DNA of 64,000 nucleotides. Source: Diplocarpon mali. Taxonomy: Eukaryota > Ascomycota > Leotiomycetes > Helotiales > Drepanopezizaceae. A model generated the notes under the pieces. The model was not told the DNA's origin. It saw nothing but the letters and a program-made list of their open reading frames with translations, and ran no database searches. The translations under genes were made by a program, and so were the position numbers. Within the stretch, counting starts at the first letter, position 1, and each line of letters starts with the position of its first letter. Location: positions 62,001-126,000 of the forward strand of contig JAENRP010000065.1 in assembly GCA_024741835.1 (NCBI GenBank), given 5' to 3'. Shown one piece after another: positions 1-64,000 of this stretch.

Positions 1-528
1 GTTTATTATAGGCAGATTTTCTAATAAACCTATTAGATATCAGCTAATAAAAGAGCATTTCGATATACTGAAAATTAAAAATAACTTAATAAAGTAAGAA
101 TGCAAACTACTTTATAAAACCTTAATAAATCAAAAGGACGCCTTAGCTTTTGACTAAATGGAACTTAATCAAATTCGAAAAGAGGTTATGCCTTATATTA
201 AGATTAAGATAATACCTTATAAAGCCTAGTAAGAGAAAACATTCAAAGTTCCTAAAGCTTTTTAAGAAAAGGTAATCGAAATATTAAAGGATAAGCTAAA
301 GCAAGGCATTCTCGAATTCTATAATAGCCCTTATAAGAATAAATGGTTCTTAATTGCTAAGAAAGAGAAGGAAACTTATAAACTAATAATAATAGTAGTA
401 GAGATAAACTGAGTAATTATTAAGGATGCCAATATTCCTCCGAATATAGATAAGTTCTTAAATGAATTCGCAGGATTAACCTATAGCTCTCTTATTAACT
501 TCTTCTTTAAATACAACTAATTCATTCT

Positions 529-768
529 TGTAGCAAGGAGGTTCTCTGATAGTGAACTTGATAGTAAACTAGAAGAGGGCACGAAGAAGTATGAGGTGCA
601 AACGACGATGTTGGGTGTCTTGTGTCTTGATTCATGAGAGCTCTCTAACTACGAGCTATTTAACAAGGGCTGCCACTAAGTCATGTGGCAAGTCATATGA
701 CATATCATGTGTATGATGTGTCATGTGACAGATCATGTGACAAACATGTGACGGGCATACTTGCAACA
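529..768 (+). mobile_element. Solo LTR (240 bp) with 5-bp target duplication
   Basis: The insert begins TGTAGCAAG and ends CTTGCAACA, a TG...CA LTR with a short inverted terminal repeat, and is flanked by ATTCT at 524-528 and again at 769-773. The homologous stretch of copy B (near 12,945-12,960) has no insert, so this is a clean empty-site comparison. There is no internal region, so it is a solo LTR left by LTR-LTR recombination. It is richer in G+C and CpG than its surroundings, suggesting a younger or less mutated insertion. Its right half (680-755) carries a cluster of CATGTG/TCATGTGAC motifs. Strand is arbitrary. Confidence 0.9.
680..755. promoter_or_regulatory. Cluster of CATGTG (E-box-like) motifs in solo LTR
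   Basis: Several spaced copies of TCATGTG / CATGTGAC lie within about 75 bp of the LTR. CANNTG-type hexamers are the class bound by bHLH regulators, so this could be the LTR's transcriptional control region. That role is inferred only from motif density. Confidence 0.35.
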
Positions 769-1097
769 ATTCTTAATATTAAATTAAGAGATATAATAGT
801 AATTTAAACCCCTCTTAAGCTACTTCAGATAATAAGATTACCTTAAGGAACTATAAATTCAATCGCTCAATTTATTTAAGTAATTTATAAGATACTAGTA
901 GATTGTATACCTAATATTACGCTCCCTTATATAGATAATATAGGAGTAAAAGGATTAAGATTATTCTATAACTATAAAGAAGTTCTCCTTAGTATATAAC
1001 AATTTATAATAGAACACATTTAGAACCTAAACTAAGTACTTATACAATTCAAAAGGGTAAGAGCAATAGTTAGTCTAAAGTTATAATACTATCTTCT

Positions 1098-1269
1098 TAT
1101 TGTGCTGTATTTAAAGGTGGATTCTCAGTAGTAGCAGAAGCTTATAAAATTCTACTCTAACTGTATACCTGAGCTCCCTTTATAGAAGTGCTCCGTGGCC
1201 ACTTTAGGGGTATATTACATAAGCCAGTCCTTAGAGGCCTTAGCGCTTGAGGCTCCTTATAGCGTAATA
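1098..1269 (-). repeat. Copia-1 3' LTR
   Basis: 172-bp LTR, the left copy of the pair. It differs from the right copy mainly by C/T and G/A differences. The polypurine tract abuts it at 1,270-1,280. Confidence 0.9.
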
Positions 1270-2575
1270 TACCCCCTAGGTAAGAAGCAGCTCTTAGCTA
1301 GGCTTAGCTATAACTAGTGCTAGATCTAGTATATAAGACTCCTTTATTATACTCCTTAGCTTTTAGAATAATGAAAATTGCTTAATAAAGCTGTAATAAA
1401 TAAAAGAGGAAGCGCGTTCTAAGTGCTTCCTCTATAGAATAGAAGCTAAATTAGGTGATAAAGGAAAGTTAATAAAGGCAGCGCGCCTATAAAAGTACGC
1501 GTTTTTCCCTATAAAGCTTTCCTTCCTTATACTTCTTTAAATAATTACTTTAAAATGGAGAATAGTAATAATAACTCTAAGGAGCGCCCTATTAGGGCTA
1601 CTACTATACGCTTCCTAATTATGCTCCCTTACTCCTGCTAATAGCCTTATAGCAAAGTCGTTATACTTGAATATAGCTTAGAGCTTCTTAATATAGCAGA
1701 TAGTAAGATAATAACGCGCTTAAGATATTCGATATAGTAATACCCTTAAAAGGGAGCGCGCCCCCTCCCCTCCCTGCCACCCCTTAGGCCGTAGTTCCTA
1801 GAACACCGGCAGTTCCTTCTATAGCTCCCTCCTCTTGCTGCAAGCTAGAGTAAGGGCTAATAAGGAATATACTATATAAGGGGTACGTTTAAAGCTTCCT
1901 AGCTGGGAAGTCGACTGGCGTATACTTTAATAGTATAGTAGGAGTACGCTGCTTTTATTATATAAAGGGAGGTTACGCATATTAAGAGCTTCCTATTAGC
2001 GCTTTAAAGGCGTAGGAAGATTATATATTCTTATTAAAGGAGAATAATAGTAATGCTATAGTATATTCTCAAGCTTCCTCTAAGTGGTTTGCCTTTAATA
2101 AGTAGTTTAGGGCCTTGCTATTATTAAGAGGAAGGTAAGAGAAGAGCTTTAGAAGGCGCGCTAGAAAGAGATAGAGGAAGTAGTATCGTCAGAGGGTATA
2201 TTAATTATAAGCTTTCTTATACTATAGCTAATAGCTTCTTAGAACTAGTAGTTTAAAAGCTCCTGCCGCCGATTATAGCACCTTTTAGCCTTGCCGCCTG
2301 CCTCGCAGAGGCTTTTGAGGCTCTTGCGGCTGCTCCTATTATTGCTCCTGGCATTGCTCCCTAGGCGGCTCCTAGGGCTATGCTATCAAAAGAATCAGTT
2401 GCTTCTTAATAGGGACGCGCCTTTATATTATTTGCAAAGCTATTAAAGGTTCTGATTATCTAAGGGAGTTGGTTTTAGGCCTCTTTATATATTAGTATAA
2501 GGAAAAATTGAACTCTATCTTGCGCTTCCTTCCTACTTGCTATTATAAAGGAGATGTGAAAGGATTATAAAGCAT
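1270..2575 (-). other. Copia-1 long region between pol stop and 3' LTR
   Basis: About 1.3 kb separates the end of pol from the 3' LTR, much more than usual in copia elements. It is locally G+C-rich. At 1,270-1,280 it ends in TACCCCCTAGG, the complement of the polypurine tract CCTAGGGGGTA. On the sense strand one frame can be read through if TAA/TAG are taken as Gln, but in RIPped DNA this is weak evidence. I recognise no protein domain. The same region recurs in Copia-2 (50,904-52,210). Confidence 0.6.
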
Positions 2576-5500
2576 TTAAAATGCTAGCTTTTCGACTAGA
2601 CCTCTTGCGTCTTAGAGGTTTAAAAGCTTAATAAAGCTTTTAAACTTTTATTAAGGAAGGTTTTTAATAAGGCTATCTATGTGCATATCTTTAGTAGGGA
2701 GATAGGCCACTTGAAAGCTCCCCTTTTAGTGCTCCTATTATAGCTATATATTATATATATTAATATATTAAAGCTTTATAGAAATCCTTTAAGAGTCTCT
2801 TATAATAAGCTGTATTATTTATTAATTATTATAAAATATGGACTATAGAGCTTCTACCTTAAGCTGTATTTCCTTAAAGAACCTTCTTAAAGCCATTATC
2901 TCCTTTGCTATATATGCTACTCCTAGGAGCTTAGCTTCTATAGTAAAAGTAGTAACTGTCAGTTGCTTTAAGGCCTTTTAAACAATTGCTCCTTTAAATA
3001 GGAATATAATAAAACCGTAGGAGGAGCGCTTTATCTTTGGATTATTTGTAAAGGAAGTATTTGATAATACTATTAGGTTATTTGATCTACTAAATCGACT
3101 ATAAGTGATTCTTAGGAAGCGTATATTAAAAAGGTAGCGAATTATCCAATTAATAGCTTTAAGGTATTTAGAGCTTAGGTTTATATAAAAATGAGATAGC
3201 TAGGCGATTGTAAAAGCTATATTTAGGTATAGTATAATAGCTATATATAAGGCAGAGCCTACTTTTTCCTAGAACTCCTTAATTCTTAAGTAAGGAGCTG
3301 TTTTATAGTTCTTTTTAAATTTGAAGTAGGAGAGCGGTATACTAAGGAAACGCCTTATATTAAGGCCGAACCTCTTCGCCATCTTCTCGATATAAGCGTT
3401 ATAGAGTAGAGTAATTATGCCCTGCTTCTTATCTTAAGAGACTCTCACTCCTAAGAACCACTTAACATCTCCTATAGCTATTAATTCGTATACTTCGCGC
3501 AGTCCTTTTATAGTCTTCTAAGCTTCTTTTATATAAGAGGAGTAGTATATTACTTATATATTATTAATATAGAAGGCTATAAATATAGTCCTATCCTTAT
3601 TAATGAATATATAAGGCTCCTTACTAAGAGAGGTAAGCTTTAGAGATTTTAAAGTACTAGTAAAATCCTTGTACTAGAGCGCTAAGGAGTCTTAAAGGCT
3701 ATATAAGGCGCGATCGAGCTCTACTACCTTATCTTTCTGCTTTTAACCATTGAGTAAAAAGCAAACAACTGGCGCGCTCTAAGGGTCTCTCTTAGCATTT
3801 ATAAAAGTATTGATAATATTAAACTATTAGAGCTCTATATCGAATTTAATAGCAATTGCTATTATAACCTTAAAAGATCTTGATGTAAGTATTATAGCGT
3901 AAGTAGAGAAAATAGAAGCTTCCTTTTAAAGATCTCCCTTTACTACTATTCTTAACCTAAAGCGGCTAATCTCCTTAGAGGAATTTAGCTTATAATTAAA
4001 GACCTACTTTAGTAGTATAGGCCTTATAGTAGCCTCGCTTCTATCGATCACTCTTTAGCAATTGCGCGCTTTTAGGTTCTTAATCTTAATTCTGGCTCTC
4101 TCTTTAAATTGCTTTTCGAAAGGGTGATTTGCAAGCTCCTTTTAATAAGTTGGCGCTTTAGGAAGCTTATCTTAAGGTAGAATTAGAAGGGTAGAGTTTC
4201 CTTTAGAGCTTCTAGATTAAGTCGCTACGGCTATAACGTAATATACCGCTTTATACTCTTCTCTATTAGTTCTTATAGGCTTTTGACTTAACTAGAAAGT
4301 TAATATAAAGCTATTTACCTACTTTAACTAATATGTTTTAAGTTCTTTAAAGGCTAATAGGAGATCCTTGATATATATTGTATAAATGGCATTCCTGCTC
4401 CCTCTTCTCCTTTTTAACCTGCGGAGCAATATAGGTACTATTTCCTGCTTTTTATTAGGCTTTTTGCGTTTTCGAAAGGCCCTTATATTAAGTACTTTAG
4501 GCTAAGCTTCTATTAGTTTCAAAGAGCTCCCTCTTTCAGTATTACCCTTAAGAGCTTCTATATCCTAGCGTAGCTTTCGATCGATCGGTGCTTCTAATAA
4601 GAGCTGGCGTACTTCTTTACTAGTTACCTATAGTAGAGCTTCTAATAAATAAGAGGCCTGCTCCTGCCCTTGCGATTGCTTAGTCCGTATAGCAATTAGA
4701 GGCCTAGTATTATACTCCTTAATAGAACTAGCATTTATAATATCACTTTTAATACTCCTTCTAACTATTGATAGTTATTTTAAAGCGTTTAACCCTTTGC
4801 TACTAGGCAGCTACTCTTAAGTAGCTAGAGTAGAAACGCTATAAGTAGCCTTATAAGGGACGACAGCCTTTAATAGATCTGAGCTTAAAGCTTCTATTAG
4901 TAAAAGATTAATAGGCTTACCCCCTATTAGGTTATCCGCAAGCTACTTATCCAAAGCTCCCTTTATATTTTCGATAATTAACTTAGCGTCTTAAGCTTCC
5001 TCCTCTTCCTCTTTAATCATTTATATAATCTCTTTAATAATTAGAAGCAGGTGGCCAGCTACCTTTTTATACTCCTTAAAGTAGAATTTAGACTTATTAA
5101 ACTCGACGTTTCGGAAGATTATAACCTTTTAAAGCTTAAGTACCTAGATCCTATATATATTAGTAGTATAGTAACTAATTAGGTATCTAATATACCCTTA
5201 TAGTATGATTTTAAAAGCTCTCTTATTCTTTAGAGCTTTCCTCTCCTTTACTAATAGGTATATATATGCTTTATACGCTTTTATACCCTTCTATTCTAGT
5301 CTTAAATTAGTAGTAAGCTTTATAGTAATCTGCGGATTATACCACTTAAAGTATTATTTAAACTAAAGCTAAAGCACCTCATTTGGACTCTTCTATCCTT
5401 TGCGCTTTAATAGGCCGATATTATAAAGGTATATTATAGCTAGTACGGCTTTAGGCTATAGGTGCTTTAAAAGGTTAGTAGAGATTAGTATAGTAAGTGC

Positions 5501-8060
5501 CTTTTTAATAATCTCTACTCCTACTCTCTTAAAAGCTCTATTTGATTTATAAGTATAGGATAAAGTGACTTCTACCTCTATGCCTTTAGCTTTATACTAC
5601 TCTCTATATTTCGATGCTCTCTATAAGGGGAATACTAAGGTATTATTATTGCTTCTTAGAATATATAAGGAGAGGCTGTAATAGCACTTTACCTATGCTT
5701 TAAAAGATTGAAGAGCTCTTAGAATTAGCATTAGGGACTTATAAAGTAAAGTATATTTAAATAACTTCTTATTAAATTCATTCTTAATTAGGAAAAGCCA
5801 GCTTTCTAAAGAGAGGCTTAATATATTATAATCAAATAGGTCTTAAGAGCATTTAAAGAACGGTCTTAGAGCCTTAAAATCTGACTCTCTCTTAAAAGGC
5901 TTTTGCTTAGCTTTTACTTAAATATAAGTTTTATAATTGATTTATAGCTTCCCTTTGATCTTTACCCCCTTTGCGTTTAGTATAAGCTTCTTAAGCGCCT
6001 TAGCTCTTAGATAGCCTGATTAAAGGTGCTAAATATCTGCCGAATCGTTCCTAGCTCTTAGGAATACGCTACTCCTTAAAGGTTTATATTAGCTTCGCAA
6101 ACGCTATTATAAAGTAGGTAAAGCTAAGCAAGTTGGTTAAGTATAGTATAGCGAGTTAAGAGTATTATAAAAGTTGATAGGCTTATATTTAAATACTATA
6201 ATATTTAACCTATGCTTTAGCTGCTTTACAATTATATTATTATCTACTATACCCCTTTAAAGCGTTGTATCTAAGCCTATATACTATACCCTAGTCTTCT
6301 TTAAAAGAGGCTTTAAGATAATATTAATATTAAACCTATCTATAAGCGCTATATTCTTAAGCTTTAAGTCTCTTCTATTAGTAAGAACCCCTTTTATTAG
6401 ATATATACCCCTTCCCTTTATTAGTAGACTCGAGCTTCCCGCCTTTATATAGTCCTAGGGATATGCGATTTTCAATAATCTAGGAATTAGAAGCTCCTCT
6501 CGATTAATAAGGTGCGTTGCAGCGCAGTTATTAAGTAGGGTTATATTTAAAAGAGCGTAAGGAGCTCTAAGGGTAGAGTATATTCCTAGGGTAAAGTCTT
6601 TAAAGAGAGTTAGATCTAAAAGGGCGGTTATAATCTTGGATTTGCCGCTCCCTAAAGCTTTAGTAGATATTCTTTCTTTAAATTGATCTATAAGAGTATA
6701 TTGAATATAGGAGAGCTTAGCTTAAAGCTCTCTTTATTTTAAGGAAGTAAGGTTTTCGCGCATTCTTTTAACCTTATTATAGCTAGGGAGGTTTTGAAGC
6801 ATACCTTCCTTAGCGTTAGTTAAGGCGTATTTCAGCCTATTACACTCTTTTAAGTTCTAGAAGTGATTTTTAACCTAAGGGCAAGGGCACTTTTTAACGC
6901 TCCTTTTAAGAGTCTTCTTCGCCTTGCCTTTACTTAATGCTCTTAGATTAGTATAATCGCCTACTCCTTTAAGCGAGGCGTATACTCTAAGGGTTGCCTT
7001 TAATAAGGAGCTTGCGAGGCTTTGCTCTATTAAGCTTAAGAACTAATTAATATAGTGGACTATATCTTTTCTATACTTTAGACTTAGCTTATTATCTTTA
7101 ATAAGCTTTGCCTAGATCTGCTAAGACTAAGTAGGAGCTTAGCGGTAAATTAATTATAGAAACTTTATAATTGCTAAAGAGCTTTAAACCTTTGGGATTC
7201 TATACATTTGTACTTCCTAATAGATCTTCTTAAAGCTAGCAAGCTAGGTCTTTGGGTCTACTTTACTACTCCTTATTTCAAAGAGCTTATTATTATAGTC
7301 TTTTCGAATTGACTCTATTATACTAACCTCAAAGGGGGCTAGTTCCTTGCGCAAGTGCTCTACGATCTATTGAATTGACAGTTTCCCTGCTTCCTTGCAG
7401 TCATATTATACTACTTAAAGTAGCGTAGGGTATACTATCTTAGTAATCTAATAGTATAACTGAGTATAGGAGCTCCTATTCCTTTTCCAAGCTTCTATTA
7501 AGAGATTATATTGCTTAACTGCTATTTTATACTCTAGCTCTACGTCTTTAGCTATTATCTTCGCAAGTAGTAATAGAGCTGGCATTTATTAATTAGTAGC
7601 TTCCCTCTATTAGTATAACTTATAGTAGCTTTGCAATATTCTCTAGTCCTATCCTTTTACAATTTTTTCAAGCTGCGGCAGTTCTATTTCTAGATCTAGC
7701 AGATATAGAGCTTTGTTCTTATAGAGCAGAGCTTGATTTCTTGTCTCTATAGCATATAGTTTAGGGTTATTAACCTGTCTTAGCTTCTCTATATGCTTTT
7801 AAAGCTATAGAAATTCGGCCTAAAACTCTAGCTTAGCATATTAAATACGCTATGACTTCCTATCCTAGAGTATAACTCTACTAGAGCTAAGCTCCTAAGC
7901 TTCTTTTTACTAGTATTCGCTTATATTGACTAGGATAGTAGGGAGTATGGTATTAGTTAGCTAAGAGCGTTAGAACGTCGAGTCAGGTCGTATAACGCGT
8001 ATAGGCAAGGGAGAATGGATAAAGAATAGTAGTGAAACCTCTTTAAAAAGTCTTTAAATA
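2576..8060 (-). pseudogene. Copia-1 gag-pol remnant
   Basis: By collinearity with Copia-2, gag spans roughly 8,010-6,780, ending in a zinc-knuckle-like CPCP...H...C segment near 6,850-6,900. The protease-like DNC...TH motif lies near 6,530, integrase about 6,280-5,180, RT about 4,180-3,150 and RNase H about 3,110-2,750, with a stop at 2,576-2,578. The RT catalytic motif reads FYINN (near 3,550) where FYVDD is expected, so both Asp residues are gone through G-to-A changes. In-frame TAA/TAG codons occur throughout at Gln/Trp sites. The gag start is not certain. It cannot encode a functional product as it stands. Confidence 0.85.
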
Positions 8061-8101
8061 TAGTAGATTTTTTAATCGTTTGCTCCTAAGAGTCGCGAAT
8101 A

Positions 8102-8112
8102 GTACTGATAAC
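8102..8112 (-). other. Copia-1 primer-binding site
   Basis: Directly inside the 5' LTR, the sense strand reads GTTATCAGTAC; in Copia-2 it is GTTATTAGCAC. Allowing for C-to-T changes, this matches the complement of the anticodon-loop half of a tRNA-Ile (recalled from yeast tRNA-Ile), suggesting half-tRNA priming as in Drosophila copia and Ty5. The tRNA identity is inference. Confidence 0.45.
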
Positions 8113-8284
8113 TATTATGCTGTATTTAAAGGTAGATTCTTAGTAGTAGCAGAAGCTTGTAAAATTCTACTCTAACTGTATATCTGAGCTCCCTTTATAG
8201 AAGTGCTCCGTGGCCACTTCAGGGGTACATTACATAAGCCAGTCCTCAGAGGCCTCAGCGCCTGAGGCTCCTCATGGCGCAACA
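8113..8284 (-). repeat. Copia-1 5' LTR
   Basis: 172-bp right LTR, less mutated than the left copy (for example it keeps CTCATGGCGCAACA at its outer end). It is flanked by CTTCT at 8,285-8,289. Confidence 0.9.
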
Positions 8285-8289
8285 CTTCT

Positions 8290-8990
8290 ATTAATAGAAA
8301 TTATTAGTTTTATTACTAATTCTAATAGCCGAAGTCCTTAGAGGGCTAAAGTACTTAAAATCGACAAATAGAAGAGGTATAATAATATAGCAGAAGCTCG
8401 CGCATTTATTAGCATTATAGTATACTATTGCATTTAGATCAAGGATTTCGCTAAAAAGGCAGCACCTATTTATACCTTATTTTGGAAAGGGACTGAGTTT
8501 TAATAGGAGGAACCCTAAGTAAAGGCTATAAAATAACTAAAGCAAGCGTTGCTTAAAGCGCTATATCTAATTAAAATAGACTATAGAGCCGACGCTAGGC
8601 TAATTATATTAATAGTTAACGCAAGCTTAATCAAATGGGGTACTATCCTTTAATAAGCTAATAGCTAATAGAAAAGACATTTAGCTCGCTTTAAAAGTGG
8701 TCTTTAAAATCCTGCGGAGATAAAGTATAATACTATTAAATAGGAATATAAAGGCACTTTAAATGTAATAAAAAAGATAAGAAGTGACCTCTATAGCACT
8801 TACTTCATCCTTAAAACTAATACTAAAGTGCTAGTAGAATAATTGAATAGAACTATAAGCGACTTATTAAAAGCCTTACTAATGAAATAGATTACTTAGA
8901 TAAAACTAATAGACTTTGAAGTCAAATATATTCTGAGAATGAAAAATACTACTACTAATAGCCTTTTAAAAAGAACTTATCCTTACTCCT
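8290..8990 (+). pseudogene. Ty3/gypsy RNase H domain, element copy A
   Basis: Continuation of the copy A pol frame after Copia-1. The conceptual translation holds RNase H landmarks: IVNASLIKWGTILQQ (for vDASxxGxGxvLxQ), the RFKSGLQNPAEIKYNTIKQE segment, KKIRSDLYSTYFILKTNTK (for RxxLxGxxFxLxTDxx), and ILRMKNTTTNSLLKR (for VPGxxNxxADxLSR). The Asp residues of the active site read as Asn. Copy B has the same domain at 13,276-13,975. A linker with a 23-bp palindrome follows at 9,082-9,104. Confidence 0.85.
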
Positions 8991-9081
8991 TTAATTTAAT
9001 TAAAGAAGATAAAACAGATATTAATAAATAGGTAAAGAACGAAGTTGGTTATCTATTAATATATTGCCTTAAAGGGACTTA

Positions 9082-9104
9082 ACTCGCGAGCCTAGTCTGC
9101 GAGT
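9082..9104. repeat. 23-bp palindromic motif, RNase H-integrase linker of copy A
   Basis: ACTCGCGAGCC / T / ... GCGAGT. The pol frame crosses it open as LASLVCES. It is one of the few copies read in a different phase from the T-x-x-P-x-L-x-V form. Confidence 0.75.
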
Positions 9105-9289
9105 CAAATAAGAGAATTTTATTACCTAATTACTTAAGTAACTCTAAAGAAATCGCGAAATTTTTAATTACGCTTAAATAATTAAAGATAGTTGCTCTTA
9201 AGGATTTTCAGAAATTCAAAGCTAAAGCTCTAATTTATCTAATATAAGGAAGACGATTATTTAAAAGGAGTAATAACTTATTTCTTATA

Positions 9290-10620
9290 CGATTCTGCTT
9301 AGATAATAAAAAACTAAGGGCTAAGGCTATTTAAGATATTTATAAGGAAACTGGCTACTAAGGAGCTAAGTCTACCTACTACTAACTCTTAAGGAAATTC
9401 TTTTAGAAAGGTTCTTTTAAAAACTGCAAAGCTTTTATAAAAAGTTGCGTCCTTTATTAGAAATGAAAACCTAATTATAAAGAGAATCCCCTATTCCTAA
9501 CCTAGCTATTAGGCCTTTTTTATAAAGTCAGTCTTAATATTATATAAGTATTAACAATTGAAAATGGGATTATATATTTTATTCTAATAAAGGAAGACCT
9601 ATTAGGATGGCTTAAAGGACGACCTTTAAGATATACTAACTTTGAATCTATTGCAAAGTTCCTTTAAGAAGACGTAATCTATTGCTATAGACTTTTTAAT
9701 AGACTAACTATTAATAGAGGCCTTAAAAATAAAGGAGTAGTTAAAGCTTTTTTATAAAAATATAGTATTAAATAGGTTTAAATCTTAATATATAACTCGA
9801 AAGCTAATAGAGTAGTAAAGTAAGGACATTGCGACATTCTTAATAGACTATCTAAAGTTACTTATAGAGGATTTAAGAATTAGATAAAACACTTTTATAA
9901 AATACTCTTTGCTTATTAAACGACAATCTATAAACCGATTAAAGTTATACTATTTCTCCTTATTTATAGTAGAGAGGCATAGCTCCTTTTTAAATCCTAA
10001 TAGCCTATTTAAAGATTGTTCAACTATAGTCAAATTCAGAACCGTTCCAATTTACTTATAATAAGATACTAATAACTTAAGCTTTAAGATATAAATATAA
10101 AGGAAATCATTTTATAAAAGAAACGATATTAGGAAAAAGCTAAGGAAGTATAGGCTGCTTCTAAAGTACTTAAAATATACCCTATTTAAAAAGATAATCT
10201 TATCTTAATCTATAATATTATAAGAAGTATTAATATATTAGCTAATACTAAACTTGACTATTAATAGCTTAATCTATTTAAAGTTAAGTTTAAGTAAGAA
10301 GAAAAGGGATACTATTCTCTTTAAGAACTTAATAAAGTCGATATTAAAAGAACCTTTGTAGCTAATCGACTAAAGCGATTTTATTAATGCAACTAAACCT
10401 TATTCTCCTTAAAGGACAAATTAGAAATTGATATAACCTCTGAATCTTTTATAAGAACTGATAGTAATATAAGCAATTTTAAACCCTTAGATAAAGACTA
10501 AGATTTTTCTAACTTAACTTATAAGCCAGTCCTATAAGTGAAGAATATTAAAATACCTAACTAATTGCAACTTTAAGTTATTATTTTTAAAATATCCGAA
10601 GAATGCAAATAGGAATACCG
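9290..10620 (+). pseudogene. Ty3/gypsy integrase, element copy A
   Basis: Integrase region of the host gypsy element. Landmarks read with TAA/TAG as Gln/Trp: YQGAKSTYYQLLRKFFQ and KSCVLYQKQK (N-terminal zinc-binding region, His/Cys partly lost); LLGWLKGRPLRYTNFESIAKF; NRLTINRGLKNKGVVKAF (catalytic-core segment around the second Asp, here Asn); IYNSKANRVVKQGH (for YHPQANGxVERGH, holding the catalytic Glu). The C-terminal tail continues to about 10,620 with KRTFVANRLKRFY. It has no chromodomain, unlike G1 and G2. A second copy at 35,128-36,680 is collinear. Function is lost. Confidence 0.87.
10517..10539. repeat. 23-bp palindromic motif in integrase tail, copy A
   Basis: Arms ACTTATAAGCC and TCCTATAAGT; read in frame as TYKPVLQV (one TAA as Gln). 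Copy B carries the same site at 36,343-36,365. Confidence 0.8.
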
Positions 10621-10933
10621 AACGATTTCCTAGCCTATTAATTATCCTACCTTCCTCTAATCCTTATTTTTACATTTTTGGCAAGGTCGCCTCCTTTATT
10701 ATTTAAGATATAGATCTTTTAGGATTATTTTAAATTCTTACCTATTCTGACTTATTTTATATTCTTAATATTAGCCTTTAATTATAGTATTCCTATTACT
10801 TTCCTTAAATAATAAATAAAAAGTCTAATTTCCTTAATATATATATAGTAAACCTATTGCAGCTTATTTGCCCTTTTAATTCTTATATCCTATTAAACTC
10901 TCTTATTTATACTCCCTATCTTTTATAAGTAAT
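10621..10933 (+). other. Spacer between pol and ORFX1, copy A
   Basis: About 310 bp of T-rich sequence with no recognisable domain. It is conserved in copy B (36,480-36,760), so pol and ORFX1 sit in one fixed arrangement. Confidence 0.6.
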
Positions 10934-11536
10934 ATACCTTTAAAGAATTTATAAATGGTTTTATCTATTACAATAGGGGATAAATAAATACTAGTTATAA
11001 ACTTCTCTTAAAATAGCAAAGCTATTATATTATTAGAAAGCTTTAAATCGACCTACGCAGCTTTAAGAGATACAAAGTAATAAAAACTCCTTTTAGCTTA
11101 CGCGAATACTATTAATAACCTTTTAACCTAAGTAGCCCTTGGAATTCTCTAATTTAATAACTTCCTAATTAAAGAATTAAAACTAAAGGGAATCTTTAAA
11201 GAGGAATTCTTAGCTAATGCAAATTAATATATAACCTTAGCTAACGCTTTTAAAACAGATTAAGATAAAAGGGAAAAATCTATTTAATAATTAGATAATT
11301 TAGCTACTAATAAAAGAGGACTCCTATTTCATTTATGCTTTTTAATAAATATTGATTTTAATAATAGAAGGCAAGTATTATTAAAAATTCTTAAGGAAAA
11401 TACTCCTACTACTAAAGCTATTTAGATTCTTAATTTCTTTATTATTTAAGAAGGAGTAGTAAGATTTTAAGGCAATCGAATTCGCAGTTATAGATTTATA
11501 AGCCTATCTAATATAGTACTTATAGCAATTGATAGA
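10934..11536 (+). pseudogene. ORFX1, copy A, 3'-truncated; uncharacterised large retroelement-linked protein
   Basis: Start chosen by alignment with copy B, where ATG is kept at 36,761 (here ATA). The frame, with TAA/TAG as Gln, gives the N-terminal roughly 200 residues of a protein also seen in copy B and, diverged, in ORFX2. A shared stretch near the 3' edge reads KFQGNRIR, and the end matches copy B to within a few bases of the TRIM. The TRIM array cuts it at 11,537. I recognise no domain. Its position downstream of a gypsy integrase suggests an extra ORF of the retroelement or a captured gene. Confidence 0.6.
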
Positions 11537-12465
11537 TGTTGTGTAGAAAATAGGCTAAATATGCTAGTACGCGCCCTAAGGTATGGATTCACATTTTGGC
11601 TAAGCGGTATTATATACAACAGTTATAAGCCCTATAAGCGTAGCGATAAATCTTTTCGCATTCCTCTTGCGCGAGGTTTAGCCGACTTTTCTCGCTTCGA
11701 AGTTCTGCTAGTAAACTACTTTTTAAAGAATTCGGCAATGATTATACTTGGTTTCGACTGTATCGATAGAAGTTTTAATAGATTTGAGTAAAAAGACGTC
11801 TAATAGCCATCTGATATATGGCCAAAGGAGAAATTGCGGTCTTCCGGCCCTTCCGACCACCTATTTTCTACTAGCTTAGCGGTCTATGCGCTATATTTAT
11901 ACTACTATAGATTAGGCTAATACTTAGGCCGCCGGAAAAACTGTTCTTCCAGCGACCTAGGGGGTATATTATATAGAAAATAGGCTAAATATGCTAGTAC
12001 GCGCCTTAAGGTATAGATTCACATTTTAGCCAAGCGGTATTATATATAATAGTTATAAGCCCTATAAGCGTAGCAATAAATCTTTTCGCATTCCTTTTGC
12101 GCGAGGTTTAGCTGACGTTTCTCGCTTTGAAGTTCTGCTAGTAAACCACTTTTCAAAGAATTCGGCAATAATTATACTCGGTTTCGACTGCATCGATAGA
12201 AGTTTCGACAGATTTGAGTAAAACGACCTCTAATGTATAGCCGAAGAAAAATGCATTCTAGCCCTTCCGACTACCTATTCCCTGCTAGCTTAGCGGTCTA
12301 TACGCCATATCTACGCTACTATAGACTAGGCTAGTACTTAGGCTATCGGAAAAACTGTTCTTCCAGCGACCTAGGGGGTATATTATATAGAAAATAGGCT
12401 AAATATGCTAATACACGCCCTAAGGTATAGATTCACATTTTGGCCGAGCGGTATTATGCACAACA
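11537..12465 (+). mobile_element. Tandem TRIM array: LTR-internal-LTR-internal-LTR
   Basis: Three 85-bp LTRs (11,537-11,621; 11,967-12,051; 12,381-12,465) separated by two internal regions of 345 and 329 bp. The LTR begins TGTTGTGTAGAAAATAGG and ends TATACAACA. Each internal region opens with GTTATAAGCCC (11,622; 12,052), complementary to the initiator-tRNA-Met anticodon half if A is a mutated G, and closes with the polypurine tract CCTAGGGGGTA (11,956-11,966; 12,370-12,380). There is no coding capacity. The outer flanks differ (ATAGA left, GCTAA right), and sequence on the two sides belongs to different gypsy copies, so this looks like a recombination product of two TRIM insertions. A single canonical copy lies at 57,606-58,121. 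Confidence 0.85.
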
Positions 12466-14278
12466 GCTAATAAAAGAACATTTTAATATATTAAAAATTG
12501 GAAATGATTTAATAGAGTAAGAACGCGAACTATTTTATAAAACCTTAATAAATCGAAAGGACGCCTTAGCTTTTGATTAAACGGAACTTAGCCAGATTTG
12601 AAAAGAGGTTATACCTTATATTAAGATTAAGATAATACCTTATAAAGCTTAATAAGAGAAAATATTTAAGGTCTTTAAAGCTCTTTAAGAAAAGGTAATC
12701 GAAATATTAAAGGATAGGCTAAAGCAAAGTATTCTTAAGTTCTATAATAGCCCTTATAAGAATAAATGGTTCTTAATTACTAAGAAAGAGAAGGGAACTT
12801 ATAAACTAATAATAGTAGTAGTAAAGATGAACCGAGTAACTATTAGGGACGCTAACGTTACTTCGAATATAGATAAGTTCTTAAATGAATTCGTAGGATT
12901 AACCTATAGCTCTCTTATTAACTTCTTCTTTAGATATAACCAATTTATTCTTAATATTAAATCAAGAGATATAATAGCAATTCAAACCCTTTTTAAGCTA
13001 CTTTAAATAATAAGATTACCTTAAGAGGCTATAAATTCGATTGCTCAATTTATCTGGGTAATTTATAAGATACTAATAGATTATATACTTAATATTGCGC
13101 TCTCTTATATAAATAATATAAGAGTAAAAGGATTAAGATCATTTTATAATTATAAAGAAGTTCTTCTTAGTATATAATGATTTATAATAGAATATACTTA
13201 AAACCTAGATTAGGTACTTATATAATTTGAAAGGGTAAGAGTAATAGTTAGTCCGAAGTTATAATACTATCTTCTATTAATGGAAATTATTAGTTTTATT
13301 ACTGATTCTAATAGCCGAAGTCTTTAAAGGGCTAAAGTACTTAAAATCGACAAATAGAAGAGGTATAATAATATAGCAAAAGCTTACGCGTTTATTAGTA
13401 TTATAGTATACTATTATATTTAAATCAAGGATTTTGCTAAAAAGGTAGTACCTATTTATGCCTTATTTTAAAAAGGGGCTGAGTTTTAATAGGAAAAACC
13501 TTAAATAGAAGCTATAAAACAACTGAAGCAAGCGTTGCTTAAAGTACTATATTTGATTAAAATAGATTATAAAGCTAATACTAGGCCAATTATACTAACA
13601 GTTAACGCAAGCTTAATTAAATAGGGTGCTATCCTTTAATAAGCTAATAGCTAATAGAAAAGACATCTAGCTTACTTTAAAAGTGGTCTTTAGAATCTAG
13701 TAAAGATAAAGTATAATACTATTAAATAAGAATGCAAAAGCGCTTTAAAGGTAATGAAAAAGATAAGAAGCGACCTTTATAGCACTTACTTCATCTTTAA
13801 ACTGATGCTAAAGTACTAATAGAACAATTAAATAAAGCTATAAGCGACCTACTAAAAGCCTTACTAATAAAATGGATTACTTAAATAAGACTAATAGACT
13901 TTAAAGTCAAATATATTTTAAGAATAAAAAATACTACTACTAATAGCCTTTTAAAAAGAACTCGTCTTTACCCCTTTGATTTAATTAAAGAAGATAAAAT
14001 AGATATTAATAAATAAGTAGAGAATAAAGTTAGTTATCTATTAATATATTGCCTTAAAGGGACTTAACTCGCAAGCCTGGCCTACGAGTTAAATAAGAGA
14101 ATTTTATTACCTAACTACTTAAGTGACTTTAAAGAAATTATAAAATTTTTAATTACACTTAAATAACTAAAGACAGTTTCTCTTAAGGATTTTTAAAAGT
14201 TTAAAGCTAAAGCTCTGATTTATCTAATATAAGAAAGGCGGTTGTTTAAAAGGAGCGATAACTCATTTCTTATATAAC
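12466..14278 (+). pseudogene. Ty3/gypsy RT and RNase H, element copy B (5'-truncated at TRIM array)
   Basis: Collinear with copy A from about position 40 onward, but without its solo LTR and Copia insertions. RT covers roughly 12,600-13,270, including PYKNKWFLITKKEK and a mutated YVDD. RNase H covers 13,276-13,975, including NSLLKRTR. Many Gln/Trp codons are TAA/TAG, and sequence differences from copy A are mostly C/T and G/A. Chromovirus G1 interrupts the frame at 14,279; integrase resumes at 35,128. Nothing upstream of the RT survives because the array joins directly. Confidence 0.87.
14067..14089. repeat. 23-bp palindromic motif, RNase H-integrase linker of copy B
   Basis: ACTCGCAAGCC / T / GGCCTACGAGT, one of the better preserved palindromes. 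Read in the pol frame as LASLAYE. Orthologous to the site at 9,082. Confidence 0.8.
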
Positions 14279-14529
14279 TGTTACGACTTGCTCTGGAGCG
14301 TACAGTGGGTCGAGAATCGAACGCTGACTGTATTACCTCAAGAGGTATGCTATGTAATGGAGAAGAAAAGATAAAGAAGAGAGAGTCTTTAGTAGAGCTC
14401 CTCCAGAATAAGTACAGGTGCTTCACTAGCGTGCACGTGATCCAGCCACCTCGCTACCTTAGCGTGCACCTGACTTCGATACTTCGATACGATATATGAT
14501 ATAACTATGCATATGATGCGGCTGTAATA
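14279..14529 (-). repeat. G1 3' LTR
   Basis: 251 bp. Its plus strand starts TGTTACGACTTGC and ends GGCTGTAATA. Several CACGTG/TGCACG motifs survive in its inner half. Confidence 0.88.
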
Positions 14530-14786
14530 CTACCTTCCCCCTTTGAAAAACTGCGCCCGCGCAGTTGTATCTATAGGCGTATTATCCTCTAGGTCCTTAT
14601 AATTGTCAACTTTATTATTATATAACTTAAGCCAGCTTAATAGCGCCCTCGGTGGCCCCTTAGCTTAAGGGTTCTTTAGATGGAAATCTCAAATAGTATA
14701 TAGCGCTATTATAGCATTAGAGTATAGGTATTATTTAAGGTCTTTATTAGCTCCTTTCCACTTAATCTGATATTTGAGCTTTCTAG
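14530..14786 (-). pseudogene. G1 integrase C-terminus: second half of chromodomain and tail
   Basis: The minus strand reads RKLKYQIKQKGANKDLKQY, then SNAIIALYTI and DFHLKNP, fitting the second half of a chromodomain (xYxVKWxGxxxxxxxWxPxxN) and the tail of a chromovirus integrase. The frame continues to the polypurine tract. The first half of the same chromodomain (LEQKEQEIEEIIRSYIRA) is on the far side of R1, just above 17,697, so R1 split the domain. Confidence 0.8.
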
Positions 14787-15205
14787 TATAAGAGGGAGCA
14801 GGAATAATACCTGAGAATAGGCCTACGTAAAGACTAAAGACAAAGAGGGAAGAAGCACTATAAGCGGGCTCTTTAAAGATAAGAACTAAGATAATTCACT
14901 AGTTAAAGGTAGAATAGGTAGTTAGTATTGCGCGCTATCTTTAAATATAATAGTAGTCTTATATATACCTCTTTCTTAATCCTTATTTAACTATATAACT
15001 TATATTATAAGATCTTTTACTTTTAAGTCTTTATATATGCTTTAATTAACTTAAGTAGCGGCCCTTGCTACTATTAGTAAAGAATATAAGACTTTTGCAA
15101 GTTGAGAATACTAATTCCTATTTATAAAAATAATAAGTATAAGTAAGGTTAGTACTTAAAGTTGTAAAGGTAAGAAGAGGAGAGAGGGTTTTTTTTTTTT
15201 TTTTA

Positions 15206-15228
15206 ACTTACAGGTTAGGCCTATAAGT
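15206..15228. repeat. 23-bp palindromic motif at 3' end of R1 gag
   Basis: Minus strand reads TYRPNLQV in frame with the gag tail; a 16-base T tract (A on the sense strand) follows at once. R2 has the same arrangement at 22,088, where the assembly breaks. Confidence 0.75.
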
Positions 15229-15334
15229 GGATTTTAAAGAAATATATAGAAGGAGAAGGGGAAAGGGAAGGGAGGAGGTGCGGTGGTAAACGAATAAAAA
15301 TGATAAAAACTCCTTTTCCTCCTTTAGTAATACG

Positions 15335-15357
15335 ACTCTTAGTCTAGGACTGCGAGT
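15335..15357. repeat. 23-bp palindromic motif in R1 gag
   Basis: Minus strand reads TRSPRLRV, between ELL and VLLKEEKEF; the equivalent in R2 (21,946) reads TSGPGLGV in the same place. Confidence 0.78.
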
Positions 15358-15757
15358 TAAAAGCTCGAAGTTATTAAAGCTATTAAATCGCAATTTTAAA
15401 GAAAATTCGATAATAATTTTAAGTAATCCTATGCCTTAACTAATTTAAAAGGCGTCCTTGCTAAAGAAAATCTAAGCTTTATATAAAATTATACTAATAA
15501 TTTAGGAATTTCTTTAATATAGCTATATACGATTATTAAGCCTTTTTAAGGTAGCAACTCGCTTATTTAACCTAAGGGAAGCTGGATTTAAGTATTTAAA
15601 GTTCGCATACTAGTTTTTACCTTTTAAAGCCTATTAATTACTAAACTAAAGGGCGCGATGAGTTTCCTAAAGAAGGCCTTCGATTAAGGTTTTTAAATAT
15701 TAAATATAGAGTTTAGAAAACTAGGCTTTAAGTTCTTTGATTTTTAAGGCAGATTTT

Positions 15758-15780
15758 ACTCTTAAGCTAGGATTGCGAGT
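15758..15780. repeat. 23-bp palindromic motif in R1 gag
   Basis: Minus strand reads TRNPSLRV. The R2 equivalent at 21,515 reads TYSLSLRV. Confidence 0.75.
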
Positions 15781-16727
15781 GAAGGGAATTACTACTGGAT
15801 TTCTCTTTACCTCTTTAGTAATCTCTAAAGCCTTCGAATATTCTTATACTAGGCTTTTGAGATCTTTAGTAAAGGAGGAGGTAGGTTCTTTCTCCTTTTC
15901 CATTGCCTTAATAGTCCTTTTACTAAGGTTTGCTTTTAAAGCGAAGGTCGAGAAGTCTTCGAATTAAGCATATATTATAGGATTACGCTTATTAATTTTA
16001 AAATGCTTAATGATCTTATTTCAAAGGCTAGTAGGCAATCTAAGTAAGAATAGGCGTCCTCTTTCAACTTTACTAAGAATCTTCTAATTGATTAAGGTAT
16101 TCGATACTCAAGTAAAGGTCTAATAGTAGTTTTTAAGTTCCTTAAGAGTATAAGTAATAAGAATAAACTCCTTTAGAAAGGCTAAAGTATTACAAATCTG
16201 CTATTTATCAAATTCCTAAAATTCAGCTTTAAGAGCCTTAATAAGTAATTCCTAGGACTTACGAAGCTTCTACTTAAGTAAAGATTTAATAATATCTTTA
16301 TTAGTTTGATTATAGTAGCAGGGAAGTCAATTAATTATCTTATTATATCTAATACTAAAATTATAATAAGTCTCCTTATATTATTTTAGGAAATTAGTAA
16401 TATTAGCTTTAGTGAAATAAGGAGCGCTAAAGGAATTAAGGAGGGGAAAATAATTAGTAATAGCTTTAAAGGCGGCTATTATCGCTTTATTTGTTTTAAT
16501 AGAAAAGGGAGAGCTAGGTCGAATATAAGGCTTAAGGTATTTTAAAGAGTTTTTAAAATCCGAGTCAATCTTAAAGTAACTAAGGCGAGCTTAAAAAGAT
16601 TCGGGCAAAGGGTTAATAGGAAGTTTAAAATTGATATTTTTAAGTATCGATATTGAAAAAGCAAGTGCAATTATTAAAAGGGAAGATAAAGAACTTAAGT
16701 TATATAAAATTGTATTTTTATATTCCT

Positions 16728-16750
16728 ATTCGCAGGCCTGGCCTAGGAGT
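16728..16750. repeat. 23-bp palindromic motif in R1 leader
   Basis: Centre GGCCTGGCCTAGGAGT is intact; the outer ACT reads ATT. It lies upstream of the recognisable gag frame, as does its R2 counterpart at 20,533, so this copy is probably in the untranslated leader. Confidence 0.72.
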
Positions 16751-17444
16751 GAAAATCCGGTTTTTATAGAAAGTTTATTTATACTTTACTAAGACTTCTT
16801 TAATAGGTGTAAAGTAGCAAATAAGGGTATTGCAATCATTAGTAGTAAGTAAAGGTTTATTAAGTTAAAGACTAATTTTTAAGATAAAGTTTCTAAGAAA
16901 GATTCATTTTAGCTTCTAGGATAATTCCTATTAGTCCTTAAAATAAAGGGGTCTCTAGAGACGATTCTAGGGCAGTTTTCAGAGTTCTATTAAGCTAAGG
17001 TAGCTGAATTATTAGATTCGGATTTCTAAAGATTCTAAAGAGACACTTCCGGTTAGAGTTTGCGCTTGGTATTACTTAAGTATTCAAAACCGCTGCTATT
17101 TAAGACTACTATTATAAGGTTTGCTAAACTTTTTATACTAGGAAGCCGAAAATTCCGAAAACCTTAGAGTTGAGGAGGAAAATAGGGGTTTTCAAAGCAG
17201 AGCCGAAAAGGGAAAATCTAAGGTTATTAATAGTAAAGAGTGGCAATCGATAATTCCAAATAACTAAGTGATTGCAAAGTCGATAATAGAGGAATGACAA
17301 CCGATAGTTATAAATAACTAAATGATTATAAATTTAAGAGAGGTTTTCAAAGGGTTGATCTTTTATTTGCAAACTAAGAGAATTAAAAGGAGAAGTCGTA
17401 TAAAGACGAAATCTTAAAGGAATCGTCCTTACGTAGGTTACCAA
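16751..17444 (-). other. R1 5' leader
   Basis: About 0.7 kb between the 5' LTR and gag without a recognisable domain. The sense strand opens with a tRNA-complementary site (TGGTAACCTACG) immediately inside the LTR. Confidence 0.55.
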
Positions 17445-19097
17445 TATAAGAGGGAGTAGGAATAATACCTAAGAATAGGCCTATATAAAGACTAAAGACA
17501 AAGAGGGAGGAAGCACTATAAGCGGGCTCTCTGAAGATAAGAACTAGGACAATTTACTAGTTAGGGGTAGAATAGGTAGTTAGCATTGCGCGCTATCTTT
17601 AAGTATAACAGTAGTCCTATATATACCCCTTTCTTAGTCCTCATCTGACCATATGACCTATGTCACGAGATCCTCCACTTCCAGGTCTCTATACTAGCTC
17701 GAATATAAGATCTAATTATTTCTTCTATCTCCTACTCCTTTTGTTCTAATAATACTTTAATTAGAGTAGGAGGTTCCTGAGCTTAGCCTAGCAAAGGGTT
17801 AGGAATGTATTTTCGTAATAAGTAGGAGTGGAATATAAGGTAGATCGAACGGAGCGAATTAGGCAATTGTAGCTTCTAGCTTTCTCTTAGCTTTTCTAGT
17901 ACTTTTATTAAGCTGTACTACTTATCGGAGAGCTTTTAGCTCGGCCGGTCCAGTTTCCAATTTTTAGTACTAATTAGTACGTTATCTCTTATAGTCTAAT
18001 CAACTGGCCGGCGGTAGAGATCTATAAGCTATTTCATTTTAGCTTATTATACTTAAAGAGACGATTAGGCGAATTGGATTACTTTTTAAGCTTTAGTAGC
18101 TATGCGGAGTGCTATTTTACGATTTACTTTCTCAGTTGCTATCTATAGAGGCTTTAGGTTAATTAAATTCCAAGAGGAGCGAGCTTTATAGCTATTTAGT
18201 ACTTAGAAAGGGGAAATTTGCCTTAGGGATTTATAAGGCAAGGTCAATTGGGCAATATCTATTAAAGGCAAAAGACGATTCTAATTGTCTTAATAGTATA
18301 AATAGAATAGCTTAAGGCGTTGTTTTAAGTACTAGTTTATAATCTCAGTTTGGCCGTCGATATTAGGGTTATAAGCTATAGTTAGCTTGACCTTTATACT
18401 TAGTATTTAATAGAGCTCTTTTTAAAATGTAGAGACGAATTAGGCGCCTTTATCTAATAGAATTGAGTTAGGCATTCCGAAATGGCGTATTTAGTAAATT
18501 AAAAACAACTTTGCAAGGCCTTTTGCATCAACTGTCTTATAGTACGGGATCGATACTACCTTCTTTAATAATTGGTCTATTATTACTAGTGCAAAGTTGT
18601 AGTTGAGTTCATTAAGCGGGAGCTTTATAAAATCTATAGTCAAGTGTTAGTATGCTTATTTAGGAATTGGCAAGGGTTAAAGGAAACCTAAGGTCTTATT
18701 ATAATAAGCTTTCATTCTTAAATAATAATAGTTTTAAATATAAGTACTAATATCGCTGCTAAGGCTTTTCTAATAGTATTTTCTTCCTATTAGAAGTCTG
18801 GTCTTTCTAATTCCTGCGTATACGACGTAAGGTTGCTTATGTATATGACGAATTAGGGCTATTTGCAGTTTAGGAGGTTAGGATAATATAATAAGTCTAC
18901 CTTAGAAGAAGAGTTTGCCTTAGCTGAGTTTATAGTCGAGGCTATAGCTCTACGCCTTATCTCGGAATTTCTATAGCTTAAGGGAGGTCTTATTAGCTTA
19001 AATGACCTTATTGATAATATAGTAGCTTGCTATATTGTACTTGACCCTTAATATTAGGTCGGTAGGTGCCTCTATTAGTGCGATTGGCATACTTATT

Positions 19098-19120
19098 ACT
19101 TATAGGCCGGGCCTGCGAGT
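19098..19120. repeat. 23-bp palindromic motif in G1 RNase H-integrase linker (1 of 2)
   Basis: Plus strand arms ACTTATAGGCC / G / GGCCTGCGAGT. Minus frame reads TRRPGLQV, immediately after ...LAQIDS. Confidence 0.82.
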
Positions 19121-19142
19121 AGAATCGATCTGCGCTAAAGTT

Positions 19143-19165
19143 ACTTATAGGGCGGGCCTGCGAGT
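19143..19165. repeat. 23-bp palindromic motif in G1 RNase H-integrase linker (2 of 2)
   Basis: Arms ACTTATAGGGC and GGCCTGCGAGT, 22 bp from the previous copy. Minus frame reads TRRPALQV, so the linker holds two near-identical 8-residue insertions. Confidence 0.82.
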
Positions 19166-19960
19166 GGAATCGTTTTTGGTAGTAAGTACTTTTATAGAAA
19201 GCTTGTCGTTGGGTAAGAGCTGCTAATAGCGTAAAGCTCGTTTCCTAGCCTTAAGAGGGGTCAGCTCCTGGTCTCGATAGGAGAGTGTATTAGCCAGTAT
19301 ATTTGTTATGCCTATTCGGTATTATAGAGACCTGGAAGTGGAGGATCTCGTGATATAGGTCATATGGTCAGATGAGGAGTAAGAAAGGGGTATATATAGG
19401 ACTACTATTGTACTTAAAGATAGCGCGCAATACCAACTACCTATTCTACCCTCAACTAGTGAATTATCTTAGTTCTTATCTTTAAAGAGCCTGCTTATAG
19501 TACTTCCTCCCTCTTTATCTTTAGTCTTTACGTAGGCCTATTCTTAAGTGTTATTCCTACTCCTTCTTATATTAGTGACCTACGCAGGGACGATTCCTTT
19601 AAGATTTCGTCTTTATACGACTTCTCCTCTTAATTCTCTTAGTTTATAGATAAGAGATCAACCCTTTGAAAACCTCTTAAAATAATAATCATTTAATTAT
19701 TTATAACTATCAGTTGTTATTCCTCTATTATCGACCTTGCAATCACTTAGTTATTTGGAACTATCGATTGCTACTCTCTACTATTAATAACCTCAGATTT
19801 TCCTATTTCGGCCCCTATTCCGCCTCTCCTACCTTTGATCTAAAAAGCTTAAATTATCAGCTTATCGGTACGATTATCGGATTTCCAACCTTTTTAATAT
19901 AAAGAAGTTTAATTAGCTATAATAGCTACTTTAAATAGTAGCAGTTTTAAGTATTTATAT

Positions 19961-20205
19961 TATAAAACCGAGGGGAGACAATACAAGAATAGGCCTAAGG
20001 GAAGACCTAAAAACAAGAGGAGGAAGCACCACAAGCGGGCTCTCCTAGACAAGATGTTGGGAACAAGTCCCAAGTATGGGGTATATTCAGTACTATAGCG
20101 ATACGCGCTGTCTCTATGTACAGAAGATGGCCCTTTTATCCTCCCACCGTCCTGCGCCGATTATGTGATATATGTCACAAGACCTATCCATCTCAGGTCT
20201 CCACA
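19961..20205 (-). mobile_element. Solo LTR of a related family, inserted in R2
   Basis: 245 bp; in sense (minus) orientation it begins TGTGGAGACCTGAG and ends GGTTTTATA, resembling the R1/R2 LTR (TGTAGAGACCTGGA) and the LTR at 59,726-59,972. It is flanked by ATAT on both sides (19,957-19,960 and 20,206-20,209). R1 lacks it at the equivalent point, which serves as an empty site. It is much less RIP-mutated than R2, so it is a late arrival. Confidence 0.85.
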
Positions 20206-20532
20206 ATATAATATTAAACGAAAGCTCTAATCGGGAGTATCTCTTCAGCTTTCTTAAAAAGCTAAATCGGATACTTCAGCCGCCTTTACTCAATAGAACC
20301 CTATTCTTTACTTTAGAAACAACCCCTAGGATATACTAATTTCGAGAACTAATAGGAATTGTCCTAAAAGCTAAGATAAATCTTTCTTAGAAACTTTATC
20401 TTAAAAATTAGTCTTTAACTTTATAAACCTTTTCTTACTACTAATAATTGCAATACCCTTATTTATTACTTTACACCTATTAAAGAAGTCTTAGCAAAGT
20501 ATAAATAAACTTTCTATAGAAAACGGATTTCT

Positions 20533-20555
20533 ACTCCTAGGCCAGGCCTATAAGT
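20533..20555. repeat. 23-bp palindromic motif in R2 leader
   Basis: ACTCCTAGGCC / A / GGCCTATAAGT, with the central 13 bases perfectly palindromic. It is upstream of the clear gag frame, as in R1. Confidence 0.8.
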
Positions 20556-21514
20556 AGGAATATAAAAATGCAATTTTATATACCTTAAGTTCTTTATCTT
20601 TCCCTTTAGTAACTATACCTGCTTTTTCAATATCGATACTTAAAAATATTAAAAATAATAACAATTTTAAACTTTTTACTAACCCTTTACCTAAATCTTT
20701 TTAAGCTCGCCTTAATCACTCTAAGATTGACTCGGATTTTAAAAACTCTTTAGAATACCTTAGGCCCTATATTCGACCTAGCTCCTCCTTTCTTATCGAA
20801 ACGAATAAAGCGATAATAGCTGCCTTTAAAGCTATCACTAATCATTTTCCCCTTCTTAGTTCTCTTAGCGCTCCTTATTTTATTAAAGCTAATATTACTA
20901 ATTTCTTTAAATAATATAAAGAGACTTATTATAATTTTGGCATTAGATATAATAAGATAATTAATCGACTTCCTTACTACTGCGACTAAACTAGTAAAGA
21001 TATTATTAAATCTTTACTTAAGTAGAAGCTTCGCGAGTCTTAGGAACTACTTATTAAGGCTTTTAAAGCTGAATTTTAGGAATTTAATAGATAGTAGATT
21101 CGCAATACTTTAGCCTTTCTAAAGGAGTTTATTCTTATTACTTACACTCTTAAGGAACTTAAGAATTACTATCGGACTTTTACTTATATATCAAATGCCT
21201 TAATTAGCTAGAAAATACTTAGCAAAGTTGAAAAAGGCCGCCTTTTCTTACTTGGATTACCTATTAGCCTTTGCAATAAGATTATTAAGAATTTTAAGAT
21301 CGATAAGTAAAACCTTATAACCTTTGCCTTATTTAAGGAGTTTTTAGCCTTTGCTTTAAAATCAGATCTTAATAAGAGAACTATTAATATTATAAAATAG
21401 GAAAAAGCCCTTACTCCCTCTTATACTAAAGACCTTAAGAGCCTGGTCTAAGAATACTCAAAAGCTTTAGAAGTTATAAAGGAGGTAAAGAGAAATCCAG
21501 TAGTAATTCCCTTT

Positions 21515-21537
21515 ACTTATAGTCTTAGCCTAAGAGT
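21515..21537. repeat. 23-bp palindromic motif in R2 gag
   Basis: Read in frame as TYSLSLRV between VIPF and KSALKIKEL, with the gag frame open on both sides. Confidence 0.78.
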
Positions 21538-21945
21538 GAAATCTGCTTTAAAAATCAAGGAACTTAAGGCTTAGTTTTTTAAACTCTGCATTTAACGTTT
21601 AAAAACCTTAATTAAAAGCCTTCTTTAAGAAACTTATTGCGCCCTTTAGTTTAGAAATCGATAGGCTTTAAAAGGTAAAAATTAATACGCAAACCTTAAA
21701 TACTTAAATCTAGCTTCCTTTAAGTTAAATAAGTAAGTTGCTACTTTAAAAAGGCTTAATAATTATATATAGCTATATTAAAGAAATTCTTAGATTGTTA
21801 ATCGAATTTTATATAAAGCTTGGATTTTCTTTAATAAAGACGCCTCTTAAGTTAATTAGGGCATATATACTTAGGATTACTTGAAATTGTCTTCGAATTT
21901 TCTTTAAAATTGCGATTTAATAGCTTTAATAACTTTGAGCTTTTG

Positions 21946-21968
21946 ACTAGCGGTCCTGGCCTAGGAGT
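21946..21968. repeat. 23-bp palindromic motif in R2 gag C-terminus
   Basis: Right arm GGCCTAGGAGT is intact. Read in frame as TSGPGLGV inside a locally stop-free stretch (21,910-22,101). Confidence 0.8.
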
Positions 21969-22087
21969 CGTATTACTAAAGGAGGAAAAGGAGTTTTTTA
22001 TCATTTTTATTCGTTTACTACTGCACCTCCTCTCTTCCCCTTCTCCTTTCCCTTCCCCCTTTCCTTTTATATATTTCTTTAAAATCC

Positions 22088-22110
22088 ACTTGCAAGCCTA
22101 ACCTGCGAGN
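22088..22110. repeat. 23-bp palindromic motif abutting the assembly gap in R2
   Basis: ACTTGCAAGCC then TAACCTGCGAG; its last base falls in the gap. Reads TCKPNLR(V). Confidence 0.72.
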
Positions 22111-22155
22111 NNNNNNNNNNNNNNNNNNNNNNNNNNNNNNNNNNNNNNNNNNNNN
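22110..22155. other. Assembly gap (46 N)
   Basis: The gap sits between the palindrome and an A tract. In R1 the equivalent place is a 16-base T run, so the gap probably hides a homopolymer, not missing genes. Confidence 0.9.
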
Positions 22156-22570
22156 AAAAAAAAACCCTCTCTTCTCTTTCCTATCTTTATAACTTTAGGT
22201 ACTAACTCTACTTATACTTATTATTCTTACAAATAGGATTAATATTCTCAACTTATAAAAGTCTTATATTCTTTACTAATAGTAGCAGGAGCTGCTACTT
22301 AAGTTAATTAAAGTATATATAAAGATTTAAAAGTAGAAGATCTTATAATATAGGTTATATAATTAAATAAGGAGTAAGAAAGGGGTATATATAAGACTAC
22401 TATTATACTTAAAGATAATATATAATACTAACTATCTATTCTACCTTTAACTAATGAATTATCTTAGTTCTTATCTTTAAAGAGCCTGCTTATAGTACTT
22501 CCTCCCTTTTTATCTTTGGTCTTTATATAGGCCTATTCTTAGGTATTGTTCCTACTCCCTCTTATAGTAT

Positions 22571-24100
22571 ATGATAAGGAAGTTGAAATCAGCGAAGAAC
22601 TCCGCCTAGCGAGCTTGCTGGGCTATTAAGTCCTTAGTTATTATAAAGTACTTAAGGGCCTTATGATTTATATATACGCGTACTATTTTCTAAGCCTTAA
22701 GTAGCTTTGCCTTATACTAGTAGAACGATTTAAAAATCGCTAGGAGCTCCTTATTATAAATGGGGTAGTTTAGCTCGGCGTTATTTATAATCTACAAAAA
22801 GTACTCAATTAGGTGGTAGTTATTGTCTTCTTAGAGTTAGGAGAGTACGCTAGCGATTATGCTATTAGAGGCGTCGGTCTTAAGCCTTGTCTACTTCTAA
22901 GGGTGATAGTAGTATAAAATCGAGGTTGTTTGGAGGCTTAAGCGCAGAGCTTCTTAAGCTTTTTTATAAGCGTTATTAAAATTAAAAGGAACGTTTCCTA
23001 TAAGAGCTATTAAGGGTCGGCAGATATGACTATAGCCTTTAATAAACCTTTGGTAGAAGTTATAGAACCTTAGGAAGCTTTATACGCTGCGTATATTCTT
23101 AGCGTATTTCTACTCTTAAATGACTAAGACCTTATTAAGGTCTACTTCAATTCTATAAACTCTAATAATAAACCCTAGGAACTTAGTTTTAATAACCCCG
23201 AACTCGCTTTTCTTAATATCTACTTAAAGGCTATAGCATTAGAGAATTCCTAAGATCTTTTTAATATAAATCTCGTAATTAAAGGAGTTTTTTAAGTAGA
23301 TTAGAATATCATTTAAGTAGGTAGAGTAGAAATCGTTAAGGTGGTTAAGGAGAATATTATTAATAAACCTTAAAAAGGTAGCAGGCCTATTTATTAGCTC
23401 GAATGGCAAAACCTTATATTTATAGGTCTTATAATGCGTGTAAAAGGTAGTTAGGTCCTTAGCGTTAGCTGATATGCGGATATAGTAGAAGGCTTATTAT
23501 ATATCAATTTTTATAAAAATACAAGCTTTTAATATGCGTGCTATTATCTTATCGATAAGTGGAATTAGGTAGGGGTCTTTCTTTATTAAGGCATTTAGTT
23601 TCCAGTAGTTAACGCATAGATATAAGGAGCTATTAGCTTTTCTAATAAAGAGGATTAGGGCTGCCTAAGGGGAACTTAAAGCTTTGATAAATCCTTTATA
23701 TAAGTTCTTAAGAATATAGCTCTTGACTTTTAAGAGCTATTTGTTAGTAAGGCGGTAAAGGGATTTAATTGTTAAGTTATTCTCGCCTATTAGCTTGATT
23801 TTATAATCTACCCTTAGCCTGGGTTCTGGCAGTTAATTAAAGGACTTGCGATTGAAAACGTTCTTAAATTCAGCGTACTAAGGTAGGAGCTTCTAATCTA
23901 TTAGCTTATTATTGCTCTTATACTTAGCTTGCAGCGCCGAACTAAGGCCAAGGGAGTTAATTTCAGCTTGCTTAACCGATTCTCGGCGATTGATTTCTTA
24001 ATCTAAATTGTAAATAGAGCTTACGAATATGAACTCTTTAGGCGCTAGTTCTTGAGTTTATATAGCTTATCTTACCCTAGTTATAAAGCGGTAGTAGAGG
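22571..24100 (-). pseudogene. G1 reverse transcriptase and RNase H
   Basis: The minus strand from about 24,000 downward gives SSPQAALILFIRKANSSLYL, VNYWKLNALIKKDPYLIPLID, FIKIDIQQAFYYIRI and YLNDILIYLKN. The last is the catalytic YLDD box with one Asp turned Asn. Then SVQSFLRFYNFYQRFIKGYS follows, and in RNase H TDASNSIIASVLSQ and NYPIYNKELLAIFKSF (first Asp and the Glu of the active site retained). This is a standard chromovirus RT/RNase H. R2 interrupts it on the left. Stops are TAA/TAG at Gln codons. Confidence 0.9.
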
Positions 24101-24276
24101 GCGCTGATTGCTAATATTAAGATTAGGCTAATCTAATAAGCCATTTTTAAAGGAGCGTTTCTCTTTATTAAAAGAGGGAGCAGGGGTTTAGTACTTTTAG
24201 CAAGGCCTTCTTTATATAGTTCAGATCTCTTTTTAAATCTTTAAAGAAACTACTATCTTTAGGTTTATAAGAGGCC

Positions 24277-24299
24277 ACTTGCGGGCTAGGCCTAAAAGT
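24277..24299. repeat. 23-bp palindromic motif in G1 protease-RT linker (1 of 2)
   Basis: Minus frame TFRPSPQV, followed by ASYKPKDSS. Left arm ACTTGCGGGCT, right arm GGCCTAAAAGT. Confidence 0.78.
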
Positions 24300-24321
24300 G
24301 GGATTCGAGTTAGCAGATTTC

Positions 24322-24344
24322 ACTTGCAAGCTAGGACTAGGAGT
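24322..24344. repeat. 23-bp palindromic motif in G1 protease-RT linker (2 of 2)
   Basis: Minus frame TPSPSLQV, 22 bp from its neighbour. The pair has the same spacing as the pair at 19,098/19,143. Confidence 0.8.
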
Positions 24345-24499
24345 GGAATTCGAGGCGTTATTGCTTGCTAGCACTAAGAGCTAGGCTTAGGCCATTCTAA
24401 GGTCTTTGTCCTTAGCGTCTATTATAGCTGCTTAACGATCGATATCTTGCTAGGCTATTAGGGGTTTTATTAGCTATAAGAGATCGATTAGTACGTATT

Positions 24500-24900
24500 A
24501 ATTAAAGTAGGAGACAATAGGCATATCCTTAAGCTAAGAGATACTGTTTTTCCCCTTTCTATAGGATTGTTTAAGGTTATAGTGCTTTAGGAACTTCTTA
24601 CTAATTAAAATGTTAGTTGCTCTTAAGCTTATGATTAGGAAAGGGAAGTTTATTTATCGCCTATCGATTATAAGGGTAAGTAAGACGGCGAATCGAATGG
24701 TTTCTCCCTTAAGGCTATTATAGCCAATAGGGGTAATTGGTTTAGGTAGTTTAATAAACTTTACCTTAAGTCTTTAGGAGAGCTAGTATACTAAAGACGT
24801 TTTAATAATACCGAAAATATTAGCTCTGCTATTAATATAAGTAACTATTTTAATAAATGATCTATTTTAAGCTAATTCTATAAGAATTAAGAACTAGCGG
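24500..24900 (-). pseudogene. G1 retropepsin (aspartic protease)
   Basis: The minus strand reads INSRANIFGIIKTSLVYQL where the retropepsin DSGAxxxFI motif is expected. Asp became Asn and Gly became Arg, both by G-to-A. Then come LKVKFIKLPKPITPIGY, the flap-like region, and FLIISLRATNILISKKFLKHY for the ILGxxWL end. It would have cut the Gag-Pol polyprotein. It is inactive as read. Confidence 0.75.
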
Positions 24901-25049
24901 CTACCTATTAATAGGTAGGAATTAAAATCTAAGTCTTTTTATAAATTATAACCTATGCTATAGTAGGAGTCTTTGCTATAACTTAATAGTTTCCTAATAG
25001 TAGGTCGTTTTCTATCTTAACTTTAGCTACTATAAACTCGCCTTACTTC

Positions 25050-26125
25050 TTTAGCTTAAAGCAGTCTATCGTATAGTAATTAAGGGCTTTGCAGTTATAG
25101 TAAAGACTAGACAACGGCTTCGGGCTAGCAGACCTTTCTCAATAGGCCGCTGGTAAAGGGGAACGAGTGCAAGGAGCTAAGGAGGTAGCTATAGCTATAG
25201 GTCTTTATAACTCCCTTTTTAGTATACTAGGGACGCGGTCCTTTAAAGGAAAGAACGCGATAGCAAGGGCGATTCGTCAAGCGTTATAGGCTTCTTCTTA
25301 CTTAATATTATAGGCCTTGCGGTCTGCAATAGCTAAGAACTTATCTAAAGTAGTATAATCATTATTTATTTTATACTTCTCTATTCGAAGGTTATTCTTT
25401 AAGGCTAAGGAGACCTTTTTACAAATATTATTAAACTAGCGAGATTAATCGATCTTACTAGCTATAGTAAGGATGACGAACTTAGATCGGAACTTATTAT
25501 ATAATATTAAACCTATAGTTAGCCTATTATATTTAAGCTTAGCGGATTAAATGTAGTTATAATTAAAGAACCTTTGATCTAAGACCCTAAGGATATTAGC
25601 AGCGCATATGAACTTATTAGTAAAGATAGGATCTATATATTATAAGATTAGGTTTTAAGCTTTACCTATTGTATACTTAAAGTAGGTAGTGATCTAGTCC
25701 TCTTTTAAAGTGAAGTTACTTAAGTACTTTTAAATAAATACCTTTATAGCCATCTTTTAAGCATTATAAGTGATTTCGCCCTAGTGGTTACTAAAATAGG
25801 TTTAAGGGTACTTGATCTGATAGGGGTTAATAGCTAGGATTAAAGGTCTAATAATTAAGAGGTAGTAGTCTAAGGGAGGTAGTAAATCGGTAGTAAGGGA
25901 CCAAGTGTTCTAAGGGCTAGTACTTAAGGAAGAAGGGGTAGTAGCATTGTTTTAAAGAGCGGCGGCTATAGCAGCGCTAATAAGGTTTGCGATTTCGGCC
26001 TATTAAGTAGCTGAAAAGAGAGGGGCCAATATAGTAAGGGTAGACGTCGTCGGGGAGAGTATATCTTCTTCCTTAACTTCAATCGATAGTAATAGGGTAT
26101 TTTAAAAATCCACTTATAGGCTGGG
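25050..26125 (-). pseudogene. G1 gag with zinc knuckle
   Basis: The minus strand from about 26,115 downward gives SIEVKEEDILSPTTSTLTI, then MAIKVFIQKYLSNFTLKED, NKFICAANILRVLDQRFF, LALKNNLR and TLDKFLAIADRKAYNIKQEE, the layout of chromovirus Gag. At about 25,070-25,120 YYNCKALNYYTIDCF fits a CCHC zinc knuckle with one Cys (now Tyr) and the His altered. The N-terminus crosses a 23-bp palindrome at 26,112, where Copia-3 landed. The remaining upstream leader is at 33,727-34,876. Confidence 0.82.
26112..26125. repeat. Left part of a 23-bp palindromic motif split by Copia-3
   Basis: ACTTATAGG plus CTGGG here; the remaining ACTAGGAGT is at 33,727-33,735 after the second CTGGG. Rejoined length is exactly 23 bp, and the target duplication is its centre. 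Minus frame TPSPSLQV, in frame with G1 gag. Confidence 0.8.
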
Positions 26126-26322
26126 TGTGGTGCGGTCGGCTGGAGGGCCCTTATTAGGTCGCTTAGGAGGCTCGCAGAAGTAGGAGAAGATGATTGATTG
26201 TATTATTATCTAGTGTATATATGGTAAAAAGACTTCGGAAAGAAAAGGGAGAGTCTATGATTAAGCAGAGTCATATAAAGGGTCTTTAGAATAAGTGGAG
26301 ACTTCGCCTATTCTATATAATA
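26126..26322 (-). repeat. Copia-3 3' LTR
   Basis: 197 bp, more RIP-mutated than the right copy. A TATACCCCTTAG segment, the complement of the polypurine tract, follows. Confidence 0.9.
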
Positions 26323-26807
26323 TACCCCTTAGTTAGGCGATGCTCTTAGAATCGCTTAGCTATATAGATAAAATAAAAGAAAGAATAGTAGTTATAAGGA
26401 AAAGAGGCTCTATCTTATATGCCGCCCCTTTAAAGGTCGTTCCTTTTAGAATAAGAAGGGTTACTATAGGCAATAAGCGCGCTTAGGAATCTTTGCAATT
26501 CTATGCTAGTGCTCTATTAGGCTTTTTATAAAGTATTTCTATTGCAAAGGTTCTCCTTCCCTTCTTTTAAAAATAACCCTCCTTTGTTATTTAAAAATAT
26601 TATCTTTATACTAATAATTTTTAAATATAAAAGGAACTCCTGCTTATTGTAGCCTTAGCCGCCCTTGTAAAGTAAGACCCTTAGAGTCCTTATACCCTAT
26701 GTCGTTATACTGACTTTGCGCTAGGTCGCTAGCGCTCCCTCGGGAGCTGGAACCCTGTCCCGGTCCTCTTAGCGCCTGCTAGGTAATAAGCCGCCGTAGC
26801 CGTCCTT

Positions 26808-26837
<30 letters not shown>
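26808..26837. repeat. (GCC)10 microsatellite
   Basis: Thirty bases of uninterrupted GCC repeat inside the Copia-3 3' region. Confidence 0.95.
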
Positions 26838-26839
<2 letters not shown>

Positions 26840-27191
26840 TTAAGAGCCCCGCCCTTACTGCGCGCTAGGTGCTTAAGCCTATAATAGAGCGCAATAACGC
26901 ATGCGTATATTATATTATATACAAGAGCACTAGCAATCTCGATTATCAGTGCTTTAATAGTACCTTTAGTATATATTGCATTTATTATATAATATTAAGC
27001 AATAGCTGCTAATAGGCTAGCAGACCTCTCCTTACCTCTTAAGAGGCTATTATATCGGCCTGCGCCTATAGTACTTCTAAGAAGGAGGTGGCGCTACTGC
27101 TTAATATAATAAAGGGTACGCTTTAGAGCTTCTATAGTATATCTTATTAAGTCTTATTAAGTTTTAGGCTAATTTTAAAAGATAGGAGCGA

Positions 27192-27537
27192 TTAGACCCT
27201 AGTGCTAAAAGGGCCTGCTACTTTTATAAGTAGTAGTATTGCTGCCTCCTTTGCTTTTAGCGTACTATTCCCATTCGCTCCTAGCCCCTTTAGCTTAAAC
27301 CCGTTCGCCTTTGCCATCGCCGCTGCCGCTTCTATCCCCTCTGCCTTTGCTATTGCCGCCGCTATTATAGTCTCCCCGTTCGTCTCCCCGGCCCCTACCG
27401 TCGCTGCGCCCGTCCTCGCCCCCGCTGCCCTTGCCCTTGCCGCCCCTATCGCCGCACCTTTTGCCTTTGCCCTTGCTATTGCTAGTATGTTTGCTAGCAG
27501 GCCTTTGGCCAAAGGAGTACTAATAGGCCTCTTTTAA
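27192..27537. repeat. Ala-rich degenerate repeat, open on both strands
   Basis: A G+C-rich stretch of degenerate GCAAAG/GCAAGG-like units. Both strands lack stops (106 codons minus, 111 codons plus) because the GCN-type composition excludes them; the minus frame is Ala/Lys/Gly-rich, the plus frame Ala/Phe/Pro-rich. I treat it as an old simple-sequence expansion, not a gene. If coding, minus (the element's sense strand) is more likely. Confidence 0.6.
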
Positions 27538-27815
27538 AAGGAGATCTATACAAAGCTTATAGCTATAGCGTCTTGGCTCTTAGCCCTAGCTAAAAGAATC
27601 TAAGAAAGGGTCGCGCCTTATAATAATAGCTTAGGAATATTACCTATTTTATATTTTTAAAAAAGGAAAGCTTTTATAGTACGCTTTATAAGAGAAAACA
27701 AATGAATATAATTATAAGAGAGTAAGAGCTTATAAATATAAGTCTTTTAGTAATAAGTGACTACTTGCTAATAAGTGCGAGTTGCTAAACGATTATTTAA
27801 AAGCTCTAAAGGTTT

Positions 27816-30800
27816 AATAAACGAACGAAGCTTTTAAACTTCTAGCGATCTAGGTTCTTAGTAAGCCTATTTGCGTATATCTCCTTAGTAGAGAGGTAGA
27901 TTATTTAAAAGCTTCCTTTTTAATACTCTTAGCAGATCTATATATTGCTGATTTCGATATATCGGAGGCTTGTTTTAATCTTCTTATTCTTTATAACAAT
28001 TAGCCGAATTGTCTATTAGTTATTATAATATATATTCCATTTAAAAAAGGAGTCTATGCGAATCTCCTTAAAGAGGCATTTTATAACTATTATCTCCTTT
28101 ATAGTAGAAACCATACTATAGAGTTCTACTTTAGTAAAGGAGAGCGTGATAATCGCTTGGCGATTCGCTTTTCAAATAATCAGTCCTTTAAATAAGAAGA
28201 AGACGTATCCTTAAGAGGATTTGCAAGTCTCTCAGTCATCTCTAAAAGAAGCATTTAAAGACGCAACTAATTAGTATTCCCTAGCCTTAAAGCTATAGGC
28301 AATTCCTAAGAAGCATATACTATATAAATATTAAAGCATTTAATCTACAGCTAAAAGGTACTTAAAGCTTAGATTAGTTAAGAAGAAAGATAGTTAAAAG
28401 GCTATAAATGCAACGTCTAAGCGTATTATAATCGCTATATAAAGAATAAAGCTTATTTTCTCTTAATACTCCTTTATCTTTTTTAAGGAAGCTTGCCCTA
28501 AGTTCTTAATAAACTCCTTCTTTAGCAGTAGAGTACTAAGCACTCTCCCTATATTAGCTTTAAACTTTTAAGCGATCTTCTTAATATAAGTATTATAAAC
28601 TAAGGAGATCCTCTTTGCCTTCTTATCTTAAATAATCCTTACTCTAAGGAACTAAGAGATATCTCCTATAATAGTAAGCTTATATGCCCTCTTTAGGTCT
28701 TTAATCAAATAAGTCACCTAATCTAGGTTAAAGGCCTTATATAATACTTAAATATCGTTGATATAAAACGCTATAAAGACTATGCAATCCTTTATTATGA
28801 AAATATAAGGCTCCTCTCTTAATAGCTTAAGTTAAAGGCCCTTAAGCGTTCTTGCGAAGTTCCTATACTATAGTGCTAAAGAGTCTTTTAGCCTATAGAG
28901 CGCGTAGTCTAGTTCTACTACTATACTAAGGTGCTTAAAGCCATCTAGTAGGAAGTATATGACTAAAGCACTCCTTAGGTCTTTAGGAGTATTAACAAAC
29001 GCATTAATAATATCGAATTGCTTTACTTCTATATTAAAGTACGCAGTAAGCGCTATTAGTACTTTGAAAGACCTTGCTATAAGTATAGCTACGTAGGTTG
29101 AGAAAATTAAAGCTTTATCTTAAAGATCCTCTTATATAATTAGCTATAATTAGCACTTTAGAAGCTTGCTAAAGCTATTGACCTTATAAGTAAAAACCTA
29201 TTTTAATAGTATTAGCAAGGGCTTTGAGTAATCCCTTTGCATAATTCTCTAGCAACTCTAAGATTTCAAATTCCTAATCTCTTAGCGCCCTCCTTCTTTA
29301 AATCGTTTATTAAAAGGGTGCTTCTCTAAGTCTAGCTATCCTTTCGGAGGCTTTAGCAAAGAGCCTTAATACTATAGGCAATTAGGAGACTGCGCTCTAT
29401 CCTTTGCCTAACTATCAATTGCAGCTTTAATAATTGCATAAACTATTAAATAGTCCTTCCTATCCTCCTTTATTTATTCGTTCGCTTAAAAGGTCGATAT
29501 AAACTCTTACGCATATAAAAAGTAAGGTAAATCAATATTGCTTTAAGAGAGCATATACTTTAAAGCAGTAGTATACACTTTTAAAGTCTCTTATTACTTA
29601 ACGCTTAATCGTTTTATCCTCTTTTACTTAAGAAGAGGGAGTTCCTCCTTGCGCTTTTCTTTATAAGTCTCCTCCTCTATTTTTATTATTACTAAAGGTT
29701 CCTTTAAAAGTCTAAATAGCTTTATCTCTTAAGCCTATAGTCTTTAAGCTAGTATTACAACTTAAGGTATTATATTATTAAGGCCTACTCCTTTTATTAA
29801 ATCGCTTCTTATAAGACTGTTAAAGCTCCTCTTAGATCTTAGTAGTAGTACCTTTAGCCTTTTACTAGAGTTTACTAAGGCCTGCCTTTATAATCGAAAA
29901 CTCTATCTTAGAGCCCTTAAGCCATTTCTATTCCTATATAAAATAGCAGCTAAAGATCTGCCGATCGCCTTATAGAACTTGTCTTTAAAGACTCCTTTAA
30001 AGTCGTCTATAGTTCCTTCTTCAATAGGGCCTCTATAGGGAATTATCACCCTTAAGCTTTAGTTGCTATTTGCCTTCTTAAAGACTGGCGAAGTGGCTTT
30101 TAATTTGCTTGCTTTTACCCTTGAGTTTCTAAGTGGGTCTTTTAAAGAATTTGGATTTAAGTTAAGGCCTTTTATACTATTAGTTAAAGGCTATAAAGCA
30201 GCGTCGGTCTATAATATAAGCTCTTCTTATATAGCGGCTTTTTCTATAGCAATTGCATTCGGCCTTGCAATAAGCTTTAATTCTTTGAAAATGCCTTCGA
30301 ACTTAGCGTTTTAAGCTCCTTTTCCCTTTTTAATCAATTAGAGGGTTATCTTAAGTTCTTAATGCGATATAGGGTTTGCGCGCTTAGCTTCTGGATTATA
30401 AAAGAGAGACTTATCAAATTCGATATTATAAGTTATTATTACTTATTAAAATATAAGAACCTAGATTCTATAAATATTAAAGGTAATATATCTAATTAAG
30501 TAACCTAAGTGCCCTTATAATTCAATTTTAAAAGTTCGGCGGTCCCTCCTTACCTCCCTCTCTTTAATTAAAGGATATGCGCAAGCGCTATACGCATAAA
30601 TGCGACTCTAGTTAGGCTTTAAGCTTACTATTATCTACTTAATAAGCAGCGGCTTATAAAATTAAAAATATTACTTAAATTAACTATAAAGAGCCTCGCT
30701 TAATAAGATCATCTTCTTCTTAATAAGTAGGAAGATATTATAAAGGTATATAGCAGCCTTTATAACCTCTGGCCAAAGGCTTACTAAAAGCCTGGCGTAG

Positions 30801-33460
30801 ATCCTCATTTTAATAGAGTATTTAATCAACTCCTTTCCTGCTTGCTCCGCGCCTTTATTAGGTTAGTATATATAAGTAGGAGTAAGCTTTAAATTAATTC
30901 CCTCCTCTTTTACCTATCTCTAGTACTTTATAAGAGAGTCTTTCCTTAAGGAGATTACTAAAGTATTATTATCTTATCTAATCTTGCAAATAGAATGCCT
31001 ATATTAGCGTTTCACTTATACTTCAAAGGCCTAAAGGACCTCTATAACTACGTCTTTGCCCTTTAATCTTAGTAGGAACGTCTAAAGTATACTACTATAC
31101 TTATCCTTAATTAAAAGAACCTATAAGCAACTATTATATAAGTTATTTAAAAAGTTAAAGAGATCCTAGGAGATCTTAAAGAAGGGCCTTAGAGATCGGT
31201 TCTTAAAGGTAGTATAAGAAATAACTTACTTAGCAGACGCTACTGCGTATATAAGGCACTCTAGCCTTTATATTCCCTTGATCTTTACTCCTTTAGCGCA
31301 CTTAACTAGCGCTTAGAAAGCCTTTACGCCTAGGTAGCCAGCGCAAAGGTGCTAAGTATATGTATTATTATCCTATACCTTAATAGGTATATAGCTAGAC
31401 TAGAACCTATTATAAAGCGTTGTCTTAGCTATAGGAAACGCTATTAAGGTAGAGAAATCATATTAAAGCATATTTAGAAGATCTAAATAGTTAATAGGCT
31501 TATATTTAAAGAAAATAAGATTATAGCAATACTTCAATTGAGCTCGCTTTACTAAATCTCTAATGCTCCTAAAGCGTAAAGTAAGGTCTACCTTAGAATA
31601 TTAAAAACCCTTATTTATAAAGAGCCTCTCTGAGATGATATTAGTAGTAAACTCCTTTATAATAGCAATATTGCAAAGCGTTATTCCTATAGGAGAGCCG
31701 TTATACTATAGAAGAGAGTCTGCTATATATCTATTACCTCTCTTAATAATTAAGAGTCTTAAGGTACCTGCTTTAATATATTGCTGCAAGTTGCTAGAAG
31801 GCTTAAAGGTGCCTGCGATAAGTAAATCCTTTAAATTAATGATATAAGTAGCTGCGCAATTATTAAGGAGCGTACTTAAGAAGAGAGGGTGGCGTTCTAG
31901 CTTAAAGAGGTAGTAGATATTAAACAATTCTTTAAAAGCGTCGAAGGCAGAGGGATCTATTACTATAAAGACTAGTAAGTTCTCCCTTTTATCGCCTAAA
32001 CTATCCGCCTTAAAGGCTAAAGCCTTTCTCTTAAATTTATCAATCGCTATTACTATAATATCATTCTCCTTAAGCTATGCTTAAAGACCCTTAAACTGGT
32101 CTCTTGCGTTTAATGCCTTTTATATTTATAGGACCTCCTTTTGCAAAGGGAGAACCTTTATATTTTCCTTGCGCTTATTTATAGTATATAATAGTTTCCG
32201 ATAGTCCTAGGGCTTCTAATAGTGATTTTTAAAGCCTTTACAAGGGCACTAAGGCCTGATCTCCCTTTTAGAGCTTATAGAGCGATTTTAGGAGCTGCTC
32301 GCTAAAGCCTGTAAAGGGGTTTCAGTATCTAGGAGAGACTCTTAAGTAGTAAAAACTGCTAGCCCTTTATTATTAATTGCTCTATTAAATTTAATGCCTG
32401 CTAAGGCGCGGCTTAGCTATATTAGGTTGTACTTGCATAAGGTTCCTATTTGCTTATTAGTGATTATTTCCTCCTTTAGGCAGGTCGCTTAACTTAGATT
32501 GATCTTTACTATAACTAAGTCTAAAAAGTCAATAACTCCTAATCTCCCTTTAATCTTAAGAAGACTATATTATTCTATTAGGCAGTATACTTCCTACTAC
32601 TCTTAGATCTACTGCTAAGTATTAGTTCTTCTAGTTTTACCTTAGCGTAGTATATCGCAGTATTAAAGCCTTGTCTAAGATTAAATAGCCTTATTAGAAG
32701 GCGCAATATTACACTTTAAAATAGATACTAGGCCTTAGAGTAAGAGTTGCTAGTTTACTAAATTAGCATGCGGGTTATTAGTAAAGGTTCTACTTATAAG
32801 AGTATCTCTATTAGGTATTAAGGAGGAGAGCTTCTTAGCTTAGATTTATACTTAGGCTATTGCAGAAGCTAGAAGCTTTCTATCGACGGTCTTAGAGACC
32901 TATTCTAGTAGTAGTTTGTAGTGTTTGCGTTAGGTCTTTTAAGTTTCCTTATATATATAGTGCTCTTTTATTAGGATTTTATATTTATCTTTAATATCCT
33001 TATAAGATGCTTATAAAGGAGGAGCTTTTAATAGATCTCCTAAGGGAAAGCGGGCGTAAATCTATTCGGATGGAGTCGCTATATACTTTTTATACAACCT
33101 CGCGTATATTATATAGAGGTTAGCCATTTCTAATTCCTTAAGCTCTTATATAGAGGGAGCTTAAGGCTTGGTCTTTATAATTGACTTAAATAGGAGTCTT
33201 GGATTAGTAAAAATGGTAATATTATAGAGCTTAGTAAAGAATATATATTTATTAAACTACTTTACTTAAGAGGCAGAGGTATTAAGGCGAGGCTTAAAGA
33301 TGCTTAAAGAGTTAGATATATTAAATAGAGTCTAGTAAAAAAGGTTAGGTATATAAATAGAGTTTGTAAATAAGGTTCGATCGGAAAATAGAGATTTTTT
33401 AATTAAAAATAAAGGTCTTTCGAATTGTTACAAATACTTGAAAAGTCGGTCAAGAGCTTA
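27816..33460 (-). pseudogene. Copia-3 gag-pol remnant
   Basis: Minus-strand polyprotein. Near 28,754-28,830 it reads EEPYIFIIKDCIVFIAFYIND, given here in part as EEPYIFI and FIAFYIND: the RT block ending in the catalytic YVDD box, with the first Asp now Asn. Other blocks align in order with Copia-2: RNase H around 28,050-28,400, RT about 28,500-29,600, integrase about 30,300-31,800 and gag towards 33,400. Positions other than the RT box are estimates from collinearity. Small plus-strand open stretches at 30,063-30,314 and 31,635-31,847 are antisense shadows. It is inactivated by TAA/TAG stops. Confidence 0.78.
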
Positions 33461-33524
33461 AAGGGCCCTTTAGCCAGTTGTATATAAGGAAAAAGCATAT
33501 TAAAGTGCTTACGGGGCTTATAAC

Positions 33525-33721
33525 TATGGTGCAGTCGGCTAGAAGGCCTTTATTAGATCGCTTAAAAGGCTTATAGAAGTAGAAGAAGATAATTGATTAT
33601 ATTATTATCTAATATATATATGGTAAGGAGACTTCGGAAAGAAAAGGGAGAGCCTATGACTAAGCAGAGTCACGTAGAGGGTCTCCAGAATAAGTGGAGA
33701 CTCCGCCCATTCTGCACGACA
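33525..33721 (-). repeat. Copia-3 5' LTR
   Basis: 197 bp, preserving GCACGACA at its outer end. The primer-binding site lies just left, at 33,512-33,524. Confidence 0.9.
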
Positions 33722-33804
33722 CTGGGACTAGGAGTAGAATCTATACTAGGGGCGGTTTCTTCTTAAGTGAGCTTAAGAGGGGGAATATCTCTAGGACCGG
33801 GGTT

Positions 33805-33864
33805 GGTAGTAAGGCCTATAGAACTATTGGCAGTAAGGCCTATAGAACTATTAGCAGTAAGGCC
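33805..33864. repeat. 24-bp tandem repeat, about 2.5 units
   Basis: Units at 33,805-33,828, 33,829-33,852 and a partial from 33,853; core AGTAAGGCCTATAGAACTAT. On plus each unit would encode AVRPIELL, but no known protein uses this. Confidence 0.85.
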
Positions 33865-34265
33865 TAGTAGTAGAGGTGCGGTTAACCTTTTACTTCTCCT
33901 AAGTGGCATAATATTAGAGGTTATAAGTACTAACTCTCTCTTTATTATCTGGTTTAGTCTAAAGGGACCTAATGCTAAATAGTGACCTATTTAAAAGGGG
34001 GAAGATTAGTATAAGCAGAGCTATATACGTTCTTAAAGCCTTTTAATAGAGTATATATTAAGGTATCGTAGGTTTATAGATCTTAAGAAAGAAGGTTTTA
34101 CTTTAGGATCATATCTCTTTACTAATTAGGAGTTGCAATAAGGTTATTTAAGGGTATAGTGCAAATCCGGGGAAGTAGGGTCCGGGGATCTAAAGCTTAT
34201 TACTCTATTAAAGTTGACCCAATCTCTAATAGTATAGTATAACCTACTAAGGCTGACCAAGTCTT

Positions 34266-34285
34266 TATATATATATATATATATA
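34266..34285. repeat. (TA)10 microsatellite
   Basis: Uninterrupted TA dinucleotide repeat in the G1 leader. Confidence 0.9.
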
Positions 34286-34308
34286 AGTCCCTTAGTTTCG
34301 TACCCGAG

Positions 34309-34505
34309 AGCTTCGAAGAGTATAAGGGGAGTTGTCGACGAGTATAGGTCGACGAAGACGAGTGTAAAGAAGGTCGATGACTTATTCGCAAGGAGGGTTT
34401 TTCAAAGAGTCGAGTTGTATTCGAGGGGTTTGAAGAAAGGAGTAAGGAGCTTTGAGGAGTATAAGGAGAATTGTCAACAAGTATAGGTCGATAAAAGCAA
34501 GTAGT
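34309..34505. repeat. Diverged direct duplication in G1 leader
   Basis: GAGCTTCGAAGAGTATAAGG (34,309) recurs as GAGCTTTGAGGAGTATAAGG (34,448), with similarity over about 58 bp. Differences are mostly C/T and G/A, so duplication predates RIP. Confidence 0.75.
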
Positions 34506-34876
34506 ATAGAGTATTTGTAAAGGAGGGAGAGAGTTAGGAAGAGAAAAGTTATTATATTATTCTAGGCAGCAGCCTACGCTAGCGAAGCGAAGGCATAGTG
34601 AATAATTTTTTTTTCGAATTGAAATTGAAGGTGAATTTCCATTTGTAAAATGGAATAGGTAAGGGGTCGAAAAAACGAGCTAATCTCATATTTAAAGGTT
34701 ATTGCTTAGCTTTCTTTAAAAACTAGATTAGTAAGATCTAGGCGCTATATATAAGTTGCTTAAGGCAATTCGTAATAGGAGAATTAAGATCGAGTTGCTT
34801 AAGGCAGTTTAAAGTGACAATTCTAAAAAGGGTAGATATTAAGCTTCTTAGTAAAGGTTGAGTTGATCTTTTCTTA

Positions 34877-35127
34877 TATTACGACTTGCTCTAAAGCGTA
34901 TAGTAGGTCGAGAATCGAACGCTGATTGTATTACCTCAAGAGGTACGCTATATAATAGAGAAGAAAAGATAAAGAAGAGAGAGTCTTTAGTAGAGCTCCT
35001 CCAGAATAAGTACAGGTGCTTTACTAGCGTGCACGTGATCCAGCCACCTCGCTACCTTAGCGTGCACCTGACTTCGATACTTCGACACGACACGTGATAT
35101 AACCGTGCACGTGATGCGGCTGTAACA
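34877..35127 (-). repeat. G1 5' LTR
   Basis: 251 bp. Three CACGTG palindromes (in TGCACGTGAT, ACACGTGATA and TGCACGTGAT) sit in its right half and are better preserved than in the left LTR. Confidence 0.9.
35020..35120. promoter_or_regulatory. CACGTG (G-box/E-box) cluster in G1 LTR
   Basis: Three CACGTG hexamers in about 90 bp. In fungi this hexamer is bound by bHLH proteins such as Cbf1- or SREBP-type factors, so a control function is plausible but unproven here. Confidence 0.35.
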
Positions 35128-36680
35128 CTAACTCTATTTAAATAATAATAAACTATAAGCTAGGGCTATTTAAGATATTTATAAGGAGATAGACTACTAA
35201 AGAGCTAAGTCCACTTACTATTAGCTTTTAAGAAAATTCTTTTAAAAAGGTTCTTTTAAAGATTATAAAGCTTTTATAAAAAGCTATATCCTTTATTAGA
35301 AACAAAAACCTAGTTATAAGGAGAATCCTCTATTTTTAACTTAAACATTAGGCCTTTTTTATAAAGTCAGCCTTAATATTATATAAGTACTAACTATTAA
35401 GAATAGGATAATATATTTTATTTTAATAAAGAAAGACCTATTAAAATGGCCTAAAGGACGACCTTTAAAATCTGCTAACTTTGAATCTATTGCAAAGACA
35501 TAGTCTATTGCTATAGACTTTTTAAAAGATTAACTATTAATAGAGGCTTTAAAAATAAAAGAGTAGTTAAAGCTTTCTTATAAAAATATAGTATTAAGCG
35601 GGCTCAAATCTTAGCGTATAACTTAAAAGCTAATAAAGTAGTAGAATAAGGATACTATAATATTTTTAATAATTTATCTAAAGTTACTTATAAAAGATTT
35701 AAGGATTAGATAAAACGCTTTTATAAAATACTCTTTACTTAATAAACGATAATTTATAAACCGATTAGAGTTATACTATTCTTCCTTATTTATAATAGAG
35801 AGGTATAGCTCCCTTTTAAATCCTAATAGCCTATTTAAAGATTATTTAACTATAGTCAAATTCAGAACTATTCCGATTTACTAGTAATAAGATGTTAATA
35901 ACTTAAGCTTTAAGATATAGATATAAAGGAAATCATTCTATAAAAGAAATAATATAAGGAAAAAGCTAAAGAAGCATAGGCTGCTTCTAAAGTACTTAAA
36001 ACGCACCCTATTTAGAAAGATGATCTTATCCTAGTCTATAACATTATAAGAAGTATTAATATATTAGTAGATACTAAACTTGACTATTAATAGCTTAGCT
36101 TATTTAAAGTTAAATTTAAGCAAAAAGAAAAAGGATATTATTCTCTTTAAGAACTTAATAGAGTCGATATTAAAGGGACCTTTGTAGCCAACCGATTGAA
36201 ACGCTTTTATTAATACAACTAGACCTTATTCCCTTTAAAAGACAAATTAGAAATTGATATAACCTCCGAATCTTCTATAAGAATTAATAGCAATATAAGC
36301 AATTTTGAACCCTTAAACAAAGACTAAGATTTTTCCAACTTAACTTATAAGCCGGACCTGCAAGTAAAGAATGTTAAAATACCTAATTAATCATAACCTT
36401 AAGTCATTATTTCTAAAATATCTAAAGAATATAAGCAGGAATACTAAGCGATTTCTTAGCTTATCAATTGTCTTGCCTTCTTATAATCCTTATCTTTATA
36501 TTTTCAGTAAGGTCGCCTCCTTTATTATTTAGGATATAGATCTTTTAAGATTACCTTAATTTCTTATTTACTTTGACTTAATTTGCATTCTTAATATTGA
36601 CCTTTAATTATAGCATTCCTATTACTTTTCCTTAAATAATAAATAAAAAGTCCAATTTCCTTAATATATATATAGCAAAC
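35128..36680 (+). pseudogene. Ty3/gypsy integrase, element copy B
   Basis: Resumes the copy B pol frame after G1 and is collinear with 9,290-10,620: AKSTYYQLLRKFFQKGSF, LLKWPKGRPLKSANFESIAK and so on. It differs from copy A by a 13-bp deletion at 35,497/35,498 (bounded by AAG), which shifts the integrase frame; this is not a RIP effect. The tail carries a palindromic motif at 36,343. The segment 36,480-36,760 is the T-rich spacer to ORFX1. Confidence 0.85.
36343..36365. repeat. 23-bp palindromic motif in integrase tail, copy B
   Basis: ACTTATAAGCC / G / GACCTGCAAGT; in frame as TYKPDLQV. Copy A (10,517) reads TYKPVLQV. Confidence 0.8.
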
Positions 36681-36760
36681 CTATTACAGCTTATATGCCC
36701 TTTTAATTCTTATACCCTATTGAATTCTCTTATTTATACTCCCTATCTTTTATAAGTAAT

Positions 36761-37598
36761 ATGCCTTTAAAGAACTTATAAATAGTTTTATCTACTATAA
36801 TAGGAGATAAATAAACACTAGTTACAAACTTCTCTTAGGATAGTAGAGCTATTGCATCGTTAGAGAGCTTTAAATCGACCTATGCAGCCTTAGGAGATAT
36901 AGAGTAATAAAAACTCCTTTTAGCTTATGCAAATGCTATTAATAACCTTTTAACTTAAGTAGCCCTTGGAATTCTCTAATTTGACAACTTCTTAATTAAA
37001 GAATTAAAACTAAAGGGAATCTCTAAAGAGGAATTCTTAGCTGACGCAGATTAATATATAACTTTAGCTAATACTTTCAAAATAGATTAAGATAAAAGGG
37101 AAGAATCTATTCGACAATTGGATAATTTAGCTATTAATAAGAGAGGACTCTTATTTCGTTTGCGCTTTCTGATAAATATTGACTCTAATAATAGAAGGCG
37201 AGTGTTATTAAAAATTCTTAAGGAAAATACTTTTATAATTAGAGCTATTTAGATTCTTAATTTCTTTATTATTTAAAAAAGAGTAGTAAAATTCTAAGGC
37301 AATCGAATTCGCAGTTGCAGATTTATAGGCCTATCTAATATAGTACTTATAGTAGCTAATAAAGCTATAAAAAGATCAAATTAGGCTATAGATATTACCT
37401 TACCTAATAATACTATTATTAATATACTAAGGCTCTATACTTCTACTTATGGTTTGCTTATTTTAAAAGAGAGCTAGGCTCTTATATTAAGGTTTAAATA
37501 AGATTTCTTTAATAATAAAAAAGGAAATTGGTTATTTATAGTTAAGCCTACCTTGAAATTCGCTTTTTAGCCTAAAGATATAATAAATGCTAAACTAT
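36761..37598 (+). pseudogene. ORFX1, copy B, 5' part; uncharacterised
   Basis: ATG at 36,761 opens MPLKNL. The frame then reads NFSQDSRAIASLES, LGDIEQQKLLLAYANAINN, IRQLDNLAINKRGLLF and ILNFFIIQKRVVKFQGNRI, up to the Copia-2 insertion at 37,599, where it continues at 52,382. ORFX2 has matching blocks in the same order (LGEIEQQ, YFTIQEGIKKLQGNSIR). I recognise no known domain. Composition is Leu/Ile/Lys/Asn-rich and lacks a clear signal peptide. Probably a cytosolic or nuclear protein, but that is inference. Confidence 0.6.
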
Positions 37599-37769
37599 TA
37601 TTGCGCCATAAGGAGCCTCAGGCACTGAGGCTCTGAGGACTGGCTTATGTAATGTACCCCTGAAGTGGCCACGGAGCACTTCTATAAAGGGAGCTCAGGT
37701 ATACAGTTAGAGTAGAATTTTACAAGCTTCTGCCACTACTAAGAATCCACCTTTAAATATAGCATAATA
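37599..37769 (+). repeat. Copia-2 5' LTR
   Basis: 171 bp; the primer-binding site follows directly. Confidence 0.9.
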
Positions 37770-37859
37770 GTTATTAGCACTATTTGCGACTCTTAGGAGC
37801 AAACGATCAAAAATCTACTGTATTTAGAGACTTCTTAAAGAGGTTTTACTACTATTTTC

Positions 37860-40800
37860 ATCTATTCTCCCTCGCCTATATACGTTATATAACCAGACTC
37901 GACGTTCTAACGCTCCCAGCTAACTAATAGAACCTATACTCCCTACCATCCTAGTCAATATAAGCGAATACTAGCAAAAAGAAGCTCAAGAGCTTAGCTC
38001 TAGTAGAGTTATACTTTAGGATAAGAAGTTATAGCGCATTTGGTACGCTAAGCTAGAGTTTCAGGCCGAATTTCTATGCCTTCAGAAGCATATAGAGAAG
38101 CTAAGACAGGTTAATAACCTTAAACTATATACTATAAAGATAGGAAACTAAGCTCCGCTCTATAAGAACGAAGCTCTATACTTGCTAGATCTAGAAATAG
38201 AACTGCTATAGCTTGAAAAAATTATAAAAGGATAGGACTAAAGAGTATTATAAAGCTACTATAAGTTATACTAATAGTAGGAAGCTACTAATTAATAAAC
38301 GCTAGCTTTACTATTACCTATGAAGATAATAGCTAAAGACGTAGAGCTAGAGTATAAAATGGCGGTAATATAATATAATCTTATAGTAGAAACGTGGAAA
38401 AGGAACAAGAGCTCTTATACTTAATTATACCGTTAGATTACTAAGATAGTATACCCTACGTTGCTTTAAGCAGTATAATATAACTATAAGGAAGTAGGGA
38501 AACTATCAATTTAATAGATTGTAAAGCACCTGCGCAAGGAACTAGCCCCCTTTAAGGTTAGTATAATAGAGTCAATTCGGGAAGACTATAATAATACGCT
38601 CTTTAAAACAAGGAGTAGTAAAGTGGACCCGAAGACCTGGCTTACTAGCTTTAGGGAGATCTACTAAGAAGCTCGAACTTATAAAATCCCAAAGGTTTAA
38701 AGCTCCCTTACGATTATAAAGTTTCTATAGTCGGTTTACTGCTAATCTCCTACTTAGTCTTAGCAGATCTAGGTAGAGCTTATTAAAGATAATAAGCTAA
38801 GCTTAAAGTATAGAAAAGATATAGTCTATTATATCAATTAGTTCTTAAGCTTAATAGAGCGAAGCTTTATAAGCTCCTTATTAAAGGCAACCCTTAGAGT
38901 ATACGCCTTGCTTAAAGGAGTAGGCGATTATACTAATCCAAGAGCATTAAGTAAAGGTAAGGCGAAGAAGACTCTTAAGGGGAGCATTAAAAAGTGCCCT
39001 TGCCCTTAGGTTAAAAATCACTTCTAGAACTTAAAGGAGTGTAATAGGCTAAAATACGCCTTAACTAGCGCTAAGGAAGGTATGCTTTGAAACCTTCCTA
39101 GTTATAATAAGGTTAAAAGAATGTATGAAAACCTTACTTCCTTAGAATAGAAAGAGCTTTAAGCTAAGCTCTCCTATATCAAATACGCTCCTATAGATCA
39201 ATTTAAAGAAAGAATATCTGCTAAAGCTTTAAGAAGTAGTAAATCCAAGATTATAGCCGCCCTCTTGGATCTAACTCTCTTTAAAGACTTTACCTTAGGA
39301 ATATACTCTACCCTTAAAGCTCCTTATACTCTCTTGAATATAACCCTACTCGATAACTGCATTATAACGCACCTTATTAATTAAGAGGAGCTTCTAGTTC
39401 TTAGATTATTGAAAATCGCATATCCCTAGGACTATATAAAGGCAAGGAGCTTGAGTCTGCTAATAAGGGAAAGGGGTATACGTCTGATAAAAGGGGTTCT
39501 TGTTAATAGAAGAGACTTAGAGCTTAGGAATATAGCGCTTATAGATAGGTTTAATATTAATATTATCTTAAAGCCTCTTTTAAAGAAGGCTAAGGTATAG
39601 TATATAAGCCTAGATGCAACGCTCTAAAGGGGTATAGTAGATAATAATATAGTTATAAAGTAGCTAGAGCATAAGTCAAATATTATAGTATTTAAATATA
39701 AGCCTATCAACTTTTATAACGCTTCTAACTTGCTATACTATGCTTAACTAACCTACTTAGCTTTTCCTACTTTATAATAGCGTCTGCGAAGCTAATATAA
39801 ACCCTTAAGGAGCAGCGTATTCCTAAGAGCTAAGAACGATTCGGCAGATATTTAACACCTTTAATTAGGCCATTTAAGAGTAAAGGCGCTTAAGAAGCTT
39901 ATACTAAACGCAAGGGAGGTAAAGATCAAAGGGAAGCTATAAATCAATTGTAAAGCTTATGCTTAGGCAAAAGCTAAGCAAAAGCCTTTTAAGAGAGAGT
40001 CAGATTTCAAGGCTTTAAGACCGTTCTTTAAGTGCTCCTAGGACCTATTTGACTATAGTATATTAAGCCTCTTTTTAAAAAGCTAGCTTCTCCTAATTAA
40101 GGATAAATTTAATAGGAAGTTATTTAAATATACTCTGCTTTATAAGTCCCTAACGCTAGTTCTAAGAGCTCTTCAATCTTTTAAAGTATAGGTAAAGTGC
40201 TATTATAGCCTCTTCTTATATATTTTAAGAAGCGATAATAATACCTTAGTATTTCCCTTATAAGGAGTATCGAAATATAAAGAGTAGTGCAAAGCTAAAG
40301 GTATAGAGGTAGAAGTCACTTTATCCTATACTTATGAACTAAATAGAGCCTTTAAAAGAGCAGGAGTAGAGATTATTAAAAAGGCACTTACTATGCTAAT
40401 CTTTACTAACCTCTTAAAGCACCTATAGCCTAAAGCCGTACTAGTAGTAATATACCTTTATAATATTAGCCTATTAAAGCGCAAAGGATAGAAGAGTCCA
40501 AATGAGGTGCTTTAGCTCTAATTTAGATAATACTTTAAGTGGTATAATCCGCAGATCACTATAAAGCTTACTACCGATTTAAGACCAGAATAGGGGGGTA
40601 TAAAAGCGTATAAAGCGCGCGTATACCTATTAGTAAAGGAAAGGGAAGCTTTAAAGAATAAGAGAGCTTTTAAAACTATACTATAAAGGCATATTAGATA
40701 CCTAATTAGTTACTATACCATTAATATATATAAGATCTAAATGCCTAAGCTTCGAAAGGTTATAATCTTTTGAAATATTGAGTTCGATAAGTCCAAATTC

Positions 40801-42309
40801 TACTTTAAGGAGTATAAAAAGGTGGCTGACCACCCGCTCTTAATAATTAAGGAGATTGTGCAAATAATCGAAAAGGAGGAAAAGGAAGCTTAAAACGCTA
40901 AGTTAATCGTTAAGAATGTAAAAGGAGCTTTGGATAAGCATCCTATAAATAACCTAATAGGGGGTAAGCCTATTAATCTTTTACTAATAGAAGCTTTAAG
41001 CTCAGATCTATCGAAGGCTATCGTCCCTTATAAGGCTACTTATAGCGTTTCTACTCTAGCTACTTAAAAGCAGCTGCCTAGTAGCAAAGGGTTAAACGCT
41101 TTAAAACAACTGTTAATAGTTAAGAGGAGCGTCGAAAGCGATATTATAAATGCCAGTTCCACTAGGGAGCGCAATACCAGGCCTTTAGTTACTATATAGA
41201 CTAAGCAATCGCAAGGGCAGGAGCAGGCCCTTTAATTACTAGAAGCTTTATTATAAGCAATTGGTAAAGAAGCACGCTAGCTCTTACTAGAAGCACCGAT
41301 CGATCGAGAGCTACGCCAGGATATAAAAGCTCTTAAGGATAATACCGAAAGAGGGAGTTCTTTAAAACTAATAGAAGCTTAGCCTAAAGTACTTAATATA
41401 AGGGCTTTTTAAAAACGCAAGAAGCTTAATAAAGAGTAGGAAATAATACTTATACTACTCTATAGGTTAAAAAGGAAAAGAGGGAGTAGGAATGCTATAT
41501 ACGCAATATGCGTTAAGGATCTCCTACTAGCCCTTAAAGAACTTAAAACATATTAGTTAAAGTAGGTAAATAGCTTTATATCGACTTTCTAGCTAAGTTA
41601 AAAGCTTACAAGAACTAATAGAGAAGAGTATAAAGTAGTATACTATATTATTACTACAGCGACTTAATCTAAAAGCTCTAAAGGAAACTCTACCCTTTTA
41701 ATTCCACCTTAAAACAAGCTTCCTAAAGCGCCAACTTACTAGAAGGAGCTTGCAAATCACCCTTTTAAAGAGCAATTTAAAAAGGGAGCCAGAACTGAGA
41801 TTAAGGACTTAAAAGCGCGCAATTGCTAAAGAGTGATCGATAGAAGCGAGGCTACTATAAGGCCTATACTACTAAAGTGGGTCTTTAACTATAAGCTAAA
41901 CTCTTTTAAGGAGATTAGCCGCTTTAGGTCAAGAATAGTAGTAAGGGGAGATCTTTAAGAGGAAGCTTCTATTTTCTCTACCTACGCTATAACGCTCGTA
42001 TCGAGATCTTTTAAAGTAATAATAGCAATAGCTGCTAAATTCGATATAGAGCTCTAATAGTTTAATATTATTAACGCCTTTATAAATGCTAAGAAAGACC
42101 CTTAGAGCGCGCTAGTTATTTGCTTCTTACTAGATAGTTAAAAGTAAAAAGATAAGGTAGTAAAGCTCGATCGCGCCTTATATAGCCTTTGAGACTCCTT
42201 AGCACTCTAGTATAGGGATTTTATTAGTACTCTTAAGTCTTTAAAGCTTACCTCTCTTAGTAAGGAGCCTTGCATATTCGTTAATAAAGAGAGGACTATA
42301 TTTATAGCC
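37860..42309 (+). pseudogene. Copia-2 gag, protease, integrase and RT (5' part)
   Basis: Domains in order on +: gag from about 37,860, with HIEKLRQVNNLKLY and a zinc-knuckle-like CPCP...H...C at 38,994-39,042; a protease-like LLDNC...THLIN near 39,347; integrase N-terminal HLQLGHLRVKALKKL (39,850-39,890, TAA/TAG as Gln) with later blocks FKVQVKCYYSLFLYILRSDN and KSPNEVLQ; then RT with LKARNCQRVID and FDIELQQFNIINAFINA (42,039-42,089, the Ty1/copia RT segment). G2 interrupts at 42,310, just before YVDD. The frame resumes at 49,905. Stops at Gln/Trp positions show RIP. The gag start is not clear. Confidence 0.87.
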
Positions 42310-42616
42310 TGTAACGACACAGAACCACCGAAATGCGAGATCAAGTATGGGAGCAAGAAGTAGTGCAAAAGGCGTATTCTATAGGTCTAATACGAAGGAA
42401 ATGAAGAAGTTAAAGAGCCCTTCCGATAGGAGAGCCCTTCTCCTTTATATATATCAGCAGCTTAAGGCTCTTTGCCCGTTTATATAATATTATATAAGAA
42501 TACCTTTTTGCACCTTTAAGGTCGATTTGAAATAACCCTATATCGAATCGAGATTGCAAAACCTTAAAACGCTATACTCCTAAGTAATTGCATTAAGTAG
42601 AGGTGCAGCTGTTATA
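42310..42616 (-). repeat. G2 3' LTR
   Basis: 307 bp, with the polypurine tract complement CTACCTTCCCCCTTTGAG right after it. Confidence 0.9.
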
Positions 42617-43907
42617 CTACCTTCCCCCTTTGAGAACGCTTATTTATAAGCGTTAGTAGGTTATAATGATTTTCGTATGGTAATATACTTAGCGCGTTAT
42701 TATGCAAACGGTACTATTTTATATTTGGTTTAGCGCAAGTCGCGTTATATATTTAAATTTGTTTTTCCTCTTATAGGATCTTCCTTCCTTAGTATAACAA
42801 CTATATATAATCGCATAGGTCCCTTACTCCTACTACTATAGCGTAGGACTAATATATAGTAGTAGAAACAATTACTACTACTACTACCAACTACTATAAG
42901 TAAGTTTGCCTTAGTCTAGGGTCGAATTATATTTAATATGCGTAGTGCTAATTCCTCTGCTATTAGGTGCCTTTGCGGTGGCCTATTGCGTTTATTATTA
43001 CTAGTATATATAATGCCTTATGTGCAATATTGCGCATAAGTGCGAGTTCGAGTCGGAATGTAGTAAAAAGTGCTACTAGTGCTAGGAGTAAAAGGCGGAG
43101 TGCATTCTTATAAGTACCTCGAATCGACTCTAGAGTTTTATTTGCGCTAATACTTGTTTATAGCTTCCCTCTTATATTAGGGAGGAGTTTGCGGTACTAT
43201 CTGCGGCCCTTGAGGAGTGGTAGGGGGAGGCTGCTTAGTAGTAAGAGGAGGATAACGGCAGCGATAATGATGATAACGACGCTTAAGCGGTTTCGGCAGG
43301 GAACCGCAAGATGCTTTATTAGGAGGCGGTCTAGCGCGCCTGGATCCTTATCAACCTTCTATTAGTGGCTAGCGCAAAGGCTCTGATTAGCTGCACTTAA
43401 TTTAAGCGCGCTAGCCTTGCGGAGTTCTGCTTTATAGCTAAGGCTATAGTAAGCTAGCTAAAGGGGGTCTAAGCGATAGTTGCTATAAGTTAAACCCGAA
43501 TTAGTATCGAATCGATTGCTGACTTTTTAATAGGAGCGCGGCGACCTTATTAAGTCTTAGCTAGTAAGGTTAGAGTAATCTAGCTGAATTATACTAGGCC
43601 TCTTAGGGTTTATTACCGCATTAGTAAAGCGGACTGCTATAGCAGTAGAGTCTTTTATAAGGGGAGGGGGGCTTATAGTAGTAAGGGTAGCATTAGGCGC
43701 AGCGGCTAGTAGGGCGGCGCTAGCAGCAGTAAAAGGAGGTTAGGGTTATTTTAAGTAGAGGCGTGGATAAGAGGCGAGCTTTAGCTTTAGAATAGAGTTA
43801 GAGCTTATCTCTTTAAGCGTAGAAGAGGAGGGGTCGGAGGAGTTGTAAAGGGAGGGGGTAGTAGGCCTAGTGTTATTATTTTTCTATTTTTATTATTTTT
43901 TCTCCTT
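42617..43907 (-). other. G2 segment between chromodomain and 3' LTR
   Basis: About 1.3 kb that pol does not explain. The minus strand carries a frame that can be followed with TAA/TAG as Gln (for example SSDPSSSTLKE, KRPSIIQLDYSNLTSQDL) and ends in a strongly hydrophobic stretch, SVVIIIIAAVILLLLL near 43,230-43,280. No known domain is recognised. The region is richer in G+C than pol, and an assembly gap adjoins it. It may be an extra ORF, a long 3' region or an old foreign insert. Confidence 0.45.
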
Positions 43908-43946
43908 NNNNNNNNNNNNNNNNNNNNNNNNNNNNNNNNNNNNNNN
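43908..43946. other. Assembly gap (39 N)
   Basis: The gap lies between T-rich homopolymer tracts (TTTCTATTTTTATTATTTTT before, TTTT after), so a sequencing dropout in low complexity is likely. Confidence 0.9.
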
Positions 43947-43989
43947 TTTTATATTTTTAAATTTATTTACTAACCTATTTCGCGTTTGG

Positions 43990-45420
43990 CCTATTATCTT
44001 CTAAGTGATTATAATCATCTATACTACTTTCTTAAGCCTTTAGCTAAGCTTATAGGTTTTAAGGTGGTCTTAGCTTTATAGGGTTGGCCTAATGAAAGTC
44101 GCGAATCTTATATAAGGATCTTGCAAAATTTAAGGCGCAATATTAACTTAAATTAGGGTTATAACTAATCTATTTGACCTAGTACTCTAGTTTCCCTTAA
44201 GATAGGCGTACACTTAGTATCTTAGACACTTTATACTCTTCCTACCTTGCGATCTTTTCTATAGTAGGCTAGGGTTATTCTTAACTTAGCAAAGGGTTCT
44301 GCGGATCTTTAAATAGTAGCTCTAGTGCGAAGATATTATATATTATAGAACCTATAGGCAGCTTGATCTGATATGAATTACCTACCTTCTTAAGAACCTT
44401 AAAAGGGCTATCCTATTAATTGGCCAGTTTCTAGCTAGGGCAGTAGTTCTTAAGATTTTTTATTAAAAGGTAGACTATATCTTTAGGTTTCTAATCAATC
44501 TCCCTTTAGTATTGATTTATAAACTTACGCATTTTCTCTTAAGCGCGTTTTATATTGCCTTTTGCTACTTCCTAGGCTAAGTGCATCCTCTCTACTATTA
44601 GCTTAGCCTCTACTTAGTTTAATCTCTCTTATAGATTAGACAGTTTCGGAAAGATCTAATCTTAACTTATCTAAGGTATAACTCTATACTTAAGCTAATA
44701 TAGGGTTATACTAATTAAAGTATAAGAGAGAGTAGATTGCGCACAATCTATTAATAGAATTAGCTTACTTTAATTATCTTAATAGTAATTAATAAAAGGC
44801 TATAGCCTTAAATCAATATACTTATTTATAATCTCTATTTGGCTATTAATCTCTTTATAGTACGCTATAGAGAGTTTAATTTTAATACTAATAATATGGT
44901 AGAACTCTCTCTAAAATGAGAAGACGAATTAGGGGCCTTAGTCTAAGATAATTATCTCTAAAGTATAGCCGAATCGATATATCTATTAAATGAATAATTA
45001 GGCAGTTCCTTAAGCGTCGATATCTTTTTAATAAGGAATTATAATAGCGCTCTTATTAAGTCGGTTTATAAAAACCAGGATTTGATTAAAACCTTGCTTA
45101 TTAAGAGGGAAATCCTTAAAATCTATATATAAGTATTATATAAAATAGTTAAGAATAGGGGGGTGCTATAAAAGGCCTTATTATTTAGTTGTCTTCGAAT
45201 GCGAGAATTAATAAGGTCTGCAGTTTGCAATGAATCTTTTGCAGTCCGAACTTATCCTAATCTAATAGTATTTAAGAGCGAGTAGCTAATAGGTCTTTAA
45301 GCTACTAAGGTGCGCGCTTAAAAGTTGGTTATAAGCTTCTTAAATTAGATAAGTGTATAAAGGAGTATTGTAGTATATATAAAGATGCTCCTTAAAGTAA
45401 AGCAATCTGTCTTTTAAGAA
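43990..45420 (-). pseudogene. G2 integrase with chromodomain
   Basis: The minus strand reads FNQILVFINRLNKSAIIIPYQ, quoted here in part as VFINRLNKSAIIIPY; ILDQGPQFVFSFQREL (44,919-44,957, the second catalytic Asp region); IKIKLSIAYYKEINSQIEI (for YHPETDGQTE; His, Asp and Gly altered); QREIDQKPKDIVYLLIKNL, the C-terminal fold; and EYKVSKILSVRLS with KLEYQVKQISYN at about 44,090-44,245, a chromodomain with several aromatic-cage Trp codons turned to stops. The chromodomain would steer integration toward H3K9-methylated chromatin. It is degraded. Confidence 0.88.
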
Positions 45421-45429
45421 GTAGTTCTT

Positions 45430-47250
45430 AAGGAGGTCGGCGCGAATCTCTTAAAAGGATTTGCAATTATCTTAATAAAGCTTTTCGATCAAATTAAAGG
45501 AATCCTTAGATCAATTTAGGGTCGAATCGGGAGTATCAGTTAACATTAGGGCTAAGGTGCCTTTAGCAGATTCGGCAAGAAATTTGTCGGCCAGTTTAAT
45601 ATTAATTCGAGTGTCCAACTAGGCAAGAGAAAGTAAAACTCAGGATCGGCTATCTAGCTTTGCTTATTTGTAAACTGGTATATCCTACTCTTAATAGCTA
45701 AGAATATCAGCCTTCCGGTTGTCTTTACTAAGAGTATATATAATTCGAAAATTGAAGTTAGATAAAAATTCTATCTATTAGCACTATTTTACAGTTAGAA
45801 CCTTAATAGTTATAAAGTACTTAAGGAAGCGGTAATCTAAGTAAATATTAACTCGCTCCTTAAGTGATATAAGCTCTAGTCTCCATTTATAGTAGGATTT
45901 AATAATAGTAAAGAGTTCCTTATTATATATTTCCTAATTAGGTTTATAGCTAAAGAGTATATGCGAATAGAAGCTGATTAAGTACTATTGCTTATCGGAG
46001 TGTTGCTAAGAAAGTACTCTGGCGATAATGCTATTAGAAGCATTAGTTTCTAGCTTTATAAGTAAGTCGGGGTTAAAGTAGTAAATCTATTAAATTAAGA
46101 GCAACTGCTTATAAAGCTCTTTAAAAGCAATTTAGCACTCTTCTATCTAATTTTAAGGTACTATCAGTCGGGTTAGAATAGAAAGGGGTTTGGTAATTAG
46201 CTTAAAGTTGTAAATAAATTATTGGTAGAACTTATAAAATCCTAAGTAGGACTTCACTTTAGTAATAGTTTTTAAGTACTTCTAATTGTATAGTAGTTCG
46301 ACCTTTTTAAGGTCTAGTTCGATCCTAGTTGTTATTAGAATATATTTAAGATATTAAGTTCGAGTAATATAAAACTCGCACTTCTTAATATCTGCTTAAA
46401 GGCCAGCCTTTAAGAGTCGTTTTAATACCTTTTTAATATAACCCTAGTGCTCTTTAACATTCTTAAAGTAAATTAAAATATCGTTTAAGTATATTATATA
46501 AAAATCATTTAAGTAATCTAAAAGAATATTATTTATATACTACTAGTAGGTGCTAGGTCTATTATAAAGGCCAAATAGGAGAACCTTACATTTGTAGGAT
46601 TTATACCTTATTCGAAAGGTAGTATATTCCTTTGATTTAAGGTCTATTTATATTCGATTGAAAGCGGCCCGAATATCTAGTTTTATAAAAATCTTAGCTT
46701 TAGATACTTGCCTTAAAAGCTTATCTATCCTTAGGATCGGGTAAGCGTCCTTTTAAGTTAGTGCATTTAGCTTCCGGTAGTCTATATAAAATCGGAGGCT
46801 ACTATCGGCCTTTTTTATAAATAGTACTAGTAAAGCAAAGGGGCTAGTACTTATCTTAATAAAGCCTTTGTTTAAATTCTTGAGTAAGTACTCCTTTATA
46901 ACCTTTAGCTCCTTAGTAGATTGATAGTAAAGGGGCGAATAGGCATTAGGCAAGGGCCCTTCTAGCTATATCTTATAATTATAGTACTAATAGGGAGGGA
47001 GGGTATCCGCATCCCTTTTTAAAAAGGCTTATCTTAGTAATTAATACTATTTTAGGAGTCGATTGTTAATTAGCTTTTTAATATCGGGATTCTTAGGCTT
47101 ATATCTTTCCTTTAGAATCCTATCCACTTTATAAATATTGGTTTAAAAGAACTTAGTCTCTTTATACTTTATATTATAATAAAAGGTATTAGCGCTGATT
47201 TTGCAAATAGGAATTGCAGCTTTAGGGCATTTGCGAATAGGGTTAGAATA
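45430..47250 (-). pseudogene. G2 reverse transcriptase and RNase H
   Basis: The stretch 46,753-46,953 is free of stops and reads SPLYYQSTKELKVIKEYL, STSPFALLVLFIKKADSSLR and FYIDYRKLNALT, the start of a Ty3/gypsy RT palm. Further on, YLNDILIYF near 46,470-46,500 is the YLDD box with Asp-to-Asn. RNase H follows toward 45,430. The layout is the same as in G1. Confidence 0.88.
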
Positions 47251-47259
47251 TAATCGATT

Positions 47260-48050
47260 CGCATTAGACTGTTTTCTTAGATCCGGCTTAATTATAGGCA
47301 GGGGCGCTAGCTTAGTAATAGCAATAGGGATCTCGCGCCTAGCTAGGACTATTAAATTAATATAAGACTATCTTTTATTAATCTATTAAGCTTTATCTAT
47401 AGCTATTTCCTATTCTTTACAATTGATATTAGCTTAATAATCAGATCGGATCCAAAGTCCTTTAGAAGGGGGAAGATGAATGACGATTTCCTTTGCGAAT
47501 TAGAGAGATAAGGGGTAATATAAAGGCTATATAAATCGGTTTTCCTTTAGGTTAAGTTTAAGTCGGAATCGGCGCATCTATTTAACTCTAATAATAGCAT
47601 TGCGCTAGCTAAGGTCGAGAATAATCTAAGGGTAGTTGTAAATACGCCTTTTATCAATTATTAAGTGAAAGCGTATATAGTATATAGCTTGCACGCGAAT
47701 GGTATTTTAAAATCTATAGATAGGAATAAGGGCTAAAAGAGGAAGAATTTTAAAGCTAATTGCTTTTGAAAGATATATAAAAAGGGAATAATTTAAAAAT
47801 AGGTAATTAAAGGCTTTAGTATTTGCTAAAGCTAATAATAATACTCTAAGTCCATTTATATTAATAGTATAAGAGGTTAGGAATTACTTCCCTTTTATTA
47901 AAGAGTTAAGATCTAGCTTTAATAAGTTGCACTTTCGCAGGCTTAAGTAGGAGTCTTTTCTTAAGCCTCTTTATTTTCCTAATCTTCTTTTATTTCGACC
48001 CTATTCTTAGTTAAGTCTAGAGTTAGATTAGCTTCCTTTATATCTTTTAA
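47260..48050 (-). pseudogene. G2 protease region and gag-RT linker
   Basis: It lies between the zinc knuckle (48,090) and RT (47,250), where chromoviruses carry the retropepsin. I could not place a confident DSG motif by eye, so this is a positional call. Confidence 0.45.
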
Positions 48051-49480
48051 GGTATTAATCTTACTTATAAAAGGACACTTAATTTTATAGTAACTAGTTT
48101 TGCTATAGGTTTAGCAGGTAGCTTGCTTAAAGGGCAAAGTAGGAAAACTAGCTTTAGCTGGCGTATCTTAGCGAAAAGGGGTAGTAGGCTTTAAGGCTAG
48201 TGGCTTAGAAACTTAGGTAGTATTTCTAGCGCTCAAACCGCGAACAGTCTTATTGAGAAGCGAACCGGATATCTTTTGATATAATACTAAGGTTGCCTTG
48301 CTTTTAATTAAAGGGTTAAGAAGTTGATTACTTTAACATTTAATATTAAAGGCGTTTAATTAATTAACTATAATAGTATAGTCTTTCCCTTAAAAGGCCT
48401 TAGCTAAAGCGTAGGCTGCTTTAAGCTAAAGGGTAATCTTATTTTATATAAAGAAGAACTACTTAAATCTTAAGACTTCTCTTTAAATTATAGTAGACTA
48501 GAATCGGGCCTAAAACTAAGGGAAGGTTTCCTTAGAATAACCGGCTTCTCTTATATAAAGGTAATAGAAAGTAAATTGAAATAGGTCTACCTCTTAGCTA
48601 ATTAAAAAGTAACTACTTAGCAGTTCTACTATTTCTTAACAGTTTCGGAAGAGGTTAGTCTTCGAGAGGTACTAGGGTTTGAGGTATATTCGAGCTTGTC
48701 CTATAGTAGATCCTTAAATAAGGGCTTAGCGAGCTTACTTATTCGGATATAAGTCGGTATTAACTTGCAATCGGTCTTAGACTAAAGCTAACTACTACTT
48801 ATATATTAAGGAGGTCCTATTATTAAAGGGGGTAATCTTTTCAGTTAGCTGAATTTTTAGCTATTTTATATCTATATTGACTTTTAAAGGAGGCTAGGTC
48901 TTGCTTTATTAAAGGTAGGTAGATTCTCGCTTAATTTTCTAATATATGCGCTAAGCTGTCTCTTGGCTTTAATAAGCTAGGGTCTTTAGGCTAAAGATAG
49001 CTTAGGTAATCCTGCTAATCTTACTTTGCAATTATTAATTAAATTAGTCTTAGCGTTATAAGGATTCCTTTAAACTTAAGACTATTCCTTATAAAACGTT
49101 CGGATTTAAAAAGTCTCGTTTATCTTAATTGGCTTAGCTATAGCATTATAGTCTTTTGCCCTTAGCAGCAGAGGAAGGTCCAGCCCTAAGGGCTAGGGTA
49201 AGGGTACTCCCTATGGAAGCTGCTTTCCTAAACGAATTAGGTATATTCTGTATTTGCTAACTTTTGGCTAGTAGGGAATTTATTTTACCGATTTAGGTTT
49301 CGGTAGTAATTCGGTCAAAAAAGGGGTCCTATAGAAAAAGGGTTCTAGTAGTATAGTGCTCTCCTAACTTCTGCCTATAGTACTTCTATAAAAGGAGTAG
49401 TTGAGAAAATCCGGCTAATAAAAGCGTTCCTTAATTATATTAGTTAATAAGCTATACTTAAGCTCTTAGTTTGTCTAAGA
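48051..49480 (-). pseudogene. G2 gag with zinc knuckle
   Basis: Near 48,070-48,120 the minus strand reads C-Q-T-Y-S-K-T-S-Y-Y-K-I-K-C, a CCHC knuckle in which the second Cys and the His have become Tyr by C/G-to-T/A change. Upstream (toward 49,480) the frame is Leu/Gln-rich and heavily mutated, consistent with chromovirus Gag. The start is not determined. Confidence 0.65.
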
Positions 49481-49592
49481 GATCTTTAGGATCCTAACTC
49501 TATCGAAAGTCGAAACAACTGTAAATCGATTTTCAAAAGGGGTAGGATATTATTAAAAGCTATCCTTAGTAGAGAAGAACTTCTTTATTTAA

Positions 49593-49899
49593 TATAACAA
49601 TATAGAACTACCGAAATGTAAGATTAAGTATAAGAGTAAGAAATAGTATAAAAGGCGTATTCTATAGGTCTAATACAAAGGAAATAAAGAAGTTAGAAAG
49701 CCCTTCCGATAGGAGAGCCCTTCTCCCTTATATATATCAGCAGCTTAAGGCTCTTTGCCTATTTATATGATATTATATAAGAATACCCTTTTGCACCTTT
49801 AGGGTCGATTCGAAATAACCTTATATCGAATCGAGATTGCAAAACCTTAAAACGCCGTACTCCCAGGTAATTACACTAAGTGGAGGTGCAGCCGTTACA
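49593..49899 (-). repeat. G2 5' LTR
   Basis: 307 bp, outer end GCCGTTACA, flanked by TAGCC. Confidence 0.9.
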
Positions 49900-49904
49900 T
49901 AGCC

Positions 49905-50903
49905 TTCTATATTAATAATATATAAGTAATATACTACTCCTCTTATATAGAAGAAGTATAGAAGACTATAGAGGAATTATATAAAGCATACGAATTAATA
50001 GCTATAGGAGATATTAAGTGGTTCTTAAAGGTAAGAGTCTCTTAAGATAGGAAGTAGGATACAATTACTCTACTTTATGACGCTTATATTAAGAAGATAG
50101 TAAAAAGGTTCGGCCTTAATATAAGGCGTTTCCTTAGTACGCCGCTCTTTTACTTCGAACTTAAAAAGAACTACAAAATAGCTCCCTACTCGAGAATTAA
50201 GGAGTTCTAGGAAAAAGTAGGCTCTGCCTTATATATAGCTATTATACTACGCCTAGATATAGCTTTTGCAATTGCCTAGCTATCTTATTTCTATATAAAC
50301 CTAAGCTCCGAATACCTTAAAGCTATCAATTGGATAATTCGCTACCTTTTTAGTATACGCTTCTTAAGAATCACTTATAATCGATTTAGTAGATTAAATA
50401 ACCTAGTAGTATTGTTAGATACTTCTTTTGCAAATGATCTAGAGATAAGGCGCTCCTTTTACAGTTTTATTATATTTCTATTTAAAGGAGCAATCGTTTA
50501 AAAGGCCTTAAAGCAACCGATAGTTACTACTTCTACTATAGAGGCTAAGCTCTTAGGAGTAGCGTATATAGTAAAGGAGATAATAGCTTTAAGAAGGTTC
50601 TTTAAGGAAATATAGCTTAAGGTAGAAGCTCTATAGTCTATATTTTACGATAATCAATAGATAATATAGCTTATTATAAGAGACTTTTAAAGGATTTCTA
50701 CAAAGCTCTAATACGTTAATATATATAATATATGGCTACGATAGGAGCACTAAAAAGGGAGCTTTCAAATGGCCTATCTCCTTACTAAGGATATATACGC
50801 TAATGGCCTTACTAAAAACCTTCTTCGATAAAAGTTCGAGAGCTTTATTAAGCTTTTGAACCTCTAAGACGCAAGAGGTCTAGTCGAGAAGCTAGCATTT
50901 TAA
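49905..50903 (+). pseudogene. Copia-2 RT (3' part) and RNase H
   Basis: Resumes at the RT catalytic box, which reads FYINN where FYVDD is expected. It continues EELYKAYELIAIGDIKWFL, LSTPLFYFELKK and IAQLSYFYINLSSEYL, then RNase H: LLDTSFANDLEIRRSFYSF near 50,414 (for TDADWAGDxxTRRSTSGY) and TTSTIEAKLLGVAYIVKE (for LSSTEAEYxA). The frame ends LVEKLAF with TAA at 50,901-50,903, the same place as in Copia-1. Confidence 0.9.
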
Positions 50904-52210
50904 ATGCTCTATAATCCTTTTCATATCTCCTTTATAATAGCGAATAAGAAGGAAGCGTAAGACAGGGTTCAATTTTCCTTATACTAATATATAAGGAGGC
51001 CTAAAACCAACTCCCTTAGATAATCAGAACCTCTAATAGCTTTGCGAATCATATAAGGGCGCGTCCCCTTTAAGAAGCAACCGACTCCTCTAGTAGCATA
51101 GCCTTAAGAGCCGCCTGGGGAGCAACGCCGGGAGCAATAATAAGAGCAGCCGCAGGAGCCTTAAAAGCCTTTGCAAAGCGGGCGGCGAGGCTAAGAGGTG
51201 CTATAATCGGCGGTAAGAGCTCTTAAACCACTGGTTCTAAGAAGCTATTAGCTATAGTATAAGAAAGCTTATAATTAACGTACCCTTTAATAATACTACC
51301 TCTTCTATCTCTCTCTAGCGCGCCTTCCGAAGCTCCTCTCTTACCTTCCTCTTAGTAGTAGCAAGGCCTTAAACTGCTTATTAGTAGCAAACCACTTAAA
51401 AGGAGCTTAAGAATATACTGCGGCGTTACTATCGTTCTCCTTTAATAAGAATATATAATCTTCCTACGCCTTTAAAGCGCCGATAGGAAGCTTTTAATAC
51501 GCATAGCCTCCCTTTGTATAATAAAAGCAGCATACTCTTACTATGCTATTAAAGCATACGCCAGCCGACTTCTTAGCTAGGAAGCTCTAAACGTACTCTT
51601 TATATAGTATATTCCTTATCAGCCCTTGCTCTAGCTAGCGGCAGGAGGAGGAAGCTGCGGAAGGGACCGCCGGTATTCTAAGAACTACGGCCTAAGGGGT
51701 AGTAGGAAGGGGAGAGGGCGCGCTCCCTCTCGAGGGTATTACTATATCGAACGTCTTAAGCGCGTTATTATCTTACTATCTACTGCACTAGGAAGCTCCA
51801 AGCTATATTCAAGCATAACGACTTCGCTATAAGTCTTTAGCAAGAGTAAAGGAGTACGATTAGGAAGCTTATAGTAGTAGCCCTAGTAGGGCGCTCCTTA
51901 GAGTTATTATTACTATTCTCTATTTTTAAAGTGATTATTTAAAGAAGTATAAAGAAGGAAAGCTTTATAAGGAAAAAACGCATACTTTTATAGGCGCGCT
52001 GCCTTTATTAACTTTCCTTTATTACTTGATTTAGCTTCTATTTTATAAAGGAAGCACCTGGAACGCGCTCCCTCTTTCATTTATTATAGCTTTATCAAGC
52101 AATTTTCATTAGTCTAAAAGCTAGGAAGCATAATAAAGGAGTCTTATATACTAGATCTAGCGCTAGTTATAGCTAAGCCTAGCTAGGAGCTGCTTCTCAC
52201 CTAGGGGGTA
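50904..52210 (+). other. Copia-2 long region between pol stop and 3' LTR
   Basis: 1.3 kb collinear with 1,270-2,575 of Copia-1 on the opposite strand. G+C-rich patches occur near 51,110-51,200 and 51,640-51,740. One + frame can be followed with TAA/TAG read as Gln (EPPGEQRREQQ, YTAALLSFSFNKNIQSSY), but no domain is recognised. The polypurine tract is at 52,201-52,210. Confidence 0.55.
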
Positions 52211-52381
52211 TATTGCGCTATAAGGAGCCTTAGGCACTAAGGCTCTGAGGACTGGCTTATGTAATGTACCCCTGAAGTGGCCACGGAGCACTTCTATAAA
52301 GGGAGCTCAGGTATACAGTTAGAGTAGAATTTTACAAGCTTCTGCCACCACTGAGAATCCACCTCTAAATACAGCACAACA
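52211..52381 (+). repeat. Copia-2 3' LTR
   Basis: 171 bp; outer end AGCACAACA is unmutated. ACTAT follows. Confidence 0.9.
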
Positions 52382-52394
52382 ACTATATAATTTG

Positions 52395-52417
52395 ACTTAT
52401 AGTCCTAGACTAGGAGT
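52395..52417. repeat. 23-bp palindromic motif in ORFX1 (1 of 3)
   Basis: ACTTATAGTCC ... ACTAGGAGT; in frame as TYSPRLGV, 13 bp after the Copia-2 insertion point. Confidence 0.78.
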
Positions 52418-53780
52418 TAGAAGCAAGAATTTTAAAACTGGACCTAATCTGCCTCTTATTAAAATGATTTTAGAAACCGCTGCTAAATAAACTGCCTAAA
52501 CGCTTAGCGCAGCCTCTTTGGAATTTTCGGAATCTTTAAGGGACTCTCCTTTAGCTAAACAACCAATTTTAGCTTAACCTTTAAAAAGGATAGATCATTT
52601 GATAGCTACCTTAATAGATTTGCAATTTAAAATTAAAGGATTGCGCGCTTACTTAGACTCCTTCTTTAATAACTTAAAGGAGCTAGTTCTTGACTTCTTT
52701 ATATTTATATATAACTATTTTAAAAATGATAATATAGGAGAAGACCTTATTCCTATTGCTCTAAAGATAACTAAGAGAGCTATTAGATAGATTTAATAAC
52801 TTATTTTAAATAAGTTCGCCCTTATAGATATTATTTAATTCTTTAATAATTATAAAAGTTAAAAACCTAGTCTCTTAGATGCTAAGTGAGACTATTTTAT
52901 CTTGCGAGAAAGAGAATATAAAGAGGAATCTATTGATTAGGATATTTGTAATTATAGTAATATGCTTTAATCAGTCATTCTTAACCTTAAGCTTAAAGAA
53001 TAATATAATATTCAAGTGTCCTTTATAATAAAAACTCACTTTCGATAGTATCTTCCTAGCGTAGGAATCAAAGGAAGAAGACTTTGCGACCTTTATATTT
53101 GCTCTCTTTCGGTTTACTATAGTCTTAATTATAAAAGATTTAATATTAATAAAACTATTAAATACCTTAAACTTCTTTATATAGTAGAAGATATTGATCT
53201 TTTTCTAATCTACCTTAATAATTAATTCTTTATCTTTTTAAGGATATGCAAATCTAACCTATTAATAATAGAAGCATCTTTAGGTATTATAAAATTCAAG
53301 GTTGATCCTAAAGCCTTAAAGGCGTTAAAGCCGATTGAATAGAACAATTCTTTCTTTTTAGTATTATTAAGCAATAAATAGCAAAAGGAAATAGAAGAAG
53401 AAGGGTTAATTATAATACTTGAACCCTTTGAATGCTGCTTTCTAACCGATAATTTTACTACTAATAATAGTACTTTTAAAGGTATATTCCTCTCTATTAT
53501 AAGATAAAAAGTAAAGATATACCTTTATTACTTCTATCCTATAGATAATGCGACCTCTATACCTTCTTATTTTCTTTATAATATGATATTTAATCTCACT
53601 TAATAAGTCCTTTAGATGCATTATAGATTCTACCTCTTAACTATAATAGTAAAAAGTAAAGGAGCCTATTAGCTTATAGCCTACCTTAAACCTTCTTAAT
53701 TAATTGGTCTTAATCTTTATAATTAAGTCGTTTTAATAAAGAGAGATGCAAATGCTACTAATAAAGAAAATCCGATTATC

Positions 53781-53803
53781 ACTTGCAATCCTGGCCTATA
53801 AGT
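53781..53803. repeat. 23-bp palindromic motif in ORFX1 (2 of 3)
   Basis: Left arm ACTTGCAATCC, right arm GGCCTATAAGT; in frame as TCNPGLQV. Confidence 0.8.
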
Positions 53804-54665
53804 CAATTTTATTAAAAAGCAAGTCTTAGATTATTAGATCCTACTAATTGGATAAGGGCCAGCTTTTAAAAGCCTTAATAGGTAGATCGGCTCTTAGTCG
53901 GATATAAAACTCACTCTATCTGCGAAGAAGATAAGTCGATAGACTTCTTAAGCACTTAATCCAAAATCTTAATTAGCTTATATAATTGTAAAAATAAAGT
54001 AAAAAGAGATCTTGCAGCCTATTACTAATAATAGTAACCCTATTATAGTAGTAATAAAATAAGGGCACCTTCTTAAAATGCACTTAGACAAACTTTATAA
54101 AACTGGTGGTTTTATAGCCTTTTATAATAACTATATAGCTATTTATAATAAGAATACCTTAGAAAATGAAACTTAAATCTTTAATCTTACCTTTTTAGTC
54201 TTTGCTTTAAAGTAACTTCTAGTACCTTAATAGATTAATATAATTAGAACCACTGTACCTTTTAAAGCAGCTTTTCATCTTAAGAACTGCGGCAGCCTCT
54301 TTAAAGCTATTATTAGTCGGCGCTCTTAGATAGATCCCTTTACTATAATTAAAGTATAAGAGTTATTCCTTTTTAATAAGGACAAATTGAAAATCCACTT
54401 TGCAAAATATAATTAAAAACTCTTCAATGCCCTTATTAAGGCCTAGATAAACGTTATAAATACTAAGTCGCTTCTTTATAGACTTAAGTCTTAAGGATAA
54501 TATAATAAAGTAAATACTATCTAAGAGCCTAATGCACTAATTGATAAAAGCATTATTATAAGAAAGTTTAGAAAAGAGATAAACTAAGATACTAGTATAA
54601 TATTAGACCCTAATTTAGGAACTAATTCCCTATTTTTACCCTTAAGCTTAGAAACGCTAAGACTG

Positions 54666-54688
54666 ACTTATAAGCCTGGCCCGCGAGT
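54666..54688. repeat. 23-bp palindromic motif in ORFX1 (3 of 3)
   Basis: Left arm ACTTATAAGCC, right arm GGCCCGCGAGT; in frame as TYKPGPRV. Confidence 0.8.
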
Positions 54689-54945
54689 AAGGTTAAACTT
54701 AGCCAGCTTTAGCCTATAAGATAGTTTGGATGAACTTCGGCTACTAAATCTGGAGGTATTAATAGAAGATCCTTTAAGAGAGGTCCTTAAAGCTGAAAAA
54801 TCGCTAAGAAGTAAGAACTAATATAAGAGAAGAAGACTCTAAAGTAATAATAGAACTGATAATTGAGTCAAGCAATCTAGAGAATCTAGCCTATTACCCT
54901 TAGAGAATACTATTTAAAGAACTTACGAATTCGAATTAAATCTTT

Positions 54946-55100
54946 TTTTTTTAGGATTATCTACTTCTTATATATTAGCATCTTATTATTCTCTATTTAT
55001 TATTTTATTTTATATATATTCTTTATTCTACTTCATTCTTTATATAATCTATCCTTTGATTATTTCCTTTGTATATAACTTTCTAACGCTTACCTTTGAA
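54946..55100 (+). other. Spacer between ORFX1 and ORFX2
   Basis: T-rich, beginning with a run of 11-12 T followed by AGG. No feature is recognised beyond possible pyrimidine-tract/AG resemblance to a splice acceptor. Confidence 0.4.
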
Positions 55101-56319
55101 ATGTCGTCTTCACCTTTAAAGAATTATCATTCACTAATTGTAGGTCTTTATATGCGTTATACCCTACTTTTATTCCTACTTCTAAGCCTTTTTATACCCA
55201 CTTTTCCTTTATGCACTAGCGCGATTCTAAAACTCTATAAATAAGCCTCTCCTTGCACTACGATTTTATTTTTTTTACTTCTTCTATAACCCTACTAGAC
55301 CTATAATACTAGTACTACTACTATTATCTTTTATTATTAATCTTTTCTAATATAAGCCTCTTATATTATTAATCTTTCCTAAATAATTATCTCTTTGTTT
55401 AAAACTACCCCCTCCTACTAAATAATTTATTATAGCACCACTGAGCTTAAGTAAGAAAGCTATACTTAAGAAGAATATATTAGTTATAGTTTTAGGTACC
55501 AAACCCCTAAATACTGCTAATAATAAACTAATATTAAAAAGTAACTTTTCATAGGATAGAAAAGCTCTAAGATCATTAGAAGATGTAGTAACTACTTATA
55601 AAACGTTAGGTGAAATAGAATAGCAAGTATTCCTAAACTCATTTATAGAAGTATTAAACTATAGAATTTCTATTATAGAAGAAGGATTTTTAGGCTTTGA
55701 TGATTTTCTTAAGAATAAGCTTAAGATAAAAGGGATCGATTATGAAAAATTCCTATAGGAATATTAAGGGTATACTAATTCAGTGGATTTATTTCGGAAA
55801 AATCGAGATAAGAAGAATAAGTATATAAAAAGATTATTATAGTTTATAGGTAGCACTTATAGTATACTTTTCCAGACCTACTTTATAACTGATATTACTA
55901 CTAATAACGCCCTATAAGGGCTTGGTAAAATCTTTAAGATATACTAACTTATAGCAAAGGCTATATAGGTATTAAATTATTTCACTATTTAAGAAGGTAT
56001 AAAAAAGCTATAGGGAAATAGTATTAGAGGTAGAAAATTTATTAGGTTTTTAAGTACTATTATATACTCTACTATTTAGATTATAAAAGACGAACCCTTA
56101 TAGTATGATAATTTTGCACTTTTTGATTAAACTATTTTAAATATACTTAGCCTTTAATAGTTGTAATATAATCTACTTATTATAAAAGAAAAGATGACTT
56201 ATCTTACTAAGTATACTATAAATTACTTTAATAATAAGATAGAAAGATAGGAGTTTATTATCCCTATTACTTTAAAAATGCTGCTACTCTTAGTAGGAAT
56301 AACTAATAAGGAGAATTTG

Positions 56320-56342
56320 ACTTATAGGCCCGGCCTATAAGT
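56320..56342. repeat. 23-bp palindromic motif in ORFX2 (1 of 4)
   Basis: ACTTATAGGCC / C / GGCCTATAAGT: a perfect palindrome around the central base, the best preserved copy in the window. In frame as TYRPGLQV. Confidence 0.9.
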
Positions 56343-56505
56343 GGAATTAGCATATAAGGAGAATATCCTTAAGCCAGAGGTACTTATAATACTAAGAACT
56401 TAAGTAGCTGACCTACCTGACTACTAATCCTCTAACTTAAACGAATTTGAGTTACTATCCTTAGAAATGCCTTAAATACCTTAAATACTAGTAGTAAAGA
56501 AAATG

Positions 56506-56528
56506 ACTTACAGGCCTGGCCTATAGGT
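56506..56528. repeat. 23-bp palindromic motif in ORFX2 (2 of 4)
   Basis: ACTTACAGGCC / T / GGCCTATAGGT; in frame as TYRPGLQV, the same peptide as the copy 186 bp upstream. Confidence 0.85.
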
Positions 56529-57605
56529 TAATATATATAATGCTATAGACTTAGAAGATGATTTATCTAATAAAGAGATCGGCACTATTACTAATATATT
56601 GGAAATTTTTAATAATATTAAGAGGGATACTGCTAATATTATACAATCTTTCCCTAATGACTTATAAAAATTTATTCTTAAATTCTATAAGTTAATAATA
56701 AAGCATTTAAGAAAAGAAGGTTAGGGAAAAGTCTTATTAGTATAAGAAGGGATAATAAGAGCTATTAAGCAGATTATAAAACTGCTATAAGATGAATTTT
56801 CTATAAATAATATTATATAGTTCTTTATTAAGTATAAGAAATTGAAGGGTGACTTTTATATTCTTAAGGAGAAATCTGAAGTTAATATGAATATCATCTT
56901 TATAGAATATTATTAGGTCTCCTTTAATATAAAGATAATACTATAGTATAGCAATAGTTTTAAAATAGTAGTGATATTAGAAATGAAGATAAGACTTGCA
57001 AAGTTTATAATAGGAATGTTTAAGGATATCAATTTTGAAAAGTTCTATACCCTTTATAAACGCTAATATACGCAGTACTATAGATTAGCAATAATAGGCC
57101 TTAATAATAAAGATATATTATCTAATATCTATAAATTTTATACTATTCCTAACCTAACTTTGTTTTTATTATATCTAGGAAATTATATAATTATAGCTAT
57201 TAGTAATAGAATAGCAAACTAAGTTAAGAAGGATATGTCGTTAGGCTTCTCTAAGTTTAGAGTAGCACCTAAAGCCTTTAAATTATTCTATAATATCGCA
57301 TAGACCCCTGCTTAGTATAATGCTATACTAACTATTAACAACTTTATATCATTCTATAGCAAAGGCTTTTTAAATATACCTAAGTTATTTAGCTGCGCCT
57401 TTTTAAGCGCTATACGTATATATAGTTATGGTAATTGTAGAAAGAATTCATTTTTAATATTAGTATAAGAAGAACTAGAAATGTACTAATACCACTTCTG
57501 GACCTTAGATAAGAAGCTAAACCCCCCCTCTGCCTTCCTTTATAATATGACTTATAGCTTGATATAACAGATACTAAGAATGCATTATAGATTGTACTTA
57601 AGTGC

Positions 57606-58121
57606 TGTTGTGTATAATACCGCTCGGCCAAAATGTGAATCCATACCTTAGGGCGCGTACTAGCATATTTAGCCTATTTTCTATATAATATACTCCCTAG
57701 GTCGTCGGAAGAATAGTTTTTCCGGCGGCCTAAGTACTAGCCTAGTTTATAATAGTGTAGATATAGCGCATAGACCGCTAAGCTAGTAGAAAATAGGTAG
57801 TCGAAAGGGCCGGAAGACCGCAATTTCTCCTTCGGCCATACGTCGGACGGCTATCGGACGTCTTTTTACTCAAACCTATCGAAACTTCTATTAATATAGT
57901 TGAAACTGAGAATAATTATTGCTAAGAATTTAGGAAATCGGCGACCGGTAGAACTTCGAAGCAAAAGAAACGTCGGCTAAACCTTGCGCAAGAGGAATGC
58001 GAAAAGAATTATCGCTGCGCTTATAGGGCTTATAACTGTTGTATATAATACCGCTTGGCCAAAATGTGAATCTATACCTTAGGGCGCGTACTAGCATATT
58101 TAGCCTATTTTCTGCACAATA
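57606..58121 (-). mobile_element. Single TRIM element inside ORFX2
   Basis: 516 bp with 85-bp LTRs (57,606-57,690 and 58,037-58,121) and target duplication AGTGC/GGTGC (57,601-57,605 and 58,122-58,126; one G-to-A). Sense is minus: primer-binding site GTTATAAGCCC at 58,026-58,036, and the polypurine-tract complement TACTCCCTAGG at 57,691-57,701. It has no coding capacity. It interrupts the ORFX2 frame, which rejoins cleanly after removal. Confidence 0.92.
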
Positions 58122-58256
58122 GGTGCTCTGCTGACTCGATATAAGTCTTTATACAAACTAGTGACATATCCTAAGCCTATATAGTTTATTGGAATTGACT
58201 ACCACTTAAGAGTTATTGCTACTAAGATTAATGCTAATATAAGATTTGTAAGATTA

Positions 58257-58279
58257 ACTCCTAGGCTTAGCTTGCGGGT
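58257..58279. repeat. 23-bp palindromic motif in ORFX2 (3 of 4)
   Basis: ACTCCTAGGCT ... GCTTGCGGGT; in frame as TPRLSLRV. Confidence 0.75.
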
Positions 58280-59078
58280 TAATCTATTTAATAATAGAAC
58301 TATTGACTACTATATGATTCCGGTAGCTAAACAATCGACTAGAGAATTCGCTATTAGGGAAAAATCCTATAAATTATTAAATCTTATACCCTAACGCCTT
58401 AAGAATGCTTAATAGATCTTACTGAATCTGGCTTAAAATGCAGTACAATAGAAAGAATTAAATACTAGAGAGAAGACACTTCTAAAGGAGTATATCTTTA
58501 ATAAGATAACTCTATTCTTTATATTTACTAGATAAGGCACGTTTATTAATATAGAATCTGCTAAAGAACTAGGAAAAGGTGGCTTTCTTACTATTAGCAA
58601 TAACTATACAAAAGTTGTTAGTAATAACTCATTAGAGAATGGCATAGACTTAGAAGATTTTCTTATCAATTCTATTAGTATAAAGAGACCTAGCATTGCA
58701 AAATGGAGTATTGCTAGAGAATCGTTAGCTAAATTTTATATAACGCTTAGTATGATAAAAGGAGGCCTACTATTAGAGGCACTTATAGGAAAACGGCTAT
58801 AGAATGATCTATTAGTAGTAATGATAGTAAAGGAGTTATTCTCCAAAGATATAGCTTAGTTAATAATATATTTGAAGAAGTATAAGTAGGAACTTTTTAA
58901 TAATTTCACTTACACTTAGAAGCTGATTTAATAGTTAGAGCTATAACTATATAGGGATAAGTCCTAGACTAAGATAAAAGGCACTAATGATAATATTAAG
59001 GCTAATAATATGATTAATAAGACGATCCTTCTCGAAAAGTATAGCATTAAGAAACCTTATGCTAAACCTTCCGATATA

Positions 59079-59101
59079 ACTCCTAGGCCTAGCCTGCAAC
59101 T
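59079..59101. repeat. 23-bp palindromic motif in ORFX2 (4 of 4)
   Basis: ACTCCTAGGCC / T / AGCCTGCAACT; in frame as TPRPSLQL within the intact C-terminal stretch. Confidence 0.8.
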
Positions 59102-59426
59102 TATATCAACTAAAGGTAAAGAAAAGGAAGTATTATCTATTAAATTGCCTATCTTATCCTCCCTTGCGATAGAAGAATCTCTAAAGGATGATAATGATAA
59201 TAAAGAGGATGATAATAAGGATGCTATAACGCAAGTTTCTATCCCTATCGGCCGAAGTCGTTATACCATACTAGCATTAGCAAAAAGCACTAAGACTCCT
59301 GCCACACTAAGACCTATCTTATCAGACACTAATAGCGATGCTATAAAAAGAAGTAGTTGTTTAGCAAAAAGAGTATTATCTAGTAATAGTTCTCCCTATC
59401 CTTTAAAGAGAATTAAGGAAAACTGA

Positions 59427-59725
59427 TACTTAAGTTAGTTCTATTTTAATTGTTTTTACAATTCTATAGCCTATTTATTTGTTTTGCTAATTTCGTTTTC
59501 TAACTCCTAGGCCTGGCTTATAAGTGAAAAGTGTATAAAAAAAAAAACTCTTCTTTTTTTCTTTTACCTTTATTAATAATATAGCCTTAGTTAAGGCCTT
59601 TTAATATATTAGTTTTCTTATACTTAGGATTTGCTAATAATTGATATACTATTGCCTTAACTTGTATTATTTTATATTCTTTGCTAAAAGTAGTAAGGGC
59701 CACTACTTTTATTATTTAAGATATA
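59427..59725 (+). other. 3' untranslated region of element copy B
   Basis: It contains a palindromic motif (59,503-59,525), an A tract at 59,537-59,548 and, before the LTR, a hairpin-like AGTAGTAAGGGCCACTACTT. R1 and R2 end with the same three-part arrangement (palindrome, A tract, AGTAG...CTACT), which ties ORFX2 to the same LTR superfamily. Confidence 0.6.
59503..59525. repeat. 23-bp palindromic motif in 3' UTR after ORFX2
   Basis: ACTCCTAGGCC / T / GGCTTATAAGT, outside any open frame. Confidence 0.82.
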
Positions 59726-59972
59726 TATAAAGACCTAGGTATAGATGAATCATATGATAAAAGTCATATAATAGGGCAGGGCCGATAGGAGGATAAAAAG
59801 GGCCTCTTCTGTATATAAAGACAAGCGCGTATCGCCATAGTACTAAATATACCCTATACTTAGGACTTATTCCCAATATCTTATCTAAAAGAGCCCGCTT
59901 GTAGTGCTTCCTCCTCTTGTTTTTGGGTCTTCCCTTAGGCCTATTCTTATGTTATCTCCCCTTTGTTTTATA
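59726..59972 (+). repeat. 3' LTR of element copy B
   Basis: 247 bp, same family as the solo LTR at 19,961-20,205 but opposite strand. Begins TATAAAGACC (TGTGGAGACC before RIP) and ends GTTTTATA. Its flanks do not match (TATA left, ATAG right), and the upstream sequence resembles an R-type 3' UTR, so it is read as the 3' LTR, not a solo LTR. Its outer edge cuts a palindromic motif. Confidence 0.78.
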
Positions 59973-59991
59973 ATAGTCCTGGCTTAGGAGT
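59973..59991. repeat. Partial 23-bp palindromic motif cut by the LTR
   Basis: Nineteen of 23 bases remain (ATAGTCCTGGCTTAGGAGT). Minus frame TPKPGLL. The left four bases would lie beyond the element's other end. Confidence 0.65.
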
Positions 59992-60007
59992 CATTTTCGC
60001 AAATTTC

Positions 60008-60030
60008 ACTTATAATCTTAGCTTAGAAGT
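60008..60030. repeat. 23-bp palindromic motif in the copia-type gag remnant (1 of 2)
   Basis: Minus frame TSKLRLQV; more mutated than average (central CTTAG). Confidence 0.65.
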
Positions 60031-60097
60031 CTATCTATTCTCCTTATCCTCGCTCAATTGTATTAGGGTAGAGAGTGCACTTTCCTTAAAGGAATCT

Positions 60098-60120
60098 ACT
60101 TATAGGTTTAGCTTAGGAGT
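60098..60120. repeat. 23-bp palindromic motif in the copia-type gag remnant (2 of 2)
   Basis: Minus frame TPKLNLQV, followed by DSFKESALS. Confidence 0.72.
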
Positions 60121-61700
60121 TAATTTCTATAATATCACCTTTAAGATAATATAAAGTCTATCTTTGATTTTTACTTTAAAGATCACTTTATAGTTATTAT
60201 TTATAAACTATATGAATTGATTATTAAAAACTCTTATATAATTCAACTTTATATAGATCTTGCGGCTAGATAAAAGATTAATACTTAAGCTAGGTATAAG
60301 GAGAACATTTTGCAAAAGGAAAGAAATGCTAGCGATATTCATTTCTACTATACCTATTAAGTCTATATATAACCTTTTACTATTAACTTTAATAGAGCGC
60401 CTTTTTATTTTAATAAGCGGGCCTTTAAATAGGTAGGGTTTGTCAATTATATATACTATATAACTAGTATCACTATACTAATCGGATTTAAGGATCTTAT
60501 AAAGATCGGCTTTTAAGATGTAGGCATCTTTATTATAATTATTATTTGAATTATCAGAAGTGGATTTAAGTTTAAATGATCTACTATTATTATTAGAAGT
60601 ATCTGCTAAAGTTCTGGCTAAATAGCCTTTTCCTTTACCTTTCTTTAATAGTTGCGGCCTTCGGTAGGATAAGGGCAGTTTGCTTCTTGACTTCTGCTTC
60701 GATTGCTTCTTAATATTAAAGCTAGCGATTATATCGATTAGTTGCCTTTTAACTTTATAATTAGTAATATTATAAGTACTATTATAGAAGTAGTATCTCC
60801 GATAAGCTTAATGGCTTATCCTGCGCTCCTTCCTCTTCTTAAGCTTATCGTTGCTTTATAATACGGCATTTGCTATTTTAGAGCGTCCTTTAAGGTCTTG
60901 CTTAATAGTTCGAAGGAGGTCGATCTTCTTATAGATCTTAAGGTTGGGTTAGATAAGAAGAGATTGTTTTATAATAGCAAACTTAAGAAGGAGGCTATTA
61001 AGTAGGAAACTAAAAAGTTGAATTTCCTTAAAAGTTATAGCTATCCTAGGATCTATAGCTCTTATTCTCCTTCTCACTTTATATAGTATAGACTAGGCAG
61101 AGTCTATATTTATATCTATATCCTTATTATCTTTATCTTTTTTATATTAAAATAAAGTGATCTACTATAGTAGATATTAGGTATTAAAGGCAGTTGTTTA
61201 AAAGTATTTTACCTTTAAAGTATCCTATCTTATCTTTATATTATTATAAATTTGAATAAAATCTCGGTCTTTATTGCTTAAACCTCTATTGATCTTAAGC
61301 TTGCATTTAGCTAAGGCTAATCTATACTCCTTCTCCTTTTTTATATTTAAAATCTGCCTTTAGGATTCTCGATTATTATCTATTAAAGCTCTTAGGCTAA
61401 GCTTATTTAATATATTTAGCAAATCCTTAACAGTTATATTAGCTATTAAAGTAAAAGTAGACGAATTAGTAAAGGGAGTATAAGGGGCTATTCTTGCGTA
61501 TTTAATAAGTATCTTTTAAATCGCTGTTTCAATACCTTTACTTTTAAAGTAAAGCTTTAAATCGTCGAACTATTATTGCTAGTTCTTTCGAAAGAGTAAG
61601 AGGTCTTTAGGCCTAGTGTTTCGATCGGAATCGGAAGCTATTGCCGTTTTAAATAGAATTGCATTTAAAATCAAATAAATTAAATGGTTAAAGGCACTCC

Positions 61701-62250
61701 TCTTATCGAAAAGTCGAAATGATTAAATAGTAGGTATTATAGAAGTATTAAATAGGAAGGAAGTCCTCTTATCGAAAAGGGTTTTTAGGCTATAACGCAA
61801 GGAATTATACCTCTTATAAAATATAGTAAAGTAAGGAATCATACCTTTTGCAATACTAAAGGGTTATAAAGCAAGGAATCACACCTTTTACAATATAGGT
61901 TAGCTAAATAGGGAATCATACTTCCTATTCGCCAATTGCTCGCCTTTTACTATAAGTCTTATTCAACTTCCTACTAATAGTTGCAATATAAGTGCTTTCT
62001 AAAGGAAGTCAATAATCTATTATCGGTCTAGCTGGGCTTATAACCTATTAAGCTTAAGTAAGTCGGCGCAGTAGGTAAGAGAAGCTTTTAAAGGTTGATA
62101 GTCGATATATTAGTAAGAGTTAGGGAAGGAAGGTTACCCCTTTCTTCCCTATAGCTATATACGTATTAATATCTTACTAACTAAGCAGTAGGGTTATATG
62201 ATAATACATCAGAGTGATGGCTATATCACCTATCTTAATAGATTATACTA
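61701..62250. other. Non-coding stretch between two minus-strand gag remnants
   Basis: It carries a direct repeat of CCTCTTATCGAAAAG (61,702 and 61,765), a tandem repeat (61,797-61,930) and a G/A-rich versus T/C-rich inverted repeat (AGGGAAGGAAGG ... CTTTCTTCCCT at about 62,125-62,152). It may include the 5' LTR of the copia-type remnant, but I cannot fix its ends. Confidence 0.45.
61797..61930. repeat. Tandem repeat, 34-40 bp period, about four units
   Basis: Units start at 61,797, 61,831, 61,871 and 61,909, each beginning AAGGAATYAYACC or close. Confidence 0.75.
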
Positions 62251-64000
62251 TTTTTCAAAATTCCAGATTTAACTCTTAAGCTAGGCTCGCAGGTCAAATC
62301 ACTATTATTCAAAATTAGTAAACTCACCTTCCTTTCGCTATAACTCCTTATTAAGTGCCTTCCTTTACTAGTATTAAGCCTAGCCCTTATACTAGCTAAT
62401 CGTTTCCTAAAACCTTATTTTAGAATTCGGCTATATCTCTTGCGATAACCATTTGTCCTTCTAAAGATCGATTTATATTTTAAAGACTAGTTTTTATAAG
62501 ACTATCTTTAGGATAATTAAATATTAGCTGAGATTCAAAAAAAAGGGCATTCTTAAAAGAATATTATTTAAAGAATTCTTTATTATTAGAAAGTCAGTAT
62601 AATTAATAATTCCTTTAACTTTAACCTTTACGTTTTTCACTTATTTATTAAAATTGTATTTCGATCTAGAGATAGTCGAATAAATAAGGAGTCGATCGCT
62701 AACGATTATTAATTAAGATATTTCTACCACTTTTCTAATTATTGTATTAACTTCTGAACTATAATCGATTAAAGCCTTTACTTTAACTGATTCTTTTATA
62801 GAATAAATAACTATAGGGCTTTTTATTATAACTGCTAAATAATTTCAATTAATATTTTAAGATATTAAAGCTATTGCTATAATATTATAGTACCTTTAGG
62901 TTCTTTTATCTTTTATAATCTAAAGACATTTGATTAAGGCTAAGTGCTTCTTAAAGTTCTTTTACATTATAATTTCCATTTCCTTATTATTATTCAAATC
63001 TTTAGATATAATTAGGATATGCTTTCCTAGCACTTTATTAAACTATTTAATTAAATTAAATAGGTCTTTAAACGTAAGGTTTATTTACTAAGCTATAACA
63101 TTCTCTATAGCTTTTTCTATTGCGGTTAAACTAGCGTATTTATCGACGAATTTTTCCTATTTTAATATTTGTCTCTTTTACTTAAGGTTAAAGGTCTGCG
63201 TAATAACTTTAACTTCTTAATCTTTAAGCTTAAAGCTATCTTTATCTATTATATCCCTAATTAATTCGTCTACTATATCGGCTTTATCCTCGTCTATTGC
63301 GATTCTAGATTATTAAGTATCTTTTAGCATTTAAACTCTATATTAAGATTCCTAAGTTATACGCATTGACTTTTGGACTTTAGCTAGTTTTATTAGTATT
63401 AAAGGAGTAGTAGATCTAAAAGGACGCTGAGTATTCTAAGGGTTTCTAGATATAGAAGTAGCATTAATATTAGTAGATACGTTATTATTAACCTACTTTA
63501 AAATAGAGATACCTTTGACTTTAATAGTAGTCTGGTTCGAAGTTTAGTTAGTAAGCACTCCTTTAGGTAGATTACTAGCTAGACCTATATATATATAAGT
63601 TAGGACCTTAGAGTTTATTTCGATAATGCGCTTTTGTTTAGTTAAATCCTTATCCTACTTTGTATTATATATTATTATTTAAATAGTCTATAGTTATAAA
63701 CGATTCTAATGTTTTTTAATAGGGATAGCCTTTAGCTTAGGATCTTTAATATAAAGCATCTTATACTTATTAGTATATATAATCCTAGTGTTAATAAAAC
63801 GATAGAAAAGAGGATATTTATTATAATACTTATATAGAAGGCAATTAGGTTCCTTATTATTGCAAAAGTTGCAAGTTAGTCTTCTTCTATTGCCATTCCC
63901 TTAGTACCCTATAGCATTAATATTAGTAAAGTGCTAGTTAGGATCAATTTCTCCTTCTTTAATCAACTGTTAAGTTCTTATATTAGCTAGTTATTCCAAA
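62251..64000 (-). pseudogene. Ty3/gypsy gag-protease remnant (runs off the window)
   Basis: The minus strand reads, from the right edge, RRRLTCNFCNNKEPNC (a Cys-rich segment near 63,860-63,900), YRFINTRIIYTNKYKMLYI, then, near 62,745-62,800, VKALIDYSSEVNTI. This fits the retropepsin ALIDxGSEVN block of fungal gypsy elements, with DCG changed to DYS by G-to-A. LLRMPFF about 200 bp further is the LGMPFL end of that domain. A palindromic motif lies downstream at 62,272. RT is not found; the remnant stops near 62,250. Confidence 0.7.
62272..62294. repeat. 23-bp palindromic motif after gypsy protease remnant
   Basis: Minus frame TCEPSLRV, followed by KSGIL; open through the motif. Confidence 0.75.

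Follow-up and report, generated by a model that had tools for sequence, protein, structure and literature searches.

Introduction

Palindromic inserts that code for protein are cited from Rickettsia, from Wolbachia and from a single archaeon (PMC2996958, in extract). Those of Rickettsia (RPEs) are about 150 bp long, are bacterial and enter metabolic genes, with nearly half lying in ORFs and the rest outside them (PMC10969869, in extract). The palindromic amphipathic repeat coding elements (PARCELs) comprise a 25-residue amphipathic repeat of the DUF285 type, specified by dyad-symmetric DNA and partly linked to mobile elements (PMC2996958, in extract). Two further systems are fungal. Yeast mitochondrial GC clusters are short GC-rich palindromes in AT-rich DNA for which constraint is reported, GC42 being 42 bp long with putative target duplications, and a title cited in the same source mentions tandem arrays (PMC4478555, in extract); copia elements of the GalEa group carry a nine-bp palindrome immediately downstream of the 5′ LTR, which has been considered as an unusual primer site (PMC5445492, in extract).

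The palindrome described here, which recurs across a 64,000-nucleotide stretch of Diplocarpon DNA (the window), is related to each of these by likeness only in part. Like the RPE, and the coding palindromes of Wolbachia and Methanocaldococcus, it is dispersed and gives a fixed in-phase peptide in unrelated proteins; unlike the RPE, it is 23–24 bp long, fungal and nuclear, and so far seen only in transposable elements or in ORFX. It shares with PARCEL a tandem protein repeat derived from dyad-symmetric DNA and ties to mobile elements, but has an eight-residue Pro-Gly motif in units of mostly 15–16 residues with unrelated spacers, and Pfam detected no DUF285-like domain in P0012 or P0122–P0125, which sets these proteins apart from PARCEL. 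The resemblance to yeast GC clusters (short GC-rich palindromes spread in AT-rich DNA) ends at the nuclear location and at a target duplication, none being detected here: the repeats that host it show a RIP-like signature, lie on contigs reaching 560 kb and are not mitochondrial. As with the GalEa hairpin site, a palindrome is kept in fungal copia elements, although that site occupies one place per element whereas the present insert is dispersed. In the openly licensed literature we found no published mention of five motif peptides; titles and abstract openings on fungal and Diplocarpon retroelement palindromes and on coding palindromes yielded analogues, none describing the insert, and the main texts of two D. 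coronariae genome papers (PMC11527701, PMC12158172) contain no word beginning “palindrom”.

Results and Discussion

Copies in the window and in the genome

An earlier note on this DNA had listed 29 copies in the window. A scan at ≤4 mismatches recovers 25 of these and no additional site (a limit of ≤3 mismatches gives 20, where shuffles predict 0.12). Two of the other four, 60008 and 62272, were accepted by eye from paralogy (to arrays in loci L018/L021/L028 and to L022:6268, respectively), one is truncated, and 26112 was rejected, having the left half only. The copies are as follows, with strand given where assigned and the basis of placement in brackets.

9082–9104: copy in an unclassified repeat family; same site as 14067 and L012:9481
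14067–14089: copy, paralogue of 9082
10517–10539: copy in an unclassified family; same site as 36343 and L015:740
36343–36365: copy, paralogue of 10517
15206–15228: copy; same site as 22088 (inverted paralogue)
22088–22109: copy cut by an assembly gap, paralogue of 15206
15335–15357: copy; same site as 21946
21946–21968: copy, paralogue of 15335
15758–15780: copy; same site as 21515, L022:8181 and L026:8366
21515–21537: copy, paralogue of 15758
16728–16750: copy; same site as 20533, L010:9264 and L022:9190
20533–20555: copy, paralogue of 16728
19098–19120, minus: first copy of a 45-bp array, gypsy RNaseH–integrase linker, phase 0 (flank cluster, HSP)
19143–19165, minus: second copy of the same array (flank cluster, HSP)
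24277–24299, minus: first copy of a 45-bp array, gypsy, between CCHC and RT (flank cluster)
24322–24344, minus: second copy of the same array (flank cluster)
52395–52417, plus: upstream ORFX-like frame, site 1 (own cluster; right flank common to L009:689)
53781–53803, plus: upstream ORFX-like frame, site 2, phase 0 (flank cluster, HSP)
54666–54688, plus: upstream ORFX-like frame, site 3 (cluster of L009:2960)
56320–56342, plus: ORFX site 1, TRGPGPRV in intact proteins, phase 0 (HSP)
56506–56528, plus: ORFX site 2, TRGPGPRV or SRGPGPRV, phase 0 (HSP)
58257–58279, plus: ORFX site 3, TPGPGSRV, phase 0 (HSP)
59079–59101, plus: ORFX site 4, TPGPGPRL or TPGPGPQL, phase 0 (HSP)
59503–59525: noncoding copy past the ORFX stop codon (paralogue in L026)
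59973–59991: truncated copy, left end missing, at the start of an array (sequence by eye)
60008–60030: decayed array copy, >4 mismatches (by eye, paralogy)
60098–60120: array copy; same site as L014:7906, L018:9145, L021:4727 and L028:4284
62272–62294: decayed copy, >4 mismatches (by eye, common flanks)

Several of these are duplicated with their surroundings: 9082 and 14067 sit in paralogous segments (8285–9289 and 13271–14274), which we rejected as an LTR pair, one of the two paralogous copies being interrupted by another element, and 15211–16944 is an inverted paralogue of 22105–20339.

The excess extends to the whole genome, where 3,867 copies at ≤2 mismatches stand against one for a reversed control, and 291 sites of the un-RIPed form (≤1 mismatch) against none. 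Rfam reported nothing in the window at the gathering threshold, and a pattern scan of viral contigs gave a single match, judged to be chance. Flank clustering of 190 copies (from the window and 20 large loci selected for holding a copy) produced 40 clusters; some were fragments of others, and a visual merge left ~22 separate sites. Independence holds between these sites, but not between copies within a family. Five gene-rich 10-kb stretches held no copy (3.9 expected if copies were uniform); since this sample amounts to 50 kb, set beside loci picked for a copy, restriction to retroelements is unproven.

The unmutated motif is an oriented palindrome

The window is RIP-mutated, and the unmutated motif is an oriented, imperfect palindrome, ACTCCYGGGCCNGGCCCGCGAGT, with GGGCC/GGCCC arms. 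The consensus given in the earlier note, ACT[C/T]NNAGGCC…GGCCTNN[A/G]AGT, is its RIP-mutated form, and the peptide T-x-x-P-x-L-x-V gives way to T-x-G-P-G-P-x-V or near variants, found in intact copia, gypsy and ORFX proteins of Diplocarpon coronariae. Arms of 11 bp, mostly with one mismatch, flank a single base, so that terminal inverted repeats of MITE type are present. At least 50 exact un-RIPed sites exist, of which we fetched 40; BLAST assigned every one of these to copia downstream of the stop codon (32), to gypsy RNaseH–integrase (5) or to copia gag–protease (3).

A single codon phase, and copies beyond the stop

Every stop-to-stop frame in the window falls short of 200 aa (the maximum, 152 aa, contains ORFX site 4 at 59079), and reading frames were therefore taken from intact relatives; these were also sought because Pfam on the RIPed locus L009 (plus strand, three frames) returned RVT_2 only. 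Each of the three protein searches scored ~8,000 candidates sharing most words, so a missing relative is no proof of absence. The motif is in phase 0 in 14 of the 15 clusters that fall inside tblastn HSPs, the other 25 clusters lying in no HSP; the fifteenth was rejected as an off-phase insert, being a four-mismatch chance match. Both members of the L009:2960 cluster (the 54666 site) that lie in an HSP, among ten, are in phase 0, as is the 24277 array in the open frames of its paralogues, where there is no HSP. Gypsy hosts (RT, RNaseH and CCHC matches), copia and ORFX are each confirmed. The earlier description of a mostly in-frame insert in unrelated hosts is borne out by these results; the analogy to the RPE is supported.

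Four of the five gypsy or copia coding positions lie between domains: gag–protease, integrase–RT, protease–RT and RNaseH–integrase. We placed the protease and integrase ends partly by known motifs, and take the 24277 array to be the protease–RT linker, its protease having been recognized by eye. Both orientations relative to the coding strand occur among these linkers; in copia P0126 the gag–protease linker reads TREPGPGV and the integrase–RT linker TPGPGPRV, and the DNA at both copia linkers in G000 agrees with opposite orientations (L050 versus L011:9112). Similar peptides stand in linkers of the gypsy proteins P0013 (TREPGPRV) and P0003 (TREPGARV).

The single phase, the inter-domain placement and these gypsy peptides are what would be expected of a selected peptide, a flexible Pro-Gly linker or protease processing site spread by recombination, whose palindrome descends from one ancestral coding sequence. 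We consider that account improbable: the reverse complement is used in the same phase, ORFX carries the motif with no protease or RT domain by Pfam, and two families bear a copy 70–77 bp after a stop codon, hence outside coding sequence (in L026, paralogous to the 59503 region, 7574 is the last position of the ORFX HSP and 7655 the first of the copy). The motif is therefore not purely a peptide-level feature, nor one of coding sequence alone, and the preference for linkers previously described stands for most copia and gypsy sites while leaving these noncoding copies aside.

Inheritance within families and growth of arrays

Conservation was counted first on copies chosen by the motif and, because such a choice biases the counts, again on all spanning BLAST hits. 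Among these, no within-family paralogue lacks the motif (0 of 741 ordered-pair comparisons, excluding array clusters, clusters of fewer than three members and hits of >99.9% identity), and no recent jump is therefore seen. Within a family, copies go back to a common ancestor. Tandem arrays have units of mostly 45–48 bp (15–16 residues, with unrelated spacers), the L018 array holding about ten motifs as counted by eye, and all 21 gapped comparisons seen fall in arrays, mostly as changes of a 45- or 48-bp unit.

Within arrays, then, the motif behaves as an ordinary coding minisatellite, which does not describe single copies in separate flank clusters or 3′ of stops. Inheritance and array growth would be the whole story if chance, or common ancestry of the hosts with minisatellite expansion, sufficed, yet we judge this highly implausible given that controls are near zero, that no common descent of these linkers is known for copia, gypsy and ORFX, that their site flanks fell into separate clusters, and that the copia copy beyond the stop codon lies outside any coding repeat.

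Comparison with an element devoid of the motif is provided by a Rhynchosporium graminicola copia, 59% identical to the Diplocarpon copia over aligned residues. The two differ by 8–9 residues at one linker, that between gag and protease, where L049, a copy with a single unit, exceeds the Rhynchosporium protein by nine residues. No target duplication was detected; a single-base duplication is not supported, the adjacent base being equal at 9 of 36 sites (chance level, in RIP-mutated flanks and with no clean empty site in DNA for comparison). That the motif moved as a unit we infer rather than observe.

Constraint on the nucleic acid

At third positions of six ORFX-family sites, transversion columns number 0 of 42 in the motif and 44 of 240 in the flanks (Fisher p 0.0004; 0 of 36 without the central base, p 0.0012), excluding flank pairs of <62% identity, windows containing N or truncated at the edge of a locus, and members <60% similar to the reference. 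Across 39 site representatives with both arms pooled, T occupies position 3 in 91% and G position 9 in 78%, figures inflated by a search pattern that itself includes those bases. Constrained third positions in the arms argue against peptide convergence, which does not predict such a bias, and the ORFX wobble constraint likewise weighs against a selected peptide. The upstream ORFX paralogue, strongly diverged, also retains the motif at what seem to be three corresponding positions, some of which need nearby gaps. The strict phase and the lack of transversions suggest that a function is under selection, something that a purely selfish insert does not require.

Such constraint, the persistence in the diverged paralogue, the want of any paralogue without the motif and the copies just 3′ of stop codons in two families all fit a cis-acting nucleic-acid signal, recombined between families and kept by selection with the linker peptide as by-product; candidates would be an RNA hairpin (for packaging, dimerization or reverse transcription) or a protein-binding site. 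Predicted RNA folds of four forms reach −10.7 to −17.5 kcal/mol with a three-base loop, although two of the four barely beat shuffles (z −1.3 and −1.8). We nonetheless think a signal of this kind rather unlikely, since it need not respect codon phase, families differ in position and copy number (up to the array of about ten), transversions are no rarer in the motif than in the flanks in 8 of 23 clusters, and the commonest un-RIPed form is mismatched at positions 5/19 (38 of 40, though 32 of the 40 are one site).

A proposed short insert dispersed among retroelements

The reading we favor, to which we give an even chance of being correct, is that of a DNA-level insert of ~24 bp that became scattered across LTR retroelements, was first tolerated as a Pro-Gly linker and was later conserved. 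Its unit, located in Diplocarpon nuclear DNA, would consist of the oriented, imperfect 23-bp inverted repeat and one further base. This unit would have entered ~20 separate places in copia and gypsy lineages and in elements carrying ORFX, which may be a retroelement gene, in both orientations, and would have been retained where harmless, in polyprotein linkers (in the phase giving T-x-G-P-G-P-x-V) and in sequence 3′ of stops; family copies would afterwards have inherited it, sometimes multiplying it in tandem, with RIP mutation coming last. Because the classifiable copies lie in copia, gypsy or ORFX (the last followed by a copia piece in three loci), the most likely route would be one in which reverse transcription copies the hairpin from one co-packaged retroelement RNA to another.

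A bolder version, which we advance tentatively and would not bet on, treats the insert as a nuclear micro-element of ~24 bp, a parasite of LTR retrotransposons hairpin-copied during reverse transcription in either orientation. It would persist within proteins since the palindrome encodes a Pro-Gly linker that does no harm, and would perhaps be the smallest mobile unit in a eukaryotic nucleus; were it real, the related peptides of P0013 and P0003, gypsy proteins from other sources, would imply a wider class.

A nuclear fungal retrotransposon case, its copies numbering thousands at coding and noncoding sites alike, would give a tractable system for the spread of very short inserts, and would address why a single codon phase is retained and how retroelement polyproteins gain linkers. 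Comparison of strains and sister species could date gains directly.

Abundance and setting of the palindrome

At up to three mismatches the window holds 20 copies of the 23-bp palindrome, against 0.12 in dinucleotide shuffles. With four mismatches allowed the count rises to 25, every one already among the coordinates of the earlier note, which had claimed 29 copies; two more are supported through paralogy and that at 59973 is truncated, leaving the copy at 26112 unsupported. The genome-wide scan that had been proposed (49.4 Mb, 676 contigs, at most two mismatches) returned 3,867 sites, against a single site for the pattern read backwards.

The window and 20 loci of 10 kb, selected because each holds a palindrome copy, are depleted in CA/TG and enriched in TA, a composition that we take to be the signature of RIP; GC content is 32% in the window and 27–39% in the loci (apart from one half-N locus), and the window contains no stop-to-stop frame of 200 aa. 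The signature is weaker in the short loci that surround un-RIPed copies, where the (CA+TG)/(AC+GT) index is 0.65–1.15 in the first 20 of 40. Five 10-kb stretches of other contigs (GC 45–52%, longest frames 324–482 aa) lack the RIP signature and hold no palindrome copies, a control that is modest because only 3.9 copies would be expected under uniform spread. We also observed a nested element with terminal direct repeats of about 165 bases (window:1098-8282), which interrupts the repeat copy holding 9082.

Unmutated form and source species

A piece of gypsy pol used as homology query retrieved D. coronariae proteins (68% identity), whose RNaseH–integrase linker reads DSTPGPGPRATSAQINSTPGPGPRVTIV. 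The un-RIPed pattern ACTCNNGGGCCNGGCCCNNGAGT occurs at 291 sites with at most one mismatch, against 0 for the control. Its commonest form, ACTCCYGGGCCNGGCCCGCGAGT, is oriented, encoding TPGPGPRV from one strand and TRGPGPGV from the other; positions 5/19 are C/C or G/G in 38 of 40 exact sites fetched (32 of the 40 representing a single site of one family). Some yeast mitochondrial GC clusters start ACTCCTTCGGGGT, as described in PMC4478555, and have ACTCC in common with the insert, a likeness that is probably coincidence. The low-RIP copies L038 and L050, read as protein, match the D. coronariae copia protein P0126 at 89.0% and 88.5% identity (L049, 70%), so the genome is that of D. coronariae or a near species (Helotiales).

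Host elements and reading phase

Positions of the palindrome, by host element
Copia P0126, gag–protease linker: two copies, TREPGPGV
Copia P0126, integrase–RT linker: three copies, TPGPGPRV
Gypsy: gag N-terminus, protease–RT linker (array) and RNaseH–integrase linker (CCHC, RT, RNaseH and integrase placed via Pfam, proteases recognised by eye)
ORFX, an unclassified gene (P0122–P0125, about 1,100 aa): four sites
Noncoding, 3' of the copia stop (HSP end/copy start): L016, 8948/9023; L028, 2808/2882; L013 alike, opposite strand
Noncoding, 3' of the ORFX stop (HSP end/copy start): L026, 7574/7655

To read the phase we ran tblastn with eight intact proteins from D. coronariae; the HSPs cover 91 of the 190 copies in the window and the 20 loci, and 15 of the 40 clusters into which common flanks group them. 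As the earlier note had proposed, the palindrome reads in frame, with phase 0 in all HSPs for 14 of these 15 clusters; the fifteenth (L013:4473/L019:4724, phase 2), with four mismatches and without clear arms, was judged a chance match. Counting arrays and matching ORFX sites once each leaves about eight independent coding sites, over which the phase distribution is still far from one third each. The 25 clusters outside any HSP comprise the two noncoding sites, both 70–77 bases past a stop codon, the gypsy array, and a remainder unclassified or made up of pieces of named sites.

Pfam reported no domain above cut-off in ORFX P0122–P0125, and the relatives among the matches listed were four, all from D. 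coronariae. The element that carries ORFX also has, further upstream, a diverged ORFX-like frame with three sites in places apparently matching those of ORFX, and none at the fourth. This diverged paralogue lies 5' of ORFX in L026, L027, L015, L009 and the window; a copia RT/RNaseH piece lies 3' of ORFX in the same orientation in L016:3480-8948, L009 and L028. Together the three may be a composite element derived from copia, with two additional genes. Assembly gaps start 7–17 bases from the noncoding copy after ORFX in L009, L012, L014, L016, L024, L026, L027 and L028, and BLAST matches on both strands suggest a second palindromic stretch downstream of the copia noncoding copy (L034:515-546 and relatives).

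Relatives without the insert

The TxxPGxxV motif is absent from Rhynchosporium graminicola P0127, which shares 59% of its aligned residues with P0126. Relative to P0127, the gag–protease linker is longer by 26–27 residues in two-unit Diplocarpon readings and by nine in single-unit L049. This with/without comparison, which the earlier note had called for, puts the insert at 24 or 27 bp, since lengths agree when counted backwards from the conserved RWL to the motif; the integrase–RT linker is too variable for such comparison. Of gypsy proteins from outside Diplocarpon, the ten nearest (P0003–P0011, P0013) include nine that lack a similar RNaseH–integrase linker peptide. P0003 has one (LTREPGARVE), and P0013 (STREPGPRVK) and P0009 (TRDPGPPV) have theirs in other linkers, all three being short peptides picked post hoc with a loose pattern, [TS]..PG..[VLAI], that matched dissimilar peptides too.

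Flanks and arrays

Symmetrised over 39 representatives, the composition around the 23-mer has a free base and, further out, pyrimidines to the left and purines to the right, with C or T at position -1 in 97%; the bases adjoining the 23-mer are equal on both sides in 9 of 36 sites. Copy spacings below 130 bp (n=52) include 45 bp (17 times), 48 bp (eight), 39 bp (three) and 54 bp (two), and triples of unknown coding status are spaced 61–66 bp. Array spacers differ from site to site, and a period near 45–48 bp recurs with different spacers at unrelated sites (L011:3021-3066, L017:7003-7093, L011:9067-9160, L018:8794-9016).

Conservation and possible mode of spread

Across 741 ordered comparisons in 23 non-array site clusters, no insert-free paralogue was found. 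Transversions amount to 0.9% inside the insert versus 3.9% in the flanks, and transitions to 16.8% versus 14.2%. Transversions are rarer inside in 15 of the 23 clusters and not so in eight, the signal coming mostly from the ORFX family. At six sites of that family 44 of 240 flank third-position columns carry a transversion, a coding-type third-position excess, versus 0 of 42 third positions inside the motif (p 0.0004); gene conversion among copies could lie behind these missing transversions.

Both orientations, the noncoding copies, the third-position constraint and a relative without the insert lead us to prefer a DNA insert to a peptide under selection. Once in place, the insert seems not to be neutral, given its strict phase and its conservation; a signal acting in cis is the strongest rival reading. 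Because the copies occur in retroelements, as far as their hosts can be classified, the palindrome may have spread via reverse transcription.
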